Part shown: in pieces, positions 1-61,135 of the stretch
Position numbering within the stretch: the stretch's first letter is position 1
Layout: each line of letters starts with the position of its first letter
NCBI RefSeq assembly: GCF_002153425.1
Contig: NZ_KZ119600.1
Location: forward strand, 4,812,335 to 4,873,469
Length of the DNA stretch: 61,135 nucleotides
Origin: Litchfieldia alkalitelluris
GTDB lineage: Bacteria; Bacillota; Bacilli; Bacillales; Salisediminibacteriaceae
Reading direction: 5' to 3'
Made by a program: the position numbers and the translations under genes
Notes under the pieces: generated by a model
Told to the model about the DNA's origin: nothing
Databases searched by the model: none
The model's input: only the letters and a program-made list of their open reading frames with translations

Positions 1-379
<379 letters not shown>

Positions 380-466
380 AACTATTTTTAAAACTTCTGT
401 AAGTCTTATCAATCCAATATGTTATCTAGTTTTGAGAGGACAATTTATTTTGTTTTATCTCAACAA

Positions 467-582
467 GTCCAGTGACGATAGCGGAGAGGTCACACCCGTT
501 CCCATGCCGAACACGGTAGTTAAGCTCTCCAGCGCCGATGATAGTTGGGGTTTACCCCTGTGAAAGTAGGACGTTGCTGGGC
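467..582 (+). rRNA. 5S ribosomal RNA
   Basis: A 116-nt segment carries the 5S core (CACACCCGTTCCCATGCCGA and GTTAAGCTC). Its ends pair to form helix I (GTCCAGTGAC with GTTGCTGGGC, some G-U pairs). It lies about 90 bp after the 23S gene and is followed directly by a strong terminator, so it is the last gene of the rRNA operon; no tRNA cluster follows. Confidence 0.96.
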
Positions 583-588
583 AGATAA

Positions 589-618
589 AGACATTCTCAA
601 TAGAGGGTGTCTTTTTTT
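589..618 (+). terminator. rRNA operon terminator
   Basis: A 10-bp stem (AGACATTCTC / GAGGGTGTCT, with G-U pairs), AATA loop and a run of T: a textbook intrinsic terminator just after 5S. A close relative of this hairpin recurs at 2113-2144. Confidence 0.92.
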
Positions 619-654
619 GTGTTTTATATTGGTATGATTTTTGCTTTGGCTATT

Positions 655-780
655 GCTTTTCCCGCAGGAACGAGCGTTTCTTCGTTGACTATGCAGCAAG
701 TTATCTCGACGGATTCATTACAAGGTTTTACTCGTAGAGGAAGAGACACCGTATCTTACGCAAAAATTACTACTCTAAGT
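655..780 (+). repeat. Degenerate interspersed repeat, copy 1
   Basis: This stretch is homologous, in inverted orientation, to about 39770-39890. Three identical blocks (CAGGAACGAGCGTTT, TCTCGACGGAT, GTAGAGGAAGAGACA) occur in the same order with the same spacing to within one base. A 64-codon open frame here has no ribosome binding site and is best read as repeat DNA. The copy is truncated: the palindromic segment and terminal direct repeats of the second copy are missing. Confidence 0.75.
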
Positions 781-814
781 AAAATTACAAATAGTCTTTA
801 ATAGAGCTAATTAA

Positions 815-1006
815 ATGAAGACTGAAACTCATGAAAAATCAAATTTGAGTCTTCATTTTCCCAGAATGAAGACTGAAACTCATGAGAAACCAGAATTGGG
901 TCTTCATTTTCCCAGAATGAAGACTGAACTCCAGAAAAAACTAGATTTGAGTCTTCATTTCCTCAGAACGAAGCCTGCCTCACGCAAGAATAAAGACCTA
1001 TCATCG
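815..1006 (+). repeat. 51-bp tandem array A (3 units plus decayed fourth)
   Basis: Three consecutive units start at 815, 866 and 917, each exactly 51 bp; a diverged fourth begins at 968. Each unit holds the arm ATGAAGACT, about 24 nt, the complementary arm AGTCTTCAT and a 9-nt linker (TTTCCCAGA). The arms can pair within a unit or, with a shorter loop, across a unit boundary. The architecture and much of the sequence match array C at 50 kb. The 69-codon frame through it has no ribosome binding site and is a by-product of the multiple-of-three period. Confidence 0.9.
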
Positions 1007-1104
1007 TTTTTAATGATCAGCTAATTAATTGTGTAACTGTGTTACTATTAAATGTAGAATAACAAAAGATATTTCACATCATCACTAGGAAGAAGGTGTG
1101 TAGT

Positions 1105-2070
1105 ATGGAAAGCTCTCCGAGATTACTAAAGCGTTTTTCTAAGGATTTAAATCATTTTTATGGTATCACTCCTGTTGGTATTTATGAGGCACCAAGGGGT
1201 TTCGCAGCAGAAACATTTTTTGTAGATACGGAAGATCATTCATATTTTTTGAAGATCATGCATAACCCAAGACGACAAAATATATTTAAAAATGGTTTAA
1301 GGGTAGTAGATGCTTTAGTTAAAAGTGGCATTGATTATATTACTAGGGTCGTTACATTAAGCACAGGTGAATTATTTTTTGAAAAAGATGGTTCCGTCAT
1401 CGCATTATTTAAACGAATAGATGCAAAGCAAAGCTATGAGTATAATAGGGAAGCCGTATTTAGAAAACTTGCTCATATATATCGTACTTCAATGAATATT
1501 CCGGAAAGGGATAGCTTTATGAAGGAAGAGTTTAGTGACCATTTCATTAAGGGGTACGAAGAGAACGTCCAATTTATTCTAAGTCATGAGGTAAAAGGGG
1601 AGGAAGCTCAGGAAGTAAAAGACATGTTAATTCCTCATAAAGAGTTTCTAAAATCCTGTCCTGAAACTATTAAAGAGACGATCGCTAAATGCCAGAATGA
1701 GCATGCAGATTACTATATTACTCACAGCGATATCATACCCAATATAATGATTGCGGAAAATGGAGATCATTTTATTATAGATTTTGATGAAACTATTTTT
1801 GCCCCATTAGAAAGGGATGGTTTTTTGACCATTGCAGCAAAAAATGAAGACAGTAAACTTTGGTTATCTATCATGAGAGAATTTTTCCCAGGGTACGAAG
1901 TAAACGAAACCTTTATAAAGTACTATTTGTACGAACGGTTTATGATCGACTTAACTAGCTTTATCCAAGATCTTTTACATAATCCAGATAGAGAATATCG
2001 GGTGAAGGTAGTAAATTCAACGAGAGATTATTTGTTAGGATGGCTATTACCTATGATGGTGAAATATTAA
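1105..2070 (+). CDS. Aminoglycoside phosphotransferase/choline kinase-fold protein
   Basis: A 321-residue protein of the APH-type kinase superfamily. The Brenner-type catalytic motif HSDIIPN is at residues 207-213 (catalytic Asp 209) and the metal-binding IIDFDE at about 224-229. The N-terminal lobe has an FLKI strand that should carry the ATP-binding Lys. The substrate cannot be told: relatives phosphorylate antibiotics, sugars, homoserine or spore-coat components (CotS-like). Start ATG 1105 is preferred over GTG 1096 because AAGGTG sits 6 nt upstream of it. The gene stands alone between the rRNA operon and csfB, a position where B. subtilis has no such gene, and ends in its own terminator, so it is probably accessory. 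Confidence 0.8.
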   Translation: MESSPRLLKRFSKDLNHFYGITPVGIYEAPRGFAAETFFVDTEDHSYFLKIMHNPRRQNIFKNGLRVVDALVKSGIDYITRVVTLSTGELFFEKDGSVIALFKRIDAKQSYEYNREAVFRKLAHIYRTSMNIPERDSFMKEEFSDHFIKGYEENVQFILSHEVKGEEAQEVKDMLIPHKEFLKSCPETIKETIAKCQNEHADYYITHSDIIPNIMIAENGDHFIIDFDETIFAPLERDGFLTIAAKNEDSKLWLSIMREFFPGYEVNETFIKYYLYERFMIDLTSFIQDLLHNPDREYRVKVVNSTRDYLLGWLLPMMVKY

Positions 2071-2112
2071 TTGTTTTTGCATAAAGTGGAGTGTATTGAT
2101 TAGCAATTATAG

Positions 2113-2144
2113 AGACATTACTCAGATGGAGGGTGTCTTTTTTT
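2113..2144 (+). terminator. Terminator, near-copy of the rRNA terminator
   Basis: Stem AGACATTACTC / GGAGGGTGTCT followed by seven T. It shares AGACATT, CTC and GAGGGTGTCTTTTTTT with the terminator at 589-618, differing by one insertion and loop changes. Confidence 0.85.
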
Positions 2145-2250
2145 GCTTTGATTAGAAAAATATAATGAAGGTGTAACAATTTTTGAATCATGTGCATAAA
2201 TTGAATCTACATCAACAATTAAATCTACTTTATTTTTTCAAAGAATCAAA

Positions 2251-2280
2251 GAATAGAAAAGCACCTTCTCGGCCATACTA
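2251..2280 (+). promoter_or_regulatory. Sigma-F/sigma-G promoter of csfB
   Basis: GAATA, 18 bp, CATACTA, with GG two bases before the -10. This fits the sigma-G consensus (GHATR-N18-CATWMTA) and the sigma-F -10 consensus (GGNNANAMTW). The predicted start site lies only about 14 nt before the csfB ATG, so the leader would begin almost at the Shine-Dalgarno. Confidence 0.75.
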
Positions 2281-2300
2281 TGAATGGAGGTGGAGAAACT

Positions 2301-2528
2301 ATGGGTAGCTTAATTTCTTCAAAGAAACAGGATAGTTTACAAGAATGCTTGATTTGTGAACAGGAAAGGGATAATGGGATTCATTTATTAAACTATTTTA
2401 TTTGTAAAAACTGTGAGAGTGACATTGTTCAATCAGAGACAAAAGATCAAGGGTATAATCTCTATGTTCACAGGTTAAGAAAAGTGAAAAATGCACTTAT
2501 GCCTACGGGTCAGAATAAAGCTAATTAA
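2301..2528 (+). CDS. csfB: Anti-sigma-G factor Gin (CsfB)
   Basis: A 75-residue zinc-finger protein with Cys16-x2-Cys19 and Cys35-x2-Cys38, the signature of Gin. In B. subtilis Gin binds sigma-G (and sigma-E) and prevents premature sigma-G activity in the forespore. The spacing between the knuckles, the GIHLL segment and the following YxxYVxxLRxxK stretch match the family. ATG 2301 is chosen over an in-frame ATG at 2280 because GGAGGTGG lies 7 nt before it. A forespore-type promoter precedes it and a terminator follows. The position right after an rRNA operon is conserved with B. subtilis. Confidence 0.88.
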   Translation: MGSLISSKKQDSLQECLICEQERDNGIHLLNYFICKNCESDIVQSETKDQGYNLYVHRLRKVKNALMPTGQNKAN

Positions 2529-2562
2529 ATCTAATAGTGAATATTTGTCTTATATAATACAT

Positions 2563-2608
2563 AGGGGACCTACGATTTGTTTCATAAACGTAGGTTTCCT
2601 ATTTTTTT
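2563..2608 (+). terminator. csfB terminator
   Basis: Stem AGGGGACCTACG / CGTAGGTTTCCT (two G-U pairs) followed by ATTTTTTT. Confidence 0.85.
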
Positions 2609-2719
2609 GCGTAAAATAAAGTGATTCATTAAAACTAATATGTATTTGACCTATTCATTCCCATTAAAGATAAAGACTTGTATAATAAAAGTAGTATTGA
2701 TGGAAAGAGGTTAATTTAT

Positions 2720-4177
2720 ATGGATCAGAGTAAGACACCTCTATACGATAAGGTGATGGAACATCAGAAAAAGTCACCTATATCTTTTCATGTACCTGGT
2801 CATAAAAATGGATCTGTATTCAATAAAATGGGCAAAGACATCTTTGAACAGATCTTAAGGATCGATGTAACGGAAATTGAGGGAATGGATGACTTGCATC
2901 AACCTGATGGTGTCATACAAGAGGCGCAAGATTTGGCAGCGAATTTGTATGGAGTTAAGGATACATTTTTCTTAGTGGGTGGATCTACTGTTGGTAATTT
3001 AGCAGCTATTATGAGTTCGCTAAAAACTGGAGATAAAGTAATTGTCCAAAGGAATTCACATCAATCAGTCTTCCATGGTATTGAGCTTGCTGGAGCAACT
3101 CCAGTTTTTATCCATCCTGATGTTGATGTTGAAACAGGGTTGTCTTTAGGTGTTTCAAAGTATGCATTAAAAGAGACTATTGAACGTTTTCCAATGGCAA
3201 AAGCAATTATTCTTACAAATCCTACATATGAAGGCTATGGGCAGCCACTAGACGATCATGTGGAGTTGGCTCATCATGCAGGAATGATCGTCATTATTGA
3301 TGAGGCCCATGGTGCTCATCTTGTTTTGAAAGATAGTCATTGGCCTGTATCTTCCATTCATGCTGGTGCAGATATCATCATCCAGTCTGCACATAAAATG
3401 CTTCCTGCAATGACGATGACGGCATTTTTACACATAAACAGTAGTCGAATAAACAAGGGTAGGGTAAAGAACTATCTTCGTATGCTGCAGTCAAGCAGTC
3501 CATCCTATCCTCTCATGGTATCATTAGATTTAGGAAGAGCATATTTGGCGAAGATACTAGAGAGCGATTGGAGCAGAATGACAGATCATCTATTGCAGTT
3601 TAAAGAGGGATTAAATCGTGGAGATGGCTGGGTTCGATCACCTAATAGGATAAATCAATATGTTCAAGACCCTTTAAAGTTAGTGTTTGTTGCTGATGAA
3701 TACATAAGTACGGACACTTGGAAGGAAAAGATGGAGTCATTGAACGTTTTTCCAGAGCTGGTTACCCCAAACCATATACTACTAACGCTTCCGTTGACTG
3801 TAGATGGACTCGCAACGGCTGATTGGACAAGTTTGATGAAACGTAGCCTTTTGGGTGAAAAAAATGGTTACGTCATAAAAAGGGATAACATAAAAAAATT
3901 CACTGTAAACGAAAATGAATCTATTTTTTCCGAAGCGGTGGTTCCACTTTCTCAGTTATTAGAGATGGAAGTTTTTAAAGTTCCATGGACAGAAAGTATA
4001 GGATTAGTGGCTGCAGAAACGATTACACCTTATCCACCTGGAATTCCGTTGATCATGAAGGGTGAATATATTAGTGAATATCATATTGTACAATTACATC
4101 GTCATATAGAGAATAAAACTAGATTTCAAACTGGAGATTCTTGGTTCAAGGATGGAATCTCTGTAGTAATGAAATGA
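2720..4177 (+). CDS. yaaO: Orn/Lys/Arg decarboxylase family PLP enzyme (YaaO)
   Basis: A 485-residue fold-type I PLP enzyme of the Orn/Lys/Arg decarboxylase major-domain family. Visible are the N-terminal PGHKNG motif (about 26-31), the cofactor-contacting [10 protein letters not shown] (about 191-200) and the Schiff-base lysine in [10 protein letters not shown] (Lys226). The enzyme would decarboxylate a basic amino acid toward polyamines; which one is not readable from sequence (B. subtilis SpeA, a relative, uses arginine). Start ATG 2720 follows AGAGG; an upstream in-frame ATG at 2678 lacks a binding site. It precedes tmk by 13 bp and is probably co-transcribed with tmk, as in B. subtilis. 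Confidence 0.88.
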
Positions 4178-4190
4178 AGGAGAATGTATT

Positions 4191-4820
4191 GTGGAAGGTA
4201 TTTTTATAACGTTTGAAGGTGGAGAAGGTGCAGGTAAAACGACTGTTCTTCAAACCGTAAAGAATAGATTAGAGAAGGAAGGAAAAAAGGTTTTTACCAC
4301 TCGTGAGCCTGGAGGAAGTGTTATTGCTGAGAAAATAAGGGAAGTAATATTAGACCCATCCCATACAGAGATGGATCCTCGTACGGAAGCATTGCTCTAT
4401 GCGGCTGCAAGGAGGCAACACCTAGTAGAAAAGGTTATACCATATCTAGAGCAAGGATATATTATTTTGTGTGATCGATTTATCGACAGTAGTTTAGTAT
4501 ATCAAGGTGATGCGAGGGGAATTGGGATTGAGGAAGTACTGGCAATTAATTTATTTGCGACAGAAGGCCTCCTACCACAACTAACCTTATACTTTGATAT
4601 TGATCCAGAAGAAGGATTAAAGAGAATCCAGGCTAATAGTGATAGAGAGGTTAATCGTTTGGATCAAGAGAAACTTGATTTTCACGTGAATGTAAGGAAA
4701 GCATATCAAAGTTTAGCAAAAAAAGAAGCCAATAGAATTAAAACGGTGGATGCTTCCCCTACTATAGAAGACGTAGTAGAGAATGTTTGGGCTCAATTAA
4801 AGGAAACCATAGAAAAATAG
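4191..4820 (+). CDS. tmk: Thymidylate kinase
   Basis: A 209-residue dTMP kinase that makes dTDP for DNA synthesis. The P-loop GGEGAGKT is at residues 10-17, followed by the TREPGG substrate motif and a DR(F/Y) segment (CDRFIDSS). The length is normal. It begins with GTG, placed by AAGGAG about 8 nt upstream. The tmk-darA-holB order is the conserved Firmicute arrangement that links nucleotide supply, a c-di-AMP sensor and the clamp loader. Confidence 0.96.
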
Positions 4821-4860
4821 TAGGCCGGAATTATACAATAACTCTGAAAAATCGTTATAA

Positions 4861-5289
<429 letters not shown>

Positions 5290-5299
5290 GCGGAGATAT

Positions 5300-6289
5300 A
5301 TGATGAATTGGGAAACCCTTTCGTTAACCCAACCAACTGTAGTTAAAATGCTTACAAATAGTTTAAGAAAAGATCGCCTAGCTCATGCCTATTTATTTGA
5401 AGGTGGAAGAGGCAGTGGGAAATTAGAAGTGGCAAAGGTATTAACAAAGTCCTTTTTTTGCGAAAATAAAATGGATGAAGAGCCTTGTCTTTCATGTGGC
5501 GATTGTAAACGTATAGATTCTGGGAACCACCCAGATGTTCATATTATTAATACCGATAGTCAATCCATTAAGGTAGATCAAATTAGGCACTTGAAAAAGG
5601 AATTTAGCTTCCGTGGAGTGGAATCTAAGAAGAAAGTATACTTAGTGGAAGAAGCAGAGAAAATGACTATTGGTGCTGCAAATAGTATCTTAAAGTTTTT
5701 AGAGGAGCCTGAGGGGGAAGCTTTGGCTGTTTTAATGACAACACAGTTTCACCGTATTATTAAAACAATTGTTTCGAGATCCCAAGTTATATCCTTTGCC
5801 CCCTTAGCACCTGAACAGCTTGTGGACAAGCTTATTGGTGAAGGGGTTTCAGAAACAGATGCAAAAGCAGTTTCGCAGATTACTTATGATTTGGAAGAAG
5901 CTATCCAACTCTGCCAAGATAATTGGATTGCGCAAGCTAGAAATAAAGTGATACAATTAGTAGATGAGATTTCAATGCGTCCAAAGCATGCATTTATTAC
6001 GGTTCAAGAGGCATGGATGCCTTTTTTCAAAGAAAAACAGGACATGCAATTAGGACTGGATTTATTAATGATATGGTATCGTGATATTCTTAGACTTCAA
6101 ATTAATGACGATAGTCAAATTGTTTATATAGATCAAATCAATAAACTACAAGAATATTCGTTAAAGCTATCTCAGAAAAAGCTGGGATCCAACCTCCAGG
6201 CGGTAATGAATGCAAAACGCAGATTGGATGCCAACACCGCTCCCCAGCTATTAATGGAGCAATTGCTTCTTAGGTTACAGGAGGGATAA
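5300..6289 (+). CDS. holB: DNA polymerase III delta' subunit
   Basis: A 329-residue clamp-loader subunit. It has an AAA+ N-terminal domain with a P-loop-like GGRGSGK (about 36-42), a four-cysteine zinc module (C-x8-C-x2-C-x2-C, CLSCGDC at about 60), and the SRSQ sensor/arginine-finger segment near residue 153. It works in the cytoplasmic replisome to load the beta clamp. ATG 5300 is adjacent to another ATG at 5303; GGCGGAG upstream could serve either. The following gene ricT starts 1 bp after the stop, so the two are translationally linked. Confidence 0.93.
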   Translation: MMNWETLSLTQPTVVKMLTNSLRKDRLAHAYLFEGGRGSGKLEVAKVLTKSFFCENKMDEEPCLSCGDCKRIDSGNHPDVHIINTDSQSIKVDQIRHLKKEFSFRGVESKKKVYLVEEAEKMTIGAANSILKFLEEPEGEALAVLMTTQFHRIIKTIVSRSQVISFAPLAPEQLVDKLIGEGVSETDAKAVSQITYDLEEAIQLCQDNWIAQARNKVIQLVDEISMRPKHAFITVQEAWMPFFKEKQDMQLGLDLLMIWYRDILRLQINDDSQIVYIDQINKLQEYSLKLSQKKLGSNLQAVMNAKRRLDANTAPQLLMEQLLLRLQEG

Positions 6290-6290
6290 C

Positions 6291-7118
6291 GTGCATCGAG
6301 TAGTAGGTGTTCGATTTAAAAAAGCCGGGAAAATTTATTATTTTTCACCAGGCGATTTAACTATAAATGTTGATGACTATGTCATCGTAGAAACAGCCCG
6401 TGGTATTGAATTCGGGAAAGCTGTTATCGGTATTAAAGAGGTAGGAGAGAACGACGTCGTTCTTCCACTGAAAAATGTTTTAAGGCTAGCCACCGATAAA
6501 GATAAGCTTATCGTGCAGGAAAATCGGGAGGAAGCTCAAAAAGCGTTCGAAGTCTGCCAAAGTAAAATTGAAAGCCATGAGCTCGATATGAAACTAGTGG
6601 ATGTGGAATACACATTTGATAGGAATAAAATTTTATTTTATTTCACAGCAGATGGGAGAATTGACTTTAGGGAGCTAGTTAAGGATTTAGCGTCCATTTT
6701 TCGAACGAGAATTGAGCTACGCCAGATAGGTGTACGTGATGAAGCGAAAATGCTAGGGGGCATAGGCCCATGTGGTCGAATGCTTTGCTGTTCTACTTTC
6801 TTAGGTGATTTTGAGCCAGTTTCTATTAAAATGGCAAAAGATCAAAATTTATCACTTAATCCCACTAAGATTTCTGGATTATGCGGTCGTCTTATGTGCT
6901 GTTTAAAATATGAGAATGATTTGTATGAGTCTGCTAAAAAAGAGCTCCCAGATCTTCATGATGAGCTAAAAACAAGTTATGGCAGAGGAAAAGTAGTAGG
7001 ATTGAATATGTTAGAAAGACTAATTCAAGTAGAAGTATTTGAATCTAGTCGTGTCATCGAATTCACATTGGATGAGCTCATTGAAGAAGGAGCTATTACC
7101 AGCGAAGCCACGAAATAA
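6291..7118 (+). CDS. ricT: RicT/YaaT, PSP1-domain Fe-S protein of the Y-complex
   Basis: A 275-residue PSP1-domain protein. Cysteines 161, 166, 167 and 198, 203, 204 fall in the motifs PCGRMLCC and LCGRLMCC, which in the B. subtilis RicAFT complex take part in 4Fe-4S cluster binding. RicAFT stimulates RNase Y mRNA processing and affects the sporulation phosphorelay, competence and biofilm formation. GTG 6291 is the start, with AGGAGGG upstream. It lies between holB and yabA as in B. subtilis. Confidence 0.95.
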   Translation: MHRVVGVRFKKAGKIYYFSPGDLTINVDDYVIVETARGIEFGKAVIGIKEVGENDVVLPLKNVLRLATDKDKLIVQENREEAQKAFEVCQSKIESHELDMKLVDVEYTFDRNKILFYFTADGRIDFRELVKDLASIFRTRIELRQIGVRDEAKMLGGIGPCGRMLCCSTFLGDFEPVSIKMAKDQNLSLNPTKISGLCGRLMCCLKYENDLYESAKKELPDLHDELKTSYGRGKVVGLNMLERLIQVEVFESSRVIEFTLDELIEEGAITSEATK

Positions 7119-7133
7119 TGAGGTGTGGGTATC

Positions 7134-7481
7134 GTGAATAAAAATGAGATCTTTACCCGAGTTAGTCAATTGGAGGAACGAATTGGCGGGCTACATCATG
7201 AACTTGGGGAGTTAAAAGAGCAACTAGCTCTATTACTTGAAGAAAATCATCATTTGCAAATTGAAAATGCTAATTTGCGCCAAAGAATGGAATCAGAACA
7301 GAAATCTAAACCAAATGAGCAGGAGGAAACAGGGGATCGTCTAAAGCCTGATTTTGGTGAAGGATACGATAACTTAGCCCGACTTTATCAAGAAGGCTTT
7401 CATATTTGCAATATGCATTATGGTAGCATTCGTAAAGAGGGTGACTGTCTGTTTTGCTTATCCTTTTTAAATAAAAAGTGA
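7134..7481 (+). CDS. yabA: Replication initiation control protein YabA
   Basis: A 115-residue protein with an N-terminal leucine-zipper coiled coil (residues about 5-60) and a C-terminal zinc-binding tail (HICNMHYG and CLFC). YabA bridges DnaA and DnaN and prevents over-initiation of replication. GTG 7134 is chosen over GTG 7125 because GAGGTG (7120-7125) is then correctly spaced and the protein starts MNKNEIF like the family. It is followed by a terminator. Confidence 0.93.
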
Positions 7482-7487
7482 TGCAAC

Positions 7488-7522
7488 AAAGTCTTTCCGA
7501 TATTGATCGGAGAGACTTTTTC
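7488..7522 (+). terminator. yabA terminator
   Basis: A stem of about 14 bp (AAAGTCTTTCCGAT / ATCGGAGAGACTTT) followed by T residues, closing the yaaO-yabA group. Confidence 0.9.
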
Positions 7523-7669
7523 TCATGATAATTTATAAGACTCTTGGAATTCATGTATGTCTAGCTTTGGCGACTACTTGCGCAAGTTCATCAACAACTG
7601 TATTTTCAGTTATAATTAAGAAATAAATTAGGCGTACTAATAGCCATATAAAAAGGAACGAGTTTAAAA

Positions 7670-8410
7670 ATGACAGAGAAAAAGGGAATCGAATATATTC
7701 ACTACATGCCAGGGAAAAAAAGATATATTTATCAAAGAAACGATATATTTTCATTTTCAATTGATGCAGTTTTATTAGCTAAATTCGCAAAAGCACCAAA
7801 AGCAACTGGTAAAATCATTGATCTGTGTACGGGAACTGGGGCAATCCCATTATTACTTTCTACAAGAACTAGTGCACCAATTGATGCAGTTGAGATTCAA
7901 AGCTTATTATGCGAGCTGGCTGAAAAAAGCATAAAATACAATGACTTAGAAGGACAAATAAGCCTCATTCATAAAAACATATTAGACTTAGACAAGGAAG
8001 TTTCTTGGGGCAGTTATGATCTTGTGACATGTAATCCTCCTTACTTCACTGTTACGTCCGATCAAGGGAAAAATAGAAACGAAAAGATATCTTATGCACG
8101 TCATGAAATTGCCTGTACACTAGATGACGTCATTCGTATATGTGCAAGACTTGTTAATCAGACTGGTAAAATTGCAATGGTGCACCGCCCAGAAAGACTA
8201 GCAGATATCATTATAACAATGAGAAAATACAAGGTAGAACCAAAAGTTATTCAATATGTACACCCTAGAAAAGATAGGGAAGCTAATATGATATTAATTG
8301 AGGCTGTTCGTGGGGGAAAACCTGGTCTAAAAACGTATCCTCCGTTTTTTGTTTATGGAGATGGGCAAGAATATACAAAGGAGTTCAAAGAGTATTATGA
8401 AACATGGTAA
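7670..8410 (+). CDS. trmN6: tRNA1(Val) adenine-N6 methyltransferase family (YabB)
   Basis: A 246-residue class I SAM-dependent methyltransferase. The SAM-binding DLCTGTGAIP is at residues 51-60 and the N6-adenine/N6-glutamine motif NPPY at 122-125. It corresponds to the YabB/TrmN6 family (E. coli YfiC modifies A37 of tRNA1-Val). The substrate in Bacillus is inferred from the family. It overlaps the start of yazA by 14 nt and forms a three-gene unit with yazA and rsmI. Confidence 0.88.
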   Translation: MTEKKGIEYIHYMPGKKRYIYQRNDIFSFSIDAVLLAKFAKAPKATGKIIDLCTGTGAIPLLLSTRTSAPIDAVEIQSLLCELAEKSIKYNDLEGQISLIHKNILDLDKEVSWGSYDLVTCNPPYFTVTSDQGKNRNEKISYARHEIACTLDDVIRICARLVNQTGKIAMVHRPERLADIIITMRKYKVEPKVIQYVHPRKDREANMILIEAVRGGKPGLKTYPPFFVYGDGQEYTKEFKEYYETW

Positions 8411-8666
8411 TGGAGAACATTTTGTTTATATAATAAGATGCAACGATGAAACATATTATACAGGCTACACGACAGATATAGAAAAACGCATAAACCAACA
8501 TGAGGCAGGAAAAGGAGCAAAATATACGCGAGGGAGAAGCCCCCTCTCACTAGTTTATGAAGAGTCTTTCCAAACAAAAGGAGAAGCTCTTAAACGGGAG
8601 TATGAAATAAAACAGCTCTCTAGACAGGAAAAAGAGGCTATTATTAGTGAAGGTGGAGAGAAGTAA
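8397..8666 (+). CDS. yazA: GIY-YIG nuclease-fold protein YazA
   Basis: An 89-residue UPF0213/GIY-YIG domain protein. The hallmark appears as VYIIRC plus YYTGYT (residues about 9-22) and is followed by the conserved KGAKYTRGRSPL segment. Family members resemble the SLX1 nuclease domain, but a cellular role is not established. ATG 8397 is the likely start, giving a 14-nt overlap with trmN6; a longer frame from 8349 has no family support. The stop overlaps the rsmI start as TAATG. Confidence 0.85.
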   Translation: MKHGNGEHFVYIIRCNDETYYTGYTTDIEKRINQHEAGKGAKYTRGRSPLSLVYEESFQTKGEALKREYEIKQLSRQEKEAIISEGGEK

Positions 8667-9544
8667 TGTACATACAACAGAGCTACCGGGACGAAATTGA
8701 AGGCTGTTTGTACTTAGTACCAACACCAATAGGTAATCTACAGGACATGACTTTTCGTGCAGTAGACGTACTTAAAGAAGCAGATGTTATTGCAGCTGAA
8801 GATACGAGACATACAAAAAAATTGTGTCACGTATTTTCAATTAATACTCCCCTAATTAGCTATCATGAGCACAATAAACGGGATAGGGAAGATGAGCTGG
8901 TTGAACGTGTAAAAAAGGGAGAAAAAGTTGCTTTAGTTAGTGATGCTGGTATGCCGGCCATATCAGACCCTGGAGCGGACTTAGTAGCAAGGTTTTATAA
9001 AGAGGAGTTACCAGTTATCCCGCTTCCAGGTGCTAATGCAGCCTTAACAGCCTTAATATCTTCAGCTTTACCCACAGATAAGTTTACCTTTATAGGTTTT
9101 CTAGACAGGAAAAAGAAAGATAGAAATGCAGCCCTAAATGAAATAAAGAATGAAGATAGCACTTTAATTTTTTACGAATCTCCACACAGGTTAAAAGAAA
9201 CATTGAATGCTATTAGTTCTGAGTTAGGAAATCGACAGATGGCTCTATGTCGTGAACTAACGAAGCAGTTTGAAACGATTATTCGTGGTAGTGTAGAAGA
9301 AATTCTCTCTTTTATAGAAGCTGAGGGTGTTAAAGGGGAATGTGTCATTATTGTTGAAGGCATAACGGAAAAGGAAAAAGTAGCTTTAGAAACGGACATG
9401 TCATGGTGGAACTCCCTTTCTGTTGTAGAACATGTGAATGTATACATTAATGATGGAAAATCATCGAAGGAAGCTATTGCACAAACGGCTAAAGATAGAG
9501 GCTTAAAAAAGCGGGATGTTTACCAAGCGTACCATATTAACTAA
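8666..9544 (+). CDS. rsmI: 16S rRNA (cytidine-1402 2'-O)-methyltransferase
   Basis: A 292-residue tetrapyrrole-methylase-fold enzyme. The N-terminal YLVPTPIGNLQDMTFRA, the AAEDTRHT motif (about residues 43-50) and SDAGMPAISDPG (about 91-102) are diagnostic of RsmI. It methylates the ribose of C1402 in the 16S decoding centre. The start overlaps the yazA stop by one base. A bidirectional hairpin follows that also terminates abrB from the opposite strand. Confidence 0.95.
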   Translation: MYIQQSYRDEIEGCLYLVPTPIGNLQDMTFRAVDVLKEADVIAAEDTRHTKKLCHVFSINTPLISYHEHNKRDREDELVERVKKGEKVALVSDAGMPAISDPGADLVARFYKEELPVIPLPGANAALTALISSALPTDKFTFIGFLDRKKKDRNAALNEIKNEDSTLIFYESPHRLKETLNAISSELGNRQMALCRELTKQFETIIRGSVEEILSFIEAEGVKGECVIIVEGITEKEKVALETDMSWWNSLSVVEHVNVYINDGKSSKEAIAQTAKDRGLKKRDVYQAYHIN

Positions 9545-9552
9545 ATTTGCAT

Positions 9553-9596
9553 AAAAAAAGAAGATGGGCAGTCAATTGACTATACATCTTCTTTTT
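9553..9596. terminator. Bidirectional terminator between rsmI and abrB
   Basis: A-rich arm AAAAAAGAAGATG and T-rich arm CATCTTCTTTTT enclose an 18-nt loop containing the palindrome GTCAATTGAC. U-tracts form on both strands, suiting the convergent genes rsmI (+) and abrB (-). Confidence 0.88.
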
Positions 9597-9676
9597 AATT
9601 AAAAGCTAAGATATTATATGTTTTCAAAACCAGCATTTTGGCCGATGTCCAAGGAGCTTGGACTTTTCCAATAATA

Positions 9677-9961
9677 TTAGTCTTGCTTAGATAAGTAGTC
9701 TTCTAGCTCTTTAATGATTTCTTTTGCACCCATTGGGCTTAAAATAATCTTACCGCTAGCAATAGATAAGTTATCGTCAGAAACTTCTCCTGTAACCTGA
9801 CAAGTCATATTAGGCTTATATTTCTTAAGTACAATACGGTCGTCGTCCACATAAATCTCAAGAGCGTCCTTTTCAGCAATATCAAGTGTACGTCGTAGTT
9901 CAATTGGAATTACTACCCGTCCTAATTCATCAACCTTCCGAACAATACCAGTAGATTTCAT
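9677..9961 (-). CDS. abrB: Transition-state regulator AbrB
   Basis: A 94-residue AbrB. The SpoVT/AbrB swapped-hairpin DNA-binding domain occupies about residues 1-50 (MKSTGIVRKVDELGRVVIPI) and the multimerisation domain follows, with the family segment PNMTCQVTGEVSDDNL. AbrB represses many post-exponential genes, including spoVG, whose AT-rich upstream region lies in this window. It is one of very few minus-strand genes here. The start at 9961 has AGGAGG upstream. A sigma-A promoter and a perfect Spo0A box precede it, as in B. subtilis. Confidence 0.97.
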   Translation of the reverse strand: MKSTGIVRKVDELGRVVIPIELRRTLDIAEKDALEIYVDDDRIVLKKYKPNMTCQVTGEVSDDNLSIASGKIILSPMGAKEIIKELEDYLSKQD

Positions 9962-10011
9962 TATAATTTCTCCTCCCATGATTATAAGTACATTCTTCTC
10001 TATAATAATTA

Positions 10012-10063
10012 TTCGACAAAATTCTTTCAAACTTAGAATACCAACTTTTCCAAAAGAAGTCAA
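10012..10063 (-). promoter_or_regulatory. abrB promoter with Spo0A box in the leader
   Basis: On the minus strand: TTGACT (10063-10058), 17 bp, TATTCT (10040-10035), then a perfect 0A box TTTGTCGAA (10020-10012) at about +8 to +16. A 0A box just downstream of the start site is how Spo0A~P represses abrB in B. subtilis. Confidence 0.85.
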
Positions 10064-10480
10064 TTAATTTGTATTTAATTTTAATAATTTCATAGAATTT
10101 TTGTATCTGTAAAAAAATAGATTTCCCATAATTTTTTTAAATTGTTGATATTACAACATTTTGCGACATAACCACTATTAACTTTGGTAAAACATGTATG
10201 AACTGGAATAATAGGTTTCTTAAGAGTTTTTCCATATTATAAGTAACTAATTCGACATTAAATGACATGATTATTGGAGGAGAATAAATATTTTTTACTG
10301 ATGGTCCGTATTGTTTTACGATATCTTTTCTATCACCTCACACTTTAATGATGTATAGACTATACCCAGGTTACAAAAAATGTAATCTTTATTTTGGAAT
10401 TTGTTTGAATATATTTACACACATTAGAAGATAATAATAATATCTGACATTTATTTGATACACGTAAAAATCTAGGTGAT
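10064..10480. other. AT-rich abrB-metS divergent spacer
   Basis: Very AT-rich DNA between the abrB promoter and the metS promoter. An isolated GGAGGAG at about 10277 is not followed by a usable start codon. I see no gene or structured RNA in it. Confidence 0.5.
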
Positions 10481-10486
10481 AATGCC

Positions 10487-10515
10487 TTGACATGAATCTA
10501 GCCATTAGGTATATT
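10487..10515 (+). promoter_or_regulatory. metS T-box promoter
   Basis: TTGACA, 17 bp, TATATT, a strong sigma-A promoter about 20 bp before the first T-box leader elements. Confidence 0.82.
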
Positions 10516-10534
10516 CTGAATACAGATGGATATC

Positions 10535-10812
10535 TTTTCCGATGACGGGATAAGTAAAAAGGAAAGTTCATGACAGAGAGCCAGGGTAGCTGAAAACTGG
10601 TATGAATGGCACTTTTGAAAATGGTCCTTTGAGGAGTTACTCTTCGAGCTGTAAAGTAAGGGGAGGACGTATTCCCAGCGTTATATGGGAGAGCCGTTAA
10701 GTATTTGATTTAACGAGCTTCTAGAGGCTGCATATGTATTGAGCAGTGAATCTGGGTGGTACCACGTGAGTATACTCTCGTCCCAATTATGGGCGGGAGT
10801 TTTTTATTTTTT
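10535..10812 (+). promoter_or_regulatory. T-box riboswitch (Met-tRNA) of metS
   Basis: The T-box core TGGGTGGTACCACG (about 10754-10767) precedes a terminator (CTCTCGTCCC / GGGCGGGAG, then a T-run to 10812). Upstream, Stem I shows the GACGGGATAAGTA region, AGAGAGCCAGGGTAGCTG with the GNUG-type loop, and a specifier loop reading ATG followed by A within GGTATGAATGGCAC. AUG is the methionine codon, in agreement with metS downstream. Uncharged tRNA-Met should stabilise the antiterminator and allow metS expression. Confidence 0.93.
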
Positions 10813-10864
10813 TAGGCTCTGATAAACGTTTTTTTGCGATGATGGTATTGAGAGTAGACTGTGA

Positions 10865-12895
<2,031 letters not shown>

Positions 12896-12906
12896 TGATT
12901 TAAGTT

Positions 12907-12946
12907 GCCTTATAAGGAGGGATCCTTGTAAGGCAGCCTTGTTTTT
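12907..12946 (+). terminator. Hairpin between metS and tatD
   Basis: A 12-bp stem GCCTTATAAGGA / TCCTTGTAAGGC with a short loop, then AGCCTTGTTTTT. It is probably a terminator or attenuating hairpin; the distance to the T-run makes it weaker than others in the window. Confidence 0.6.
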
Positions 12947-12970
12947 CAGAGATATGGAAGGAGGAGTTAC

Positions 12971-13735
12971 ATGTTATTCGATACGCATGTGCATTTAAAT
13001 GCTGACCAATATGAAGATGATGTAGACGAGGTGATTCAGCGGGCTATTGATACAGGAGTAACGAATATGGTTGTCGTAGGATTTGATAGTAAAACAATCC
13101 CCAAAGCAATCGAGTTAGCAGAAAAGTATGAGTTTATTTATGCTGCTGTAGGCTGGCACCCCGTTGATGCAATCGACTTTAAAGAGGAGCATCTATTGTG
13201 GCTTAAGGAGTTAACGGAACACCCTAAGGTAGTCGCATTAGGGGAAATGGGTTTAGATTATCACTGGGACAAATCACCAAAGGACGTACAGAAGGAAGTA
13301 TTCAGAAAGCAGATTCAATTAGCAAAGGAACTAAAGATGCCGATCATTATCCATAACAGAAATGCAGATGAAGATATTGTGGATATTTTAGAAGAAGAAA
13401 ACGCTAGAGAAGTTGGAGGCATTATGCATTGTTTTGGTGGGGATCTGGAAATAGGGAAGCGGTGCCTTGAAATGAATTTTCATATATCCTTTGGAGGTCC
13501 TCTGACTTTTAAAAATGCAAAGCTTCCAAAAGATGTGGCGAAGGAGATTCCACTTGAACGGTTGTTAATTGAAACGGATGCACCTTACCTTGCACCACAC
13601 CCATATCGTGGAAAAAGAAACGAGCCTGCATATGTAAAATTGGTTGCTGAAAAGCTTGCTGAATTAAAAGGTGTTTCTTATGAGGAAATTTCATACATTA
13701 CTAATAAAAATGCAAAAGAACTTTTCGGGATTTAG
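12971..13735 (+). CDS. tatD: TatD-family metal-dependent hydrolase (YabD)
   Basis: A 254-residue TIM-barrel hydrolase. The metal-binding DTHVHLN (residues 4-10), GEMGLDYH (about 92-99), IIHNR, MHCFGG and the late ETDAPYL motif are in TatD order. Relatives are DNases/exonucleases acting on damaged DNA; the natural substrate of the Bacillus protein is not settled. GGAGGAG precedes the ATG. The metS-tatD-yabE-rnmV-ksgA order is conserved. Confidence 0.94.
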   Translation: MLFDTHVHLNADQYEDDVDEVIQRAIDTGVTNMVVVGFDSKTIPKAIELAEKYEFIYAAVGWHPVDAIDFKEEHLLWLKELTEHPKVVALGEMGLDYHWDKSPKDVQKEVFRKQIQLAKELKMPIIIHNRNADEDIVDILEEENAREVGGIMHCFGGDLEIGKRCLEMNFHISFGGPLTFKNAKLPKDVAKEIPLERLLIETDAPYLAPHPYRGKRNEPAYVKLVAEKLAELKGVSYEEISYITNKNAKELFGI

Positions 13736-13960
13736 TGACAAAAAATGTGTCTAAATACTGACAAATAGCTGACATTTTTCCCTTAACGAATCAAAAAAGA
13801 TCTTGTCCAATCAAAGCGCCGAATTCGTTGGTTCTACAATAACTTGTCAATGCATATGATGTTCATGTCGAGGAGGGAGGTTTGCCTTTTTGACATGATC
13901 TGATTAAATCCTACTAGGTAAGATTCCTTACGTAAAGTTGACAAGGGGGGGGAATGGGCG
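13736..13960. other. tatD-yabE intergenic region
   Basis: It contains a weak hairpin (AAAAATGT / ACATTTTT) just after tatD and the yabE promoter at its end. No open frame with a binding site was seen. Confidence 0.5.
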
Positions 13961-13966
13961 TATATT
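13938..13966 (+). promoter_or_regulatory. yabE promoter
   Basis: TTGACA, 17 bp (including a run of eight G), TATATT, about 20 bp before the yabE Shine-Dalgarno. Confidence 0.8.
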
Positions 13967-13992
13967 TCGGTTTCTGAGGGAGGGGTTCAGCC

Positions 13993-15201
13993 ATGAATCA
14001 ATGGATGAAGCAACAAATCTCTAATTTTTCTTGGAGAAAGTTTGCAGTATCCAGCGTCGGCCTTCTAACTTTGATGGGTATTTTGTCTTTTGCAATCTAT
14101 GAAGTTACGAAAGTATCAGTGACCGTAGAAGTGGAAGACGAGCTTGACACTATTTATACGCATGCATCAACTGTTGGAGAGCTTCTGGAAGAACGTGGTA
14201 TTGATGTTAGCATTCACGATTACATCGAACCATCCGAGGACACAGCACTCACTGAAGCTATGAATATAGTATATATACCTGCACAACAAGTAATGGTAAA
14301 TATTGATGATGATGAAAAGCCAATATGGACTATTGCTGGAACTGTACAGGAGCTCATGGAAGAACTAGATATTGTAGTTAATGAGCATGATGTAATCGAA
14401 CCACCATTAGATACAGCAGTAACAGCAGACATGACAATTAACTATGAAACTGCTTTTCCTGTTACAGTTTTTAGTGATGGAGAAGAAGAGGAAATATGGA
14501 CGACTTCGACAACGGTCGCTGACTTTTTAGAGAGAGAAAACGTCTCCATTGGTGATCTAGATAAAGTGGAACCAGAATTGGATGATGTGCTTGAACAGGA
14601 GACAGAAATTACTGTCGTTCGGGTTGAAAAGGTCACCGATGTTGTGGAAGAATCAGTAGATTATGCTACTGTCACAAGAAATGACTCATCATTAGAGCGT
14701 GGCTCTGAGAAAGTGATACAAAGTGGAAGCGAAGGCCGAATTAAAAAGCATTATGAAGTGATTTTTGAAGATGGCGAAGAAGTTTCACGAGAGTTAGTGA
14801 AAGAAGAAGTTGTATCTGATAGTGAAGATCGCATTGTTGCTGTTGGAACAAAAGATCCAGCACCAACCGTATCCCGTGGGAGTAGTTCAAGCTCGGGTAC
14901 TGTCTCAAAGGGAGAATGGATGAACTTCACTGCAACTGCATACACAGCTTATTGTAATGGATGTTCAGGAGTAACATATACAGGAATTGACCTTAGGTCT
15001 AATCCTGATGCGAAAGTTATTGCAGTTGATCCTAATGTCATTCCTTTAGGTTCCCGTGTTGAAGTTGAGGGTAGGGGTACCTATTTAGCTGCCGATATTG
15101 GTGGCGCTATTCAAGGAAGAAAGATTGATATCTTTATTCCAGACAGGAATCAAGTTAATCGATTTGGCCGTCAGTCAGTAAGAATAAGAATTGTGGAATA
15201 A
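13993..15201 (+). CDS. yabE: Cell-wall-binding protein YabE (DUF348-G5-3D)
   Basis: A 402-residue secreted or membrane-anchored protein. One N-terminal membrane segment (residues about 18-37) is followed by three DUF348 repeats (about 40-90, 97-150, 155-205), a G5 domain (about 205-280), a Ser/Gly-rich linker and a C-terminal 3D domain. The 3D domain shows the AADIGGAIQGRKIDIFIPD stretch with conserved Asp residues; the fold is shared with MltA lytic transglycosylases and resuscitation-promoting factors. It probably remodels peptidoglycan. The unit stands alone with its own promoter and terminator. In B. subtilis an antisense RNA controls yabE; none can be asserted here. Confidence 0.92.
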   Translation: MNQWMKQQISNFSWRKFAVSSVGLLTLMGILSFAIYEVTKVSVTVEVEDELDTIYTHASTVGELLEERGIDVSIHDYIEPSEDTALTEAMNIVYIPAQQVMVNIDDDEKPIWTIAGTVQELMEELDIVVNEHDVIEPPLDTAVTADMTINYETAFPVTVFSDGEEEEIWTTSTTVADFLERENVSIGDLDKVEPELDDVLEQETEITVVRVEKVTDVVEESVDYATVTRNDSSLERGSEKVIQSGSEGRIKKHYEVIFEDGEEVSRELVKEEVVSDSEDRIVAVGTKDPAPTVSRGSSSSSGTVSKGEWMNFTATAYTAYCNGCSGVTYTGIDLRSNPDAKVIAVDPNVIPLGSRVEVEGRGTYLAADIGGAIQGRKIDIFIPDRNQVNRFGRQSVRIRIVE

Positions 15202-15232
15202 ACACAGGGGTAAATCCTCTGTGTTTTCTTTT
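15201..15232 (+). terminator. yabE terminator
   Basis: Stem AACACAGGGG / CCTCTGTGTT followed by TTCTTTTA. Confidence 0.85.
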
Positions 15233-15542
15233 ATTTACATTATGTTTAATGTTGTTAAAATGTGAATATCTAGATAAAAATATATATAATACATATTTAA
15301 GTAGTTGGGAATAACGGTTTCATTTTATTAGACGTATGAAAAAATAAAATGTTTCACATTTATTACAAAAAAATTAAATTTTTTATTATATCTACCCAAT
15401 TGGACCAAAGATGATGAAAATATTACTAACTTGGTAATTGAATGAGCGGAAAGCAAGTAGCCTGCAGGGAATCCAATTACATTTAGTCTATTTTCACGGC
15501 AAAATGAATGTATAAAGCTTATGCTTGAAGGGATAGAAAAAC
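15233..15542. other. AT-rich region before rnmV
   Basis: Very AT-rich DNA with a TATATATAATAC stretch near 15281 that could serve as a -10. The string TATTTTCACGGC (15489-15500) recurs at 32819 and 56890. No gene was recognised. Confidence 0.45.
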
Positions 15543-16980
<1,438 letters not shown>

Positions 16981-17007
16981 TAAAAGTAGCAACTAAAACA
17001 CTTCTTG

Positions 17008-17016
17008 CATATTTTA
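17008..17016 (+). promoter_or_regulatory. Possible sigma-K -10 of yabG
   Basis: CATATTTTA fits the sigma-K -10 consensus CATANNNTA, but the AC dinucleotide expected at -35 is not ideally spaced. It agrees with known late mother-cell expression of yabG in B. subtilis. Confidence 0.35.
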
Positions 17017-17037
17017 TCGTGTGAGGAGGCGTGTATC

Positions 17038-17904
17038 ATGACAGGTATAAAAGTGGGTCAGATTGTGGGGAGATCTTCTTACAATTGTGATATCTTATTT
17101 CGAGTGAAAAATATAGATGGTAATAATGCTGAACTCTGTGGAGAAGATATGCGGCTTGTAGCAGATGCTCCAGTTGATGATTTAATTATAATTAAAGAGC
17201 AGGACAGAAAGAGAATGGAGAAAATCCAGAGGCAAAAAGAAGAGAGCTGTTACCATTTATTTCGTCAAGATCGGAAATTAATCCGTGAAAGGAACGAATA
17301 CCAAGTAACATCAGGTTACACAAAAAAAAACAGCTATTTTGAAGTTCCTGGTAAGGTACTTCATCTAGATGGGGATTCTCTATATTTGAAAAAATGTACG
17401 CAAGTATATGACCGCTTAGGAGTTCCTGTATACGGTGTTCATATGCAAGAGAAAGAAATGCCTCTACAAGTAGCGTCGCTCATTGAAATGGTTAGACCAG
17501 ATATTATAGTCATCACGGGCCATGACTCATATTCTCGCTCAAAAGGGGAAGAGAGCGACATGAAAGCATACCGAAATTCTGGATACTTCGTCGATACTGT
17601 AAAAGAGGCTAGGAAAGTAGTACCTTATATGGATCATCTCGTTATATTTGCAGGTGCATGCCAGTCTAATTTTCAATCGTTATTAAAGGCGGGAGCCAAT
17701 TTTGCTAGTTCTCCTGAAAGGGTTAATATTCATGCACTAGATCCAGTTTACGTAGTATCAAAGGTGAGCCTAACTCCTTTTATGGAAAGAGTAGGAGCTT
17801 GGGATATATTAAAAACTTCGTTAACTGGAAAACAGGGGATTGGTGGAGTAGAGACGAATGGTTCTCTTCGAAGAGGAATGCCACAATATATGAATGAAGA
17901 ATAA
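17038..17904 (+). CDS. yabG: Sporulation-specific protease YabG
   Basis: A 288-residue protein of the YabG peptidase family. YabG is made in the mother cell and trims spore coat proteins (SpoIVA, SafA, YeeK and others in B. subtilis), exposing glutamines for Tgl cross-linking. The conserved stretch VITGHDSYSRSKG (about residues 158-170) and FAGACQSNFQSLLKAGANFASSP region (about 204-226) match the family. Start ATG 17038 follows GAGGAGG; a frame start at 17005 has no support. Transcription ends at a strong hairpin. Confidence 0.93.
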   Translation: MTGIKVGQIVGRSSYNCDILFRVKNIDGNNAELCGEDMRLVADAPVDDLIIIKEQDRKRMEKIQRQKEESCYHLFRQDRKLIRERNEYQVTSGYTKKNSYFEVPGKVLHLDGDSLYLKKCTQVYDRLGVPVYGVHMQEKEMPLQVASLIEMVRPDIIVITGHDSYSRSKGEESDMKAYRNSGYFVDTVKEARKVVPYMDHLVIFAGACQSNFQSLLKAGANFASSPERVNIHALDPVYVVSKVSLTPFMERVGAWDILKTSLTGKQGIGGVETNGSLRRGMPQYMNEE

Positions 17905-17917
17905 ATATAGATGAACC

Positions 17918-17962
17918 AAAAACAAGAGTATCCAACACTGAACTGGATACTTTTGTTTTTTT
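17918..17962 (+). terminator. yabG terminator
   Basis: AAAACAAGAGTATCCA pairs with TGGATACTTTTGTTTT around a short loop, ending in a T-run. Confidence 0.9.
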
Positions 17963-17994
17963 ATGTGTACAAAAGTAGGTGTTCTAGGCATTTG

Positions 17995-18202
17995 TTCCTC
18001 CACTGCCCTACGCTCGTGTACATAGGCGGTTACGCTTTTAGGTTTAAGTTATATAAGAAAGTGAGTTCTTCGAATTCATGTCTAGCTCCACCGCCTACTC
18101 ACTACGGGGCACTTCGAAATGACACTAGAAGTCTAAAATGCGTGACTTCTAGTGTCATTCCTCCACTGCCCTACGCTCGTGTACATAGGCGGTTACGCTT
18201 TT
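17995..18202. repeat. Interspersed repeat with 45-bp direct repeats
   Basis: Two identical 45-bp direct repeats (17995-18039 and 18158-18202; core TACATAGGCGGTTACGC) bracket a segment with TCTAGCTCCACCGCCTAC and a perfect 16-bp inverted repeat with a 10-nt loop (18118-18133 / 18144-18159). The TCTAGCTCCACCGCCTA string also occurs in the 36.6-kb repeat. A 103-codon frame across it lacks a binding site and is not a gene. Confidence 0.82.
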
Positions 18203-18299
18203 CGTTTTATTCTGAAAAGTAATTCGAATGAAAACAATCTACATATTTTTATGAAAAATGTACAACCTAAAGAATGTTAAAAAAAATGAGAGAAACTAA

Positions 18300-18369
18300 T
18301 TGACACAGAGGGTAGAGAGTTGTTATAATTTTAGTTTTATTTGACTATTTTGCCCGTTTGTGCTACAAT
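18300..18369 (+). promoter_or_regulatory. Tandem veg promoters
   Basis: Upstream: TTGACA (18300-18305), 18 bp, TATAAT (18324-18329). Downstream: TTGACT (18341-18346), 17 bp, TACAAT (18364-18369). B. subtilis veg likewise has two strong sigma-A promoters. Confidence 0.9.
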
Positions 18370-18391
18370 TAGGACAAGTGAGGTGTGGTGG

Positions 18392-18658
18392 ATGGCTAAA
18401 ACATTAATTGAGATTAAACGATCTCTAGACGAGAATGTAGGTAAAAGGATCACCATTCAAGCAAATGGTGGTAGACGTAAGATGATTAGACGTTCTGGTT
18501 TATTAGAGGGTACTTATCCTTCCGTTTTTACGATCAAATTGGATCAAGATGAGTATGCAGTGGAAAGAATCTCATACAGCTATACAGATATTTTAACGGA
18601 AACAGTTAAGTTAACATTAGACGAAGACGCAATGGTTCAAACTGCAGAAAACGTTTGA
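18392..18658 (+). CDS. veg: Veg protein
   Basis: An 88-residue protein of the Veg family. It starts [19 protein letters not shown] and contains the basic [12 protein letters not shown] patch. In B. subtilis it is very strongly expressed in vegetative cells and promotes biofilm formation by acting against SinR; the molecular action is only partly known. ATG 18392 is well spaced from AGGTGTGG and matches the family start; the frame runs upstream into the promoter. Tandem promoters precede it and a long hairpin follows. Confidence 0.94.
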
Positions 18659-18663
18659 AATTA

Positions 18664-18740
18664 GGACGATTACTCAAAAAAGTATCTATCACATGGCTAG
18701 TTGTGGTTTAGATTTTTTTGGGTAATCGTTTCTTTTTTTT
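18664..18740 (+). terminator. veg terminator
   Basis: A long hairpin: ACGATTACTCAAAAAA pairs with TTTTTTGGGTAATCGT around a structured loop, then TTTCTTTTTTTT. Confidence 0.85.
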
Positions 18741-18767
18741 ACTATCTGTATTCTTTATCCTAAGGGA

Positions 18768-18774
18768 CATACTA
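18768..18774 (+). promoter_or_regulatory. Sigma-G-type -10 of sspF
   Basis: CATACTA fits the sigma-G -10 element and lies 34 bp before the sspF start. The best -35 candidate (GTATT) is closer than usual, so only the -10 is firm. Confidence 0.5.
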
Positions 18775-18808
18775 ATACTGTCGCATGTAATGGAAGGAGA
18801 TGTTGCTA

Positions 18809-18982
18809 ATGGCAAGGAGACGAGGGATAATGTCAGATCATTTTAAAGAAGAGCTGGCAAGAGAACTTGGCTTCTATGATACTGTTCAAAAAGAAGGTTG
18901 GGGCGGTATCCGATCACGGGATGCTGGTAACATGGTAAAACGAGCCATTGAACTGGCAGAGCAGCAAATGTCCAATAAATAA
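18809..18982 (+). CDS. sspF: Small acid-soluble spore protein SspF
   Basis: A 57-residue relative of the alpha/beta-type SASP family. [19 protein letters not shown] and the [19 protein letters not shown] core match SspF of B. subtilis. SASPs coat spore DNA in the A-like form and protect it. ATG 18809 is selected because GGAGATG upstream is its binding site and overlaps a spurious in-frame ATG at 18800. It is a monocistronic unit with a forespore-type -10 and a terminator. Confidence 0.94.
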
Positions 18983-18992
18983 TCATGCGGCA

Positions 18993-19034
18993 GGAAGTAC
19001 TAGGGTTTAACTAGCCTAGTACTTCCTATTTTTG
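18993..19034 (+). terminator. sspF terminator
   Basis: GGAAGTACTAGG pairs with CCTAGTACTTCC around a 10-nt loop, followed by TATTTTTG. Confidence 0.9.
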
Positions 19035-19137
19035 TATAATTTCATACATATTCACAAAGAAGCCTAGAATCCCAATATAACAAATGGTAAAATAACTGAA
19101 GTAGATTTGAACGGCTAAAGAAGCAGGTGGGAAAATA

Positions 19138-19989
19138 ATGCAGAAAATAGTAAAAGCTCCAGCGAAAATCAACTTAACACTGGATGTATTAAAAAAAAGA
19201 GAAGATGGCTATCATGAAGTTGAAATGATCATGACAACGATCGATTTAGCAGATCGTATTCAGCTAACAACGTTAGAAGAAAATAAAATTGTCATCGAAG
19301 TAAATAAAGGTTTTGTACCTTCCAATGATAAAAACTTAGCTTATCAGGCTGCTAAGCTACTGAAGGACCATATGAACATTAAAAAAGGTGTTTCTATTTT
19401 TATCGATAAACAAATTCCTGTATCAGCAGGATTGGCTGGTGGAAGTACAGATGCTGCTGCTGTTTTGCGTGGGTTAAATGACATGTGGAACTTACAATTA
19501 AGTATAGATCAACTGGCTGAAATTGGACTTCAAATAGGATCAGATGTTCCATTTTGTGTACATGGTGGTACTGCCATTGCTACAGGTAGAGGTGAAAAGT
19601 TAGAGTTTATTCCATCCCCTCCGCCATTCTGGGTTGTGTTAGTAAAGCCACCTAAAGGTGTTTCAACGAAAGACGTCTATGGGAGGTTAAACTTAAATAA
19701 TCTTGATCACCCTGATACTGACGGAATGGTTCAGGCAATAAAAAATAAAGATTTTCACGGAATTTCAAGTAGGCTTCAGAATGTCATGGAGGACGTTACT
19801 TTTAATCTTTACCCAGAAGTAAGTAAGGTTAAGGAGAGAATGTTACAATTTGGAGCTGACGGTGCTGTCATGAGCGGAAGTGGGCCAACTGTTTTTGCTA
19901 TTACTCAAAATGAATCAAGAGCAGACCGTTTATATAATGGCTTGAAAGGTTTTATGGAGCAAGTCTATGTTGTCCGACTGCTAGGGTAA
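19138..19989 (+). CDS. ispE: 4-diphosphocytidyl-2-C-methyl-D-erythritol kinase
   Basis: A 283-residue GHMP kinase of the MEP isoprenoid pathway. The opening [12 protein letters not shown], the glycine-rich [15 protein letters not shown] loop (about residues 92-106) and the C-terminal [10 protein letters not shown] are the three GHMP motifs. It phosphorylates CDP-methylerythritol. It precedes purR as in B. subtilis. Confidence 0.97.
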
Positions 19990-20001
19990 CCTAAATGAAC
20001 C

Positions 20002-20052
20002 TTGTTAAATCCGTATATAAATGGTATATTACTTTTAAAATATTCGGATTTA
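20002..20052 (+). promoter_or_regulatory. purR promoter with two inverted PurBox-like sites
   Basis: TTGTTA, 17 bp, TATATT (20002-20030). TAAATCCG (20006-20013) and its exact inverse CGGATTTA (20045-20052) flank the -10. The downstream site reads AAATCCGAATATT on the minus strand, a good PurBox. The layout fits autoregulation by PurR. Confidence 0.72.
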
Positions 20053-20069
20053 GTCTAGGGAGGGTTAAT

Positions 20070-20900
20070 ATGAAATACCGTAGAAGTGGTCGTTTAGTGG
20101 ATATGACGAATTATTTCCTTTCACATCCACATCAGCAGATTCCATTGACGCATTTTTCAGAAGTGTATAATTCTGCAAAATCATCTATTAGTGAAGACCT
20201 TGCTATTATAAAAGAAGTTTTTGAAGACAGAAGTGTAGGAACGATTGAGACGGCTGCAGGGGCATCTGGTGGGGTTACCTTTATCCCTACTGTGGATCAA
20301 GAGAACACTGGAAAACTAATAGACAAATTAAGTGAGCGATTAGAAGACCCAGACCGTCTACTCCCAGGCGGATATATTTATATGATGGATGTGATAGGTG
20401 ATCCGTTGCTTATCCAAGATCTGGGTAGGGTTTTTGCATCAAGGTTTCGATTTGCTGGTGTAGATGCAGTGATGACAATGGCAACGAAAGGTATTCCATT
20501 AGCTTATGCCGTAGCAGGTCACTTAAATGTACCTGTTAGCATCGTAAGGCATGAGCATAGAATTACAGAAGGTTCGATTGTTAGTATTAATTATGTGTCA
20601 GGGTCGAAAAAACGAATTCAAACCATGTCCCTAGCAAGAAGAAGTCTCAAGCCCAAATCTAATGTATTGATCATTGATGATTTTATGAAAGCAGGGGGAA
20701 CGATTCGCGGCATGATGGATCTTGTAGCTGAGTTTCAATCTACTGTTGCAGGAGTAGGGGTTTTAACAGAGGCTGTTCATGAAGAAGAAAAGTTAGTAGA
20801 TAAATATGTTTCGTTAACTAAGTTATCACAAATGAACGAGAAATCCCGAACATTAAAAGTAGAACGGGGAACCTATTTTGAAGCGGAAAACCTAATCTAG
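20070..20900 (+). CDS. purR: Purine operon repressor PurR
   Basis: A 276-residue repressor with an N-terminal winged-helix domain (residues 1-70) and a C-terminal phosphoribosyltransferase-like domain. The latter carries the PRPP-binding motif VLIIDDFMKAGGT (about 200-212). PRPP binding relieves repression of purine genes in B. subtilis. Start ATG 20070 (MKYRRSGRLVDMTN) has GGGAGGG upstream; the frame extends 25 codons upstream through the promoter and is not used. In B. subtilis yabJ follows; it is absent here. Confidence 0.95.
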   Translation: MKYRRSGRLVDMTNYFLSHPHQQIPLTHFSEVYNSAKSSISEDLAIIKEVFEDRSVGTIETAAGASGGVTFIPTVDQENTGKLIDKLSERLEDPDRLLPGGYIYMMDVIGDPLLIQDLGRVFASRFRFAGVDAVMTMATKGIPLAYAVAGHLNVPVSIVRHEHRITEGSIVSINYVSGSKKRIQTMSLARRSLKPKSNVLIIDDFMKAGGTIRGMMDLVAEFQSTVAGVGVLTEAVHEEEKLVDKYVSLTKLSQMNEKSRTLKVERGTYFEAENLI

Positions 20901-20984
20901 AGAATTTGTGGCGATTGTCACATAATGATAAATGTATGACATAATTAAATTATACAGAATTTTTTTGCTTTTTTTCTGGAGAAA

Positions 20985-21012
20985 AGAAGGATTACCCAAA
21001 TATTTGTAGAAT
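20985..21012 (+). promoter_or_regulatory. Sigma-H promoter of spoVG
   Basis: AGGATTA, 11 bp, GTAGAAT fits the sigma-H consensus (RNAGGAWWW / RNNGAAT). An AT-rich block upstream resembles the AbrB-bound region known at B. subtilis spoVG. Confidence 0.82.
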
Positions 21013-21056
21013 TGTTGTAATAGTTTTTATTTCATTGAATAAAGGTGGTGGCAGAT

Positions 21057-21344
21057 ATGGAAGTAACAGATGTGAGACTTCGCCGTGTTAATACGGAAGG
21101 TCGTATGCTTGCAATCGCATCTATTACCATCGATGATGAATTTGTCGTACATGACATTCGGGTAATCGACGGCAACAATGGCATGTTCGTAGCAATGCCT
21201 AGCAAGCGTACTCCAGACGGAGAATTCAGGGATATCGCACATCCTATTTCTTCAAAAACCCGGGAAAAAATTCAGACAGCTGTCTTAGCAGAGTACGAGC
21301 GTGCAGGCGATGAAGTGGAATTTGAAGAAGCAGGCGCTTCATAA
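21057..21344 (+). CDS. spoVG: SpoVG, RNA-binding regulator
   Basis: A 95-residue Spo[22 protein letters not shown] and the [20 protein letters not shown] core are nearly invariant in the family. It is a small RNA-binding global regulator that affects asymmetric septation in Bacillus and many traits in Listeria and Staphylococcus. ATG 21057 lies after AAAGGTGG; the frame's earlier GTG at 21045 is inside that binding site. It has its own sigma-H promoter and terminator. Confidence 0.97.
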
Positions 21345-21357
21345 TTTTTTAAATCTG

Positions 21358-21394
21358 ACCTAGCCTTTTTAATCTATGGGCTAGGTTTATTTTT
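21358..21394 (+). terminator. spoVG terminator
   Basis: ACCTAGCC pairs with GGCTAGGT, followed by TTATTTTTG. Confidence 0.85.
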
Positions 21395-21470
21395 GCGTTT
21401 AACACTAGGTTGTTAACCTATTATACCCGCATTTTTTCCTTCACCAGTCATATGATATCTATTCCCCATC

Positions 21471-21499
21471 TTGAAAAGAGCTTCAATATAAGATATATT
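21471..21499 (+). promoter_or_regulatory. Candidate glmU-prs promoter
   Basis: TTGAAA, 17 bp, TATATT, 35 bp before the glmU start. Confidence 0.55.
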
Positions 21500-21533
21500 C
21501 GTAATGGAAAATGAGCCGTGGAGGTTATTATAT

Positions 21534-22889
21534 ATGAAAAAGCGTTTTGCAATAATTTTAGCCGCAGGTAAGGGAACACGTATGAAATCAGACTTATATA
21601 AAGTGTTACATCCAGTGTGCGGTAAACCAATGGTTCAGCATGTTGTGGATCAGTTAAAAGGGTCTGACGTAGAGAAAACAATCACAGTTGTCGGTCATGG
21701 GGCTGAAATGGTTAAGGAACAGTTAGGTAAGGGTGTTTCTTACGTTCTACAAGAGGAACAACTAGGTACAGGTCATGCTGTCATGCAGGCTGAAGATCAG
21801 TTGCGAGACCTTGAAGGAACAACTGTTGTTTTATGTGGAGATACGCCATTAATTACAGATGCAACGATAAATGCACTCATAAAAGAACATGAAACAATGG
21901 AAGCGAAAGTAACAGTTTTAACTGCCGTAGCAGATGACCCTACCGGATATGGCAGAATTATACGTAATAGCCAGGGAGCAGTAGAGAAAATTGTTGAGCA
22001 TAAAGATGCTTCAGAAGAAGAATTGAAAGTGAACGAAATCAATACTGGGACATATTGCTTTGATAATAAAATGCTTTTTGATGCATTAAAGCAGGTTGGA
22101 AATGATAATGTTCAAGGAGAATATTACTTGCCTGATGTCTTAGAAATCTTAAAGCAAAAAGGGGAATTAATTGCTGCTTATCAGACACCTGAGTTTTCAG
22201 AAACAATAGGGGTAAATGATAGAGTGGCATTAAGCAAAGCGGAATCATTAATGAAATTAAGGATAAATGAGCAACTTATGAGGGACGGGGTTACATTAAT
22301 TGACCCTGCTAATACGTATGTTTCTGCAGATACCAAAATTGGTAAAGACACGGTTGTCTATCCAGGTAGTATCATCAATCAGTCCACTATAGGAGAGCGC
22401 TGTACAATTGGCCCTAACTCAGAAATAGTTAATAGTAAAGTTGGAGATGAGGTCAATATAAAACAGTCAGTTGTTCATGATAGTGAAGTTGGAAGTAGGG
22501 CTGCTATCGGACCTTTCTCTCATATTAGACCTCAAACAGTCTTAGGGACTGATGTTAGGGTCGGCAATTTCGTAGAATTAAAGAAAATGACAATGGGTGT
22601 CGGAAGTAAAGCTTCACATTTGAGCTATTTAGGCGATGCAGAAATTGGAGATAATGTGAATGTAGGCTGTGGATCCATTACAGTTAATTATGACGGAAAA
22701 AATAAGTTTCTAACAAAAATAGAGGATGGGGCATTTATTGGTTGTAATTCTAATTTAATTGCACCAGTGACTATTGGCAAGGGAGCTTTTGTGGCAGCAG
22801 GTTCCACCATCACGGACGATGTTCCAGGTGAGTCACTTGCAATAGCTAGAGAAAGGCAAACAAACAAAGAAGGCTACATGAAAAAATAA
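21534..22889 (+). CDS. glmU: Bifunctional UDP-GlcNAc pyrophosphorylase / GlcN-1-P acetyltransferase
   Basis: A 451-residue two-domain enzyme. The N-terminal nucleotidyltransferase (1 to about 230) begins with LAAGKGTRM; the C-terminal left-handed beta-helix (about 250-451) contains hexapeptide repeats and acetyltransferase motifs (NFVELKK, HLSYLGD, NYDGKNK). It makes UDP-GlcNAc for peptidoglycan and teichoic acids. ATG 21534 is preceded by GGAGG. prs follows after 70 bp and is probably co-transcribed. Confidence 0.97.
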
Positions 22890-22959
22890 TTGATAATGGA
22901 CTGATAAAAAGGGCGTCGCCGCTTTTTTTACTGTGAAATGATGGAGGGGTTTATATACC

Positions 22960-23910
22960 ATGGCTCGATATAAAGATGATAATTTGAAAGTATTTACCTT
23001 AAATTCTAATAAGGATTTAGCGCATGAAATAACAGACCATATCGGACTTGAGATGGGAAAAACATCAGTTGACCGTTTTAGTGACGGAGAGGTTCAAATA
23101 AATATTGAAGAGAGTATCCGTGGTTGTGACATCTATATCATTCAATCTACTTGCCAGCCGGCTAATGAACATATTATGGAATTACTCATTATGATTGATG
23201 CACTAAAAAGAGCATCAGCAAATGCAATAAATGTTGTTATCCCTTATTATGGTTATGCTCGACAAGATCGTAAAGCTCGCTCTAGGGAACCAATTACTGC
23301 TAAATTGGTTGCAAACCTACTTGAAACGGCTGGGGCAACGAGAGTTATTACTCTTGACCTACATGCAACTCAAATACAAGGTTTCTTTGATATCCCTGTA
23401 GACCAGTTGGTTGGTGTACCGATTTTATCTGATTACTTCAGGGATAAAAATTTAGATGATATCGTCATTGTTTCCCCAGACCATGGTGGCGTAGTACGAG
23501 CTAGAAAAATGGCTGACCGTCTTAAAGCTCCAATTGCTATTATTGATAAGCGTCGTCCGAAGCCGAATGTATCTGAGGTAATGAATATTGTCGGAAATAT
23601 TGAAGGGAAAACAGCTATAATAATTGATGATATTATCGATACAGCAGGAACTGTTACGCTTGCGGCTAATGCAATGATCGAGAATGGTGCAAAAGAGGTT
23701 TACGCATGTTGTACACATCCAGTGCTTTCTGGACCTGCTATTGAAAGAATTAAAAACTCGAAAATTAAAGAGTTAGTTGTTACAAATTCAATTCCATTAC
23801 CAGAAGAAAAGCGTATTGATAAAATTACACAGCTTTCAGTAGGTCCATTATTAGGTAAAGCCATTATTCATGTTCATGAGCAGCGCTCTGTTAGTGAGTT
23901 ATTTAATTAA
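22960..23910 (+). CDS. prs: Ribose-phosphate pyrophosphokinase
   Basis: A 316-residue PRPP synthetase. It shows the family signature region around [12 protein letters not shown] (about residues 129-140) and the PRPP loop [12 protein letters not shown] (about 215-226). PRPP feeds purine, pyrimidine, histidine and NAD synthesis; purR, hprT and folate genes in this window use or sense the same metabolite. It follows glmU, as in B. subtilis. Confidence 0.97.
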
Positions 23911-23966
23911 ATCTTTTAAATCGGCGTTCATGTCATTATAAAATACAGCTTGTTTATAAAGAACAT

Positions 23967-23992
23967 GTTTCAAATTCTTAAAAATTGGGAAA
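23967..23992 (+). promoter_or_regulatory. Sigma-B promoter of ctc
   Basis: GTTTCA, 14 bp, GGGAAA matches the sigma-B pattern (GTTTAA-N12-15-GGGWAW). ctc is a classic sigma-B target in B. subtilis. Confidence 0.75.
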
Positions 23993-24029
23993 ACCATTAT
24001 AAGAACTAAAAATGATGAGGTGTATAAAC

Positions 24030-24668
24030 ATGGCTGCAGTTTTAGAAGCAAGAATACGAGAAGATTTAAGAGGATCAAGACTTAATAAAATCCGTAATGA
24101 AGGACGAGTTCCAGGAGTTGTTTACGGAAAGACATTCGGTAATAAACCTGTTTCAGTAGAAGAAGTGGAACTCATAAAAACTTTAAGGAATCATGGTAAA
24201 ACAGGTGTTTTTAAATTAGCTCTAGATGGACAACAGACAAATGTTATGATTTATGAGATGCAACAGCACCCGTTAAAAAACGAAATAGTGCATGTTGATT
24301 TCTGTGCAATCGATATGAAGAGTGAATTAGATGCTGATGTACCTATACAGATTGTTGGTGAAGCTGTTGGAGTTAAAAATGGCGGCGTACTACAGCAAAT
24401 TGCCCATGAGGTTTCTGTAAAAGCATTACCAGGTAATATTCCTGAGTCATTTGAAGTGGATGTCTCAGATTTGGACGTAAATGATAATCTCCAAATCAAA
24501 GATTTAAATACAGGATCGGACTTTACAATTAATAACGACCCTGAAGAGACTATTGTTTCCATTTTACCACCAACAGAACAGGAGAATGAGCCTGAAGTTG
24601 GAGACGAGCCTGAAGGAAAAGAACCTGAGGCAGTTGCAGAAGAAAGTGCTGGAGATGAAGAAGAATAA
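24030..24668 (+). CDS. ctc: Ribosomal protein L25 / general stress protein Ctc
   Basis: A 212-residue two-domain L25 (TL5/Ctc type). The N-terminal 5S rRNA-binding domain (about 1-95, with RVPGVVYGK) is followed by a beta-rich C-terminal domain and a Glu-rich acidic tail (last about 35 residues). Ctc binds 5S rRNA on the 50S subunit and rises under stress. ATG 24030 follows ATGAGG. A sigma-B promoter precedes it and a hairpin terminates it. Confidence 0.95.
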   Translation: MAAVLEARIREDLRGSRLNKIRNEGRVPGVVYGKTFGNKPVSVEEVELIKTLRNHGKTGVFKLALDGQQTNVMIYEMQQHPLKNEIVHVDFCAIDMKSELDADVPIQIVGEAVGVKNGGVLQQIAHEVSVKALPGNIPESFEVDVSDLDVNDNLQIKDLNTGSDFTINNDPEETIVSILPPTEQENEPEVGDEPEGKEPEAVAEESAGDEEE

Positions 24669-24684
24669 TAAGCTTCTATCAGGA

Positions 24685-24718
24685 CAAGAGGTATAGCCGT
24701 CCAGGTTATACCTCTTTT
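24685..24718 (+). terminator. ctc terminator
   Basis: AAGAGGTATA pairs with TATACCTCTT, followed by TTATA. The U-tract is short. Confidence 0.75.
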
Positions 24719-24806
24719 ATACGTGATACTAGCTGGGGAGATGAGGAAGATTTTTCTTGATAAATTATTTAAGAGAAAAAGCACGTTTGAAAGTGAGGGT
24801 CTACCG

Positions 24807-25364
24807 TTGAAGTTAGTTGTTGGTTTGGGGAATCCAGGGCCTAAATATGATGGTACACGTCATAATATTGGCTTTGAAGTTATTGATAGGTTGGAAGAAA
24901 GTTTAAATATACCGCTAGATCAATCTAAATTTAAAGGTGTCTACGGCTTTAAACGGGTAGGGGATGAGAAATTATTTCTATTAAAGCCCCTTACATATAT
25001 GAATTTATCTGGAGAATCTCTTGTTCCCCTTATGAATTTTTATAAAATAGATAAAGAAGATATATTAGTAATTTATGATGATTTAGATCTACCACCGGGC
25101 AAAATACGGCTACGGGAAAAGGGAAGTCATGGAGGCCATAATGGAATAAGGTCTATTATTGCTCAATTAGGAACAGAGGAGTTTAAACGTATTCGTGTAG
25201 GTATTGGAAGGCCAGTAAAAGGGCAGGCTGTACCAGATTATGTATTAGGCAAGTTTCATAATGATGAACGGGTAGAAGTTGATGGAGCTGTCGAGAAAGC
25301 AGTTGAAGCTGTAGAAACTTGGACGAAATCTTCTTTTAAAAATGTGATGAATCAATATAATTAA
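24807..25364 (+). CDS. pth: Peptidyl-tRNA hydrolase
   Basis: A 185-residue enzyme (SpoVC in B. subtilis) that releases peptides from stalled peptidyl-tRNA. VVGLGNPGPKYDGTRHNIGF near the N-terminus contains the catalytic His; MNLSGESL, DDLDLPPG and GGHNGIRS follow in the usual order. TTG 24807 is taken as the start because the protein then begins exactly where family members begin and GAGGG lies 7 nt upstream. A 28-codon extension to ATG 24723 is possible but has no well-placed binding site. Confidence 0.93.
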   Translation: MKLVVGLGNPGPKYDGTRHNIGFEVIDRLEESLNIPLDQSKFKGVYGFKRVGDEKLFLLKPLTYMNLSGESLVPLMNFYKIDKEDILVIYDDLDLPPGKIRLREKGSHGGHNGIRSIIAQLGTEEFKRIRVGIGRPVKGQAVPDYVLGKFHNDERVEVDGAVEKAVEAVETWTKSSFKNVMNQYN

Positions 25365-25376
25365 TGTTACAATGAT

Positions 25377-25406
25377 GCATAGGCCCTCCTGTAAAAGTCC
25401 ATACTA
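25377..25406 (+). promoter_or_regulatory. Forespore (sigma-F/G) promoter of fin
   Basis: GCATA, 18 bp, CATACTA: consensus sigma-G elements, also compatible with sigma-F. fin is a sigma-F/sigma-G gene in B. subtilis. Confidence 0.75.
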
Positions 25407-25435
25407 TCTAACGGATAGATTGCATAGTATGGAGG
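25397..25435 (+). other. Inverted repeat overlapping the fin leader
   Basis: TCCATACTAT and ATAGTATGGA are perfect 10-bp arms around 16 nt. The 5' arm contains the fin -10 and the 3' arm runs into the Shine-Dalgarno, so it may act on DNA, or as an attenuator for transcripts arriving from pth. Confidence 0.55.
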
Positions 25436-25445
25436 GGGAAGGTAA

Positions 25446-25676
25446 GTGGCTATACATTACTATTGTAAACATTGTCGTAATAGCGTCGGAAAAATAAGTG
25501 ATTATGAAGCAGACGATCATCAACTGGGGTTTAATCAACTATCTGAGGAAGAGCGTCAGGAAATGATTGAGTATGACTCCCAGGGTCATCTGCAAGTAAA
25601 AGTAATATGTGAGGAATGTGAAAATACACTAAGGGATAACCCAGATTATCATGTTTATGAATCATTCCTTCATTAA
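25446..25676 (+). CDS. fin: Anti-sigma-F factor Fin (YabK)
   Basis: A 76-residue zinc-ribbon protein with CKHC near residue 7 and CEEC near residue 57. Fin binds core/sigma-F in the forespore and helps the switch from sigma-F to sigma-G. GTG 25446 follows GAGGGGG. It lies between pth and mfd, as in B. subtilis, with a forespore promoter and a terminator. With csfB it makes two anti-sigma factors of the same switch in this window. Confidence 0.93.
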   Translation: MAIHYYCKHCRNSVGKISDYEADDHQLGFNQLSEEERQEMIEYDSQGHLQVKVICEECENTLRDNPDYHVYESFLH

Positions 25677-25691
25677 GACGTATTTCGACAA

Positions 25692-25720
25692 GCTTTGGTG
25701 CACCGTACCAAAGCATTTTT
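25692..25720 (+). terminator. fin terminator
   Basis: GCTTTGGT pairs with ACCAAAGC around a 7-nt loop, then ATTTTT. Confidence 0.88.
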
Positions 25721-25863
25721 CTGTTGCTTAGGCAATATAACATATAGTATTAAGAATAATAAATTGTGAAATAAATGAAATAGAATATAGATTAGCTCAT
25801 TGTGTGCTAAAGGAATACTTATATAAATGATTTATAGATTTTTATATTAGAGGGGAGAACGCC

Positions 25864-28800
25864 GTGAAAGGATTTATGGATTCCATCATTAAAGGAGATG
25901 ATGTGACAAGCATCGTCGAAGGTATAGAAGCTAATTTATCTGAACAAATGATATCAGGCTTAGCGGGCTCGGCTAGGTCCCTTTTACTTGCATCTATTTT
26001 TGAAAGAACGCAGAGATCCCAGTTAATTGTTACCCATAATTTATTTCAAGCTCAAAAGCTTTATGATGATCTAGCATCATTAATTGGAGAAGATAGCGTT
26101 TATTTGTATCCAGTCAATGAGCTAATAGCTTCAGAAATTGCCGTAGCTAGTCCTGAAATGAGGGGACAACGAATTGAAGCAATAAATAAATTAGTTACAG
26201 GGGAAAAAGGTATTATCATATCTCCAATGGCTGGTATTAGAAGAATACTTCCACCAGTTAATCTATGGGAAGAAAGTCAACTAGATTTTGAATTAGGCAA
26301 GGACATAGACCTTGATAAATGTTTAGGACAATTTGTTACAATGGGCTTCCAACGGGTGGATATGGTGGCTACACCTGGACAATTTAGTCTTCGTGGAGGA
26401 ATTATTGACATTTACCCCCTAACTGAGGAAATGCCGATTAGGATAGAACTCTTTGATACGGAAGTAGATTCTATCCGTTATTTTGACGTGGAAACACAAC
26501 GGTCTAAATCTCAAATAAAAAGCATACGCATTGGGCCAGCAAGAGAAGTGCTTTTATTAGGAGAACATTTCGAGCGCGGAGCAGATCAGTTAGAACAAGC
26601 TCTTGCAAAAAGCTTAAAGAATATAAAAGATTCCTCCATAAAAGAGAAAATGGCAGAACAAGTTGGTCAAGAAATCACCTGGCTTAGGGAGAAGTCTGCC
26701 TTTGATTCCATTTATAAATATATGTCCCTGTTCTATGAAAAACGTAGTACGTTAATAGACTATATGCCAAATGATAGTGTGATTTTTATAGATGAAGTTA
26801 GCAGGGTTCAAGAAATGGCCAATAGTTTAGAAAAGGAAGAAGCAGAGTGGCATACATCTATGCTATCTCAAGGGGCTACCGTCTCAAAGCTTGAATTATC
26901 AAAGTCCCTAGAGGATCTTTTACAAGAAATGAGTCAACCAAAGCTCTATTTAAGTTTATTTTTAAGGCATGTCCCATTCACCAATCCGAAGAACATTATC
27001 AATATACAAAGTAAAACAATGCAAAACTTTCATGGTCAGTTAAACTTACTTAAAAATGAAGTGGATCGTTGGAAGGACGCCCAATATTCCATTACATTTG
27101 TCTGTGCAGATCATGACCGAGCAGAAAGAATGAAACAAGTTTTAGCAGATTATGACATTGAAGCGGCTATTGTTAATGAGTCTCAAACACCTGCTAAGGG
27201 ACAAGCGCAAATTGTAACAGGCCAAATCATGTCAGGCTTTGAATTACCCATGCAACGAATGATTATTATTACAGAAGAAGAAGTTTTTACAAAAAAGTCA
27301 AAAAAGCCTAAGCGTCGTCAAAAGCTCTCTAACGCTGAGCGGATAAAGAATTACTCCGAGTTAAAGGTTGGAGACTGGGTTGTACACGTGAATCACGGAA
27401 TTGGAAAATACTTAGGGATCCAAACGTTAGAGGTTGCTGGCAACCATAAAGACTATATGCATATCACATATGCAGGAAATGATAAGCTCTATGTTCCAGT
27501 AGAGCAGATTGACCAAGTTCAAAAGTATGTTGGGTCTGAAGAAAAAGAGCCAAAGCTGTATGCACTAGGTGGGAATGAATGGAAGAAGGTTACGAAAAAG
27601 GTGCGTTCATCTGTTCAAGATATTGCAGATGACTTAATTAAATTATACGCAGAACGGGAAGCAAGTGTAGGGCACAGCTTTTCTAAGGATGGTCATGAGC
27701 AGCGAGAGTTTGAGTCGTCCTTCCCATATCAGGAGACAGAAGACCAAATACGTGCTATTGAGGAAATTAAGAAAGACATGGAACGAGAGCGGCCAATGGA
27801 CCGTTTATTATGTGGTGATGTTGGTTATGGAAAAACAGAAGTGGCTCTTCGTGCAGCTTTTAAAGCTGTCATGGATGGGAAGCAAGTTGCTTTCCTTGTA
27901 CCTACGACAATTCTAGCGCAGCAGCATTATGAAACGATTAGGGAGAGATTTCAAGATTTCGCTGTGAATTCAGGACTTTTAAGTCGTTTCAAAACTAGAA
28001 AAGAGCAGAATGCAACTATCGATGGATTAAACAGGGGAACAGTAGATATCGTTGTGGGTACCCATAGACTTTTATCCAAGGATATTAAGTTTAAAGATTT
28101 AGGTTTACTTATTGTTGATGAAGAGCAACGTTTTGGTGTAACACATAAAGAGAAAATTAAGAAGCTAAAGGCAAATGTGGACGTTTTAACCTTAACAGCA
28201 ACACCAATACCGAGAACGTTGCATATGTCCATGTTAGGTGTCAGGGATTTATCCGTAATTGAAACACCACCAGAAAACCGTTTTCCTGTCCAAACCTATG
28301 TGGTTGAATATAACGAGGCTTTAGTAAGAGAGGCAATTGAACGTGAGATGGCACGAGGAGGCCAAGTTTTCTTCCTTTACAATCGTGTGGAGGATATTGA
28401 GACGATGGCAGATAAAATATCCATGCTAGTGCCAGACGCAAGTGTAAACTTTGCCCACGGGAAGATGACGGAAAATGAGCTAGAAACTGTTATGCTAGAC
28501 TTTTTGGAAGGTAATACGGACGTACTAGTTACAACGACAATTATAGAAACTGGTGTGGATATCCCGAATGTAAATACATTAATTATTAATAATGCAGATA
28601 AAATGGGGTTATCTCAACTCTATCAGCTCAGGGGAAGAGTAGGACGCTCGAATCGCGTTGCCTATGCTTATTTTACGCATCAGCGGGATAAGGTGTTAAC
28701 GGAGGTAGCTGAGAAACGTCTCCAGTCCATCAAAGAGTTCACAGAACTAGGGTCTGGCTTCAAAATTGCAATGAGGGATCTATCTATACGTGGAGCTGGT

Positions 28801-29415
28801 AATTTATTAGGGGCAGAGCAGCACGGTTTCATTGCATCAGTCGGGTTTGATCTATACTCTCAAATGCTTAAGGAAGCTATTGACGAAAGAAAAGAAAGAA
28901 GTAATAACCCAGAAGAACCAAAGAAGGCTCCAATTCCAGAGGTGGAGTTAGATCTTCAGGTGGATGCCTATATCCCAGAGTCATTTATCCCTGATTCTAA
29001 GCAAAAAATTGATATGTATAAACGCTTCAAGGGTATAGAGTCACAAAGAGACATTTTGGATTTGCAAAATGAAATGATTGATCGATTTGGGGACTATCCT
29101 GAACAGGTAGATTACTTATTTTCTGTATCAAAAATTAAACACTATGCGCAACAAGAAGGTATTAAGTCTATCTCAGAAAAAAATAATATTTGTAAAATTG
29201 TGTTGAGTGAGGAAACAACAAAAGCGATTGATGGTTCTAAATTATTTAGTCTCATTAATAAGTTATCAAATAAACTTAATCTGTCTGCAACAGGTAATCA
29301 AATCACCATTCATTTGAAGAGAAAGACATTGGACGACAAAAAATATTTAAATATTTTAGAAGAGGTACTCTCAAAGTTTGACGAAGTTCAAAATGAGGAA
29401 ATTACGTCTAAATAA
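25864..29415 (+). CDS. mfd: Transcription-repair coupling factor
   Basis: A 1183-residue SF2 translocase. In order: UvrB-like N-terminal domains (1 to about 340), the RNA polymerase-interacting domain starting near 490 (LKVGDWVVHVNHGIGKY), helicase lobe 1 with Walker A GDVGYGKT (about 651-658) and DEEQ (about 753), lobe 2 with the QLRGRVGRS motif (about 922), and a C-terminal TRCF domain. It removes stalled RNA polymerase and recruits UvrABC. GTG 25864 has GAGGGGAG upstream. Confidence 0.98.
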   Translation: MKGFMDSIIKGDDVTSIVEGIEANLSEQMISGLAGSARSLLLASIFERTQRSQLIVTHNLFQAQKLYDDLASLIGEDSVYLYPVNELIASEIAVASPEMRGQRIEAINKLVTGEKGIIISPMAGIRRILPPVNLWEESQLDFELGKDIDLDKCLGQFVTMGFQRVDMVATPGQFSLRGGIIDIYPLTEEMPIRIELFDTEVDSIRYFDVETQRSKSQIKSIRIGPAREVLLLGEHFERGADQLEQALAKSLKNIKDSSIKEKMAEQVGQEITWLREKSAFDSIYKYMSLFYEKRSTLIDYMPNDSVIFIDEVSRVQEMANSLEKEEAEWHTSMLSQGATVSKLELSKSLEDLLQEMSQPKLYLSLFLRHVPFTNPKNIINIQSKTMQNFHGQLNLLKNEVDRWKDAQYSITFVCADHDRAERMKQVLADYDIEAAIVNESQTPAKGQAQIVTGQIMSGFELPMQRMIIITEEEVFTKKSKKPKRRQKLSNAERIKNYSELKVGDWVVHVNHGIGKYLGIQTLEVAGNHKDYMHITYAGNDKLYVPVEQIDQVQKYVGSEEKEPKLYALGGNEWKKVTKKVRSSVQDIADDLIKLYAEREASVGHSFSKDGHEQREFESSFPYQETEDQIRAIEEIKKDMERERPMDRLLCGDVGYGKTEVALRAAFKAVMDGKQVAFLVPTTILAQQHYETIRERFQDFAVNSGLLSRFKTRKEQNATIDGLNRGTVDIVVGTHRLLSKDIKFKDLGLLIVDEEQRFGVTHKEKIKKLKANVDVLTLTATPIPRTLHMSMLGVRDLSVIETPPENRFPVQTYVVEYNEALVREAIEREMARGGQVFFLYNRVEDIETMADKISMLVPDASVNFAHGKMTENELETVMLDFLEGNTDVLVTTTIIETGVDIPNVNTLIINNADKMGLSQLYQLRGRVGRSNRVAYAYFTHQRDKVLTEVAEKRLQSIKEFTELGSGFKIAMRDLSIRGAGNLLGAEQHGFIASVGFDLYSQMLKEAIDERKERSNNPEEPKKAPIPEVELDLQVDAYIPESFIPDSKQKIDMYKRFKGIESQRDILDLQNEMIDRFGDYPEQVDYLFSVSKIKHYAQQEGIKSISEKNNICKIVLSEETTKAIDGSKLFSLINKLSNKLNLSATGNQITIHLKRKTLDDKKYLNILEEVLSKFDEVQNEEITSK

Positions 29416-29513
29416 TTCCATTTTAGGTTCATCTAGCTAGCCACACTTCAAGCCTTTTGGAGATAGAAACATGAAATTTTTCACAGAGACATACAATTTC
29501 TTCATCAAATGGT

Positions 29514-29542
29514 GAATAGTTATCAGCTTTCGTTGGATAATA
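29514..29542 (+). promoter_or_regulatory. Possible sigma-G promoter of spoVT
   Basis: GAATA, 17 bp, GATAATA: close to sigma-G consensus with one -10 mismatch. spoVT is sigma-G dependent in B. subtilis. Confidence 0.4.
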
Positions 29543-29627
29543 AAGACAAGATTCAGCTAAATAATACTTGCAAAAAAGCATCAAAGCATCAACGTGACTA
29601 CAACAAGGAAAGTGAGGCAGCGTAAGT

Positions 29628-30167
29628 ATGAAAGCAACTGGAATTGTTAGACGTATTGATGATTTAGGTCGTGTGGTAATTCCAAAGGAAATTCGCCGCA
29701 CGTTAAGGATCCGAGAAGGGGATCCACTTGAAATTTTTGTGGACAGAGATGGAGAAGTAATTTTAAAGAAGTACTCACCTATCTCAGAGTTAGGTGATTT
29801 TGCAAAAGAGTACGCAGAAGCACTTTATGACAGCTTAAATCACGCTGTCTTAATTGCGGACCGCGATACATATATTGCGGTTTCTGGAGGATCTAAAAAA
29901 GAATATCACAATAAAGGTATTGGAGAGCTTGTTGAAACAGCGATGAATGAACGGAAGACAATGATCGAAGGACAAGCAGGTGAATACCAATTAGTTGGCG
30001 ATGCGAAAGAGCAAGTAAATGGCTATTGTATTGCACCGATTATTGCAAATGGAGACCCAATAGGGGCTGTAACATTAATTGCAAAGGACTCTAATGGCAT
30101 GGGAGATGTTGAAAAGAAGTTGGCAGAAACTGCAGCAGGCTTCCTAGCACGCCAGATGGAGCAATAG
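29628..30167 (+). CDS. spoVT: Stage V sporulation regulator SpoVT
   Basis: A 179-residue forespore transcription factor. Residues 1-50 form an AbrB-like swapped-hairpin DNA-binding domain (MKATGIVRRIDDLGRVVIPK, a paralogue of AbrB at 9.7 kb); residues about 56-178 form a GAF domain. It tunes sigma-G genes and affects germination. Ligand unknown. It stands between mfd and yabM as in B. subtilis, but a large tandem array separates it from yabM here. Confidence 0.97.
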   Translation: MKATGIVRRIDDLGRVVIPKEIRRTLRIREGDPLEIFVDRDGEVILKKYSPISELGDFAKEYAEALYDSLNHAVLIADRDTYIAVSGGSKKEYHNKGIGELVETAMNERKTMIEGQAGEYQLVGDAKEQVNGYCIAPIIANGDPIGAVTLIAKDSNGMGDVEKKLAETAAGFLARQMEQ

Positions 30168-30216
30168 GGCAAGGCAATACTTTCTGGATCTATTAGTTCC
30201 GTTAGATGATACTACT

Positions 30217-30251
30217 GAGAGGCACTGTTAAAAGGTGCCTCTCCTTTTTTG
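30217..30251 (+). terminator. spoVT terminator
   Basis: GAGAGGCAC pairs with GGTGCCTCTC around an 8-nt loop, followed by CTTTTTTG. Confidence 0.9.
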
Positions 30252-30352
30252 TTGTTAGTTGGTGTTGTTGGTGGTGGGTGCCTCACTGCTAATGATAAAG
30301 AGATAGAGATCTTAATGATGGTGGATGTCTATTTGGGGACGGATTGGTAATA

Positions 30353-31068
30353 GGCTCAAAAAAGTGGGAAATGAAAATGAAGAAATTTGAGCCTAATCAA
30401 GGGCTGATCAGGTATGAAAAGGAGAAAAATGAAAATCTCATACCAGATCGAAGGCTGATCAGGTATGAAAAGGAGAAAAATGAAAATCTCATACCAGATC
30501 GAAGGCTGATCAGGCATGAAAAGGAGAAAAATGAAAATCTCATACCAGATCGAAGGCTGATCAGGCATGAAAAGGAGAAAAATGAAAATCTCATACCAGA
30601 TCGAAGGCTGATCAGGCATGAAAAGGAGAAAAATGAAAATCTCATACCAGATCGAAGGCTGATCAGGCATGAAAAGGAGAAAAATGAAAATCTCATACCA
30701 GATCGAAGGCTGATCAGGCATGAAAAGGAGAAAAATGAAAATCTCATACCAGATCGAAGGCTGATCAGGCATGAAAAGGAGAAAAATGAAAATCTCATAC
30801 CAGATCGAAGGCTGATCAGGCATGAAAAGGAGAAAAATGAAAATCTCATACCAGATCGAAGGCTGATCAGGCATGAAAAGGAGAAAAATGAAAATCTCAT
30901 ACCAGATCGAAGGCTGATCAGGCATGAAAAGGAGAAAAATGAAAATCTCATACCAGATCGAAGGCTGATCAGGTATGAAAAGGAGAAAAATGAAAATCTC
31001 ATACCAGATCGAAGGCTGATCAGGTATGAAAACGGAAAAAACCCAAATCTCATACCAGATCAAGGGCA
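30353..31068 (+). repeat. 51-bp tandem array B (about 13 units plus a variant leader unit)
   Basis: Twelve near-identical units of exactly 51 bp start at 30406 and every 51 bp to 30967; a diverged thirteenth starts at 31018. Each unit holds the arm GGTATGA (GGCATGA in the central units), a 20-nt purine-rich spacer, the arm TCATACC and a 17-nt linker with GATC sites. A leader unit (30353-30393) has different but perfectly complementary arms, GGCTCAAA and TTTGAGCC. Long frames are open on both strands because 51 is a multiple of three; none has a binding site. The array sits between the spoVT terminator and yabM. Confidence 0.95.
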
Positions 31069-31202
31069 AGTATCAGTCTCAAAAAATGCAGAATCAAAAG
31101 AAGCCTACTCCCGATTGATCGCCAATCAATCACCAATCGTCAATCGCCCTAGAACTTTTGTATGCTATAATATCAAGAATTGGAATATAACGGGAGAGTG
31201 TC

Positions 31203-32813
31203 ATGGTGGTTAAAAATAACGAAACTGGCTCATGGTTAAAAGGTGCTTTCTATTTATCCTTTGCCGCACTAATTGTAAAAGTATTAAGTGCTTTATATAA
31301 AGTCCCTTATCAAAACATGACAGGGGATCTAGGTTATTATGTATATCAACAAGTTTATCCATTGTATGGCATTGCTTTAGTATTAAGTACATACGGCTAT
31401 CCTTTAGTGATTGCGAAGATGACGGCAGATTGGCGGAATAGCAAGGATAACATTAACTTAGGAGACAGATTGTCTGTATTATTTATATGGTTATTTATTA
31501 TTCATGCTGCAGCTGGAGCTGGAATTATCATTTTTTCTGAAACGATTTCCATATGGATGGGGGACGCCAATTTAACTACACCTCTTAGATGGATGGGACT
31601 ACCTTTCTTTATGATCCCTTTTTTAGCTGTTGGTAGAGGCTATTATCAAGGGTTAGAAAACATGATACCTACAGCTTTTTCGCAAGTTGTTGAACAAGTT
31701 GTTCGTGTGATTGCCATTCTTGCAGTAGCTTGGGTGTTGATAAAATATGATCCATACTTAGCAGGAATATCTGCAGGAGCAGGGGCACTACTTGGGGGTA
31801 TTGCAGGATTCATCACTTTAGTCGCTATAATGAAGAAGGATGTAACACTTACTAAGCTCTTAAAAGAGAGAGTACAGGGAATTTTCCATTTTCATCAGAC
31901 TTGGAAAAAAGATGTGAAAGAGTTATTCACAGCGGGATTTTTTGTATCTGTAAGTGCCATGTCTTTAATTATTTTTCAATTAATTGATGCTTTTACAATA
32001 TACCGTACCCTTGAGTTAAATGGCATGAATCAAATGGTCGCTGCTGAACTAAAAGGAGTTTACGACCGAGCATGGCCAATTGTACAAATGGGTGCAGTTG
32101 TGACGACTGTATTTTCTTACGCAGTAATTCCATATGTTTCGAAGGCAGTTGCACTAAACCGAAGAGAGCACCTTCAAGCACTAGTTAAGCAGGCTATTAA
32201 AATCTGTTTAGTTTTTGGTTCAGCTGCCACGATCGGACTCATTGCAATTATGCCCCATTTAAACCCCATGCTATTTGGAAATGCTGAAGGTACTACTTCT
32301 CTACAGATTTTATCAGGAACCGTACTATTTGCGGCTTTATTTATGACAATGGCAGCACTATTACATGCTGTTGGAAATGCAGGTTACGCAGCAGGGATCT
32401 TACTTATTGGAATTGCTTTGAAGGTCATTTTAAATATATTATTGATCCCCATTTATAGTATTGAAGGAGCGGCAATAGCTTCGACAACTGCATTTGTTTG
32501 TATGTCTTTGGTATTATTTATAATATTAATTAGGAAAAAGCTAATGTTGAAATGGAACCACTCGTTTTTTATAAAAACAATTGTTTCTTTAGCTGTCATG
32601 ATGATTGTGGTTGTGATGTATCAATGGGGCATGACACAATTGATTGTGAGGGAATGGGGAGAATTAAACCGCTTATTACATACCCTCCTTTCCCTATCGT
32701 CTGCAGTACTTGGGGCTTGTTTATTTATCATTACCATTTGGCTTTTCAGATTATTTACAAAAAAGGAGTGGGAGGAACTGCCGAAGGTCTCCAAAATACT
32801 CCCATATAGATAA
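31203..32813 (+). CDS. yabM: MOP-superfamily lipid/polysaccharide flippase (YabM, SpoVB-like)
   Basis: A 536-residue polytopic protein with about 14 hydrophobic segments. It opens with the family motif WLKGAFYLSFAALIVKVLSALYK region (residues about 12-34). It belongs to the PST/SpoVB/MurJ branch of the MOP exporters, which flip lipid-linked sugars such as lipid II. The substrate of YabM is not known. GGGAGAG precedes ATG 31203. It leads the yabM-yabN-rqcP-yabP-yabQ-divIC group. Confidence 0.88.
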   Translation: MVVKNNETGSWLKGAFYLSFAALIVKVLSALYKVPYQNMTGDLGYYVYQQVYPLYGIALVLSTYGYPLVIAKMTADWRNSKDNINLGDRLSVLFIWLFIIHAAAGAGIIIFSETISIWMGDANLTTPLRWMGLPFFMIPFLAVGRGYYQGLENMIPTAFSQVVEQVVRVIAILAVAWVLIKYDPYLAGISAGAGALLGGIAGFITLVAIMKKDVTLTKLLKERVQGIFHFHQTWKKDVKELFTAGFFVSVSAMSLIIFQLIDAFTIYRTLELNGMNQMVAAELKGVYDRAWPIVQMGAVVTTVFSYAVIPYVSKAVALNRREHLQALVKQAIKICLVFGSAATIGLIAIMPHLNPMLFGNAEGTTSLQILSGTVLFAALFMTMAALLHAVGNAGYAAGILLIGIALKVILNILLIPIYSIEGAAIASTTAFVCMSLVLFIILIRKKLMLKWNHSFFIKTIVSLAVMMIVVVMYQWGMTQLIVREWGELNRLLHTLLSLSSAVLGACLFIITIWLFRLFTKKEWEELPKVSKILPYR

Positions 32814-32862
32814 GTGGTTATTTTCACGGCAGGTAAATACAAAAAGAATAGGAAGGGATAAA

Positions 32863-34332
32863 ATGAGACATCCAATTTCTATAGTTGGACTAGGTGCTGG
32901 TGATATTAATCAGTTGCCACTAGGATTATATAAAGAGTTAAAAAACGCAAATAAAGTTTTAGTAAGAACAATGGATCACCCAGTCATTCAACAGTTAACA
33001 GACGAAGGATTAACTTTTGAAAGTTTTGACCACGTATACGAGTCCCATGATCAGTTTGATGAAGTTTACGAAGAGATTGTACAAACTTTATTGATGGCTG
33101 CGGAGGAAGGGCCAGTATTGTATGCTGTTCCTGGTCATCCACTTGTGGCGGAATCGACTGTTCAAAAATTGATACAGGTGGAGAAAAAAGGTGAAGTTGA
33201 GTTGAAAATGATAGGTGGACAAAGCTTTCTGGATCCTATGTTTTCGGCTTTGAAGATTGATCCAATAGAAGGATTTCAATTAATGGACGGCACTAGCTTT
33301 AAGCGTGATGAGATTCAAATGAGACAACACCTTATTATTGCCCAAGTATACGATAGTTTTATTGCCTCTGAAGTAAAGTTGACACTGATGGAAAAGTATC
33401 CTGATGATTATGAAGTAGTCATTGTCACAGCTGCAGGAAGCAATGACGAATCTTTAGTACATGTACCTTTATATGAACTAGATCGAGCTGCCGAATTGAG
33501 TAATTTAACGGCAGTGTATGTTCCGCCAGTGAGTGAGGAGTCCCTATTATACAGAGACTTTGATAAGTTGCGTGAAGTAATTATGATACTAAGGGGTCCA
33601 AATGGTTGCCCATGGGATAAAGAACAAACACATGAATCGTTAAAAAAGTATTTGTTAGAAGAAACTTATGAAGTTTTGGATGCAATAGATGAAGGAGACG
33701 AAGATCATTTAGCTGAAGAACTGGGAGATGTACTCTTACAGGTAATGCTTCATGCTCAAATTGGAGAAGACGAGGGTCTCTTCCAGATAGAAGATATTAT
33801 AGCTCACATTACGGAAAAAATGATTCGTCGCCATCCTCATGTATTCGGGAATGCAGAAGCGGAAGATGCAGATAAGGTAATCTCTCAGTGGGAAGAGATC
33901 AAGCGCAAAGAAAAGAATGGTGAGGTGAAGGAAAGTGAATATTCTATTTTATCCGATATCCCCAATGCCATGCCTAGCTTATTAAGGGCGTTAAAAATAC
34001 AAAAAAAGGCTGCGAAGGTTGGGTTCGATTGGGATGATGAGGCACCAATGTGGATGAAGCTACAGGAAGAAATTTCAGAGTGGCTTCATGAAATGAAAGA
34101 AGGAAATGAAAAGTCTGCGGAGAAAGAATTAGGAGACGTCCTTTTTGTTTTAGTGAACTTAGCTCGATTTCATGGGGTGGACCCAGAAGAAGCATTAAGG
34201 CAGACAAACGATAAATTTATCCGCCGTTTTCAATACATTGAAAAAAAGATAGGGGATCAAGGGTTAAGATTAGAAGATCAATCATTACAGACCCTCGATC
34301 AACTTTGGGACGAGGCAAAGGAAAATGAGTAA
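32863..34332 (+). CDS. yabN: Tetrapyrrole methylase/MazG fusion (YabN)
   Basis: A 489-residue fusion. Residues 1 to about 220 are an SAM-dependent tetrapyrrole methylase-like domain (ISIVGLGAGD start); two MazG nucleotide pyrophosphohydrolase regions follow. The first (about 245-345) shows CPWDKEQTHESLKKYLLEE and EELGDVLLQV; the second (about 370-480) shows EKELGDVLFVLVN. It probably cleans up non-canonical NTPs; the methylase role is unknown. ATG 32863 follows GGAAGGG; 51 upstream codons in frame overlap yabM out of frame and are discarded. Confidence 0.93.
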   Translation: MRHPISIVGLGAGDINQLPLGLYKELKNANKVLVRTMDHPVIQQLTDEGLTFESFDHVYESHDQFDEVYEEIVQTLLMAAEEGPVLYAVPGHPLVAESTVQKLIQVEKKGEVELKMIGGQSFLDPMFSALKIDPIEGFQLMDGTSFKRDEIQMRQHLIIAQVYDSFIASEVKLTLMEKYPDDYEVVIVTAAGSNDESLVHVPLYELDRAAELSNLTAVYVPPVSEESLLYRDFDKLREVIMILRGPNGCPWDKEQTHESLKKYLLEETYEVLDAIDEGDEDHLAEELGDVLLQVMLHAQIGEDEGLFQIEDIIAHITEKMIRRHPHVFGNAEAEDADKVISQWEEIKRKEKNGEVKESEYSILSDIPNAMPSLLRALKIQKKAAKVGFDWDDEAPMWMKLQEEISEWLHEMKEGNEKSAEKELGDVLFVLVNLARFHGVDPEEALRQTNDKFIRRFQYIEKKIGDQGLRLEDQSLQTLDQLWDEAKENE

Positions 34333-34349
34333 TTGGAGGAGAATGAGAG

Positions 34350-34619
34350 ATGCGTATTGATAAATTTCTAAAAGTATCAAGGATAATTAAGCGTAGAACA
34401 ATGGCAAAGGAAGTTGCAGAACAAGGTAGGGTTCAGATCAATGGGCAAACTGCAAAGGCTGGAGCAAACGTAAAAATTGGAGATGAAATAGCGATTCAAT
34501 TCGGTCAGAAGCACATCGTTGTTAGAGTGGATAGGTTGGAAGAATCAGCAAGAAAAGAAGATGCAGCAACATTCTATACAGTTATAAAAGAAGAGAGAAT
34601 ACCAGAAGAGAGATTTTAA
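34350..34619 (+). CDS. rqcP: RqcP, S4-domain ribosome quality control protein (YabO)
   Basis: An 89-residue protein made of one S4 RNA-binding domain (MRIDKFLKVSRIIKRRTMAKE). RqcP/YabO is an Hsp15 relative that works with RqcH on obstructed 50S subunits to add C-terminal alanine tails. GGAGGAG precedes the ATG. It follows yabN by 17 bp in the same transcription unit. Confidence 0.93.
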   Translation: MRIDKFLKVSRIIKRRTMAKEVAEQGRVQINGQTAKAGANVKIGDEIAIQFGQKHIVVRVDRLEESARKEDAATFYTVIKEERIPEERF

Positions 34620-34705
34620 ATAAAAACGATCGTTTTTAAATGATTGTTTAGTTTCAGCGCCCTCCTATTGTAACCATAGGTGCTTTTCCTTTTCTAAATA
34701 GCTTG

Positions 34706-34734
34706 TTCTATTTTTTGTTTTCCCCTCATAGATA
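34706..34734 (+). promoter_or_regulatory. Possible sigma-E promoter of yabP
   Basis: TTCTATT, 14 bp, CATAGATA resembles the sigma-E consensus (KMATATT / CATACANT) with mismatches. yabP-yabQ are sigma-E genes in B. subtilis. Confidence 0.4.
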
Positions 34735-34765
34735 TTTAGCAAAGCGTTTTGAGGAGGGGAAGCAT

Positions 34766-35074
34766 ATGGAACATTCCTATGACTATACAATGGGTGGACA
34801 AGGGAGAAAGGCACAGGAACATCATGTTACAATGCGTGGGCGTAAGACACTGGACATTACTGGTGTGAAGCAAGTGGAAAGCTTTGATAATGAAGAGTTT
34901 TTACTAGAAACAGTATTGGGATTTTTGTCTATTCGTGGCCATAACCTGCAAATGAAAAACTTGGATGTAGATCAAGGTAATGTATCAATTCAAGGGAGAA
35001 TTGATGACCTTGTTTACCTAGACCAGCATCACAATGAAAAGTCTAAAGGCTTGTTTGGGAAGTTATTCAAGTGA
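34766..35074 (+). CDS. yabP: Spore protein YabP
   Basis: A 102-residue protein of the YabP/YqfC family. The RKTLDITGVKQVESFDNEEF core and the LSIRGHNLQMKNLD strand-rich region are typical. In B. subtilis yabP is needed for normal spore formation; biochemical role unknown. ATG 34766 follows GAGGAGGGG. It shares a GTGA stop/start overlap with yabQ. Confidence 0.92.
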   Translation: MEHSYDYTMGGQGRKAQEHHVTMRGRKTLDITGVKQVESFDNEEFLLETVLGFLSIRGHNLQMKNLDVDQGNVSIQGRIDDLVYLDQHHNEKSKGLFGKLFK

Positions 35075-35664
35075 CGTTAGATGTTCAATTTTTATCCATA
35101 CTAGCCAGTACGGGAATGGGGATTGTACTAGGGGCTGCCTTTGATACATATAGAAGGTTTGTAAAAAGCCCCAAGCGTCTCCGATGGTCATTAATTATCA
35201 ATGATATCTTGTTTTGGATATTGCAGGCACTGCTATTTTTCTACGTGCTTCTTCAAGTGAATAATGGAGAAGTGCGGTTTTATTTGTTGCTAGCCATATT
35301 ACTAGGATATTCTATCTATCGGGCTTTATTAGAGAGAATATATCGCCGTGTATTAGAAGTTATGATCCAATTTGTTAGTAACATGATAAATATTTTGATC
35401 AGAACGATAAAAGTCCTAGTTTATGAACCTTTAAAATGGTTATTGAAACTAATCGTATCCTTAAGTATGATAGTATTAACCACTATTTGGGGCATTTTAC
35501 ACTTTTTAATTCGAATAATACTATCACCGTTTCGCTGGATCGGTCAAAAATACGTTAAGTCCTATGGAATCCCGTTCCAATCCACAATAAATAAAGTTAA
35601 ATCATTTGTGGGGAAAGTGAATACAAAATTTAAGAAATTATTTCATTGGTTTAGGCGAAAATAG
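35071..35664 (+). CDS. yabQ: Spore cortex protein YabQ
   Basis: A 197-residue membrane protein with about four to five hydrophobic segments (residues about 3-25, 40-62, 70-90 and 115-155) and a basic C-terminal tail rich in Lys. YabQ sits in the outer forespore membrane and is required for cortex formation in B. subtilis. GTG start overlaps the yabP stop by 4 nt, so translation is coupled. Confidence 0.92.
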   Translation: MTLDVQFLSILASTGMGIVLGAAFDTYRRFVKSPKRLRWSLIINDILFWILQALLFFYVLLQVNNGEVRFYLLLAILLGYSIYRALLERIYRRVLEVMIQFVSNMINILIRTIKVLVYEPLKWLLKLIVSLSMIVLTTIWGILHFLIRIILSPFRWIGQKYVKSYGIPFQSTINKVKSFVGKVNTKFKKLFHWFRRK

Positions 35665-35676
35665 GAGGGTTTGCAA

Positions 35677-36063
35677 ATGGAGAAAGGGCATAAGAAAAAT
35701 ATTCGCAGGATTACATCAGAATACATGGACCGTCAAGTTCTTCTTCATGAGCAAAAGTTACGACGTAGAAAAGGTTTAATGCGACGGCTAACGGTGTTTG
35801 GTTTACTAGTCATTATTCTAGTTGCCTTTACTGGTATTACAATGTATAATCAGCATTCTCTGTTGGAAGATTTAAATGAAGAAAAAGCGAGATTGGAGAG
35901 CAAGTTGGAAGTTTTACAGGAAGAAGAAAAGGACTTGTCAGAAGAAATCCAATTATTACATGATCCAGATTACATTGCGGAAATTGCCCGCCGTGACTTC
36001 TTTTTGACCAAGCCTGGGGAGACTTTATTTCAACTTCCCCGTTCCACCACGACTTCTGATTGA
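35677..36063 (+). CDS. divIC: Septum formation initiator DivIC
   Basis: A 128-residue bitopic division protein. A short basic cytoplasmic part (1-34) is followed by one membrane segment (about 36-56) and an extracellular leucine-zipper coiled coil (about 60-92), then the DPDYIAEIARRDFFLTKPGE stretch (about 96-115). With FtsL and DivIB it activates septal peptidoglycan synthesis. ATG 35677 follows AGGAGGG; TTG 35671 is in frame but too close. Confidence 0.96.
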   Translation: MEKGHKKNIRRITSEYMDRQVLLHEQKLRRRKGLMRRLTVFGLLVIILVAFTGITMYNQHSLLEDLNEEKARLESKLEVLQEEEKDLSEEIQLLHDPDYIAEIARRDFFLTKPGETLFQLPRSTTTSD

Positions 36064-36089
36064 CACAAGTTCTTTAGTCTCGGTATAAT
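36060..36089 (+). promoter_or_regulatory. yabR promoter
   Basis: TTGACA, 18 bp, TATAAT, starting at the divIC stop codon; a strong sigma-A promoter that separates yabR from the yabM-divIC group. Confidence 0.88.
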
Positions 36090-36138
36090 ATATGTATATA
36101 TGAACTTTTTAGATTTATTAAGGAGGAGCATTTTTTAC

Positions 36139-36555
36139 ATGTCCATTGAAGTAGGCAGCAAGTTACAGGGAAAGGTTACTGGGATTACAAATTTTGGAGC
36201 GTTCGTTGAACTACCTGGTGGTTCCACTGGATTAGTTCATATCAGTGAAGTAGCTGATAACTACGTAAAAGATATTAACGAATTTTTAAAAGTTGGCGAT
36301 GAAGTTGAAGTTAAAGTATTAAATGTTGAAAGTGATGGGAAAATAGGCTTATCGATAAGAAAAGCGAAAGATAACCCACCACCAGAACGCCGTCCACAGA
36401 AAAAAGGACCACGTGGCGGTAATAACAGACCTCAACGAGCCGTTTCTTTTGAGGATAAAATGAACCGTTTCCTCAAAGATAGTGAAGAGCGTTTAGCATC
36501 ATTAAAGCGCAATACTGAATCTAAGCGCGGAGGTAAAAGCTCCAAAAGAGGATAA
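36139..36555 (+). CDS. yabR: S1 RNA-binding domain protein YabR
   Basis: A 138-residue protein. An S1 domain (residues about 5-75: GSKLQGKVTGITNFGAFVEL ... GLVHISEVAD) is followed by a basic, Pro/Arg/Gly-rich low-complexity tail. It resembles the C-terminal S1 domain of polynucleotide phosphorylase; its target is unknown. ATG 36139 is the family start, with AGGAGGAG upstream. Confidence 0.93.
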   Translation: MSIEVGSKLQGKVTGITNFGAFVELPGGSTGLVHISEVADNYVKDINEFLKVGDEVEVKVLNVESDGKIGLSIRKAKDNPPPERRPQKKGPRGGNNRPQRAVSFEDKMNRFLKDSEERLASLKRNTESKRGGKSSKRG

Positions 36556-36595
36556 TTCTTGCTGCTGTAAATGAATCTAATATGATATTTAAATC

Positions 36596-36631
36596 AACAC
36601 TTGCTTACATTAGCAAGTGTTTTATTTTTTT
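36596..36631 (+). terminator. yabR terminator
   Basis: AACACTTGCT pairs with AGCAAGTGTT around a 6-nt loop, followed by TTATTTTTTT. Confidence 0.9.
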
Positions 36632-36811
36632 GGTCGATGATCAAGGCGTCTCCGCTTTTCTTTGTCTAGCTCCACCGCCTATCGGCCCAAGAAACTTCCT
36701 TCACCTCGTCTACGATAAGTCAACATCAACTCACTCCGTTCGATGTGTTTCCTTTATCTCACTCGGATCAGTGCAGTTTTTTGGCCGATGATCAAGGCGT
36801 CTCCGCTTTTC
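36625..36811. repeat. Interspersed repeat with about 36-bp direct repeats
   Basis: Two direct copies (36625-36661 and 36776-36811; core GATGATCAAGGCGTCTCCGC) differ at about one base and enclose about 115 bp with TCTAGCTCCACCGCCTAT and AAGTCAACATCAACTCACTC. The first overlaps the yabR terminator T-run. From general familiarity, such strings are common between genes in Bacillaceae. A 69-codon frame here is not a gene. Confidence 0.78.
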
Positions 36812-37068
36812 TAACTATATGCTTTTAGGTTTGTACACTATTATCAAACTATACCAAAAATCTTCCGTGGTTCTTCGTCAATTTACCCCGTTTACGTCTA
36901 TCTGTCACTTTTTAGAATTTCCACTATGAAATAAGGGGTAATTCCCATCATAGCAAGTTTCTAAGGCTAAAAATTATTCTTTGTTTTAAAGAAAGGTATG
37001 TATTTCTATGAATCTATTTTAAGAGGGTTCTGTAATATACCCAACTTTTTGGTGATTTAAGGAAGATT
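36812..37068. other. Non-coding region before spoIIE
   Basis: No tRNA genes, although B. subtilis has two tRNA genes between yabR and spoIIE. AT-rich, without supported open frames. Confidence 0.6.
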
Positions 37069-37070
37069 CC

Positions 37071-37137
37071 CGTCGAAGAGTTTTTTTATATAAGATGCCT
37101 CTTTTGACAAAATTTGAATCAAATACATGTTTATAAT
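37071..37137 (+). promoter_or_regulatory. spoIIE promoter, Spo0A-type with 22-bp spacer
   Basis: TTGACA (37104-37109) and TATAAT (37132-37137) are 22 bp apart, the unusual spacing of Spo0A-activated sigma-A promoters. The -35 overlaps TTTGACAAA, whose complement is a consensus 0A box (TTTGTCAAA). A partial box, CGTCGAA, lies at 37071-37077. Confidence 0.83.
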
Positions 37138-37177
37138 GTTACCACGAGACAAGAAGAGTGAATAGGTGGTGCAAATA

Positions 37178-39649
37178 ATGTTTCAAAAATTAACCTTAAA
37201 GGCAATTGATGGACAAGCTGGTACGATTGTGAACGAATCACCCCCATTAAACAAAACTGAAAAACATGACACCCCACACTCCATGTCAATGACTGGAGAG
37301 TCATTTAAAAAGACACTAGTAATACTTGGGCTAGGTTTTCTGTTAGGACGAGCAGTAATTTTACTGCATTTACTGCCATTTGTTATTCCATTTCTAGCAG
37401 TAATATTTCATGTGAAAAGGAGCCATACATTGATAGCTGCTCTTGCTTTGATTGCAGGATCTGCTACAGTTTCCATTGGATTTGCAGGGCATACAACCGT
37501 TGCGATATTACTGTACTTTCTATTTCAAGGGCTTGCTGATCATTTAAAACAGGAACAAAAATTCATTCCAATAATAGTCTTTTTAGCTACAGGCACAGCA
37601 CGGTATGTAGGCTTCTTAATAACAGATGGTCATTCTTGGTATAACGTTCTTACAACACTGGTGGAAGCAAGTTTAGCGATGGTAGTTACACTTATCTTTT
37701 TACAGAGCCTTCCATTAGTGTTTGAAAGACGAAAAAAGATGACACTAAAGCATGAGGAGATAGTTTGTTTAGTTATTCTATTGGCGTCACTTATGACAGG
37801 TACTGTTGGTTGGTTAGTATTTCAACTGTCAGTGGAACAAATTGTAGCTCGTTATATCGTGTTGATATTCGCATTTATTGGCGGAGCTGCAATAGGGTCA
37901 ACAGTAGGGGTTGTAACAGGCTTAATTCTAAGCCTGGCAAACGTAGCCAATTTATTTTATATGAGTTTACTAGCTTTTTCAGGATTACTCGGGGGTCTTT
38001 TAAAGGAAGGTAAAAAAATATCTGTTGGAATTGGTTTAATCATTGGGACTCTACTGATGGGTATGTATGGAGATAACCAGGTTTCTATGCAGTATTCCAT
38101 GTATGAAACACTTATTGCAGTCTCTTTGTTTATGTTAACTCCAAAAAAGTGGACTGAATATATGTCAAAATACATTCCCGGAACGGTGGAACACTCCCAG
38201 GAGCAACAGCAATATATTCGGAAAGTTCGTGATGTTACGGCAGGAAAAGTAGAACAGTTCTCTAATCTATTTTTAAGTCTATCAAAAAGCTTTACATTAC
38301 TAGAAGCTACAGGGGAAAGATCAAACCGAGAAAGGGAAGTAGACTTATTTTTAAGCAAAGTAACGGAAAAAACATGTCAAACTTGTATGAAAAAACATCA
38401 ATGTTGGACAAAAAAGTTCCAGGAAACATATGGGTTAATGGAGCAGTTGATGAGGGAGTGCGAACAAGATGGTGGTGTTTCAAATCGTCAGTTACAAGTG
38501 GAGTGGCGGCAACATTGCATCATAGATGAACGTGTGATCGACGCGATGAAAAGTGAGTTGAATCAGCATCACGCAAGTCAGCAGCTTAAACAACAGTTAA
38601 TTGAAAGCCGACGTTTAGTTGCAGATCAATTAAAAGGTGTATCTAAAGTAATGGAGGATTTTGCAAAGGATATTCAACGGGAAAAGCAAGAACATGAAAA
38701 ACAAGAATCTGAAATAACGGAAGCTATTCAGCGTGCAGGGTTAGATGTGGAGATGGTAGATGTCTATAACTTGGAAGCTGGAAATATTGATATAGAGATA
38801 ACATTGTCTAGCAATACGTATAATGAAGGGGAAAAAATCGTTGCGCCGCTACTATCTGACATACTTCAAGAAACGGTTATTGTTAAGCATACAGAACCTG
38901 CTACTTTAACGGGTAATGAGCAACGGGTTACATTCGGATCTACGAAAAAGTTTGAAGTAAATGAAGGGGTAGCCCATGCAGCAAAAGGTGGGAAACTTGT
39001 GTCAGGTGATAGTTATTCCACAATGGAACTAGGGGCTGGTAAATATGCCATTGCCATTAGTGATGGAATGGGTAATGGCACGAGAGCACATATTGAGAGT
39101 CAAGAAACGATCGGATTATTGAAAAATATATTGAGGTCTGGAATTGAAGAAACGGTAGCTATCAAATCTATTAACTCTATCTTATCTCTACGCTCACAGG
39201 AAGAAGTTTTCTCAACACTTGATTTAGCCATGATTGATTTACAGGAAGGATTCGTTAAGTTCTTAAAAGTTGGATCCATTCCAAGCTATATAAAGCGAGG
39301 TACAAATGTGAAGTCCGTGGAGGCAGGGAATCTTCCGATTGGTATTATTCATGATATGGATGTTGATGTAGTCACGGAACAGCTTAAATCTGGTGACTTA
39401 CTCATTATGATGAGTGATGGTATTTATGAAGCTCCAAAAACGGTAGAAAATCATGATGTGTGGATGAAGCGAATCATTAAAGAATTAGAAACAGATGATC
39501 CTCAAGAAGTGGCAGACTTATTAATGGAGCGGGTTATCAGGGAAACGGGTAATGAAATAAATGATGATATGACAGTTGTAGTAGCAAGATTAGATCATCA
39601 TTTACCAAAATGGGCTTCCATATCATTACCAAAACAGAAAGACGCATAA
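37178..39649 (+). CDS. spoIIE: Stage II sporulation phosphatase SpoIIE
   Basis: An 823-residue membrane phosphatase. About ten hydrophobic helices (residues about 45-320) anchor it at the polar septum; a central regulatory/oligomerisation region follows, with a CQTCMKKHQCW cluster near 405; the C-terminal PP2C (PPM) domain occupies about 590-815 (AISDGMGNG near 625 and MSDGIYEAP near 745). It dephosphorylates SpoIIAA to release sigma-F in the forespore. ATG 37178 is favoured over GTG 37166, which lies inside the AGGTGG binding site. Confidence 0.97.
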   Translation: MFQKLTLKAIDGQAGTIVNESPPLNKTEKHDTPHSMSMTGESFKKTLVILGLGFLLGRAVILLHLLPFVIPFLAVIFHVKRSHTLIAALALIAGSATVSIGFAGHTTVAILLYFLFQGLADHLKQEQKFIPIIVFLATGTARYVGFLITDGHSWYNVLTTLVEASLAMVVTLIFLQSLPLVFERRKKMTLKHEEIVCLVILLASLMTGTVGWLVFQLSVEQIVARYIVLIFAFIGGAAIGSTVGVVTGLILSLANVANLFYMSLLAFSGLLGGLLKEGKKISVGIGLIIGTLLMGMYGDNQVSMQYSMYETLIAVSLFMLTPKKWTEYMSKYIPGTVEHSQEQQQYIRKVRDVTAGKVEQFSNLFLSLSKSFTLLEATGERSNREREVDLFLSKVTEKTCQTCMKKHQCWTKKFQETYGLMEQLMRECEQDGGVSNRQLQVEWRQHCIIDERVIDAMKSELNQHHASQQLKQQLIESRRLVADQLKGVSKVMEDFAKDIQREKQEHEKQESEITEAIQRAGLDVEMVDVYNLEAGNIDIEITLSSNTYNEGEKIVAPLLSDILQETVIVKHTEPATLTGNEQRVTFGSTKKFEVNEGVAHAAKGGKLVSGDSYSTMELGAGKYAIAISDGMGNGTRAHIESQETIGLLKNILRSGIEETVAIKSINSILSLRSQEEVFSTLDLAMIDLQEGFVKFLKVGSIPSYIKRGTNVKSVEAGNLPIGIIHDMDVDVVTEQLKSGDLLIMMSDGIYEAPKTVENHDVWMKRIIKELETDDPQEVADLLMERVIRETGNEINDDMTVVVARLDHHLPKWASISLPKQKDA

Positions 39650-39658
39650 CATTATTTA

Positions 39659-40008
39659 AGCGAAAAACTGTAACGACCACCAACACAAAGTTATTATTTC
39701 AAGGTAGCCATTCATGTATGCATATAAGTATTTTACTTTGCACCATGGTGGACGAAAATTGTAATACTAGTTGGTGTGAGTGTAAGTCCATGAGTAAACT
39801 GTCTCTTCCTCTACAAGCATTTGCTCTGTAGCGTATCCGTCGAGACAACTCGTAGCTTATTCGTGATGTAAACGCTCGTTCCTGTGGGATCATAGGCAGG
39901 GGTGAGACCCCGCAGTGCGCATGCACGAGGAGGCTCACCAGCCGCCCACGGAAAGCGAATGGACTGTAACGATCACCAACACAAATTTGTTATTTTCAAG
40001 GTGGCCAT
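39659..40008 (-). repeat. Long interspersed repeat bounded by direct repeats, copy 2
   Basis: Imperfect direct repeats of about 54 bp (39659-39711 and 39953-40008; core ACCAACACAAA and TTTCAAGGT.GCCAT) bracket about 240 bp. The interior holds a palindrome-rich block (GTGAGACCCC ... GGAGGCTCAC, with GTGCGCATGCAC inside) and a stretch (39770-39890) whose complement matches 655-780. Orientation is given relative to copy 1. Palindromic strings of this type are, from general familiarity, widespread in Bacillaceae intergenic DNA. Confidence 0.8.
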
Positions 40009-40096
40009 GTAAGCCAAATAAATATTTATAGTTGAGGTATAAACTCTCCTAATCTTGTAAATGATGATATTAATTACAAGAGTGGAGGGGAAACTC

Positions 40097-40828
40097 ATGA
40101 AAAAGGGTACTTTAAGGCAAATATTACTTTTAACAGACGGATGTTCTAATACAGGAGAGGATCCAATAGCAATTGCATCCCTTGCAAAGGAAGAAGGGAT
40201 CAGTGTAAATGTTATTGGGATTGTTGACAGACAGGAAATGAGCGAAAGAGGAGTCTCTGAAATCGAGTCGATTGCTGAGGCTGGAGGCGGTATCAGTCAA
40301 GTTGTGTATGCGAAGCAACTTTCTCAAACTGTTCAAATGGTAACAAAGAAGGCAATGACACAAACGATTTATGGTGTTGTAAATAAAGAAGTTTCTCAAA
40401 TATTAGGAGAAGAAAAAGAATTAGAAGATTTAGAGCCTGAAAAACGAGGGCAGTTAATGGAAGTGGTAGACGAACTAGGGGAAACGATGGATTTAGATGT
40501 ACTTATTCTAGTGGATACAAGTGCAAGTATGAGAAATAAACTTCCAATGGTACAAGAGGCATTAATAGATTTATCCGTAAGTTTAAGAGCAAGGACAGGA
40601 AGTAATCATTTTGCATTGTTTTCATTTCCCGGAAAAAGAAAAGATGTTGATAAGTTAATTAACTGGTCGCCTAATTTTGATTCTATATCTGGCGCGTTTA
40701 AGAAGATGGCTACATCTGGTGTTACTCCTACAGGCCCTGCATTACAAGAAGGTATTCGTATTATGGCAAAAAGGATGAAGAAGAAAGGAACAATGGATGA
40801 TGAGCTCGCTCTCGAAGAAGAAGCTTGA
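40097..40828 (+). CDS. yabS: vWA-domain protein YabS
   Basis: A 243-residue protein. The N-terminal part (QILLLTDGCSNTGEDP) and the C-terminal vWA domain with the MIDAS motif DTSAS (residues 140-144) match B. subtilis YabS. The function is unknown. ATG 40097 follows GGAGGGG. Its last 32 bases overlap the start of the kinase gene yabT, an arrangement that suggests coupled translation and a shared process. Confidence 0.92.
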   Translation: MKKGTLRQILLLTDGCSNTGEDPIAIASLAKEEGISVNVIGIVDRQEMSERGVSEIESIAEAGGGISQVVYAKQLSQTVQMVTKKAMTQTIYGVVNKEVSQILGEEKELEDLEPEKRGQLMEVVDELGETMDLDVLILVDTSASMRNKLPMVQEALIDLSVSLRARTGSNHFALFSFPGKRKDVDKLINWSPNFDSISGAFKKMATSGVTPTGPALQEGIRIMAKRMKKKGTMDDELALEEEA

Positions 40829-41804
40829 TATAAAGCTACATCCAGGTCAAGTTATTATAGGAAAGTGGCACCGAAAGTCATATCAGATCGTACGAGAATT
40901 AGGGTTTGGGGCGACAGGGACTGTTTACTTAGCAGACTCTAAACAAGGTTTAGTTGCTTTGAAGATTGCAAGTGATTCCATGTCAATTACATCTGAAGTG
41001 AATGTTTTGCGACACTTTTCCAAGGTCCAGGGGCCTAGCCTTGGGCCTTCTTTTTATGATGTAGACGACTATGTGGCCAACCAGGGTGTTTACCCATTTT
41101 ATGTGATGGAATACATTAATGGTGAGCCATTTTTGCCATTCTTAAAAGATAAGGGAGGAGAATGGCTCGGAATTATGGTAGTACAACTATTAGGAGACTT
41201 GCACAGACTCCATCAAGAAGGGTGGATTTTCGGAGATTTAAAGCCAGAGAACTTATTAGTTACCCGTAATCCTAATAGAGTGAGGTGGCTTGATGTTGGA
41301 GGAATGACGAGGGTAGGTAGAGCTATTAAGGAATATACAGAGTTTTTTGACCGAGGATATTGGGGTTATGGTGGCAGAAAAGCTGAGCCTAGCTATGATC
41401 TGTTTTCTGTAGCAATGCTCATGATTAATAGAGCTTATCCATCTCGTTTTGAAAAAAACACCAGCAAAGGGCCAACCTCACTCATATCAAAAATCAAAGC
41501 GAAAAATACCCTTGAACCTTATGAAACAGTAATACGTAGAGGCCTTGAAGGCAAGTATGAAAGTGCCATGGCGATGCGACAGGAATTAATGTCTGTTGTC
41601 CAAAATACTTCATTCACTTCTCGTCCTAAGTCAGAGGGGAATACTATTACTGGAAAAGGGAAGAGTGTTTCTAGGCAAGCTAGAAAGAAGAGAAACAATG
41701 TCAAAGAACAGAAAAAACCTTTAGTTGGCTTGTTTGAGTCAATGCTATTTGCCTCTTTCCTTCTTATACTATATATTTTATACTTATTTGGACAAGCAGT
41801 GTGA
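40797..41804 (+). CDS. yabT: Hanks-type Ser/Thr kinase YabT
   Basis: A 335-residue kinase. It has a glycine loop LGFGATGTVY (35-44), VALKI with Lys56, catalytic loop FGDLKPENL (145-153, where Phe-Gly replaces the usual His-Arg) and DVG (166-168) in place of DFG. A basic linker leads to one C-terminal membrane helix (about 312-332). B. subtilis YabT is DNA-activated, sits at the septum during sporulation and phosphorylates RecA and other proteins. ATG 40797 and ATG 40800 are both possible after AAAGGA. Confidence 0.93.
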   Translation: MMSSLSKKKLDIKLHPGQVIIGKWHRKSYQIVRELGFGATGTVYLADSKQGLVALKIASDSMSITSEVNVLRHFSKVQGPSLGPSFYDVDDYVANQGVYPFYVMEYINGEPFLPFLKDKGGEWLGIMVVQLLGDLHRLHQEGWIFGDLKPENLLVTRNPNRVRWLDVGGMTRVGRAIKEYTEFFDRGYWGYGGRKAEPSYDLFSVAMLMINRAYPSRFEKNTSKGPTSLISKIKAKNTLEPYETVIRRGLEGKYESAMAMRQELMSVVQNTSFTSRPKSEGNTITGKGKSVSRQARKKRNNVKEQKKPLVGLFESMLFASFLLILYILYLFGQAV

Positions 41805-41835
41805 TTAGTAACGGATAAGAGGACGGTGTTTTGCA

Positions 41836-42594
41836 ATGGGAAAAGCAGATGATGTCATGGACATCTGCATGCTTGCAGGGGAAATTATGCTCACATACGG
41901 GGCAGAGACATATCGGGTAGAAGAAACCCTTGAGAGGATTGCGAAGTCAGCATCATTTAAAAACGTTCATTGCTTTGCAACAGCGACCGGAATATTTTTA
42001 TCTTTTGAAGAAAATAAAGAAAAAGATGACCTGATGCAAATGGTTCGGATTGATGATCGTATGCAAGACTTAAATAAAGTAACGGAAGTAAATCAAGTGT
42101 CTAGGGAATTCGTTTCAGGTGAGCTTTCTATTCCCGATGCCCATGAAAAATTGCTAGCGATCTCAAAAGCTCCGATGCAGTACCCACTTTGGGTGATCCA
42201 TCTGGCAGCGGGATTTGCAGGTAGCGGTTTTTCTTATTTATTTGGTGGCGGATGGTTTGACTTGATTCCTGCATTTATAGCAGCAGTCATTTCAAGTCTT
42301 ATTGTTGTGGAGTTGGAAAGGCATTTGAAAGTTCGGTTTGCAGCTGAGTTTACTGCTGCTTTCTCTGGAGGATCGGTTGCTATTCTACTTGTATTTATAG
42401 GCCTTGGTAATAATTTAGATCAGATCATTATCGGATCATTAATGCCGTTAGTTCCTGGTGTCCCATTAACCAATGCTGTTCGAGATCTAATGTCAGGTGA
42501 CTTGTTAGCTGGAATGGCAAGAGGTGCAGAAGCCCTAGTAACTTCCCTAGCAATAGCTAGTGGAATAGCATTAACAATTTCAATCTTTCTATAA
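41836..42594 (+). CDS. ThrE-type Thr/Ser exporter, N-terminal-type subunit (DUF1212)
   Basis: A 252-residue protein of the ThrE/YjjP (DUF1212) family. A soluble N-terminal part (about 1-110; MLTYGAETYRVEETLERI, TGIFLSF) is followed by about five membrane helices (115-252). In Corynebacterium ThrE the two halves are fused; here the second half is the next gene, 14 bp downstream. Members export threonine/serine or, in other groups, dicarboxylates; the substrate here is open. The pair is inserted between yabT and tilS, which are adjacent in B. subtilis. Confidence 0.82.
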   Translation: MGKADDVMDICMLAGEIMLTYGAETYRVEETLERIAKSASFKNVHCFATATGIFLSFEENKEKDDLMQMVRIDDRMQDLNKVTEVNQVSREFVSGELSIPDAHEKLLAISKAPMQYPLWVIHLAAGFAGSGFSYLFGGGWFDLIPAFIAAVISSLIVVELERHLKVRFAAEFTAAFSGGSVAILLVFIGLGNNLDQIIIGSLMPLVPGVPLTNAVRDLMSGDLLAGMARGAEALVTSLAIASGIALTISIFL

Positions 42595-42608
42595 AGGAGG
42601 GTCTTTTA

Positions 42609-43058
42609 ATGGGACTAATCATAGAACTTATTATTACATTCATTGCGACTGTTGCATTCGGTGTTATCTTTAGTGTTCCTAAAAGGGCGCTTCTTATAGG
42701 TGGAGCGATTGGAATGATAACTTGGGGTATATTGCAGACAGTACAAATGGCAGGAGCAAATCCAGTCGTATCTACAGCTGTGGCGTCCTTGACGGCAGCA
42801 ACTTTCTCCCATTTGCTAGCGAAACGAATTCGAATACCAGTTACGGCACTTGTTATTCCAGGGATTTTACCCCTTGTACCAGGTAGTAGGGCATATTTTA
42901 CGATGCTATCCTTTGTTGAAGGTGACTACTTAAATGGATTAGAGGTAGGTGTTCAGACGATGTTACAAGCAGGGGCCATTGCCTCTGGTCTTGTTTTGGC
43001 TCTAGCAATATTCTCATTTGGGAAAGGGATTGGTCATCGATATGAACCAAACCGTTGA
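42609..43058 (+). CDS. ThrE-type exporter, C-terminal-type subunit (DUF3815/YjjB)
   Basis: A 149-residue protein of four to five hydrophobic helices, matching the ThrE_2/YjjB half of the exporter (VPKRALLIGGAIGMITWG, IPGILPLVPGSRAYFTML). It should combine with the preceding protein. AAAGGAGG precedes the ATG. The stop overlaps the tilS start by 17 nt, so it is integrated in the tilS transcription unit. Confidence 0.82.
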   Translation: MGLIIELIITFIATVAFGVIFSVPKRALLIGGAIGMITWGILQTVQMAGANPVVSTAVASLTAATFSHLLAKRIRIPVTALVIPGILPLVPGSRAYFTMLSFVEGDYLNGLEVGVQTMLQAGAIASGLVLALAIFSFGKGIGHRYEPNR

Positions 43059-44445
43059 ACAATTTATTAAAAAGCATAATTTAATAGAAGAAGATGATCA
43101 CATTATCGTAGGAGTTTCAGGCGGAGTAGATAGCATGGCATTACTACACTATTTATCCTCAAGTTTTCCCAATCAGATTACTGTCGCTCATGTGGAACAT
43201 GGACTAAGGGGAAAGGCGTCAGTGGAAGATATGGAGTTTGTAAAAATATATTGTGGTAAAAAAGGTATTCCGTTTTTTTACCATCAGCCAGATGTAGTTA
43301 AATTGATGAAGGAAAAAGGATATTCAACACAAGAAGCTGCTCGGGAATGTAGGTACTCTTGGTTTCATTCTTTAATGAAGCAATTTAAAGCCAATAAGCT
43401 TGCAGTCGCTCATCATGGGGATGATCAGATCGAAACGGTACTCATGAGACAAGTGAGAGGAAGTTTAACAGGTCTACAAGGTATACCTGTAAAACGTAAA
43501 ATTAGTGATGGCTTCATTATTCGTCCATTTCTATGCGTGAGTAAAAAGGATATCATTGATTATTGTTCCGATAATGGTGTTACATACAGAGAAGATGAAT
43601 CAAATTACAAAGATACGTACCAAAGAAATAGGTTCAGAAAAGTGCTCCCTTTTTTAAAAGAAGAGAATCCAAAAGTACATCAGTCCTTTCAGCGTCAAAG
43701 TGAATGGATTCAAGAAGATAACCGCTTGCTAGAGTTAATGGCAAAGAAAGAAATAGAAACAGTCATTATTAAGAAAAATCAGAATAATATACAACTATCG
43801 ATTGATGGTTTCCTCTCTATACCAACGCCTTTACAAAGACGTGGTCTTCATCTAATATTAAACTATCTATCGCCTGATGCGGAACACTTTTTGAATGGGA
43901 TACATGTCGATGATATGATTACACTGATGGAGAAACAATTCCCATCAGGAATGATACATTTACCTAAGGGGATAGTTGTTGAGAAAAGCTATAACCGATG
44001 TTTAATTACAAAGGAGTCTGGAAAAAAGGAAGCAGACTGTGAGGACAAAAAAGTACTGATTCCGATTCCAGGGTTAGTCCATTGGAAAACGGGAAAAATA
44101 ACTTCAACCATACATAAGAATGAAGAGACTGGTTCAAATGGTGACGCTATATTTTTCGCAGATGCTAAGGCAATTGACTTTCCACTCTATGTGAGGTCAA
44201 GGAGACATGGAGATCGAATCTCTCCTTTAGGATTAAAGGGATCATCTAAGAAAATCAAATCAATATTTATTGACGCGAAAATTCCAAAGGCTGAACGGGA
44301 GACATGGCCTATTGTTACAGATGCAAATGGACAGGTTATATGGATTCCCTTTTTGAAACGGTCTGAAATCGGAAAAGTTACTGCTCAGACGGAAGAGGTG
44401 ATTACTCTCGTTTTTAATAAAGATGATGAAAATATCAAAAGATAG
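43042..44445 (+). CDS. tilS: tRNA(Ile)-lysidine synthase
   Basis: A 467-residue enzyme that converts C34 of the CAU-anticodon tRNA-Ile to lysidine so that it reads AUA. The PP-loop SGGVDS is at residues 26-31; the N-type ATPase domain (to about 220) is followed by a linker and the C-terminal TilS domain (RSRRHGDRISPLGLKGSSKK region). ATG 43042 matches the family start; an in-frame ATG at 43018 adds eight residues. tilS-hprT-ftsH is a conserved Firmicute order. Confidence 0.96.
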   Translation: MNQTVEQFIKKHNLIEEDDHIIVGVSGGVDSMALLHYLSSSFPNQITVAHVEHGLRGKASVEDMEFVKIYCGKKGIPFFYHQPDVVKLMKEKGYSTQEAARECRYSWFHSLMKQFKANKLAVAHHGDDQIETVLMRQVRGSLTGLQGIPVKRKISDGFIIRPFLCVSKKDIIDYCSDNGVTYREDESNYKDTYQRNRFRKVLPFLKEENPKVHQSFQRQSEWIQEDNRLLELMAKKEIETVIIKKNQNNIQLSIDGFLSIPTPLQRRGLHLILNYLSPDAEHFLNGIHVDDMITLMEKQFPSGMIHLPKGIVVEKSYNRCLITKESGKKEADCEDKKVLIPIPGLVHWKTGKITSTIHKNEETGSNGDAIFFADAKAIDFPLYVRSRRHGDRISPLGLKGSSKKIKSIFIDAKIPKAERETWPIVTDANGQVIWIPFLKRSEIGKVTAQTEEVITLVFNKDDENIKR

Positions 44446-44449
44446 TATA

Positions 44450-44492
44450 TAAGCTGTTTATATAAGTAGTCATTGTTTAAACAGCTTTATAA
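44450..44492 (+). other. Hairpin between tilS and hprT
   Basis: TAAGCTGTTTA pairs with TAAACAGCTTTA around about 17 nt but lacks a good U-tract. It may be a partial terminator or a processing site. Confidence 0.5.
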
Positions 44493-44538
44493 TACATAGG
44501 ACATTTAATGCATTTATTTAGGAGGGTCTACTACACAC

Positions 44539-45078
44539 ATGAGAGAAGACATTAAAGAGGTACTAATATCAGAAGAACAAATCCAAGAAAAAGTGAAAGA
44601 ATTAGGTAAGGCTTTGACCGAGGAGTACGACGATAAGTTTCCACTAGTGATCGGTGTATTGAAGGGGTCATTACCTTTTATGGCAGATTTAATAAAAAAC
44701 ATTGATACACATATTGAACTGGATTTAATGGATGTATCTAGCTATGGAAATGATATGGTTTCTTCTGGCGAAGTTAAAATCGTCAAAGATTTGAATACAT
44801 CAGTTGAAGGAAGAGATGTACTTATTTTAGAAGACATTATTGATAGCGGTCTTACCTTAAGTTATTTAGTGAACTTATTACAATATAGGAAAGCAAAGTC
44901 TGTAAAAGTAGTCACTCTTCTAGATAAGCCTGAGGGTCGTAAAGTGGATTTAGTACCTGACTTAGCTGGTTTTGTTGTTCCTGATGAATTTGTCGTAGGA
45001 TATGGGCTAGATTATGCAGAGAAGTATAGGAACCTCCCATATGTAGGTATTCTTAAGCCTGAAGTATATCAAGGTTAA
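44539..45078 (+). CDS. hprT: Hypoxanthine-guanine phosphoribosyltransferase
   Basis: A 179-residue purine salvage enzyme that makes IMP and GMP from PRPP. The PRPP-binding loop [13 protein letters not shown] is at residues 94-106. GGAGGG lies upstream of ATG 44539. In Bacillus and Listeria HprT is linked in activity and expression to TilS and FtsH, and its inhibition by (p)ppGpp is known. Confidence 0.97.
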
Positions 45079-45163
45079 TTTTTAAAAAATATTTTACAAA
45101 AACGATTAAATTATTGTCGTTTCGCAAAAGTTAACATTTAGGTAAGTGATAAGGGCTTCTTTA

Positions 45164-45193
45164 TTGTAGTATCGAATAAATATATGGTAGTAT
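45164..45193 (+). promoter_or_regulatory. Candidate ftsH promoter
   Basis: TTGTAG, 18 bp, TAGTAT, about 38 bp before ftsH; weak match to sigma-A. Confidence 0.35.
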
Positions 45194-45230
45194 TATCTAA
45201 GCATATTTTGACCGTGGGAGGAGGTAAAGA

Positions 45231-47261
45231 ATGAATCGAATTTTCCGTAATACTATATTTTACCTATTCATTTTCTTAGTCATCGTTGGGATCGTAAGCT
45301 TGTTCCAAGATGATAGGGTAGAGACTAAGGAATTTGATCTGAATACATTCCAACAGGAATTAGAAGAAGGTAATATTAAATCGATCAGCCTGAAGCCACA
45401 TAATGACGTGTATGTTGCTACAGGTGAGCTAAGAAGAGAAATAGATGGAACGAACAACTTTACCGTTAATATCATCAACCTTGAACCATATTTGGTTGAT
45501 ATTTTAGCACAGATAGGCGATTCTGAAGCAGATGGAATAGAATCAATCTTTACTGAACAAGCCGATGAGCCAAGCGGCTGGGCCAATTTCTTTATTACGA
45601 TGATTCCATTTGTAATCATATTATTACTTTTCTTCTTCTTACTAAGCCAATCTCAGGGTGGCGGCAGCCGTGTCATGAATTTTGGTAAGAGTAAGGCGAA
45701 ATTAGTAAGTGAAGATAAGAAAAAGGCACGTTTTAAAGATGTTGCCGGTGCAGATGAAGAAAAGCAAGAGCTAGTAGAAGTGGTTGACTTCTTAAAAGAT
45801 CCACGTAAGTTTTCCCAAATTGGTGCACGTATCCCTAAAGGGGTTCTTTTAGTGGGACCTCCAGGTACTGGTAAAACGCTTCTTGCTCGTGCTGTAGCAG
45901 GGGAAGCTGGAGTTCCGTTCTTCTCCATTAGTGGTTCGGACTTTGTAGAAATGTTCGTCGGTGTCGGGGCTTCTCGTGTTCGAGACTTATTTGAAAACGC
46001 GAAGAAGAATGCACCATGTATTATCTTTATTGATGAAATTGATGCAGTTGGTCGTCGTCGTGGTGCCGGTCTTGGTGGTGGACACGATGAGAGGGAACAA
46101 ACTCTAAACCAATTGCTTGTTGAAATGGACGGTTTTGGTGTAAATGAAGGTATTATTTTAATTGCTGCTACAAACCGTGCAGATATTCTTGACCCAGCAT
46201 TATTACGTCCAGGACGTTTTGACAGACAAATAACTGTTGGCCGTCCAGATGTTAATGGCCGTGAAGAAGTACTTAAAGTACATGCTAAAAATAAGCCGTT
46301 AGCTGACGATGTAGATTTGAAAACAATCGCACAAAGAACACCAGGTTTTTCAGGTGCTGATTTAGAGAACTTGTTAAACGAGGCAGCTTTAGTTTCTGCT
46401 CGTGGAAACAAGGAGAAAATTGATATGGAAGCGGTCGAGGAAGCTATTGACCGTACTATCGCAGGACCGTCTAAGAAGAGTCGTGTTATCTCTGAAAAAG
46501 AGAAGAATATCGTTGCCCATCATGAAGCTGGACATACGGTAGTAGGTGTTAAACTTGAAAGTGCAGATCTTGTCCATAAAGTAACGATTGTACCACGTGG
46601 TCAAGCTGGTGGGTATGCAATGATGCTACCTAAAGAAGACCGTTACTTCATGACAAAGCCTGAACTCCTTGATAAAATTGTAGGACTTTTAGGTGGTCGT
46701 GTTGCAGAGGAAGTTATCTTTAACGAAGTAAGTACTGGAGCGCATAATGATTTCCAACGTGCTACTGGTATTGCCCGGAAAATGGTAATGGAATTCGGTA
46801 TGAGTGATAAGCTCGGACCAATCCAATTTGGTAACACGCAAGGTGAAGTATTCCTAGGTAGAGACATTAATAATGAGCAAAACTACAGTGAAGCAATTGC
46901 ACACGAAATTGACCTTGAAGTACAACGTATCTTAAAGGAATGTTATGAGCGTTGTAGACAAATCTTGGTTGAAAATAGAGACAGCCTTGAATTAGTTGCT
47001 GAAACGTTGCTTGTACATGAAACGTTAGATGCAGAGCAAATTAATTCCTTGATCAATGAAGGTAAACTTCCTGAAAATCACCATATGTCTAAAAAGATAA
47101 ATGGGGATACAGACGACAATAAGGACAGTGATGTTATAGTTAACATTCAAGGTAAAGATGAATCAACAGTAGCTGATTCCGAAACAGATACGGGTGTAGA
47201 AACATCATCTGAATCATCATCTGAATCTGAATCTGATGAAAATCAGGATCGGGAAAAATAA
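45231..47261 (+). CDS. ftsH: ATP-dependent zinc metalloprotease FtsH
   Basis: A 676-residue membrane AAA+ protease. Two membrane helices (about 8-25 and 118-139) flank an extracellular domain; the AAA+ module has Walker A GPPGTGKT (209-216), Walker [10 protein letters not shown] (about 264-272) and the second region of homology; the zinc site HEAGH is at 431-435. The C-terminal tail is unusually acidic and Ser/Glu-rich. In Bacillus it degrades Spo0E and membrane proteins and is needed for sporulation. Confidence 0.98.
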
Positions 47262-47272
47262 AAAATCATTAG

Positions 47273-47307
47273 AGAAAAGGGTGTCTGTTCTAGACATCCT
47301 TTTTCTT
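47273..47307 (+). terminator. ftsH terminator
   Basis: AGAAAAGGGTGTC pairs with GACATCCTTTTTCT around TGTTCTA; the 3' arm supplies the U-tract. Confidence 0.82.
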
Positions 47308-47340
47308 ACTAAATTTTTATGGTCAATAGAGGTGAACAAG

Positions 47341-48108
47341 ATGGTTTTAACAATGGATATTGGGAATTCCAACATTAGCATGGGGTTGTATGAAAAAAGT
47401 GATTTGAAATATCATTGGCGAATTAAAACGGATCCAGATAAAACAGCAGATGAATATGCCATGATACTAAAAAACTTATTTGATTTTGGCAATATAAGTA
47501 TCGAGGATATAGATGGCATCATCATATCATCTGTCGTTCCACCAATTATGTACACCATTCAGGAGATGTGTAAGAAGTACTTTCAGATAACTCCGATGGT
47601 CATTGGCCCAGGTATAAAAACTGGTTTGAACATCAAATATGATAATCCAAAAGAAGTGGGAGCTGACCGTATTGTGAATGCTGTTGCAGGCATAAAACTT
47701 TATGGCGCTCCACTCATTGTAGTAGACTTTGGAACAGCAACTACATACTGTTATATTAATGAGAATAAGGAGTATGTAGGTGGTGCTATTGCCCCTGGCA
47801 TTGGAATTTCCACAGAAGCATTGTATACCCGTGCCTCTAAATTACCGAGAATAGAAATTACAAAGGCTCAACATGTTATTGGAAAAAATACCGTTCATGC
47901 AATGCAATCTGGCGTTTTTTATGGATACGTGGGACAAGTTGAGGGAATTGTAAAACGTATGAAAAAACTATCTAAAGAAAGGCCTACTGTGATTGCTACT
48001 GGAGCTCTAGCAGAATTAATAACAGAAGAATCAACTGAGATTGATATGATGGACTCATTTTTAACATTAAAGGGCCTTCAAATTATATATGAGAAAAACA
48101 AAGGGTAA
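47341..48108 (+). CDS. coaX: Type III pantothenate kinase
   Basis: A 255-residue ASKHA-fold kinase for the first step of CoA synthesis. The phosphate-1 motif [10 protein letters not shown] (about 6-15), the GADRI motif (about 102-106) and [10 protein letters not shown] (about 122-131) are visible. GAGGTG precedes ATG 47341; 35 upstream codons in frame run over the ftsH terminator and are rejected. It is followed by hslO after 14 bp. Confidence 0.95.
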
Positions 48109-48122
48109 GGAGTGGAAGTGAT

Positions 48123-49016
48123 TTGTCAGATTACTTAATAAAAGCTTTAGGATATGATGGAACCGTTAGGGCATATGCGATTCGGTCAACAATGATGGTG
48201 CAAGAGGCTGCAAGTAAACATGATACTTGGAGAACGGTTACGGCTGCTCTAGGTCGTGCATTATCAGCAGGTACGATGATGGGTGCCATGCTTAAAGGCG
48301 AAGAAAAACTAACGATTAAAATAGAGGGCAGTGGTCCAGCAAGCCCCATTATTATTGATGCAAATAGCCGCGGGGAAGCGAGGGGATACGTATCGAATCC
48401 CCATGTAGATCCAGAACGAAAAAGTAATGGCAAGTTAAATGTCTCTGCAGCTGTTGGAGAACAAGGATATCTCTCCGTAGTAAAGGATCTTGGAATGAGA
48501 GAGAACTTTACTGGGAGCGTCCCCATTGTATCTGGAGAGTTAGCAGAAGATTTCACTTATTATTTTGCTACATCTGAGCAAACGCCATCTTCCGTAGCAT
48601 TAGGAGTCATCGTTGGTGAAGGGGATAAAGTGGAAGCTGCAGGTGGATTTATATTACAGATGATGCCTGGTGTTACAGATGAAACAATTGATGAAATTGA
48701 AAATAGACTGAGCGGTGTTCCTCCTATTTCTACTCTTATTCAAGAAGGTTTAACTCCGGAAGAGATACTAAATCAGTTGTTGGGCGAAGATAACGTTCAA
48801 ATTCTAGATACGATGGGAGTTCAATTCCAATGCCAATGTTCAAAAGAGCGTATTGGTAGGGCGATTATTGGTCTGGAAGAAAAAGATATTCGAGACATGA
48901 TAGAAGTAGACGAAGGAGCAGAAACCCATTGTCATTTCTGCAATGAACAATACTTATTCTCTAAAGGTGAATTAGAGGAGATTTTGAAGGAAAAACAAAA
49001 TTTAAGTGGAAATTAG
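48123..49016 (+). CDS. hslO: Redox-regulated chaperonin Hsp33
   Basis: A 297-residue oxidative-stress holdase. The four zinc cysteines are Cys237/Cys239 (CQC) and Cys270/Cys273 (CHFC); oxidation of this switch activates the chaperone. TTG 48123 gives the family N-terminus MSDYLIKALGYDG and follows AAGGAG by about 10 nt. The coaX-hslO-cysK order is conserved, but the PrsA-like gene yacD, located before cysK in B. subtilis, is missing. Confidence 0.95.
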   Translation: MSDYLIKALGYDGTVRAYAIRSTMMVQEAASKHDTWRTVTAALGRALSAGTMMGAMLKGEEKLTIKIEGSGPASPIIIDANSRGEARGYVSNPHVDPERKSNGKLNVSAAVGEQGYLSVVKDLGMRENFTGSVPIVSGELAEDFTYYFATSEQTPSSVALGVIVGEGDKVEAAGGFILQMMPGVTDETIDEIENRLSGVPPISTLIQEGLTPEEILNQLLGEDNVQILDTMGVQFQCQCSKERIGRAIIGLEEKDIRDMIEVDEGAETHCHFCNEQYLFSKGELEEILKEKQNLSGN

Positions 49017-49038
49017 TTAGTAAGATTAATTTATTAAA

Positions 49039-49067
49039 TTGATTCAATTGCAAATATTTGCTAAAAT
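49039..49067 (+). promoter_or_regulatory. Candidate cysK promoter
   Basis: TTGATT, 17 bp, TAAAAT in AT-rich DNA. A CymR operator is expected here from B. subtilis, but I cannot define one by eye. Confidence 0.5.
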
Positions 49068-49133
49068 AATTTCATAAAACATATGAAATTACTCGGGTTT
49101 TACGGACCGTCCATAAAAAGGAGGAGATTTCCG

Positions 49134-50063
49134 TTGGTTAAAGTAGTTGATTCCATTACAGAGCTTATTGGGGAAACACCATTAGTTAAGCTAAACCGTT
49201 TAGTAACGGAAGAACACGCAGATATATATTTGAAATTAGAATTTATGAATCCAGGTAGTAGCGTAAAAGATCGTATTGCTTTAGCTATGATTGAAGATGC
49301 CGAGGAAAAAGGTCTCCTAAAAGAAGGAGACACAATTGTAGAGCCGACTAGTGGAAACACAGGTATCGGTTTAGCAATGGTTGCAGCTGCAAAGGGTTAT
49401 CGGACCTTATTAGTAATGCCAGAAACAATGAGTCTAGAAAGAAGGAATCTTCTCCGGGCATATGGTGCTGAATTAGTCCTCACACCAGGACCAGATGGTA
49501 TGGGAGGAGCAATCCGCAAGGCCAAGGAACTTCAAAATCAAAAGGGGTACTTCATGCCTCAGCAGTTTGAGAATGAAGCAAACCCTCAAATTCATAGGGA
49601 AACAACAGGAAAAGAACTATTAGAACAAGTAGGAGATCAACTAGATGCCTTTATTTCAGGAATTGGTACTGGTGGGACTATTACAGGTGCAGGGAAACTA
49701 TTAAAAGAAAAGTTTCCGAATGTCCATATTGTAGCAGTTGAGCCTAAAGACTCTTCGATTCTATCAGGTGGAACTCCTGGCCCTCATAAGATTCAAGGGA
49801 TAGGTGCAGGCTTTGTACCAGAAATACTAGATACGGAAGTTTACGATGAAGTAATTGCAGTTTCTAATGAACAGGCTTTTGAGTACGCCCGTCGTGCTGC
49901 AAAAGAAGAAGGTATACTTGGTGGGATTTCCTCGGGAGCAGCTATCTATAGTGCATTAGAGGTAGCCAAGAAGCTAGGTAAAGGAAAAAAAGTTGTAGCT
50001 GTTATCCCAAGTAACGGTGAAAGATATTTAAGTACGCCATTATATCAATTTGATGAAGAATAA
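49134..50063 (+). CDS. cysK: Cysteine synthase
   Basis: A 309-residue O-acetylserine (thiol)-lyase. The PLP lysine is Lys45 in [18 protein letters not shown] (about 69-77) and the phosphate loop GTGGTITG follow. It makes cysteine from O-acetylserine and sulfide; in B. subtilis it also moonlights with CymR. TTG 49134 is the start, with GGAGGAG about 8 nt upstream and the family N-terminus [13 protein letters not shown]. Confidence 0.96.
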
Positions 50064-50076
50064 TTAGCTTTATTTA

Positions 50077-50122
50077 AAAGTGTCTAGGTGATTTTGTTTG
50101 AATCATCATAGGCGCTTTTTTG
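50077..50122 (+). terminator. cysK terminator
   Basis: A long stem of about 17 pairs with one bulge (AAAGTGTCTAGGTGATT / AATCATCATAGGCGCTTT, several G-U pairs) followed by TTTT. Array C begins immediately after. Confidence 0.82.
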
Positions 50123-50141
50123 TTTGGGGGAATTGGAATTA

Positions 50142-50677
50142 GGTTGAGAATCGATTTGAGTCCACATTTTTCTAGAATGCGGACTGAAAGGAGGGTGTGA
50201 ACCGATTTGAGTCCACATTTTTACGAAATGCGGACTGAAAGGAGGAAGGGAAGCAATTTGAGTCCGCATTTTTCTAGAATGTGGACTGAAAAGAGGAAGG
50301 GAAGCAATTTGAGTCCGCATTTTTCTAGAATGTGGACTGAAAAGAGGAAGGGAAGCAATTTGAGTCCGCATTTTTCTAGAATGCGGACTGAAGAGAGGAA
50401 GGGAAGCAATTTGAGTCCACATTTTTCTAGAATGCGGACTGAAAAGAGGTTGAGAATCGAATTGAGTCCACATTTTCACGAAATGCGGACTGAAGAGAGG
50501 TAGTGAAGTGATTTGAGTCCACATTTTCACGAAATGAGGACTGAAAAGAAGTTGAGAATCGAATTGAGTCCACATTTTCACGAAATGCGGACTGAAAAGA
50601 GGTAGTGAAGCGATTTGAGTCCACATTTTCACGAAATGCGGACTGAAAAGAGGTAGTGAAGCGATTTGAGTCCACAT
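50142..50677 (+). repeat. 51-bp tandem array C (10 full units plus ends)
   Basis: The arm GAGTCC(A/G)CAT occurs 11 times at exact 51-bp intervals from 50158 to 50668 with no indel. Each unit is ATG(C/T)GGACT, a 24-nt purine-rich spacer, AGTCC(A/G)CAT and a 9-nt linker. Two sub-types exist: linker TTTTCTAGA mainly in the left half and TTTCACGAA in the right half. The unit aligns end to end with array A, with arm bases changed on both sides. Frames open on both strands have no binding sites. Confidence 0.95.
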
Positions 50678-50679
50678 TC

Positions 50680-50775
50680 TCAATTGCCCTACAACCACCC
50701 CAACCCCACATCCCAAATCTAGATTCACCACCCCTTCCCCCGCCCCCAACTCACCCCATCCTACCTCCTTTAAGT
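50680..50775. other. C-rich, G-poor tract after array C
   Basis: About 95 bp of strongly C-rich top strand (CCACCCCAACCCC, CCCCTTCCCCCGCCCCC) in an otherwise AT-rich genome. It has no open frame and lies between the array and the pabB promoter. It could form G-rich structures on the bottom strand. Confidence 0.6.
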
Positions 50776-50816
50776 AAGAAACACCAAAGCCACCGCGGCC
50801 CCTTGTGCTTTTCTAA

Positions 50817-50845
50817 TTGCACCAATCTTTTTCGGAAAGTATAAT
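50817..50845 (+). promoter_or_regulatory. Folate operon promoter
   Basis: TTGCAC, 17 bp, TATAAT, 37 bp before pabB. Confidence 0.72.
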
Positions 50846-50882
50846 GGGGTGAAGGTAAAAGGACAACCTGAGGTGATCAATA

Positions 50883-52325
50883 ATGACTAAAGTAGCAATT
50901 GGCTATCAAAAGCCATTGAAAGATATAACAACTAACTGGTTTAAGACATATACACATTTAGCCAAAGATGAAAGCCACCATGTTTTATTAGAGAGCGGAC
51001 GGGGTGGGAAGTATTCCATTATTGGAATGTCACCTTGGGCAGTATTAGAGGGGAAAAATTTAGAACTGACTATTCGTACAAAAGTAGGAACAGAAGTAAA
51101 AAATGGCCCCCTACTCCAATCTTTACGTGAATGGTTACAAGAAAATAGCGTAGAAAAGAATGATAAGCTTCCAGATTTTCAGGGTGGGATTATTGGACAA
51201 TTTAGCTATGACATAGTAAGGGAAATAGAAGAAATTCCTCATATGGCTGAAGATGACTTAGAAACTGCAGACTTACAGTTTTTCGCGTTTGATGAAGTAG
51301 TAGTGATTGAACACGAAAGTGATATGATTTGGTTTATTTCTGTAGTGGAAAAAGGAAATGAGGCCCTAGGGATAGAAAATCTACATGTATTAGAGAAAAA
51401 ATGGTCTGAAGTTGATCTTCAAGGTGAAGGTTGGCATCACACATATGAAGAGAAAACGGAAAGTGTCCACCGATCTTTCGATGAAGATCATTTCATGGCT
51501 GCAGTAAAAAAGACACAAGAATATATTGCTGCAGGTGATGTTTTTCAAGTGAATCTATCAGTTAGGGAAGAAAGAGAACTTAAGACTCACCCCCTTCATA
51601 TCTATGAATGTTTAAGAAGAATAAACCCTTCTCCATATATGGGGTACTTTCATACACCTGAATTACAGTATGTTGGAGGATCGCCTGAACTTCTAGTTAA
51701 GGTAAATGGTGATGAGGTTAGTACACGGCCAATCGCTGGAACAAGGTCGAGGGGGAAAACGGAAGAGGAAGATCAACAACTAGCAAATACTTTAATCGAG
51801 AACGAAAAAGAGCGTGCTGAGCATGTTATGTTGGTTGATTTAGAAAGAAATGATTTAGGTAGGGTTTGTGAATACGGCACGGTCCATGTAGATGAGTTGA
51901 TGGTCATTGAGAAATACTCCCATGTCATGCACATTGTTTCAAATGTCATTGGAAAAAAAGCTAAGAATGCAGATACAACCGATGTGATCAAGGCTACGTT
52001 TCCAGGTGGAACAATTACAGGAGCTCCAAAAATACGTACGATGGAGATCATTGAAGAATTAGAGCCTGTTCGACGAGGCATCTATACTGGTTCTCTCGGT
52101 TGGATCGGTTATAATGGTGATATGGAGTTGAACATCACGATAAGGACAATGATTGTGAAAGACGGTCAAGTTTTTGTCCAAGCGGGAGCAGGTATCGTGA
52201 TTGATTCTAACCCGAAGGCAGAGTACAAAGAATCGTTGAAAAAGGCAGCTGCCTTGTGGAAAGCAAAAGAGTTGAGTGAAGAAGAAATGAAAGAGACTAG
52301 TTTAGTTAGAGCTGAGGAGGAGTAA
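50883..52325 (+). CDS. pabB: Aminodeoxychorismate synthase, component I
   Basis: A 480-residue chorismate-utilising enzyme. The C-terminal chorismate-binding domain (about 210-465) shows the PIAGTRSRG segment, [19 protein letters not shown] and the end motif [11 protein letters not shown]. With PabA it makes 4-amino-4-deoxychorismate for folate. TrpE is a paralogue, but the adjacent pabA-pabC-sul-folB-folK genes decide for PabB. It is the first gene of the folate operon, with GAGGTGAT before ATG 50883. Confidence 0.94.
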
Positions 52326-52327
52326 AA

Positions 52328-52924
52328 ATGATATTAATGATTGATAACTATGATTCATTTACTTACAATCTTGTCCAATACCTAGGGGAAATGGGACAGG
52401 AGTTAGTAGTAAAGCGTAATGACAAGATTACCGTTGATGAAATTAGGGAGATGAATCCAAAGTATATTATGATATCTCCTGGACCGTGCACACCTAATGA
52501 AGCAGGAATTAGCTTGGATGTGATTGAACAATTTGCTGGGAAGATTCCTATATTAGGTGTTTGCCTTGGACACCAGTCTATCGCTCAAGTTTTTGGCGGA
52601 GATGTAGTAAGGGCAGAAAGACTTATGCATGGGAAAACATCAGACATAACGCATGACAACAAGACAATCTTTAAAGGGGTAGATCATCCTTTTACTGCGA
52701 CGAGGTATCATTCGTTAATTGTAAAACGTGAGACACTCCCGAACTGCTTTGAGATATCTGCAGAGACAGAAGAAGGGGAGATCATGGCAATTCGACATAA
52801 AGCGTTAGCTGTTGAAGGTGTTCAATTTCACCCTGAGTCAATCATGACTGGTGCAGGAAAACAACTATTGCGTAATTTCTTAGAGGAATATAAGGAGATG
52901 GATCAAACATGTACCTCTACATGA
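52328..52924 (+). CDS. pabA: Glutamine amidotransferase, PabA/TrpG
   Basis: A 198-residue class I amidotransferase. The catalytic triad is Cys79 (GVCLGHQ), His168 and Glu170 (FHPE). In B. subtilis this subunit serves both PabB and TrpE, so a dual role is expected; no trpG is seen in the window. It starts 2 bp after pabB and its last 16 nt overlap pabC. Confidence 0.95.
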
Positions 52925-53772
52925 ATGGCAGAATTGCCCATGAAGATGATATAAGGGTATCTCCTTTTGATCACGGTTTTTTATATGGACTTGGTTTATT
53001 TGAGACGTTTCGCACATACAATGGTCATCCGTTTTTATTGGATGACCATTTTCATCGATTGAGGGAAAGTGCTGGGATGGTAAATATACAGTTTCCTTCA
53101 TTTGAACGCGAAGAAATATTAGACACAATAAAACAACTACTAAACGTAAATAATTTAGTTGATGGTTATTTTCGCTGGAATATTTCCGCAGGTGATAAAG
53201 GTGTCGGATTATATACAGACTTATATACAGAACCTAATACGATCGTTTATGTGAAGGCACTTCCGCCAAACGTGGATGAGAAAAAAGGTGTCATTCTTGA
53301 ACAGAGAAGAAACACTCCTGAAGGGCAGAAACGTTTAAAGTCACACCATTACTTAAATAATGTTTTAGGAAAAAGGGAAGTTGGATCGAATCCTAATGTT
53401 GAGGGGATATTCCTTACTGAGGAAGGTCATGTTTCAGAAGGAGTAGTATCCAATATTTTTTGGTGGAAAAATAAAACGCTTTTTACACCAAGTAATGAAG
53501 CAGGTGGCCTAGACGGAATAACGAAACAATTCCTTATTACTTTGGCTCAGAAACAGCAGCTGGGCGTAGAAGAGGGTCTTTATCCAGTGGACGAGTTGTT
53601 ACAAGCAGATGAGGTTTTCGCTACAAACTCTATTCAGGAAATAGTGCCCCTTTCAAGCATAGAACATCGTGTTTTTCCAGGGAAAAAAGGGGTTATTACG
53701 AAGCTATTGAGAGAGGAATACGCAAAACGAACTTCCATGCTTTGGAGTGCGAAAGAGCTGAAGGGAGAGTAA
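52909..53772 (+). CDS. pabC: 4-amino-4-deoxychorismate lyase
   Basis: A 287-residue fold-type IV PLP enzyme that yields p-aminobenzoate and pyruvate. The PLP lysine is Lys144 in [27 protein letters not shown] (about 18-35) is the family start signature. ATG 52909 overlaps pabA by 16 nt; ATG 52921 is an alternative four codons later. The stop overlaps the sul start (TAATG). Confidence 0.94.
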
Positions 53773-54620
53773 TGACAATGAATAAGAATCAAAAGGTTGC
53801 TTGGGATAAATACATACTAGATTTTTCTAAAAAAACATACGTCATGGGCATATTAAATGTGACGCCAGATTCGTTTTCAGATGGTGGCCAATATAATGGT
53901 TCTGAAACAGCCGTCGAGCATGCATTAAAAATGGTGGAGGAAGGTGCCACTATTATAGATATTGGAGGGGAATCTACTCGCCCGGGCTCAGAAAAGGTTG
54001 CTGAGGATGAGGAATTAAATCGAGTGTTGGAGCCTATAAAAGCAGTACGTTCAGCCGTTGATGTACCCATTTCCATCGACACTTATAAATCAAGTGTGGC
54101 TGAAAAGGCTATTCAAGCTGGAGCAAACATCATCAATGATGTCTGGGGGGCAAAGGCCGACCCGGAAATTGCATCTGTAGCTGCTCGATACGATGTTCCC
54201 ATTATCTTAACCCACAATAGGGAAAACACGGATTACACAAATCTAATGGACGATATTGTAAAGGATTTGGAAGAGAGCATTCAAATATGTCTTCGTGCAG
54301 GTGTTGCAGAAGAAAAAATCATATTAGACCCAGGCATTGGGTTTGCTAAAACGTACGAACAAAATGTTCTAGTCATGAGATATTTAGAGAGAATATCAGA
54401 AATGGGCTACCCTGTTTTATTAGGGACATCTAGGAAGTCGATCATTGCTAAAACACTAAATTTACCTGTTGACCAACGAATGGAAGGTACGGGTGCTACA
54501 GTATGCTTAGGCATACAAAAGGGCTGCGGGATTGTACGTGTTCATGATGTACTGGAGATTAGCAGGATGGTAAAAATGATGGATGTCATGCTAGGAAAAG
54601 AAGAAATTCCTAAGGTTTAA
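53772..54620 (+). CDS. sul: Dihydropteroate synthase
   Basis: A 282-residue TIM-barrel enzyme joining pABA to the pterin diphosphate, the target of sulfonamides. It has MGILNVTPDSFSDGG (about 22-36), GGESTRPGS (about 64-72) and the late GTSRKS segment. ATG 53772 overlaps the pabC stop by one base; ATG 53778 is also possible since GGGAG is close. Confidence 0.96.
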   Translation: MTMNKNQKVAWDKYILDFSKKTYVMGILNVTPDSFSDGGQYNGSETAVEHALKMVEEGATIIDIGGESTRPGSEKVAEDEELNRVLEPIKAVRSAVDVPISIDTYKSSVAEKAIQAGANIINDVWGAKADPEIASVAARYDVPIILTHNRENTDYTNLMDDIVKDLEESIQICLRAGVAEEKIILDPGIGFAKTYEQNVLVMRYLERISEMGYPVLLGTSRKSIIAKTLNLPVDQRMEGTGATVCLGIQKGCGIVRVHDVLEISRMVKMMDVMLGKEEIPKV

Positions 54621-54638
54621 AAAGGGGGAGTGTAGGAA

Positions 54639-55004
54639 ATGGATCGAATTTTTTTAAATGGAATGGCGTTTTATGGCTACCACGGGGTGTTTAGTGAAGA
54701 GAATAAGTTGGGTCAGCGCTTTTTCGTAGATGTGATATTAGAGATGGATACTCGCCCGGCTGGTATGACAGATGATCTTTCTAAAACAGTTAACTATGCT
54801 GAGGTATATGGCCTAGTGAAGGATGTTATGGAAGGGGAACCGGTCAATTTGGTAGAGACATTAACGGAAAAAATTGCAGATGCTACCCTAACCCAGTTTT
54901 CCATCATAAGTGCAGTGACTGTAAAAGTTATTAAGCCTAATCCCCCAATTCCTGGTCACTATGACTCTGTTGCGGTGGAAATTAGAAGGGAAAGAATAGT
55001 GTGA
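54639..55004 (+). CDS. folB: Dihydroneopterin aldolase
   Basis: A 121-residue enzyme cleaving dihydroneopterin to the hydroxymethyl pterin. MDRIFLNGMAFYGYHGVFSEE at the start and VKVIKPNPPIPGHYDSVAVE near the end are typical, with the conserved Lys in KPNPP. It overlaps folK by 4 nt (GTGA). Confidence 0.96.
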   Translation: MDRIFLNGMAFYGYHGVFSEENKLGQRFFVDVILEMDTRPAGMTDDLSKTVNYAEVYGLVKDVMEGEPVNLVETLTEKIADATLTQFSIISAVTVKVIKPNPPIPGHYDSVAVEIRRERIV

Positions 55005-55528
55005 GGGAAAATATAGCCTATATATCACTAGGGTCTAATATAGAGGATCGCTATGAACATTTAGTGGGGGCTGTTAGGAGACTAGGTGATATGAAACAGG
55101 TGGAAATTGTTAGCCAATCATCTATATACGAAACAGACCCTGTAGGTTATACTGAGCAGGCACCTTTCTTAAACATGGTAATTAAAATAACGACTAGTTT
55201 TTCTCCAGAAGAGTTATTAAATGTGACACAAGAAATAGAACAAACTGGTGGCCGGACCAAAACATTCCGGTGGGGGCCAAGGGCTATTGACCTTGACATT
55301 TTACTGTTTAACAACGAAAATATTAAATTGGAACATTTACAGATTCCACACCCACGTATGTTAGAGCGTGGCTTTGTGTTAATTCCATTAAAAGAATTAG
55401 AACCAAATTATATTTTTAACAATGGTAAAACCATTGCGTCATATATTGACCAATTAGATGATAAAGAGGGTGTACACAGATGGAAGAGCTCTTATGGGGA
55501 AGAAGGATCCGAGCTTTTCGAAAACTAA
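55001..55528 (+). CDS. folK: HPPK, 2-amino-4-hydroxy-6-hydroxymethyldihydropteridine diphosphokinase
   Basis: A 175-residue pyrophosphokinase. The YISLGSNIEDR start and the FRWGPRAIDLDILLF signature (about 87-101) with catalytic acids are present. GTG 55001 overlaps folB. The last 49 nt overlap yazB in another frame. Confidence 0.96.
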   Translation: MRENIAYISLGSNIEDRYEHLVGAVRRLGDMKQVEIVSQSSIYETDPVGYTEQAPFLNMVIKITTSFSPEELLNVTQEIEQTGGRTKTFRWGPRAIDLDILLFNNENIKLEHLQIPHPRMLERGFVLIPLKELEPNYIFNNGKTIASYIDQLDDKEGVHRWKSSYGEEGSELFEN

Positions 55529-55686
55529 AAGGATACACGCAAGAGGAATTTGCGAGGCTCCTCGGTATATCAGTTTCTGTTTTAGGTGAAATTGAGCGAG
55601 GGAACCGAAAACCATCCGATGAGTTTTTGAACAATGTTACTTCCGTTTTAGGTGTTACGTTTGAGGAGTTAACGTCGATTAAATAA
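55480..55686 (+). CDS. yazB: XRE-family DNA-binding protein YazB
   Basis: A 68-residue protein made of one helix-turn-helix domain (RRIRAFRKLKGYTQEEFARLL, SVSVLGEIERGNRKPS). It sits inside the folate operon in B. subtilis too. Its target is unknown. GAGGGTG precedes ATG 55480, which lies within folK; the overlap suggests coupled translation. Confidence 0.92.
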   Translation: MEELLWGRRIRAFRKLKGYTQEEFARLLGISVSVLGEIERGNRKPSDEFLNNVTSVLGVTFEELTSIK

Positions 55687-55705
55687 AAAAGTTGAGGTGA
55701 GCAAC

Positions 55706-56725
55706 ATGTTGAAAATAGGAGATATACACATGAAAAATCAAGTTGTTCTTGCTCCTATGGCAGGCGTATGTAATCCTGCATTTCGCCTAATTGCCAAAGA
55801 GTTTGGTGCTGGCCTCGTATGTGCAGAGATGGTTAGTGATAAAGCGATCGTTCATAAAAACGAGCAATCATTAAAGATGCTTTATGTAGATGAGCGGGAA
55901 AAACCATTAAGCTTACAAATATTTGGTGGTAATAAGGACACGTTAGTTGAAGCTGCAAAGGTAGTTGATAAACAAACGAATGCAGACATTATTGATATAA
56001 ATATGGGATGTCCGGTACCAAAAATTACGAAATGTGATGCTGGTGCAAGATGGCTATTAGAACCTAATAAAATATACGAAATGGTTTCCTATGTTGTGGA
56101 AGCTGTAGATAAACCAGTCACTGTAAAGATGAGAATTGGTTGGGATGAAGATCATATTTTTGCTGTAGAAAATGCAAAAGCAGTGGAACGGGCAGGAGGG
56201 AAAGCTGTTGCCGTTCATGGCCGTACACGTGTTCAAATGTACGAAGGAACAGCGAACTGGGACATTATTAAAGATGTTAAAGATGCTGTAAGTATTCCTG
56301 TCATAGGAAATGGAGACGTGAAAACTCCGGAAGATGCAAAGAGGATGATCGATACAACAGGAGTAGATGGCGTGATGATTGGTAGGGCGGCCCTTGGAAA
56401 CCCATGGATGCTTTACCGAACGATCCGTTATCTTGAGACGGGAGAAAATATTCCTGAGCCTTCTTATAAAGAGAAAATGGAGGTTTGTATCCTTCATATG
56501 GATCGACTTGTTGCATTAAAAGGGGAAAGTGTAGCTATTCGTGAGATGAGAAAGCACGCAGCATGGTATATTAAAGGCATGCAAGGAGCAGCAAGAGTTC
56601 GTGACATTATTAATTCAACTACAACTAGGGACGCATTAGCTGAAGCACTGTATTCTTTCGCTGAAGAACAAGATGACGATAATTTTGTAAAAAGCTATAC
56701 GAAAAGCACAGCAGTGGCCCAATGA
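55706..56725 (+). CDS. dusB: tRNA-dihydrouridine synthase DusB-type (YacF)
   Basis: A 339-residue FMN-dependent tRNA reductase. LAPMAGVCNPAFR (about 15-27), the catalytic cysteine Cys102 in NMGCPVPK, VKMRIGWDE and GVMIGRAALGNPW follow in order. ATG 55706 follows GAGGTG; an in-frame GTG at 55697 is inside that binding site. It closes the folate operon and has a terminator. Confidence 0.95.
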   Translation: MLKIGDIHMKNQVVLAPMAGVCNPAFRLIAKEFGAGLVCAEMVSDKAIVHKNEQSLKMLYVDEREKPLSLQIFGGNKDTLVEAAKVVDKQTNADIIDINMGCPVPKITKCDAGARWLLEPNKIYEMVSYVVEAVDKPVTVKMRIGWDEDHIFAVENAKAVERAGGKAVAVHGRTRVQMYEGTANWDIIKDVKDAVSIPVIGNGDVKTPEDAKRMIDTTGVDGVMIGRAALGNPWMLYRTIRYLETGENIPEPSYKEKMEVCILHMDRLVALKGESVAIREMRKHAAWYIKGMQGAARVRDIINSTTTRDALAEALYSFAEEQDDDNFVKSYTKSTAVAQ

Positions 56726-56773
56726 ATTTGACATAAGGTAGTAACTTTCCTATAATACCTCTGAGAATAAGAT

Positions 56774-56806
56774 AAAACTGCCAGTGTAATACTGGCAGTT
56801 TTCTTC
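56774..56806 (+). terminator. dusB terminator
   Basis: AAAACTGCCAGT pairs with ACTGGCAGTTTT around GTAAT, followed by CTTCTTC. Confidence 0.88.
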
Positions 56807-58646
<1,840 letters not shown>

Positions 58647-58655
58647 GTTATTAGT

Positions 58656-58694
58656 GGTATGGAGGGTGTGATTTATCCTGCATACCTTTTTTTA
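58656..58694 (+). terminator. lysS terminator
   Basis: GGTATG..AGG pairs with CCT.CATACC, followed by TTTTTTTATTTTT. Confidence 0.85.
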
Positions 58695-58950
58695 TTTTTC
58701 GACTTGGATTAGTTCTAATGAATCTCCGAAAAAATTAGCATGTATATTCAACAGTTATATAAGGCCAGTAAAAATAATGGCGTAAATTGATATAAAGTAA
58801 GTTATTAGTTACACATGATAGGGTATATTAAAGTATGTATTAGGTAATTAAATATAATGGTGATAATTGGTTAAACAGTCGAATAACCCATCATATTAGT
58901 GTTTGTAGGAGCTCCCCTCTTATTTAAACTTGAATTTTTGTAAAAGGGGG
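58695..58950. other. AT-rich leader region of the second rRNA operon
   Basis: No gene seen. A CCCCTCTT / AAGAGGGG-like inverted repeat (about 58914-58950) ends at the strong AAAAGGGGG that precedes a mini-ORF. Confidence 0.5.
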
Positions 58951-58955
58951 TTGCT

Positions 58956-59012
58956 ATGGGTGTTTCAAGATGTTATATTATTATTCGTCGCCAAAACAGG
59001 CGGATAAATTAG
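58956..59012 (+). CDS. Candidate 18-residue mini-ORF before rRNA promoters
   Basis: An ATG follows the unusually strong AAAAGGGGG by 5 nt and encodes an 18-residue basic peptide ending in RRQNRRIN. There is no family assignment. The frame also overlaps a possible upstream rRNA promoter (TATTAT at 58976-58981), so it may be fortuitous. Confidence 0.3.
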   Translation: MGVSRCYIIIRRQNRRIN

Positions 59013-59036
59013 TACCTTTTATATTAATAAAAAGTC

Positions 59037-59065
59037 TTGACGAATAACAGATCAAATGTTATTAT
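59037..59065 (+). promoter_or_regulatory. rRNA operon promoter P1
   Basis: TTGACG, 17 bp, TATTAT. The predicted initiation region reads GTCGCCAAAACA, which also occurs 85 bp upstream at 58987 after another TATTAT, hinting at a further weaker promoter. Confidence 0.85.
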
Positions 59066-59111
59066 ATTCAAGTCGCCAAAACAACGACAACAAAACTTTT
59101 TGAAAAAAGTG

Positions 59112-59140
59112 TTGACATGAAATTGACGTTTTGGTATGAT
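59112..59140 (+). promoter_or_regulatory. rRNA operon promoter P2
   Basis: TTGACA, 17 bp, TATGAT, followed by a boxA-like region (CCTTTGAAAACTAAAC at about 59180). Tandem promoters are usual for Bacillus rrn operons. Confidence 0.88.
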
Positions 59141-59313
59141 ATAAAAGTTGCTGTTAAAACAGTAACGAAATGATATTGACCTTTGAAAACTAAACAAAAA
59201 GCCAAACGAAGTGGGATAAGAAGTTATTTCATATTTTATGAAGTAATGAAGAATATCCCGTCAATGAATTACAAAATTAGCCAGATGAAAATCTGCAGCT
59301 AGACATCAAACAC

Positions 59314-60873
<1,560 letters not shown>

Positions 60874-61135
60874 AGGAGCTCAAAAGGCTCATACCTTTTT
60901 AAAAAACTTCGTTTTGGTACTTTTTGTTTAGTTTTGAGAGGTCATACTCTCAAGACGCTTTTTTCTTCTTATGAAGAAAAGGGATTTAAGGAACTTCGGT
61001 TAAAACCGTCACATCCTGTGACAACACCGAAGCTAGCACATCCTGTGCGTCGTTGTCCTTTGAAAACTAGATAACACAAGATTGATAAGAAACACTGGTT
61101 AACTTATTTGAAAAGCCTATGCTTTTTGAAGAGTT
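60874..61135 (+). other. 16S-23S internal transcribed spacer (partial)
   Basis: No tRNA-Ile or tRNA-Ala is present in the visible 262 bp. It has TTTTCTTC/GAAGAAAA, a CTTCGGT/ACCGAAG stem enclosing the mini-hairpin GTCACATCCTGTGAC, then GCACATCCTGTGC, and ends with the conserved GTCCTTTGAAAACTAG near 61055. These are probable processing or antitermination elements. Confidence 0.85.

Follow-up and report, generated by a model that had tools for sequence, protein, structure and literature searches.

Hairpin-forming tandem arrays with a 51-52-bp period in Litchfieldia alkalitelluris and their polarity relative to replication

Abundant tandem repeats of 51-53 nt, constant in size and variable in sequence, have been described from Bacillus, where they are reported in about 30% of the species among 176 genomes (PMC8161180; Subirana & Messeguer 2021). 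According to that account, several unrelated families with species-specific sequences are found per genome, short signature sequences and their reverse often occur within one repeat (in many cases, not all), and the repeats are treated as non-coding; Bacillus (Evansella) cellulosilyticus, a probable congener of the present genome, is among the rich genomes. In the pneumococcal BOX elements, as described in PMC3049150, fixed end modules surround a variable tandem module, with predicted stem-loops; the elements are over-represented between convergent genes, and 60.8% lie on the leading strand, mirroring the genes.

The three arrays considered here, A, B and C, lie in a window of 61,135 nt (the whole stretch of DNA that was analysed). 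A sequence-only reading of this window had taken them for a possible new repeat system, but they are members of the published 51-53-nt Bacillus class: the arrays of this genome share with it the dominant 51-53 period, several unrelated families, a signature with its reverse, and a location outside genes. For two further properties, fork polarity and interspersed carrier elements, no account was found in the available portions of PMC8161180; neither is visible to a reading confined to the window.

Arrays and genes in the window

Tandem Repeats Finder (TRF) places array A at 814-977 (+ strand, 3.2 units of 51 bp, score 228), array B at 30402-31065 (+, 13.0 units of 51 bp, 98% matches, score 1256), and array C at 50141-50678 (+, 10.5 units of 51 bp, score 520; 704 at period 102, with period 153 also reported), against a top score of 76 in 20 block-shuffles of the window. 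All three are thus real 51-bp tandem repeats with complementary arms, as first described. A (TTGAGTC ... GACTGAA) and C belong to one family, A/C, and B (GATC-A-GGTATGA ... TCATACC-A-GATC) to another. The arms are longer than the 9 nt (A/C) and 7 nt (B) originally read: those of A/C, TTGAGTCNNCATT / AATGNNGACTGAA, cover 13 positions with one mismatch, commonly G-G, and leave loops of 7 and about 18, and those of B, TCATACC-A-GATC / GATC-A-GGTATGA, cover 12 positions with one mismatch, commonly A-A, and leave loops of 7 and 20. The start of B had been set at 30353, which takes in one diverged edge unit (30352-30401, +), recognized by reading the sequence, with other arms, AGGCTCAAA / TTTGAGCCT (30352-30394).

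Upstream of array A lies a 5S rRNA gene (468-582, +; Rfam RF00001), with a terminator-like stem-loop in the gap between them (587-614, +), and downstream a gene for a phosphotransferase-family protein with an APH domain (1096-2070, +). The left flank of A (654-813, +) is similar by eye to the flanks of five other arrays (C1:4315, 218870, 2178482, 2349127, and 4781661); in the Rfam scan, which covered all of these except 218870, a 5S rRNA gene lies upstream at each, as it does in the window. Array B is preceded by the SpoVT gene (29628-30167, +) and a terminator-like stem-loop (30217-30243, +), and is followed by a gene of the polysaccharide-flippase family (Polysacc_synt; 31203-32813, +) that we take to be SpoVB-like. 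Array C is located between the gene of a PALP-family enzyme (49083-50063, +), presumably a cysteine synthase, and that of a chorismate-binding enzyme of the PabB/TrpE type (50883-52325, +); the protein families were assigned by Pfam. The proposal that every array follows a terminator held in part: the scan returned two terminator-like sites before A (0.3 in shuffles) and one before B (0.9 in shuffles, a number not above chance), but none on the + strand before C. By eye, a stem with a T-run can be seen before C at about 50085-50123.

That arrays never lie inside genes was borne out, as the first census found none in called genes after removal of ORFs more than 35% covered by array. A 51-nt unit keeps reading frames open, and B and C contain four array-frame ORFs; Pfam returned nothing above cut-off for these, and 31 of the 36 sampled arrays with the common period described below have units of 52 nt, so that a protein-coding repeat of 17 amino acids seems unlikely.

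A common period and hairpin-forming units

To place the shared length in its genomic setting, we sampled 60 stretches of 20 kb (1.2 Mb) at round positions, away from any A/C or B places already known at that stage. Among the 75 tandem arrays in these stretches, 36 have a period of 51-52, and the remaining 39 have 27 different periods, none of which accounts for more than 4 arrays; 51-nt arrays are under-counted here because the stretches avoided known A/C and B places. The genome therefore does not show the mixture of many different periods that would make the shared length a coincidence, and coincidence is rejected. The length constraint suggested from a fixed period with changing sequence is genome-wide and independent of unit sequence.

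The arrays of this genome form about nine sequence groups (clusters of 34, 20, 10, 9, 7, 5, 4, 3, and 1 arrays), and they avoid gaps between divergent genes. The A/C pattern, the only family searched in this way, has 163 matches in its own genome and no more than one in any of 8 congeners. TRF finds no array in the 1.5 kb that follow spoVT in any of the 8 congeners; in G006, an array of 52-nt units lies upstream of the gene. Upstream of pabB, among the seven of eight congeners compared (G005, in which the gene is split, being excluded), only G002 has an array, of 52 nt and unrelated sequence. An apparent single unit of the G002 sequence was seen by eye upstream of pabB in G003.

Hairpin scores exceed the 95% level of shuffled sequences in 85 of 114 arrays (this genome contributing 81 of its 91 and a second species, G007, just 4 of its 23), and single-stranded DNA folding of both strands of pieces from A, B, and C beats the shuffles in 6/6 cases (z -3.1 to -5.8). 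Mismatches within the stems are purine-purine in 52 and pyrimidine-pyrimidine in 21 cases in this genome, an excess carried by A/C and B; the numbers are 3 and 9 in the second species, and family D has pyrimidines, so purine-purine mismatches are not a general feature of the arrays. The patterns with which the arms and common mismatches of A/C and B were read tolerate 3-4 substitutions, and counts made with them, the G-T and A-C cells below among them, therefore include stray single matches; among A/C matches read against the fork, G-G also appears in 24/194.

Array polarity and the replication fork

The polarity of the stem-mismatch motif equals the direction of replication in 51 of 51 assigned arrays from three families, which divide into 31 and 20 between the two replichores (Fisher p 1.3e-14). 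Assignment required at least two motif hits, which left out 3162229 among others, and three ambiguous arrays were set aside. If the six arrays with the common rRNA-linked flank are omitted, the numbers are 25 and 20 (p 3.2e-13). Some assignments were made on few hits (2:1 at 173266 and 4:2 at 1887195), and 4518457 was placed in A/C on two hits, yet falls in a different cluster in the whole-unit grouping. When whole-unit direction is used for all clusters of the first genome, 79 of 92 arrays have the majority direction, which was equalled by 0 of 100,000 sign-flip permutations in a test that counts related arrays as independent. The B unit, including its linker, is sequence-conserved and oriented 18:2, and some 52-nt families have weak or absent polarity (7:3, 7:2, and 3:4). 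In the second species, polarity matches the fork in 21/22 arrays, or 17/18 sites, of two families, the directions of the second family being read by eye and one 52-nt array (3977323) belonging to neither. Family D gives a hint of consistent polarity with purine-balanced linkers.

Orientation by gene direction was considered and rejected. Five assigned arrays have lagging-strand genes on both sides, and all five match the direction of replication; Pfam matches support 9 of the 10 flanking ORFs (one is a transposase), the ORF left of 1817257 being without a match. When purine content is the criterion, 7 of the 9 arrays that have lagging-strand genes on both sides agree with the fork. The counter-case is B array 3162229, which lies between two lagging-strand genes and whose linker runs with these genes and against the fork. 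Its mismatch site, like that of the inverted B locus 3729448, is T/G and not the fork-matching A-A, and these two loci weaken the reading that the fork sets polarity. In the main families, strand polarity tracks replication more closely than it tracks the neighbouring genes.

Interspersed elements, whose copies have common flanks and sharp ends, enclose some of the B and A/C arrays; no obvious target-site duplications were noticed when the element ends were read by eye. The left module of B occurs in 6 copies with the fork and 9 against it, indicating insertion both ways, and B units adjoin 4/6 of the fork-oriented and 3/9 of the inverted copies, numbers too small to amount to proof. The inverted B loci, only four in number, have 1-2.8 units, and 14 of 21 fork-oriented B loci have more than 2.8; the copy-number test gives p 0.059 once three single-unit loci are added, with the mixed-strand locus 4671865 excluded from both versions of the test. 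The A/C elements are oriented 9:1 with the fork (n = 10 flank copies, one short match of 27 bp at 4502207 falling outside the count), and an insertion bias of these elements may therefore be the source of the ratio. In the inverted A/C element at 3861018, the edge unit has the element's own mismatch polarity and the amplified units have the fork-matching one, and in the inverted element at 3144618 the fork-matching mismatch is present in 2/3 units.

We give roughly even chances to the reading that the arrays are satellites whose action and growth take place on DNA itself and are sensitive to fork direction. Seed units would be spread by interspersed elements and would then multiply via replication slippage or unequal exchange, B units amplifying mostly when their polarity fits the fork. 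If unit growth occurs mainly in the fork-fitting polarity, the process or selection would thus work on DNA, rather than on a transcript or peptide; the agent could be a protein that recognizes phased sites in one direction, or hairpin formation in the template of the lagging strand. The period of 51-52 bp may reflect a DNA constraint of about five helical turns, which would therefore place the units on one face of the helix. More tentatively, the genome may hold on the order of a hundred or more hairpin satellites, to judge from the 36 arrays in 1.2 Mb, in which the fork sets polarity, seeds arrive either way, mainly fork-matched ones amplify, and the stem mismatch of amplified units can be rewritten to match the fork after inversion.

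Readings at the level of RNA or of a coded peptide account for the data less well than DNA-level satellites do. Subirana & Messeguer suggest that such arrays template a structured non-coding RNA (an sRNA or a protein sponge); stems and single strands rich in purines are characteristic of RNA, transcription of such repeats has been reported in B. coagulans (PMC8625621), and positions 8 and 9 of the A/C stem show compensatory changes, with 152 G-T against 85 A-C cells. However, this G-T excess is explicable by leading-strand mutation bias, the B stem has 8 G-T and 15 A-C cells so that the comparison is not decisive, no Rfam match at the gathering threshold overlaps any array in the window, and the five informative assigned arrays follow replication and not their flanking genes (3162229 follows its genes), leaving an RNA function unlikely. 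A platform on which a DNA-binding protein reads phased, directional sites in the nucleoid or in segregation, selection keeping period and polarity, would suit the roughly five helical turns per unit, the fork polarity, and the avoidance of divergent gaps, and a nucleoid role is also proposed in PMC8161180. Against it, different families and species have wholly different sequences, the pair of sites that was compared (spoVT and pabB) is not conserved among congeners, some families are without polarity, and no partner protein was found; we would not expect this reading to be correct either.

It is improbable that strand composition produces the polarity as a side effect, with unpaired positions drifting to purines on purine-rich leading strands. 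The leading-sense purine fraction is 0.535 over all DNA examined, and the fork-matching mismatches in the inverted elements at 3861018 and 3144618 would suit drift, but the intergenic background is just 0.519, compared with means of 0.62 and 0.67 at unpaired array positions (leading sense; above one half in 74/91 and 21/23 arrays of the two species), and drift cannot explain B because its unit and linker are conserved and oriented. Least probable, and very much so, is a REP-like spread in which polarity is set by a Y1 single-strand transposase or RAYT that works on the template of the lagging strand, which is the target of IS608/ISDra2 (PMC6006769): the genome has five Y1_Tnp genes, and of two relatives without them (G017 and G014) the one sampled, G017, shows no 51-52 arrays in 400 kb, but the five 3.3-kb loci around the genes (about 1.5 kb to each side) contain no 51-52-bp array, B elements are inserted in both directions, and Y1_Tnp presence is not discriminating because all seven other congeners tested carry such genes, so that a RAYT link is unsupported.

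Comparison with known repeat systems

Like REP, BIME, and REPIN sequences with TnpA-REP (PMC6006769, PMC8266576, PMC3733652), the arrays are high-copy extragenic imperfect palindromes; REPs measure 20-40 bp and have a tagged end, whereas the present arrays have a fixed 51-52 period and no Y1_Tnp gene beside them. CRISPR loci are similar in their regular repeat spacing, but they consist of a conserved repeat with unique spacers, whereas here the whole 51-bp unit repeats (98% in array B) at dozens of loci. The MIRU/VNTR loci of mycobacteria, to which the arrays had been likened, are likewise tandem repeats that lie between genes and vary in copy number; many unrelated families with one period set the present arrays apart, and this analogy is not the best. 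BOX, in which an interspersed element carries the tandem module boxB (45 nt) inside it, is nearer in form, though in form only: its host group is unrelated and its leading-strand bias weaker.

When the Bacillus class was published, its constant length combined with unconstrained sequence was an enigma. A polarity that follows the fork, against the genes in five arrays, moves the question from RNA towards replication, nucleoid, or segregation. If the more tentative reading above is true, the arrays would represent a class of bacterial satellites that are replication-polar, and their fork-dependent expansion would resemble that of trinucleotide repeats in its logic; should expansion depend on fork direction, they would provide a bacterial model of orientation-dependent repeat expansion.

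Array families and unit structure

The three 51-bp tandem arrays claimed for the window by the sequence-only reading, namely A (814-977), B (30402-31065) and C (50141-50678), were confirmed, with scores of 228, 1256 and 520, respectively, against a top score of 76 among 20 block-shuffles of the window. They had been described as three unrelated loci, which is correct for B as a separate family; A and C, in contrast, belong to one family (A/C). The A/C unit is composed of TTGAGTCNNCATT, a 7-nt loop, AATGNNGACTGAA and a linker of ~18 nt, and the B unit of GATC-A-GGTATGA, a 20-nt loop, TCATACC-A-GATC and a 7-nt loop; both have one common stem mismatch per unit. In the leading sense, this mismatch is G-G in 176 of 212 A/C matches and A-A in 65 of 96 B matches, and on the opposite strand A/C shows the expected C-C in 131 of 194 matches and G-G in 24 (both pools contain some stray single matches outside arrays). 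The edge unit of array B (30352-30401) has other arms than the array, perfectly complementary; by eye, its right arm is in the array register and its left arm is offset by ~7-8 nt.

The window spans C1:4812335-4873469. Across the genome (4.88 Mb), the A/C pattern gave 96 forward and 67 reverse matches, the reversed pattern, used as a control, gave zero, and B units occurred, by our count, at 25 places. In 60 stretches of 20 kb (TRF score of at least 80), a sample that under-counts the 51-nt families, 36 of 75 arrays had a period of 51 or 52, with at most 4 arrays at every other period. Reading covered 1.77 Mb of the 4.88 Mb; 93 arrays were sorted by sequence into nine groups, the smallest of which has just one member. 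Among 114 arrays from both species, 85 had a hairpin potential above the 95% level of shuffled sequence: 81 of the 91 from this genome and 4 of the 23 from the second species.

Array polarity and the replication fork

Judged from skew and gene strand, the origin lies at ~4.76-4.776 Mb and the terminus at ~2.36-2.5 Mb. With direction taken from the stem-mismatch motifs, all 51 assigned arrays of A/C, B and a further family, D, had replichore-matched polarity (31 and 20 per replichore), the assignment of array 4518457 (positions on contig C1) being weak; outside this count stand three ambiguous arrays and those with fewer than two motif hits, including 3162229, a B array with its linker against the fork. 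Six A/C arrays have one flank in common and may have taken their direction from rRNA operons, since a 5S gene lies upstream in all five loci scanned (window included); without these six, 45 of 45 arrays were replichore-matched (p 3.2e-13). Array A has this rRNA-linked flank. A 16S gene at window 59315-60870 starts a second rRNA operon and is followed by a Bacillaceae-1 sRNA match (60984-61049), and at C1 ~2347085-2348862 (L137:3686-5463) a 5S rRNA gene is separated from its downstream 51-bp array by group II intron matches.

Where lagging-strand genes lie on both sides, all five assigned arrays follow replication, and 9 of their 10 neighbouring ORFs have a Pfam match (gene calls came from a simple, purpose-made codon-usage caller). 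The sixth such A/C, B or D array, 3162229, runs with its genes. By the purine content of their unpaired positions, 7 of the 9 arrays that have lagging-strand genes on both sides fit the fork. Whole-unit clustering, which weighs the linker and yields a less strict polarity than the mismatch motifs, gave direction ratios of 22:2 for A/C, 18:2 for B and 9:1 for D, and of 7:3, 7:2, 3:4, 5:0, 4:0 and 3:0 for the other clusters, with 79 of 92 arrays in the majority direction overall (0 of 100,000 permutations as extreme). In G007, a congener and the second of the two species covered, two families agree with the replichore in 21 of 22 arrays, or at 17 of 18 sites; the exception (C1:1193619-1194319) opposes the fork and both neighbouring genes. 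The accessible portions of the literature searched on the subject contain no mention of such polarity in repeats of this kind.

It is improbable that the arrays are templates for structured non-coding RNA, a reading weakened because polarity runs against gene direction; such repeats are transcribed in B. coagulans, according to the available part of a later paper (PMC8625621). We consider it unlikely that a directional protein platform reads the arrays. Polarity as a by-product of strand composition is very doubtful, as composition alone leaves the 18:2 orientation of the conserved B unit unexplained.

Carrier elements and proposed array growth

The array flanks are non-random. Several A/C arrays have a common right flank of ~110 bp, some a common left flank too, and B arrays have sharply bounded flanks in common, namely left modules and a right end of ~30 bp, the left module including, by eye, a terminator-like hairpin. 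Among 15 copies of this module, 6 run with the fork and 9 against it, and B units adjoin 4 of the former and 3 of the latter. Unit number was 1.0-2.8 in inverted B loci (n=4) and above 2.8 in 14 of 21 fork-oriented B loci (rank test of unit number versus orientation, p 0.013, or p 0.059 with three single-unit loci added), inverted elements being few. A/C right flanks lie 9:1 in the fork direction. In the single inverted one, A/C element 3861018, the edge unit has the element's polarity and the amplified units carry the fork-matching mismatch, which is also present in 2 of 3 units of inverted B array 3144618; inverted B 3162229 and 3729448 have T/G there, not the fork-matching form. By eye, neither set of element ends is present at window arrays B and C.

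We favour DNA-level satellites: small interspersed elements would carry the seed units, array growth would be replication-coupled and is, in B, seen mostly in one polarity, and unit length could be set by DNA geometry, 51-52 bp being about five turns. The genome has one short IS200-type Y1 transposase gene and four longer, RAYT-like Y1_Tnp genes; no array lies within ~1.5 kb of these five (C1:310186, 3714046, 3980816, 4187216 and 4426070).

Siting, conservation and known repeats

Where called genes flank an array on each side at no more than 2.5 kb (83 arrays), divergent gaps were rarer than among array-free gaps (4/83 versus 162/707, p 2.6e-5) and convergent gaps commoner (27/83 versus 86/707, p 6.8e-6), which is a tolerated-insertion pattern. 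Neither window site compared is conserved among congeners: downstream of spoVT (array B), an array was found in 0 of 8, and upstream of pabB (array C) in 1 of 7 examined, with unrelated sequence. At this pabB site, an unrelated 52-nt repeat runs to 18.7 units in congener G002 (L244), and G003 apparently has one unit of that sequence (L243), possibly a seed or remnant. Near spoVT, arrays occur in the relatives Bacillus sp. P14.5 (period 52, L090 12356), Bacillus sp. SG-1 (period 53, L099 5013) and Cohnella sp. REN36 (period 51, L104 1628).

The sequence-only reading knew of no described Bacillaceae family like these arrays, but the same kind of repeat is reported for Bacillus in the accessible part of Subirana & Messeguer 2021 (PMC8161180): 51-53 nt, constant in size and variable in sequence, in ~30% of the species represented by 176 Bacillus genomes, with several families per genome and signatures often accompanied by their reverse. 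On that portion of the paper, the 51-bp arrays of this genome are the same thing, and its B. cellulosilyticus consensus, used as a query, gave 102 matches in G007. The other length class there is 20-21 nt; this genome has a 21-bp array at C1:818236-818553 and a 128-bp array with 99% matches at C1:808996-809780. The siting of the 51-52-bp arrays is similar to that of BOX elements, as the part of PMC3049150 available describes them.
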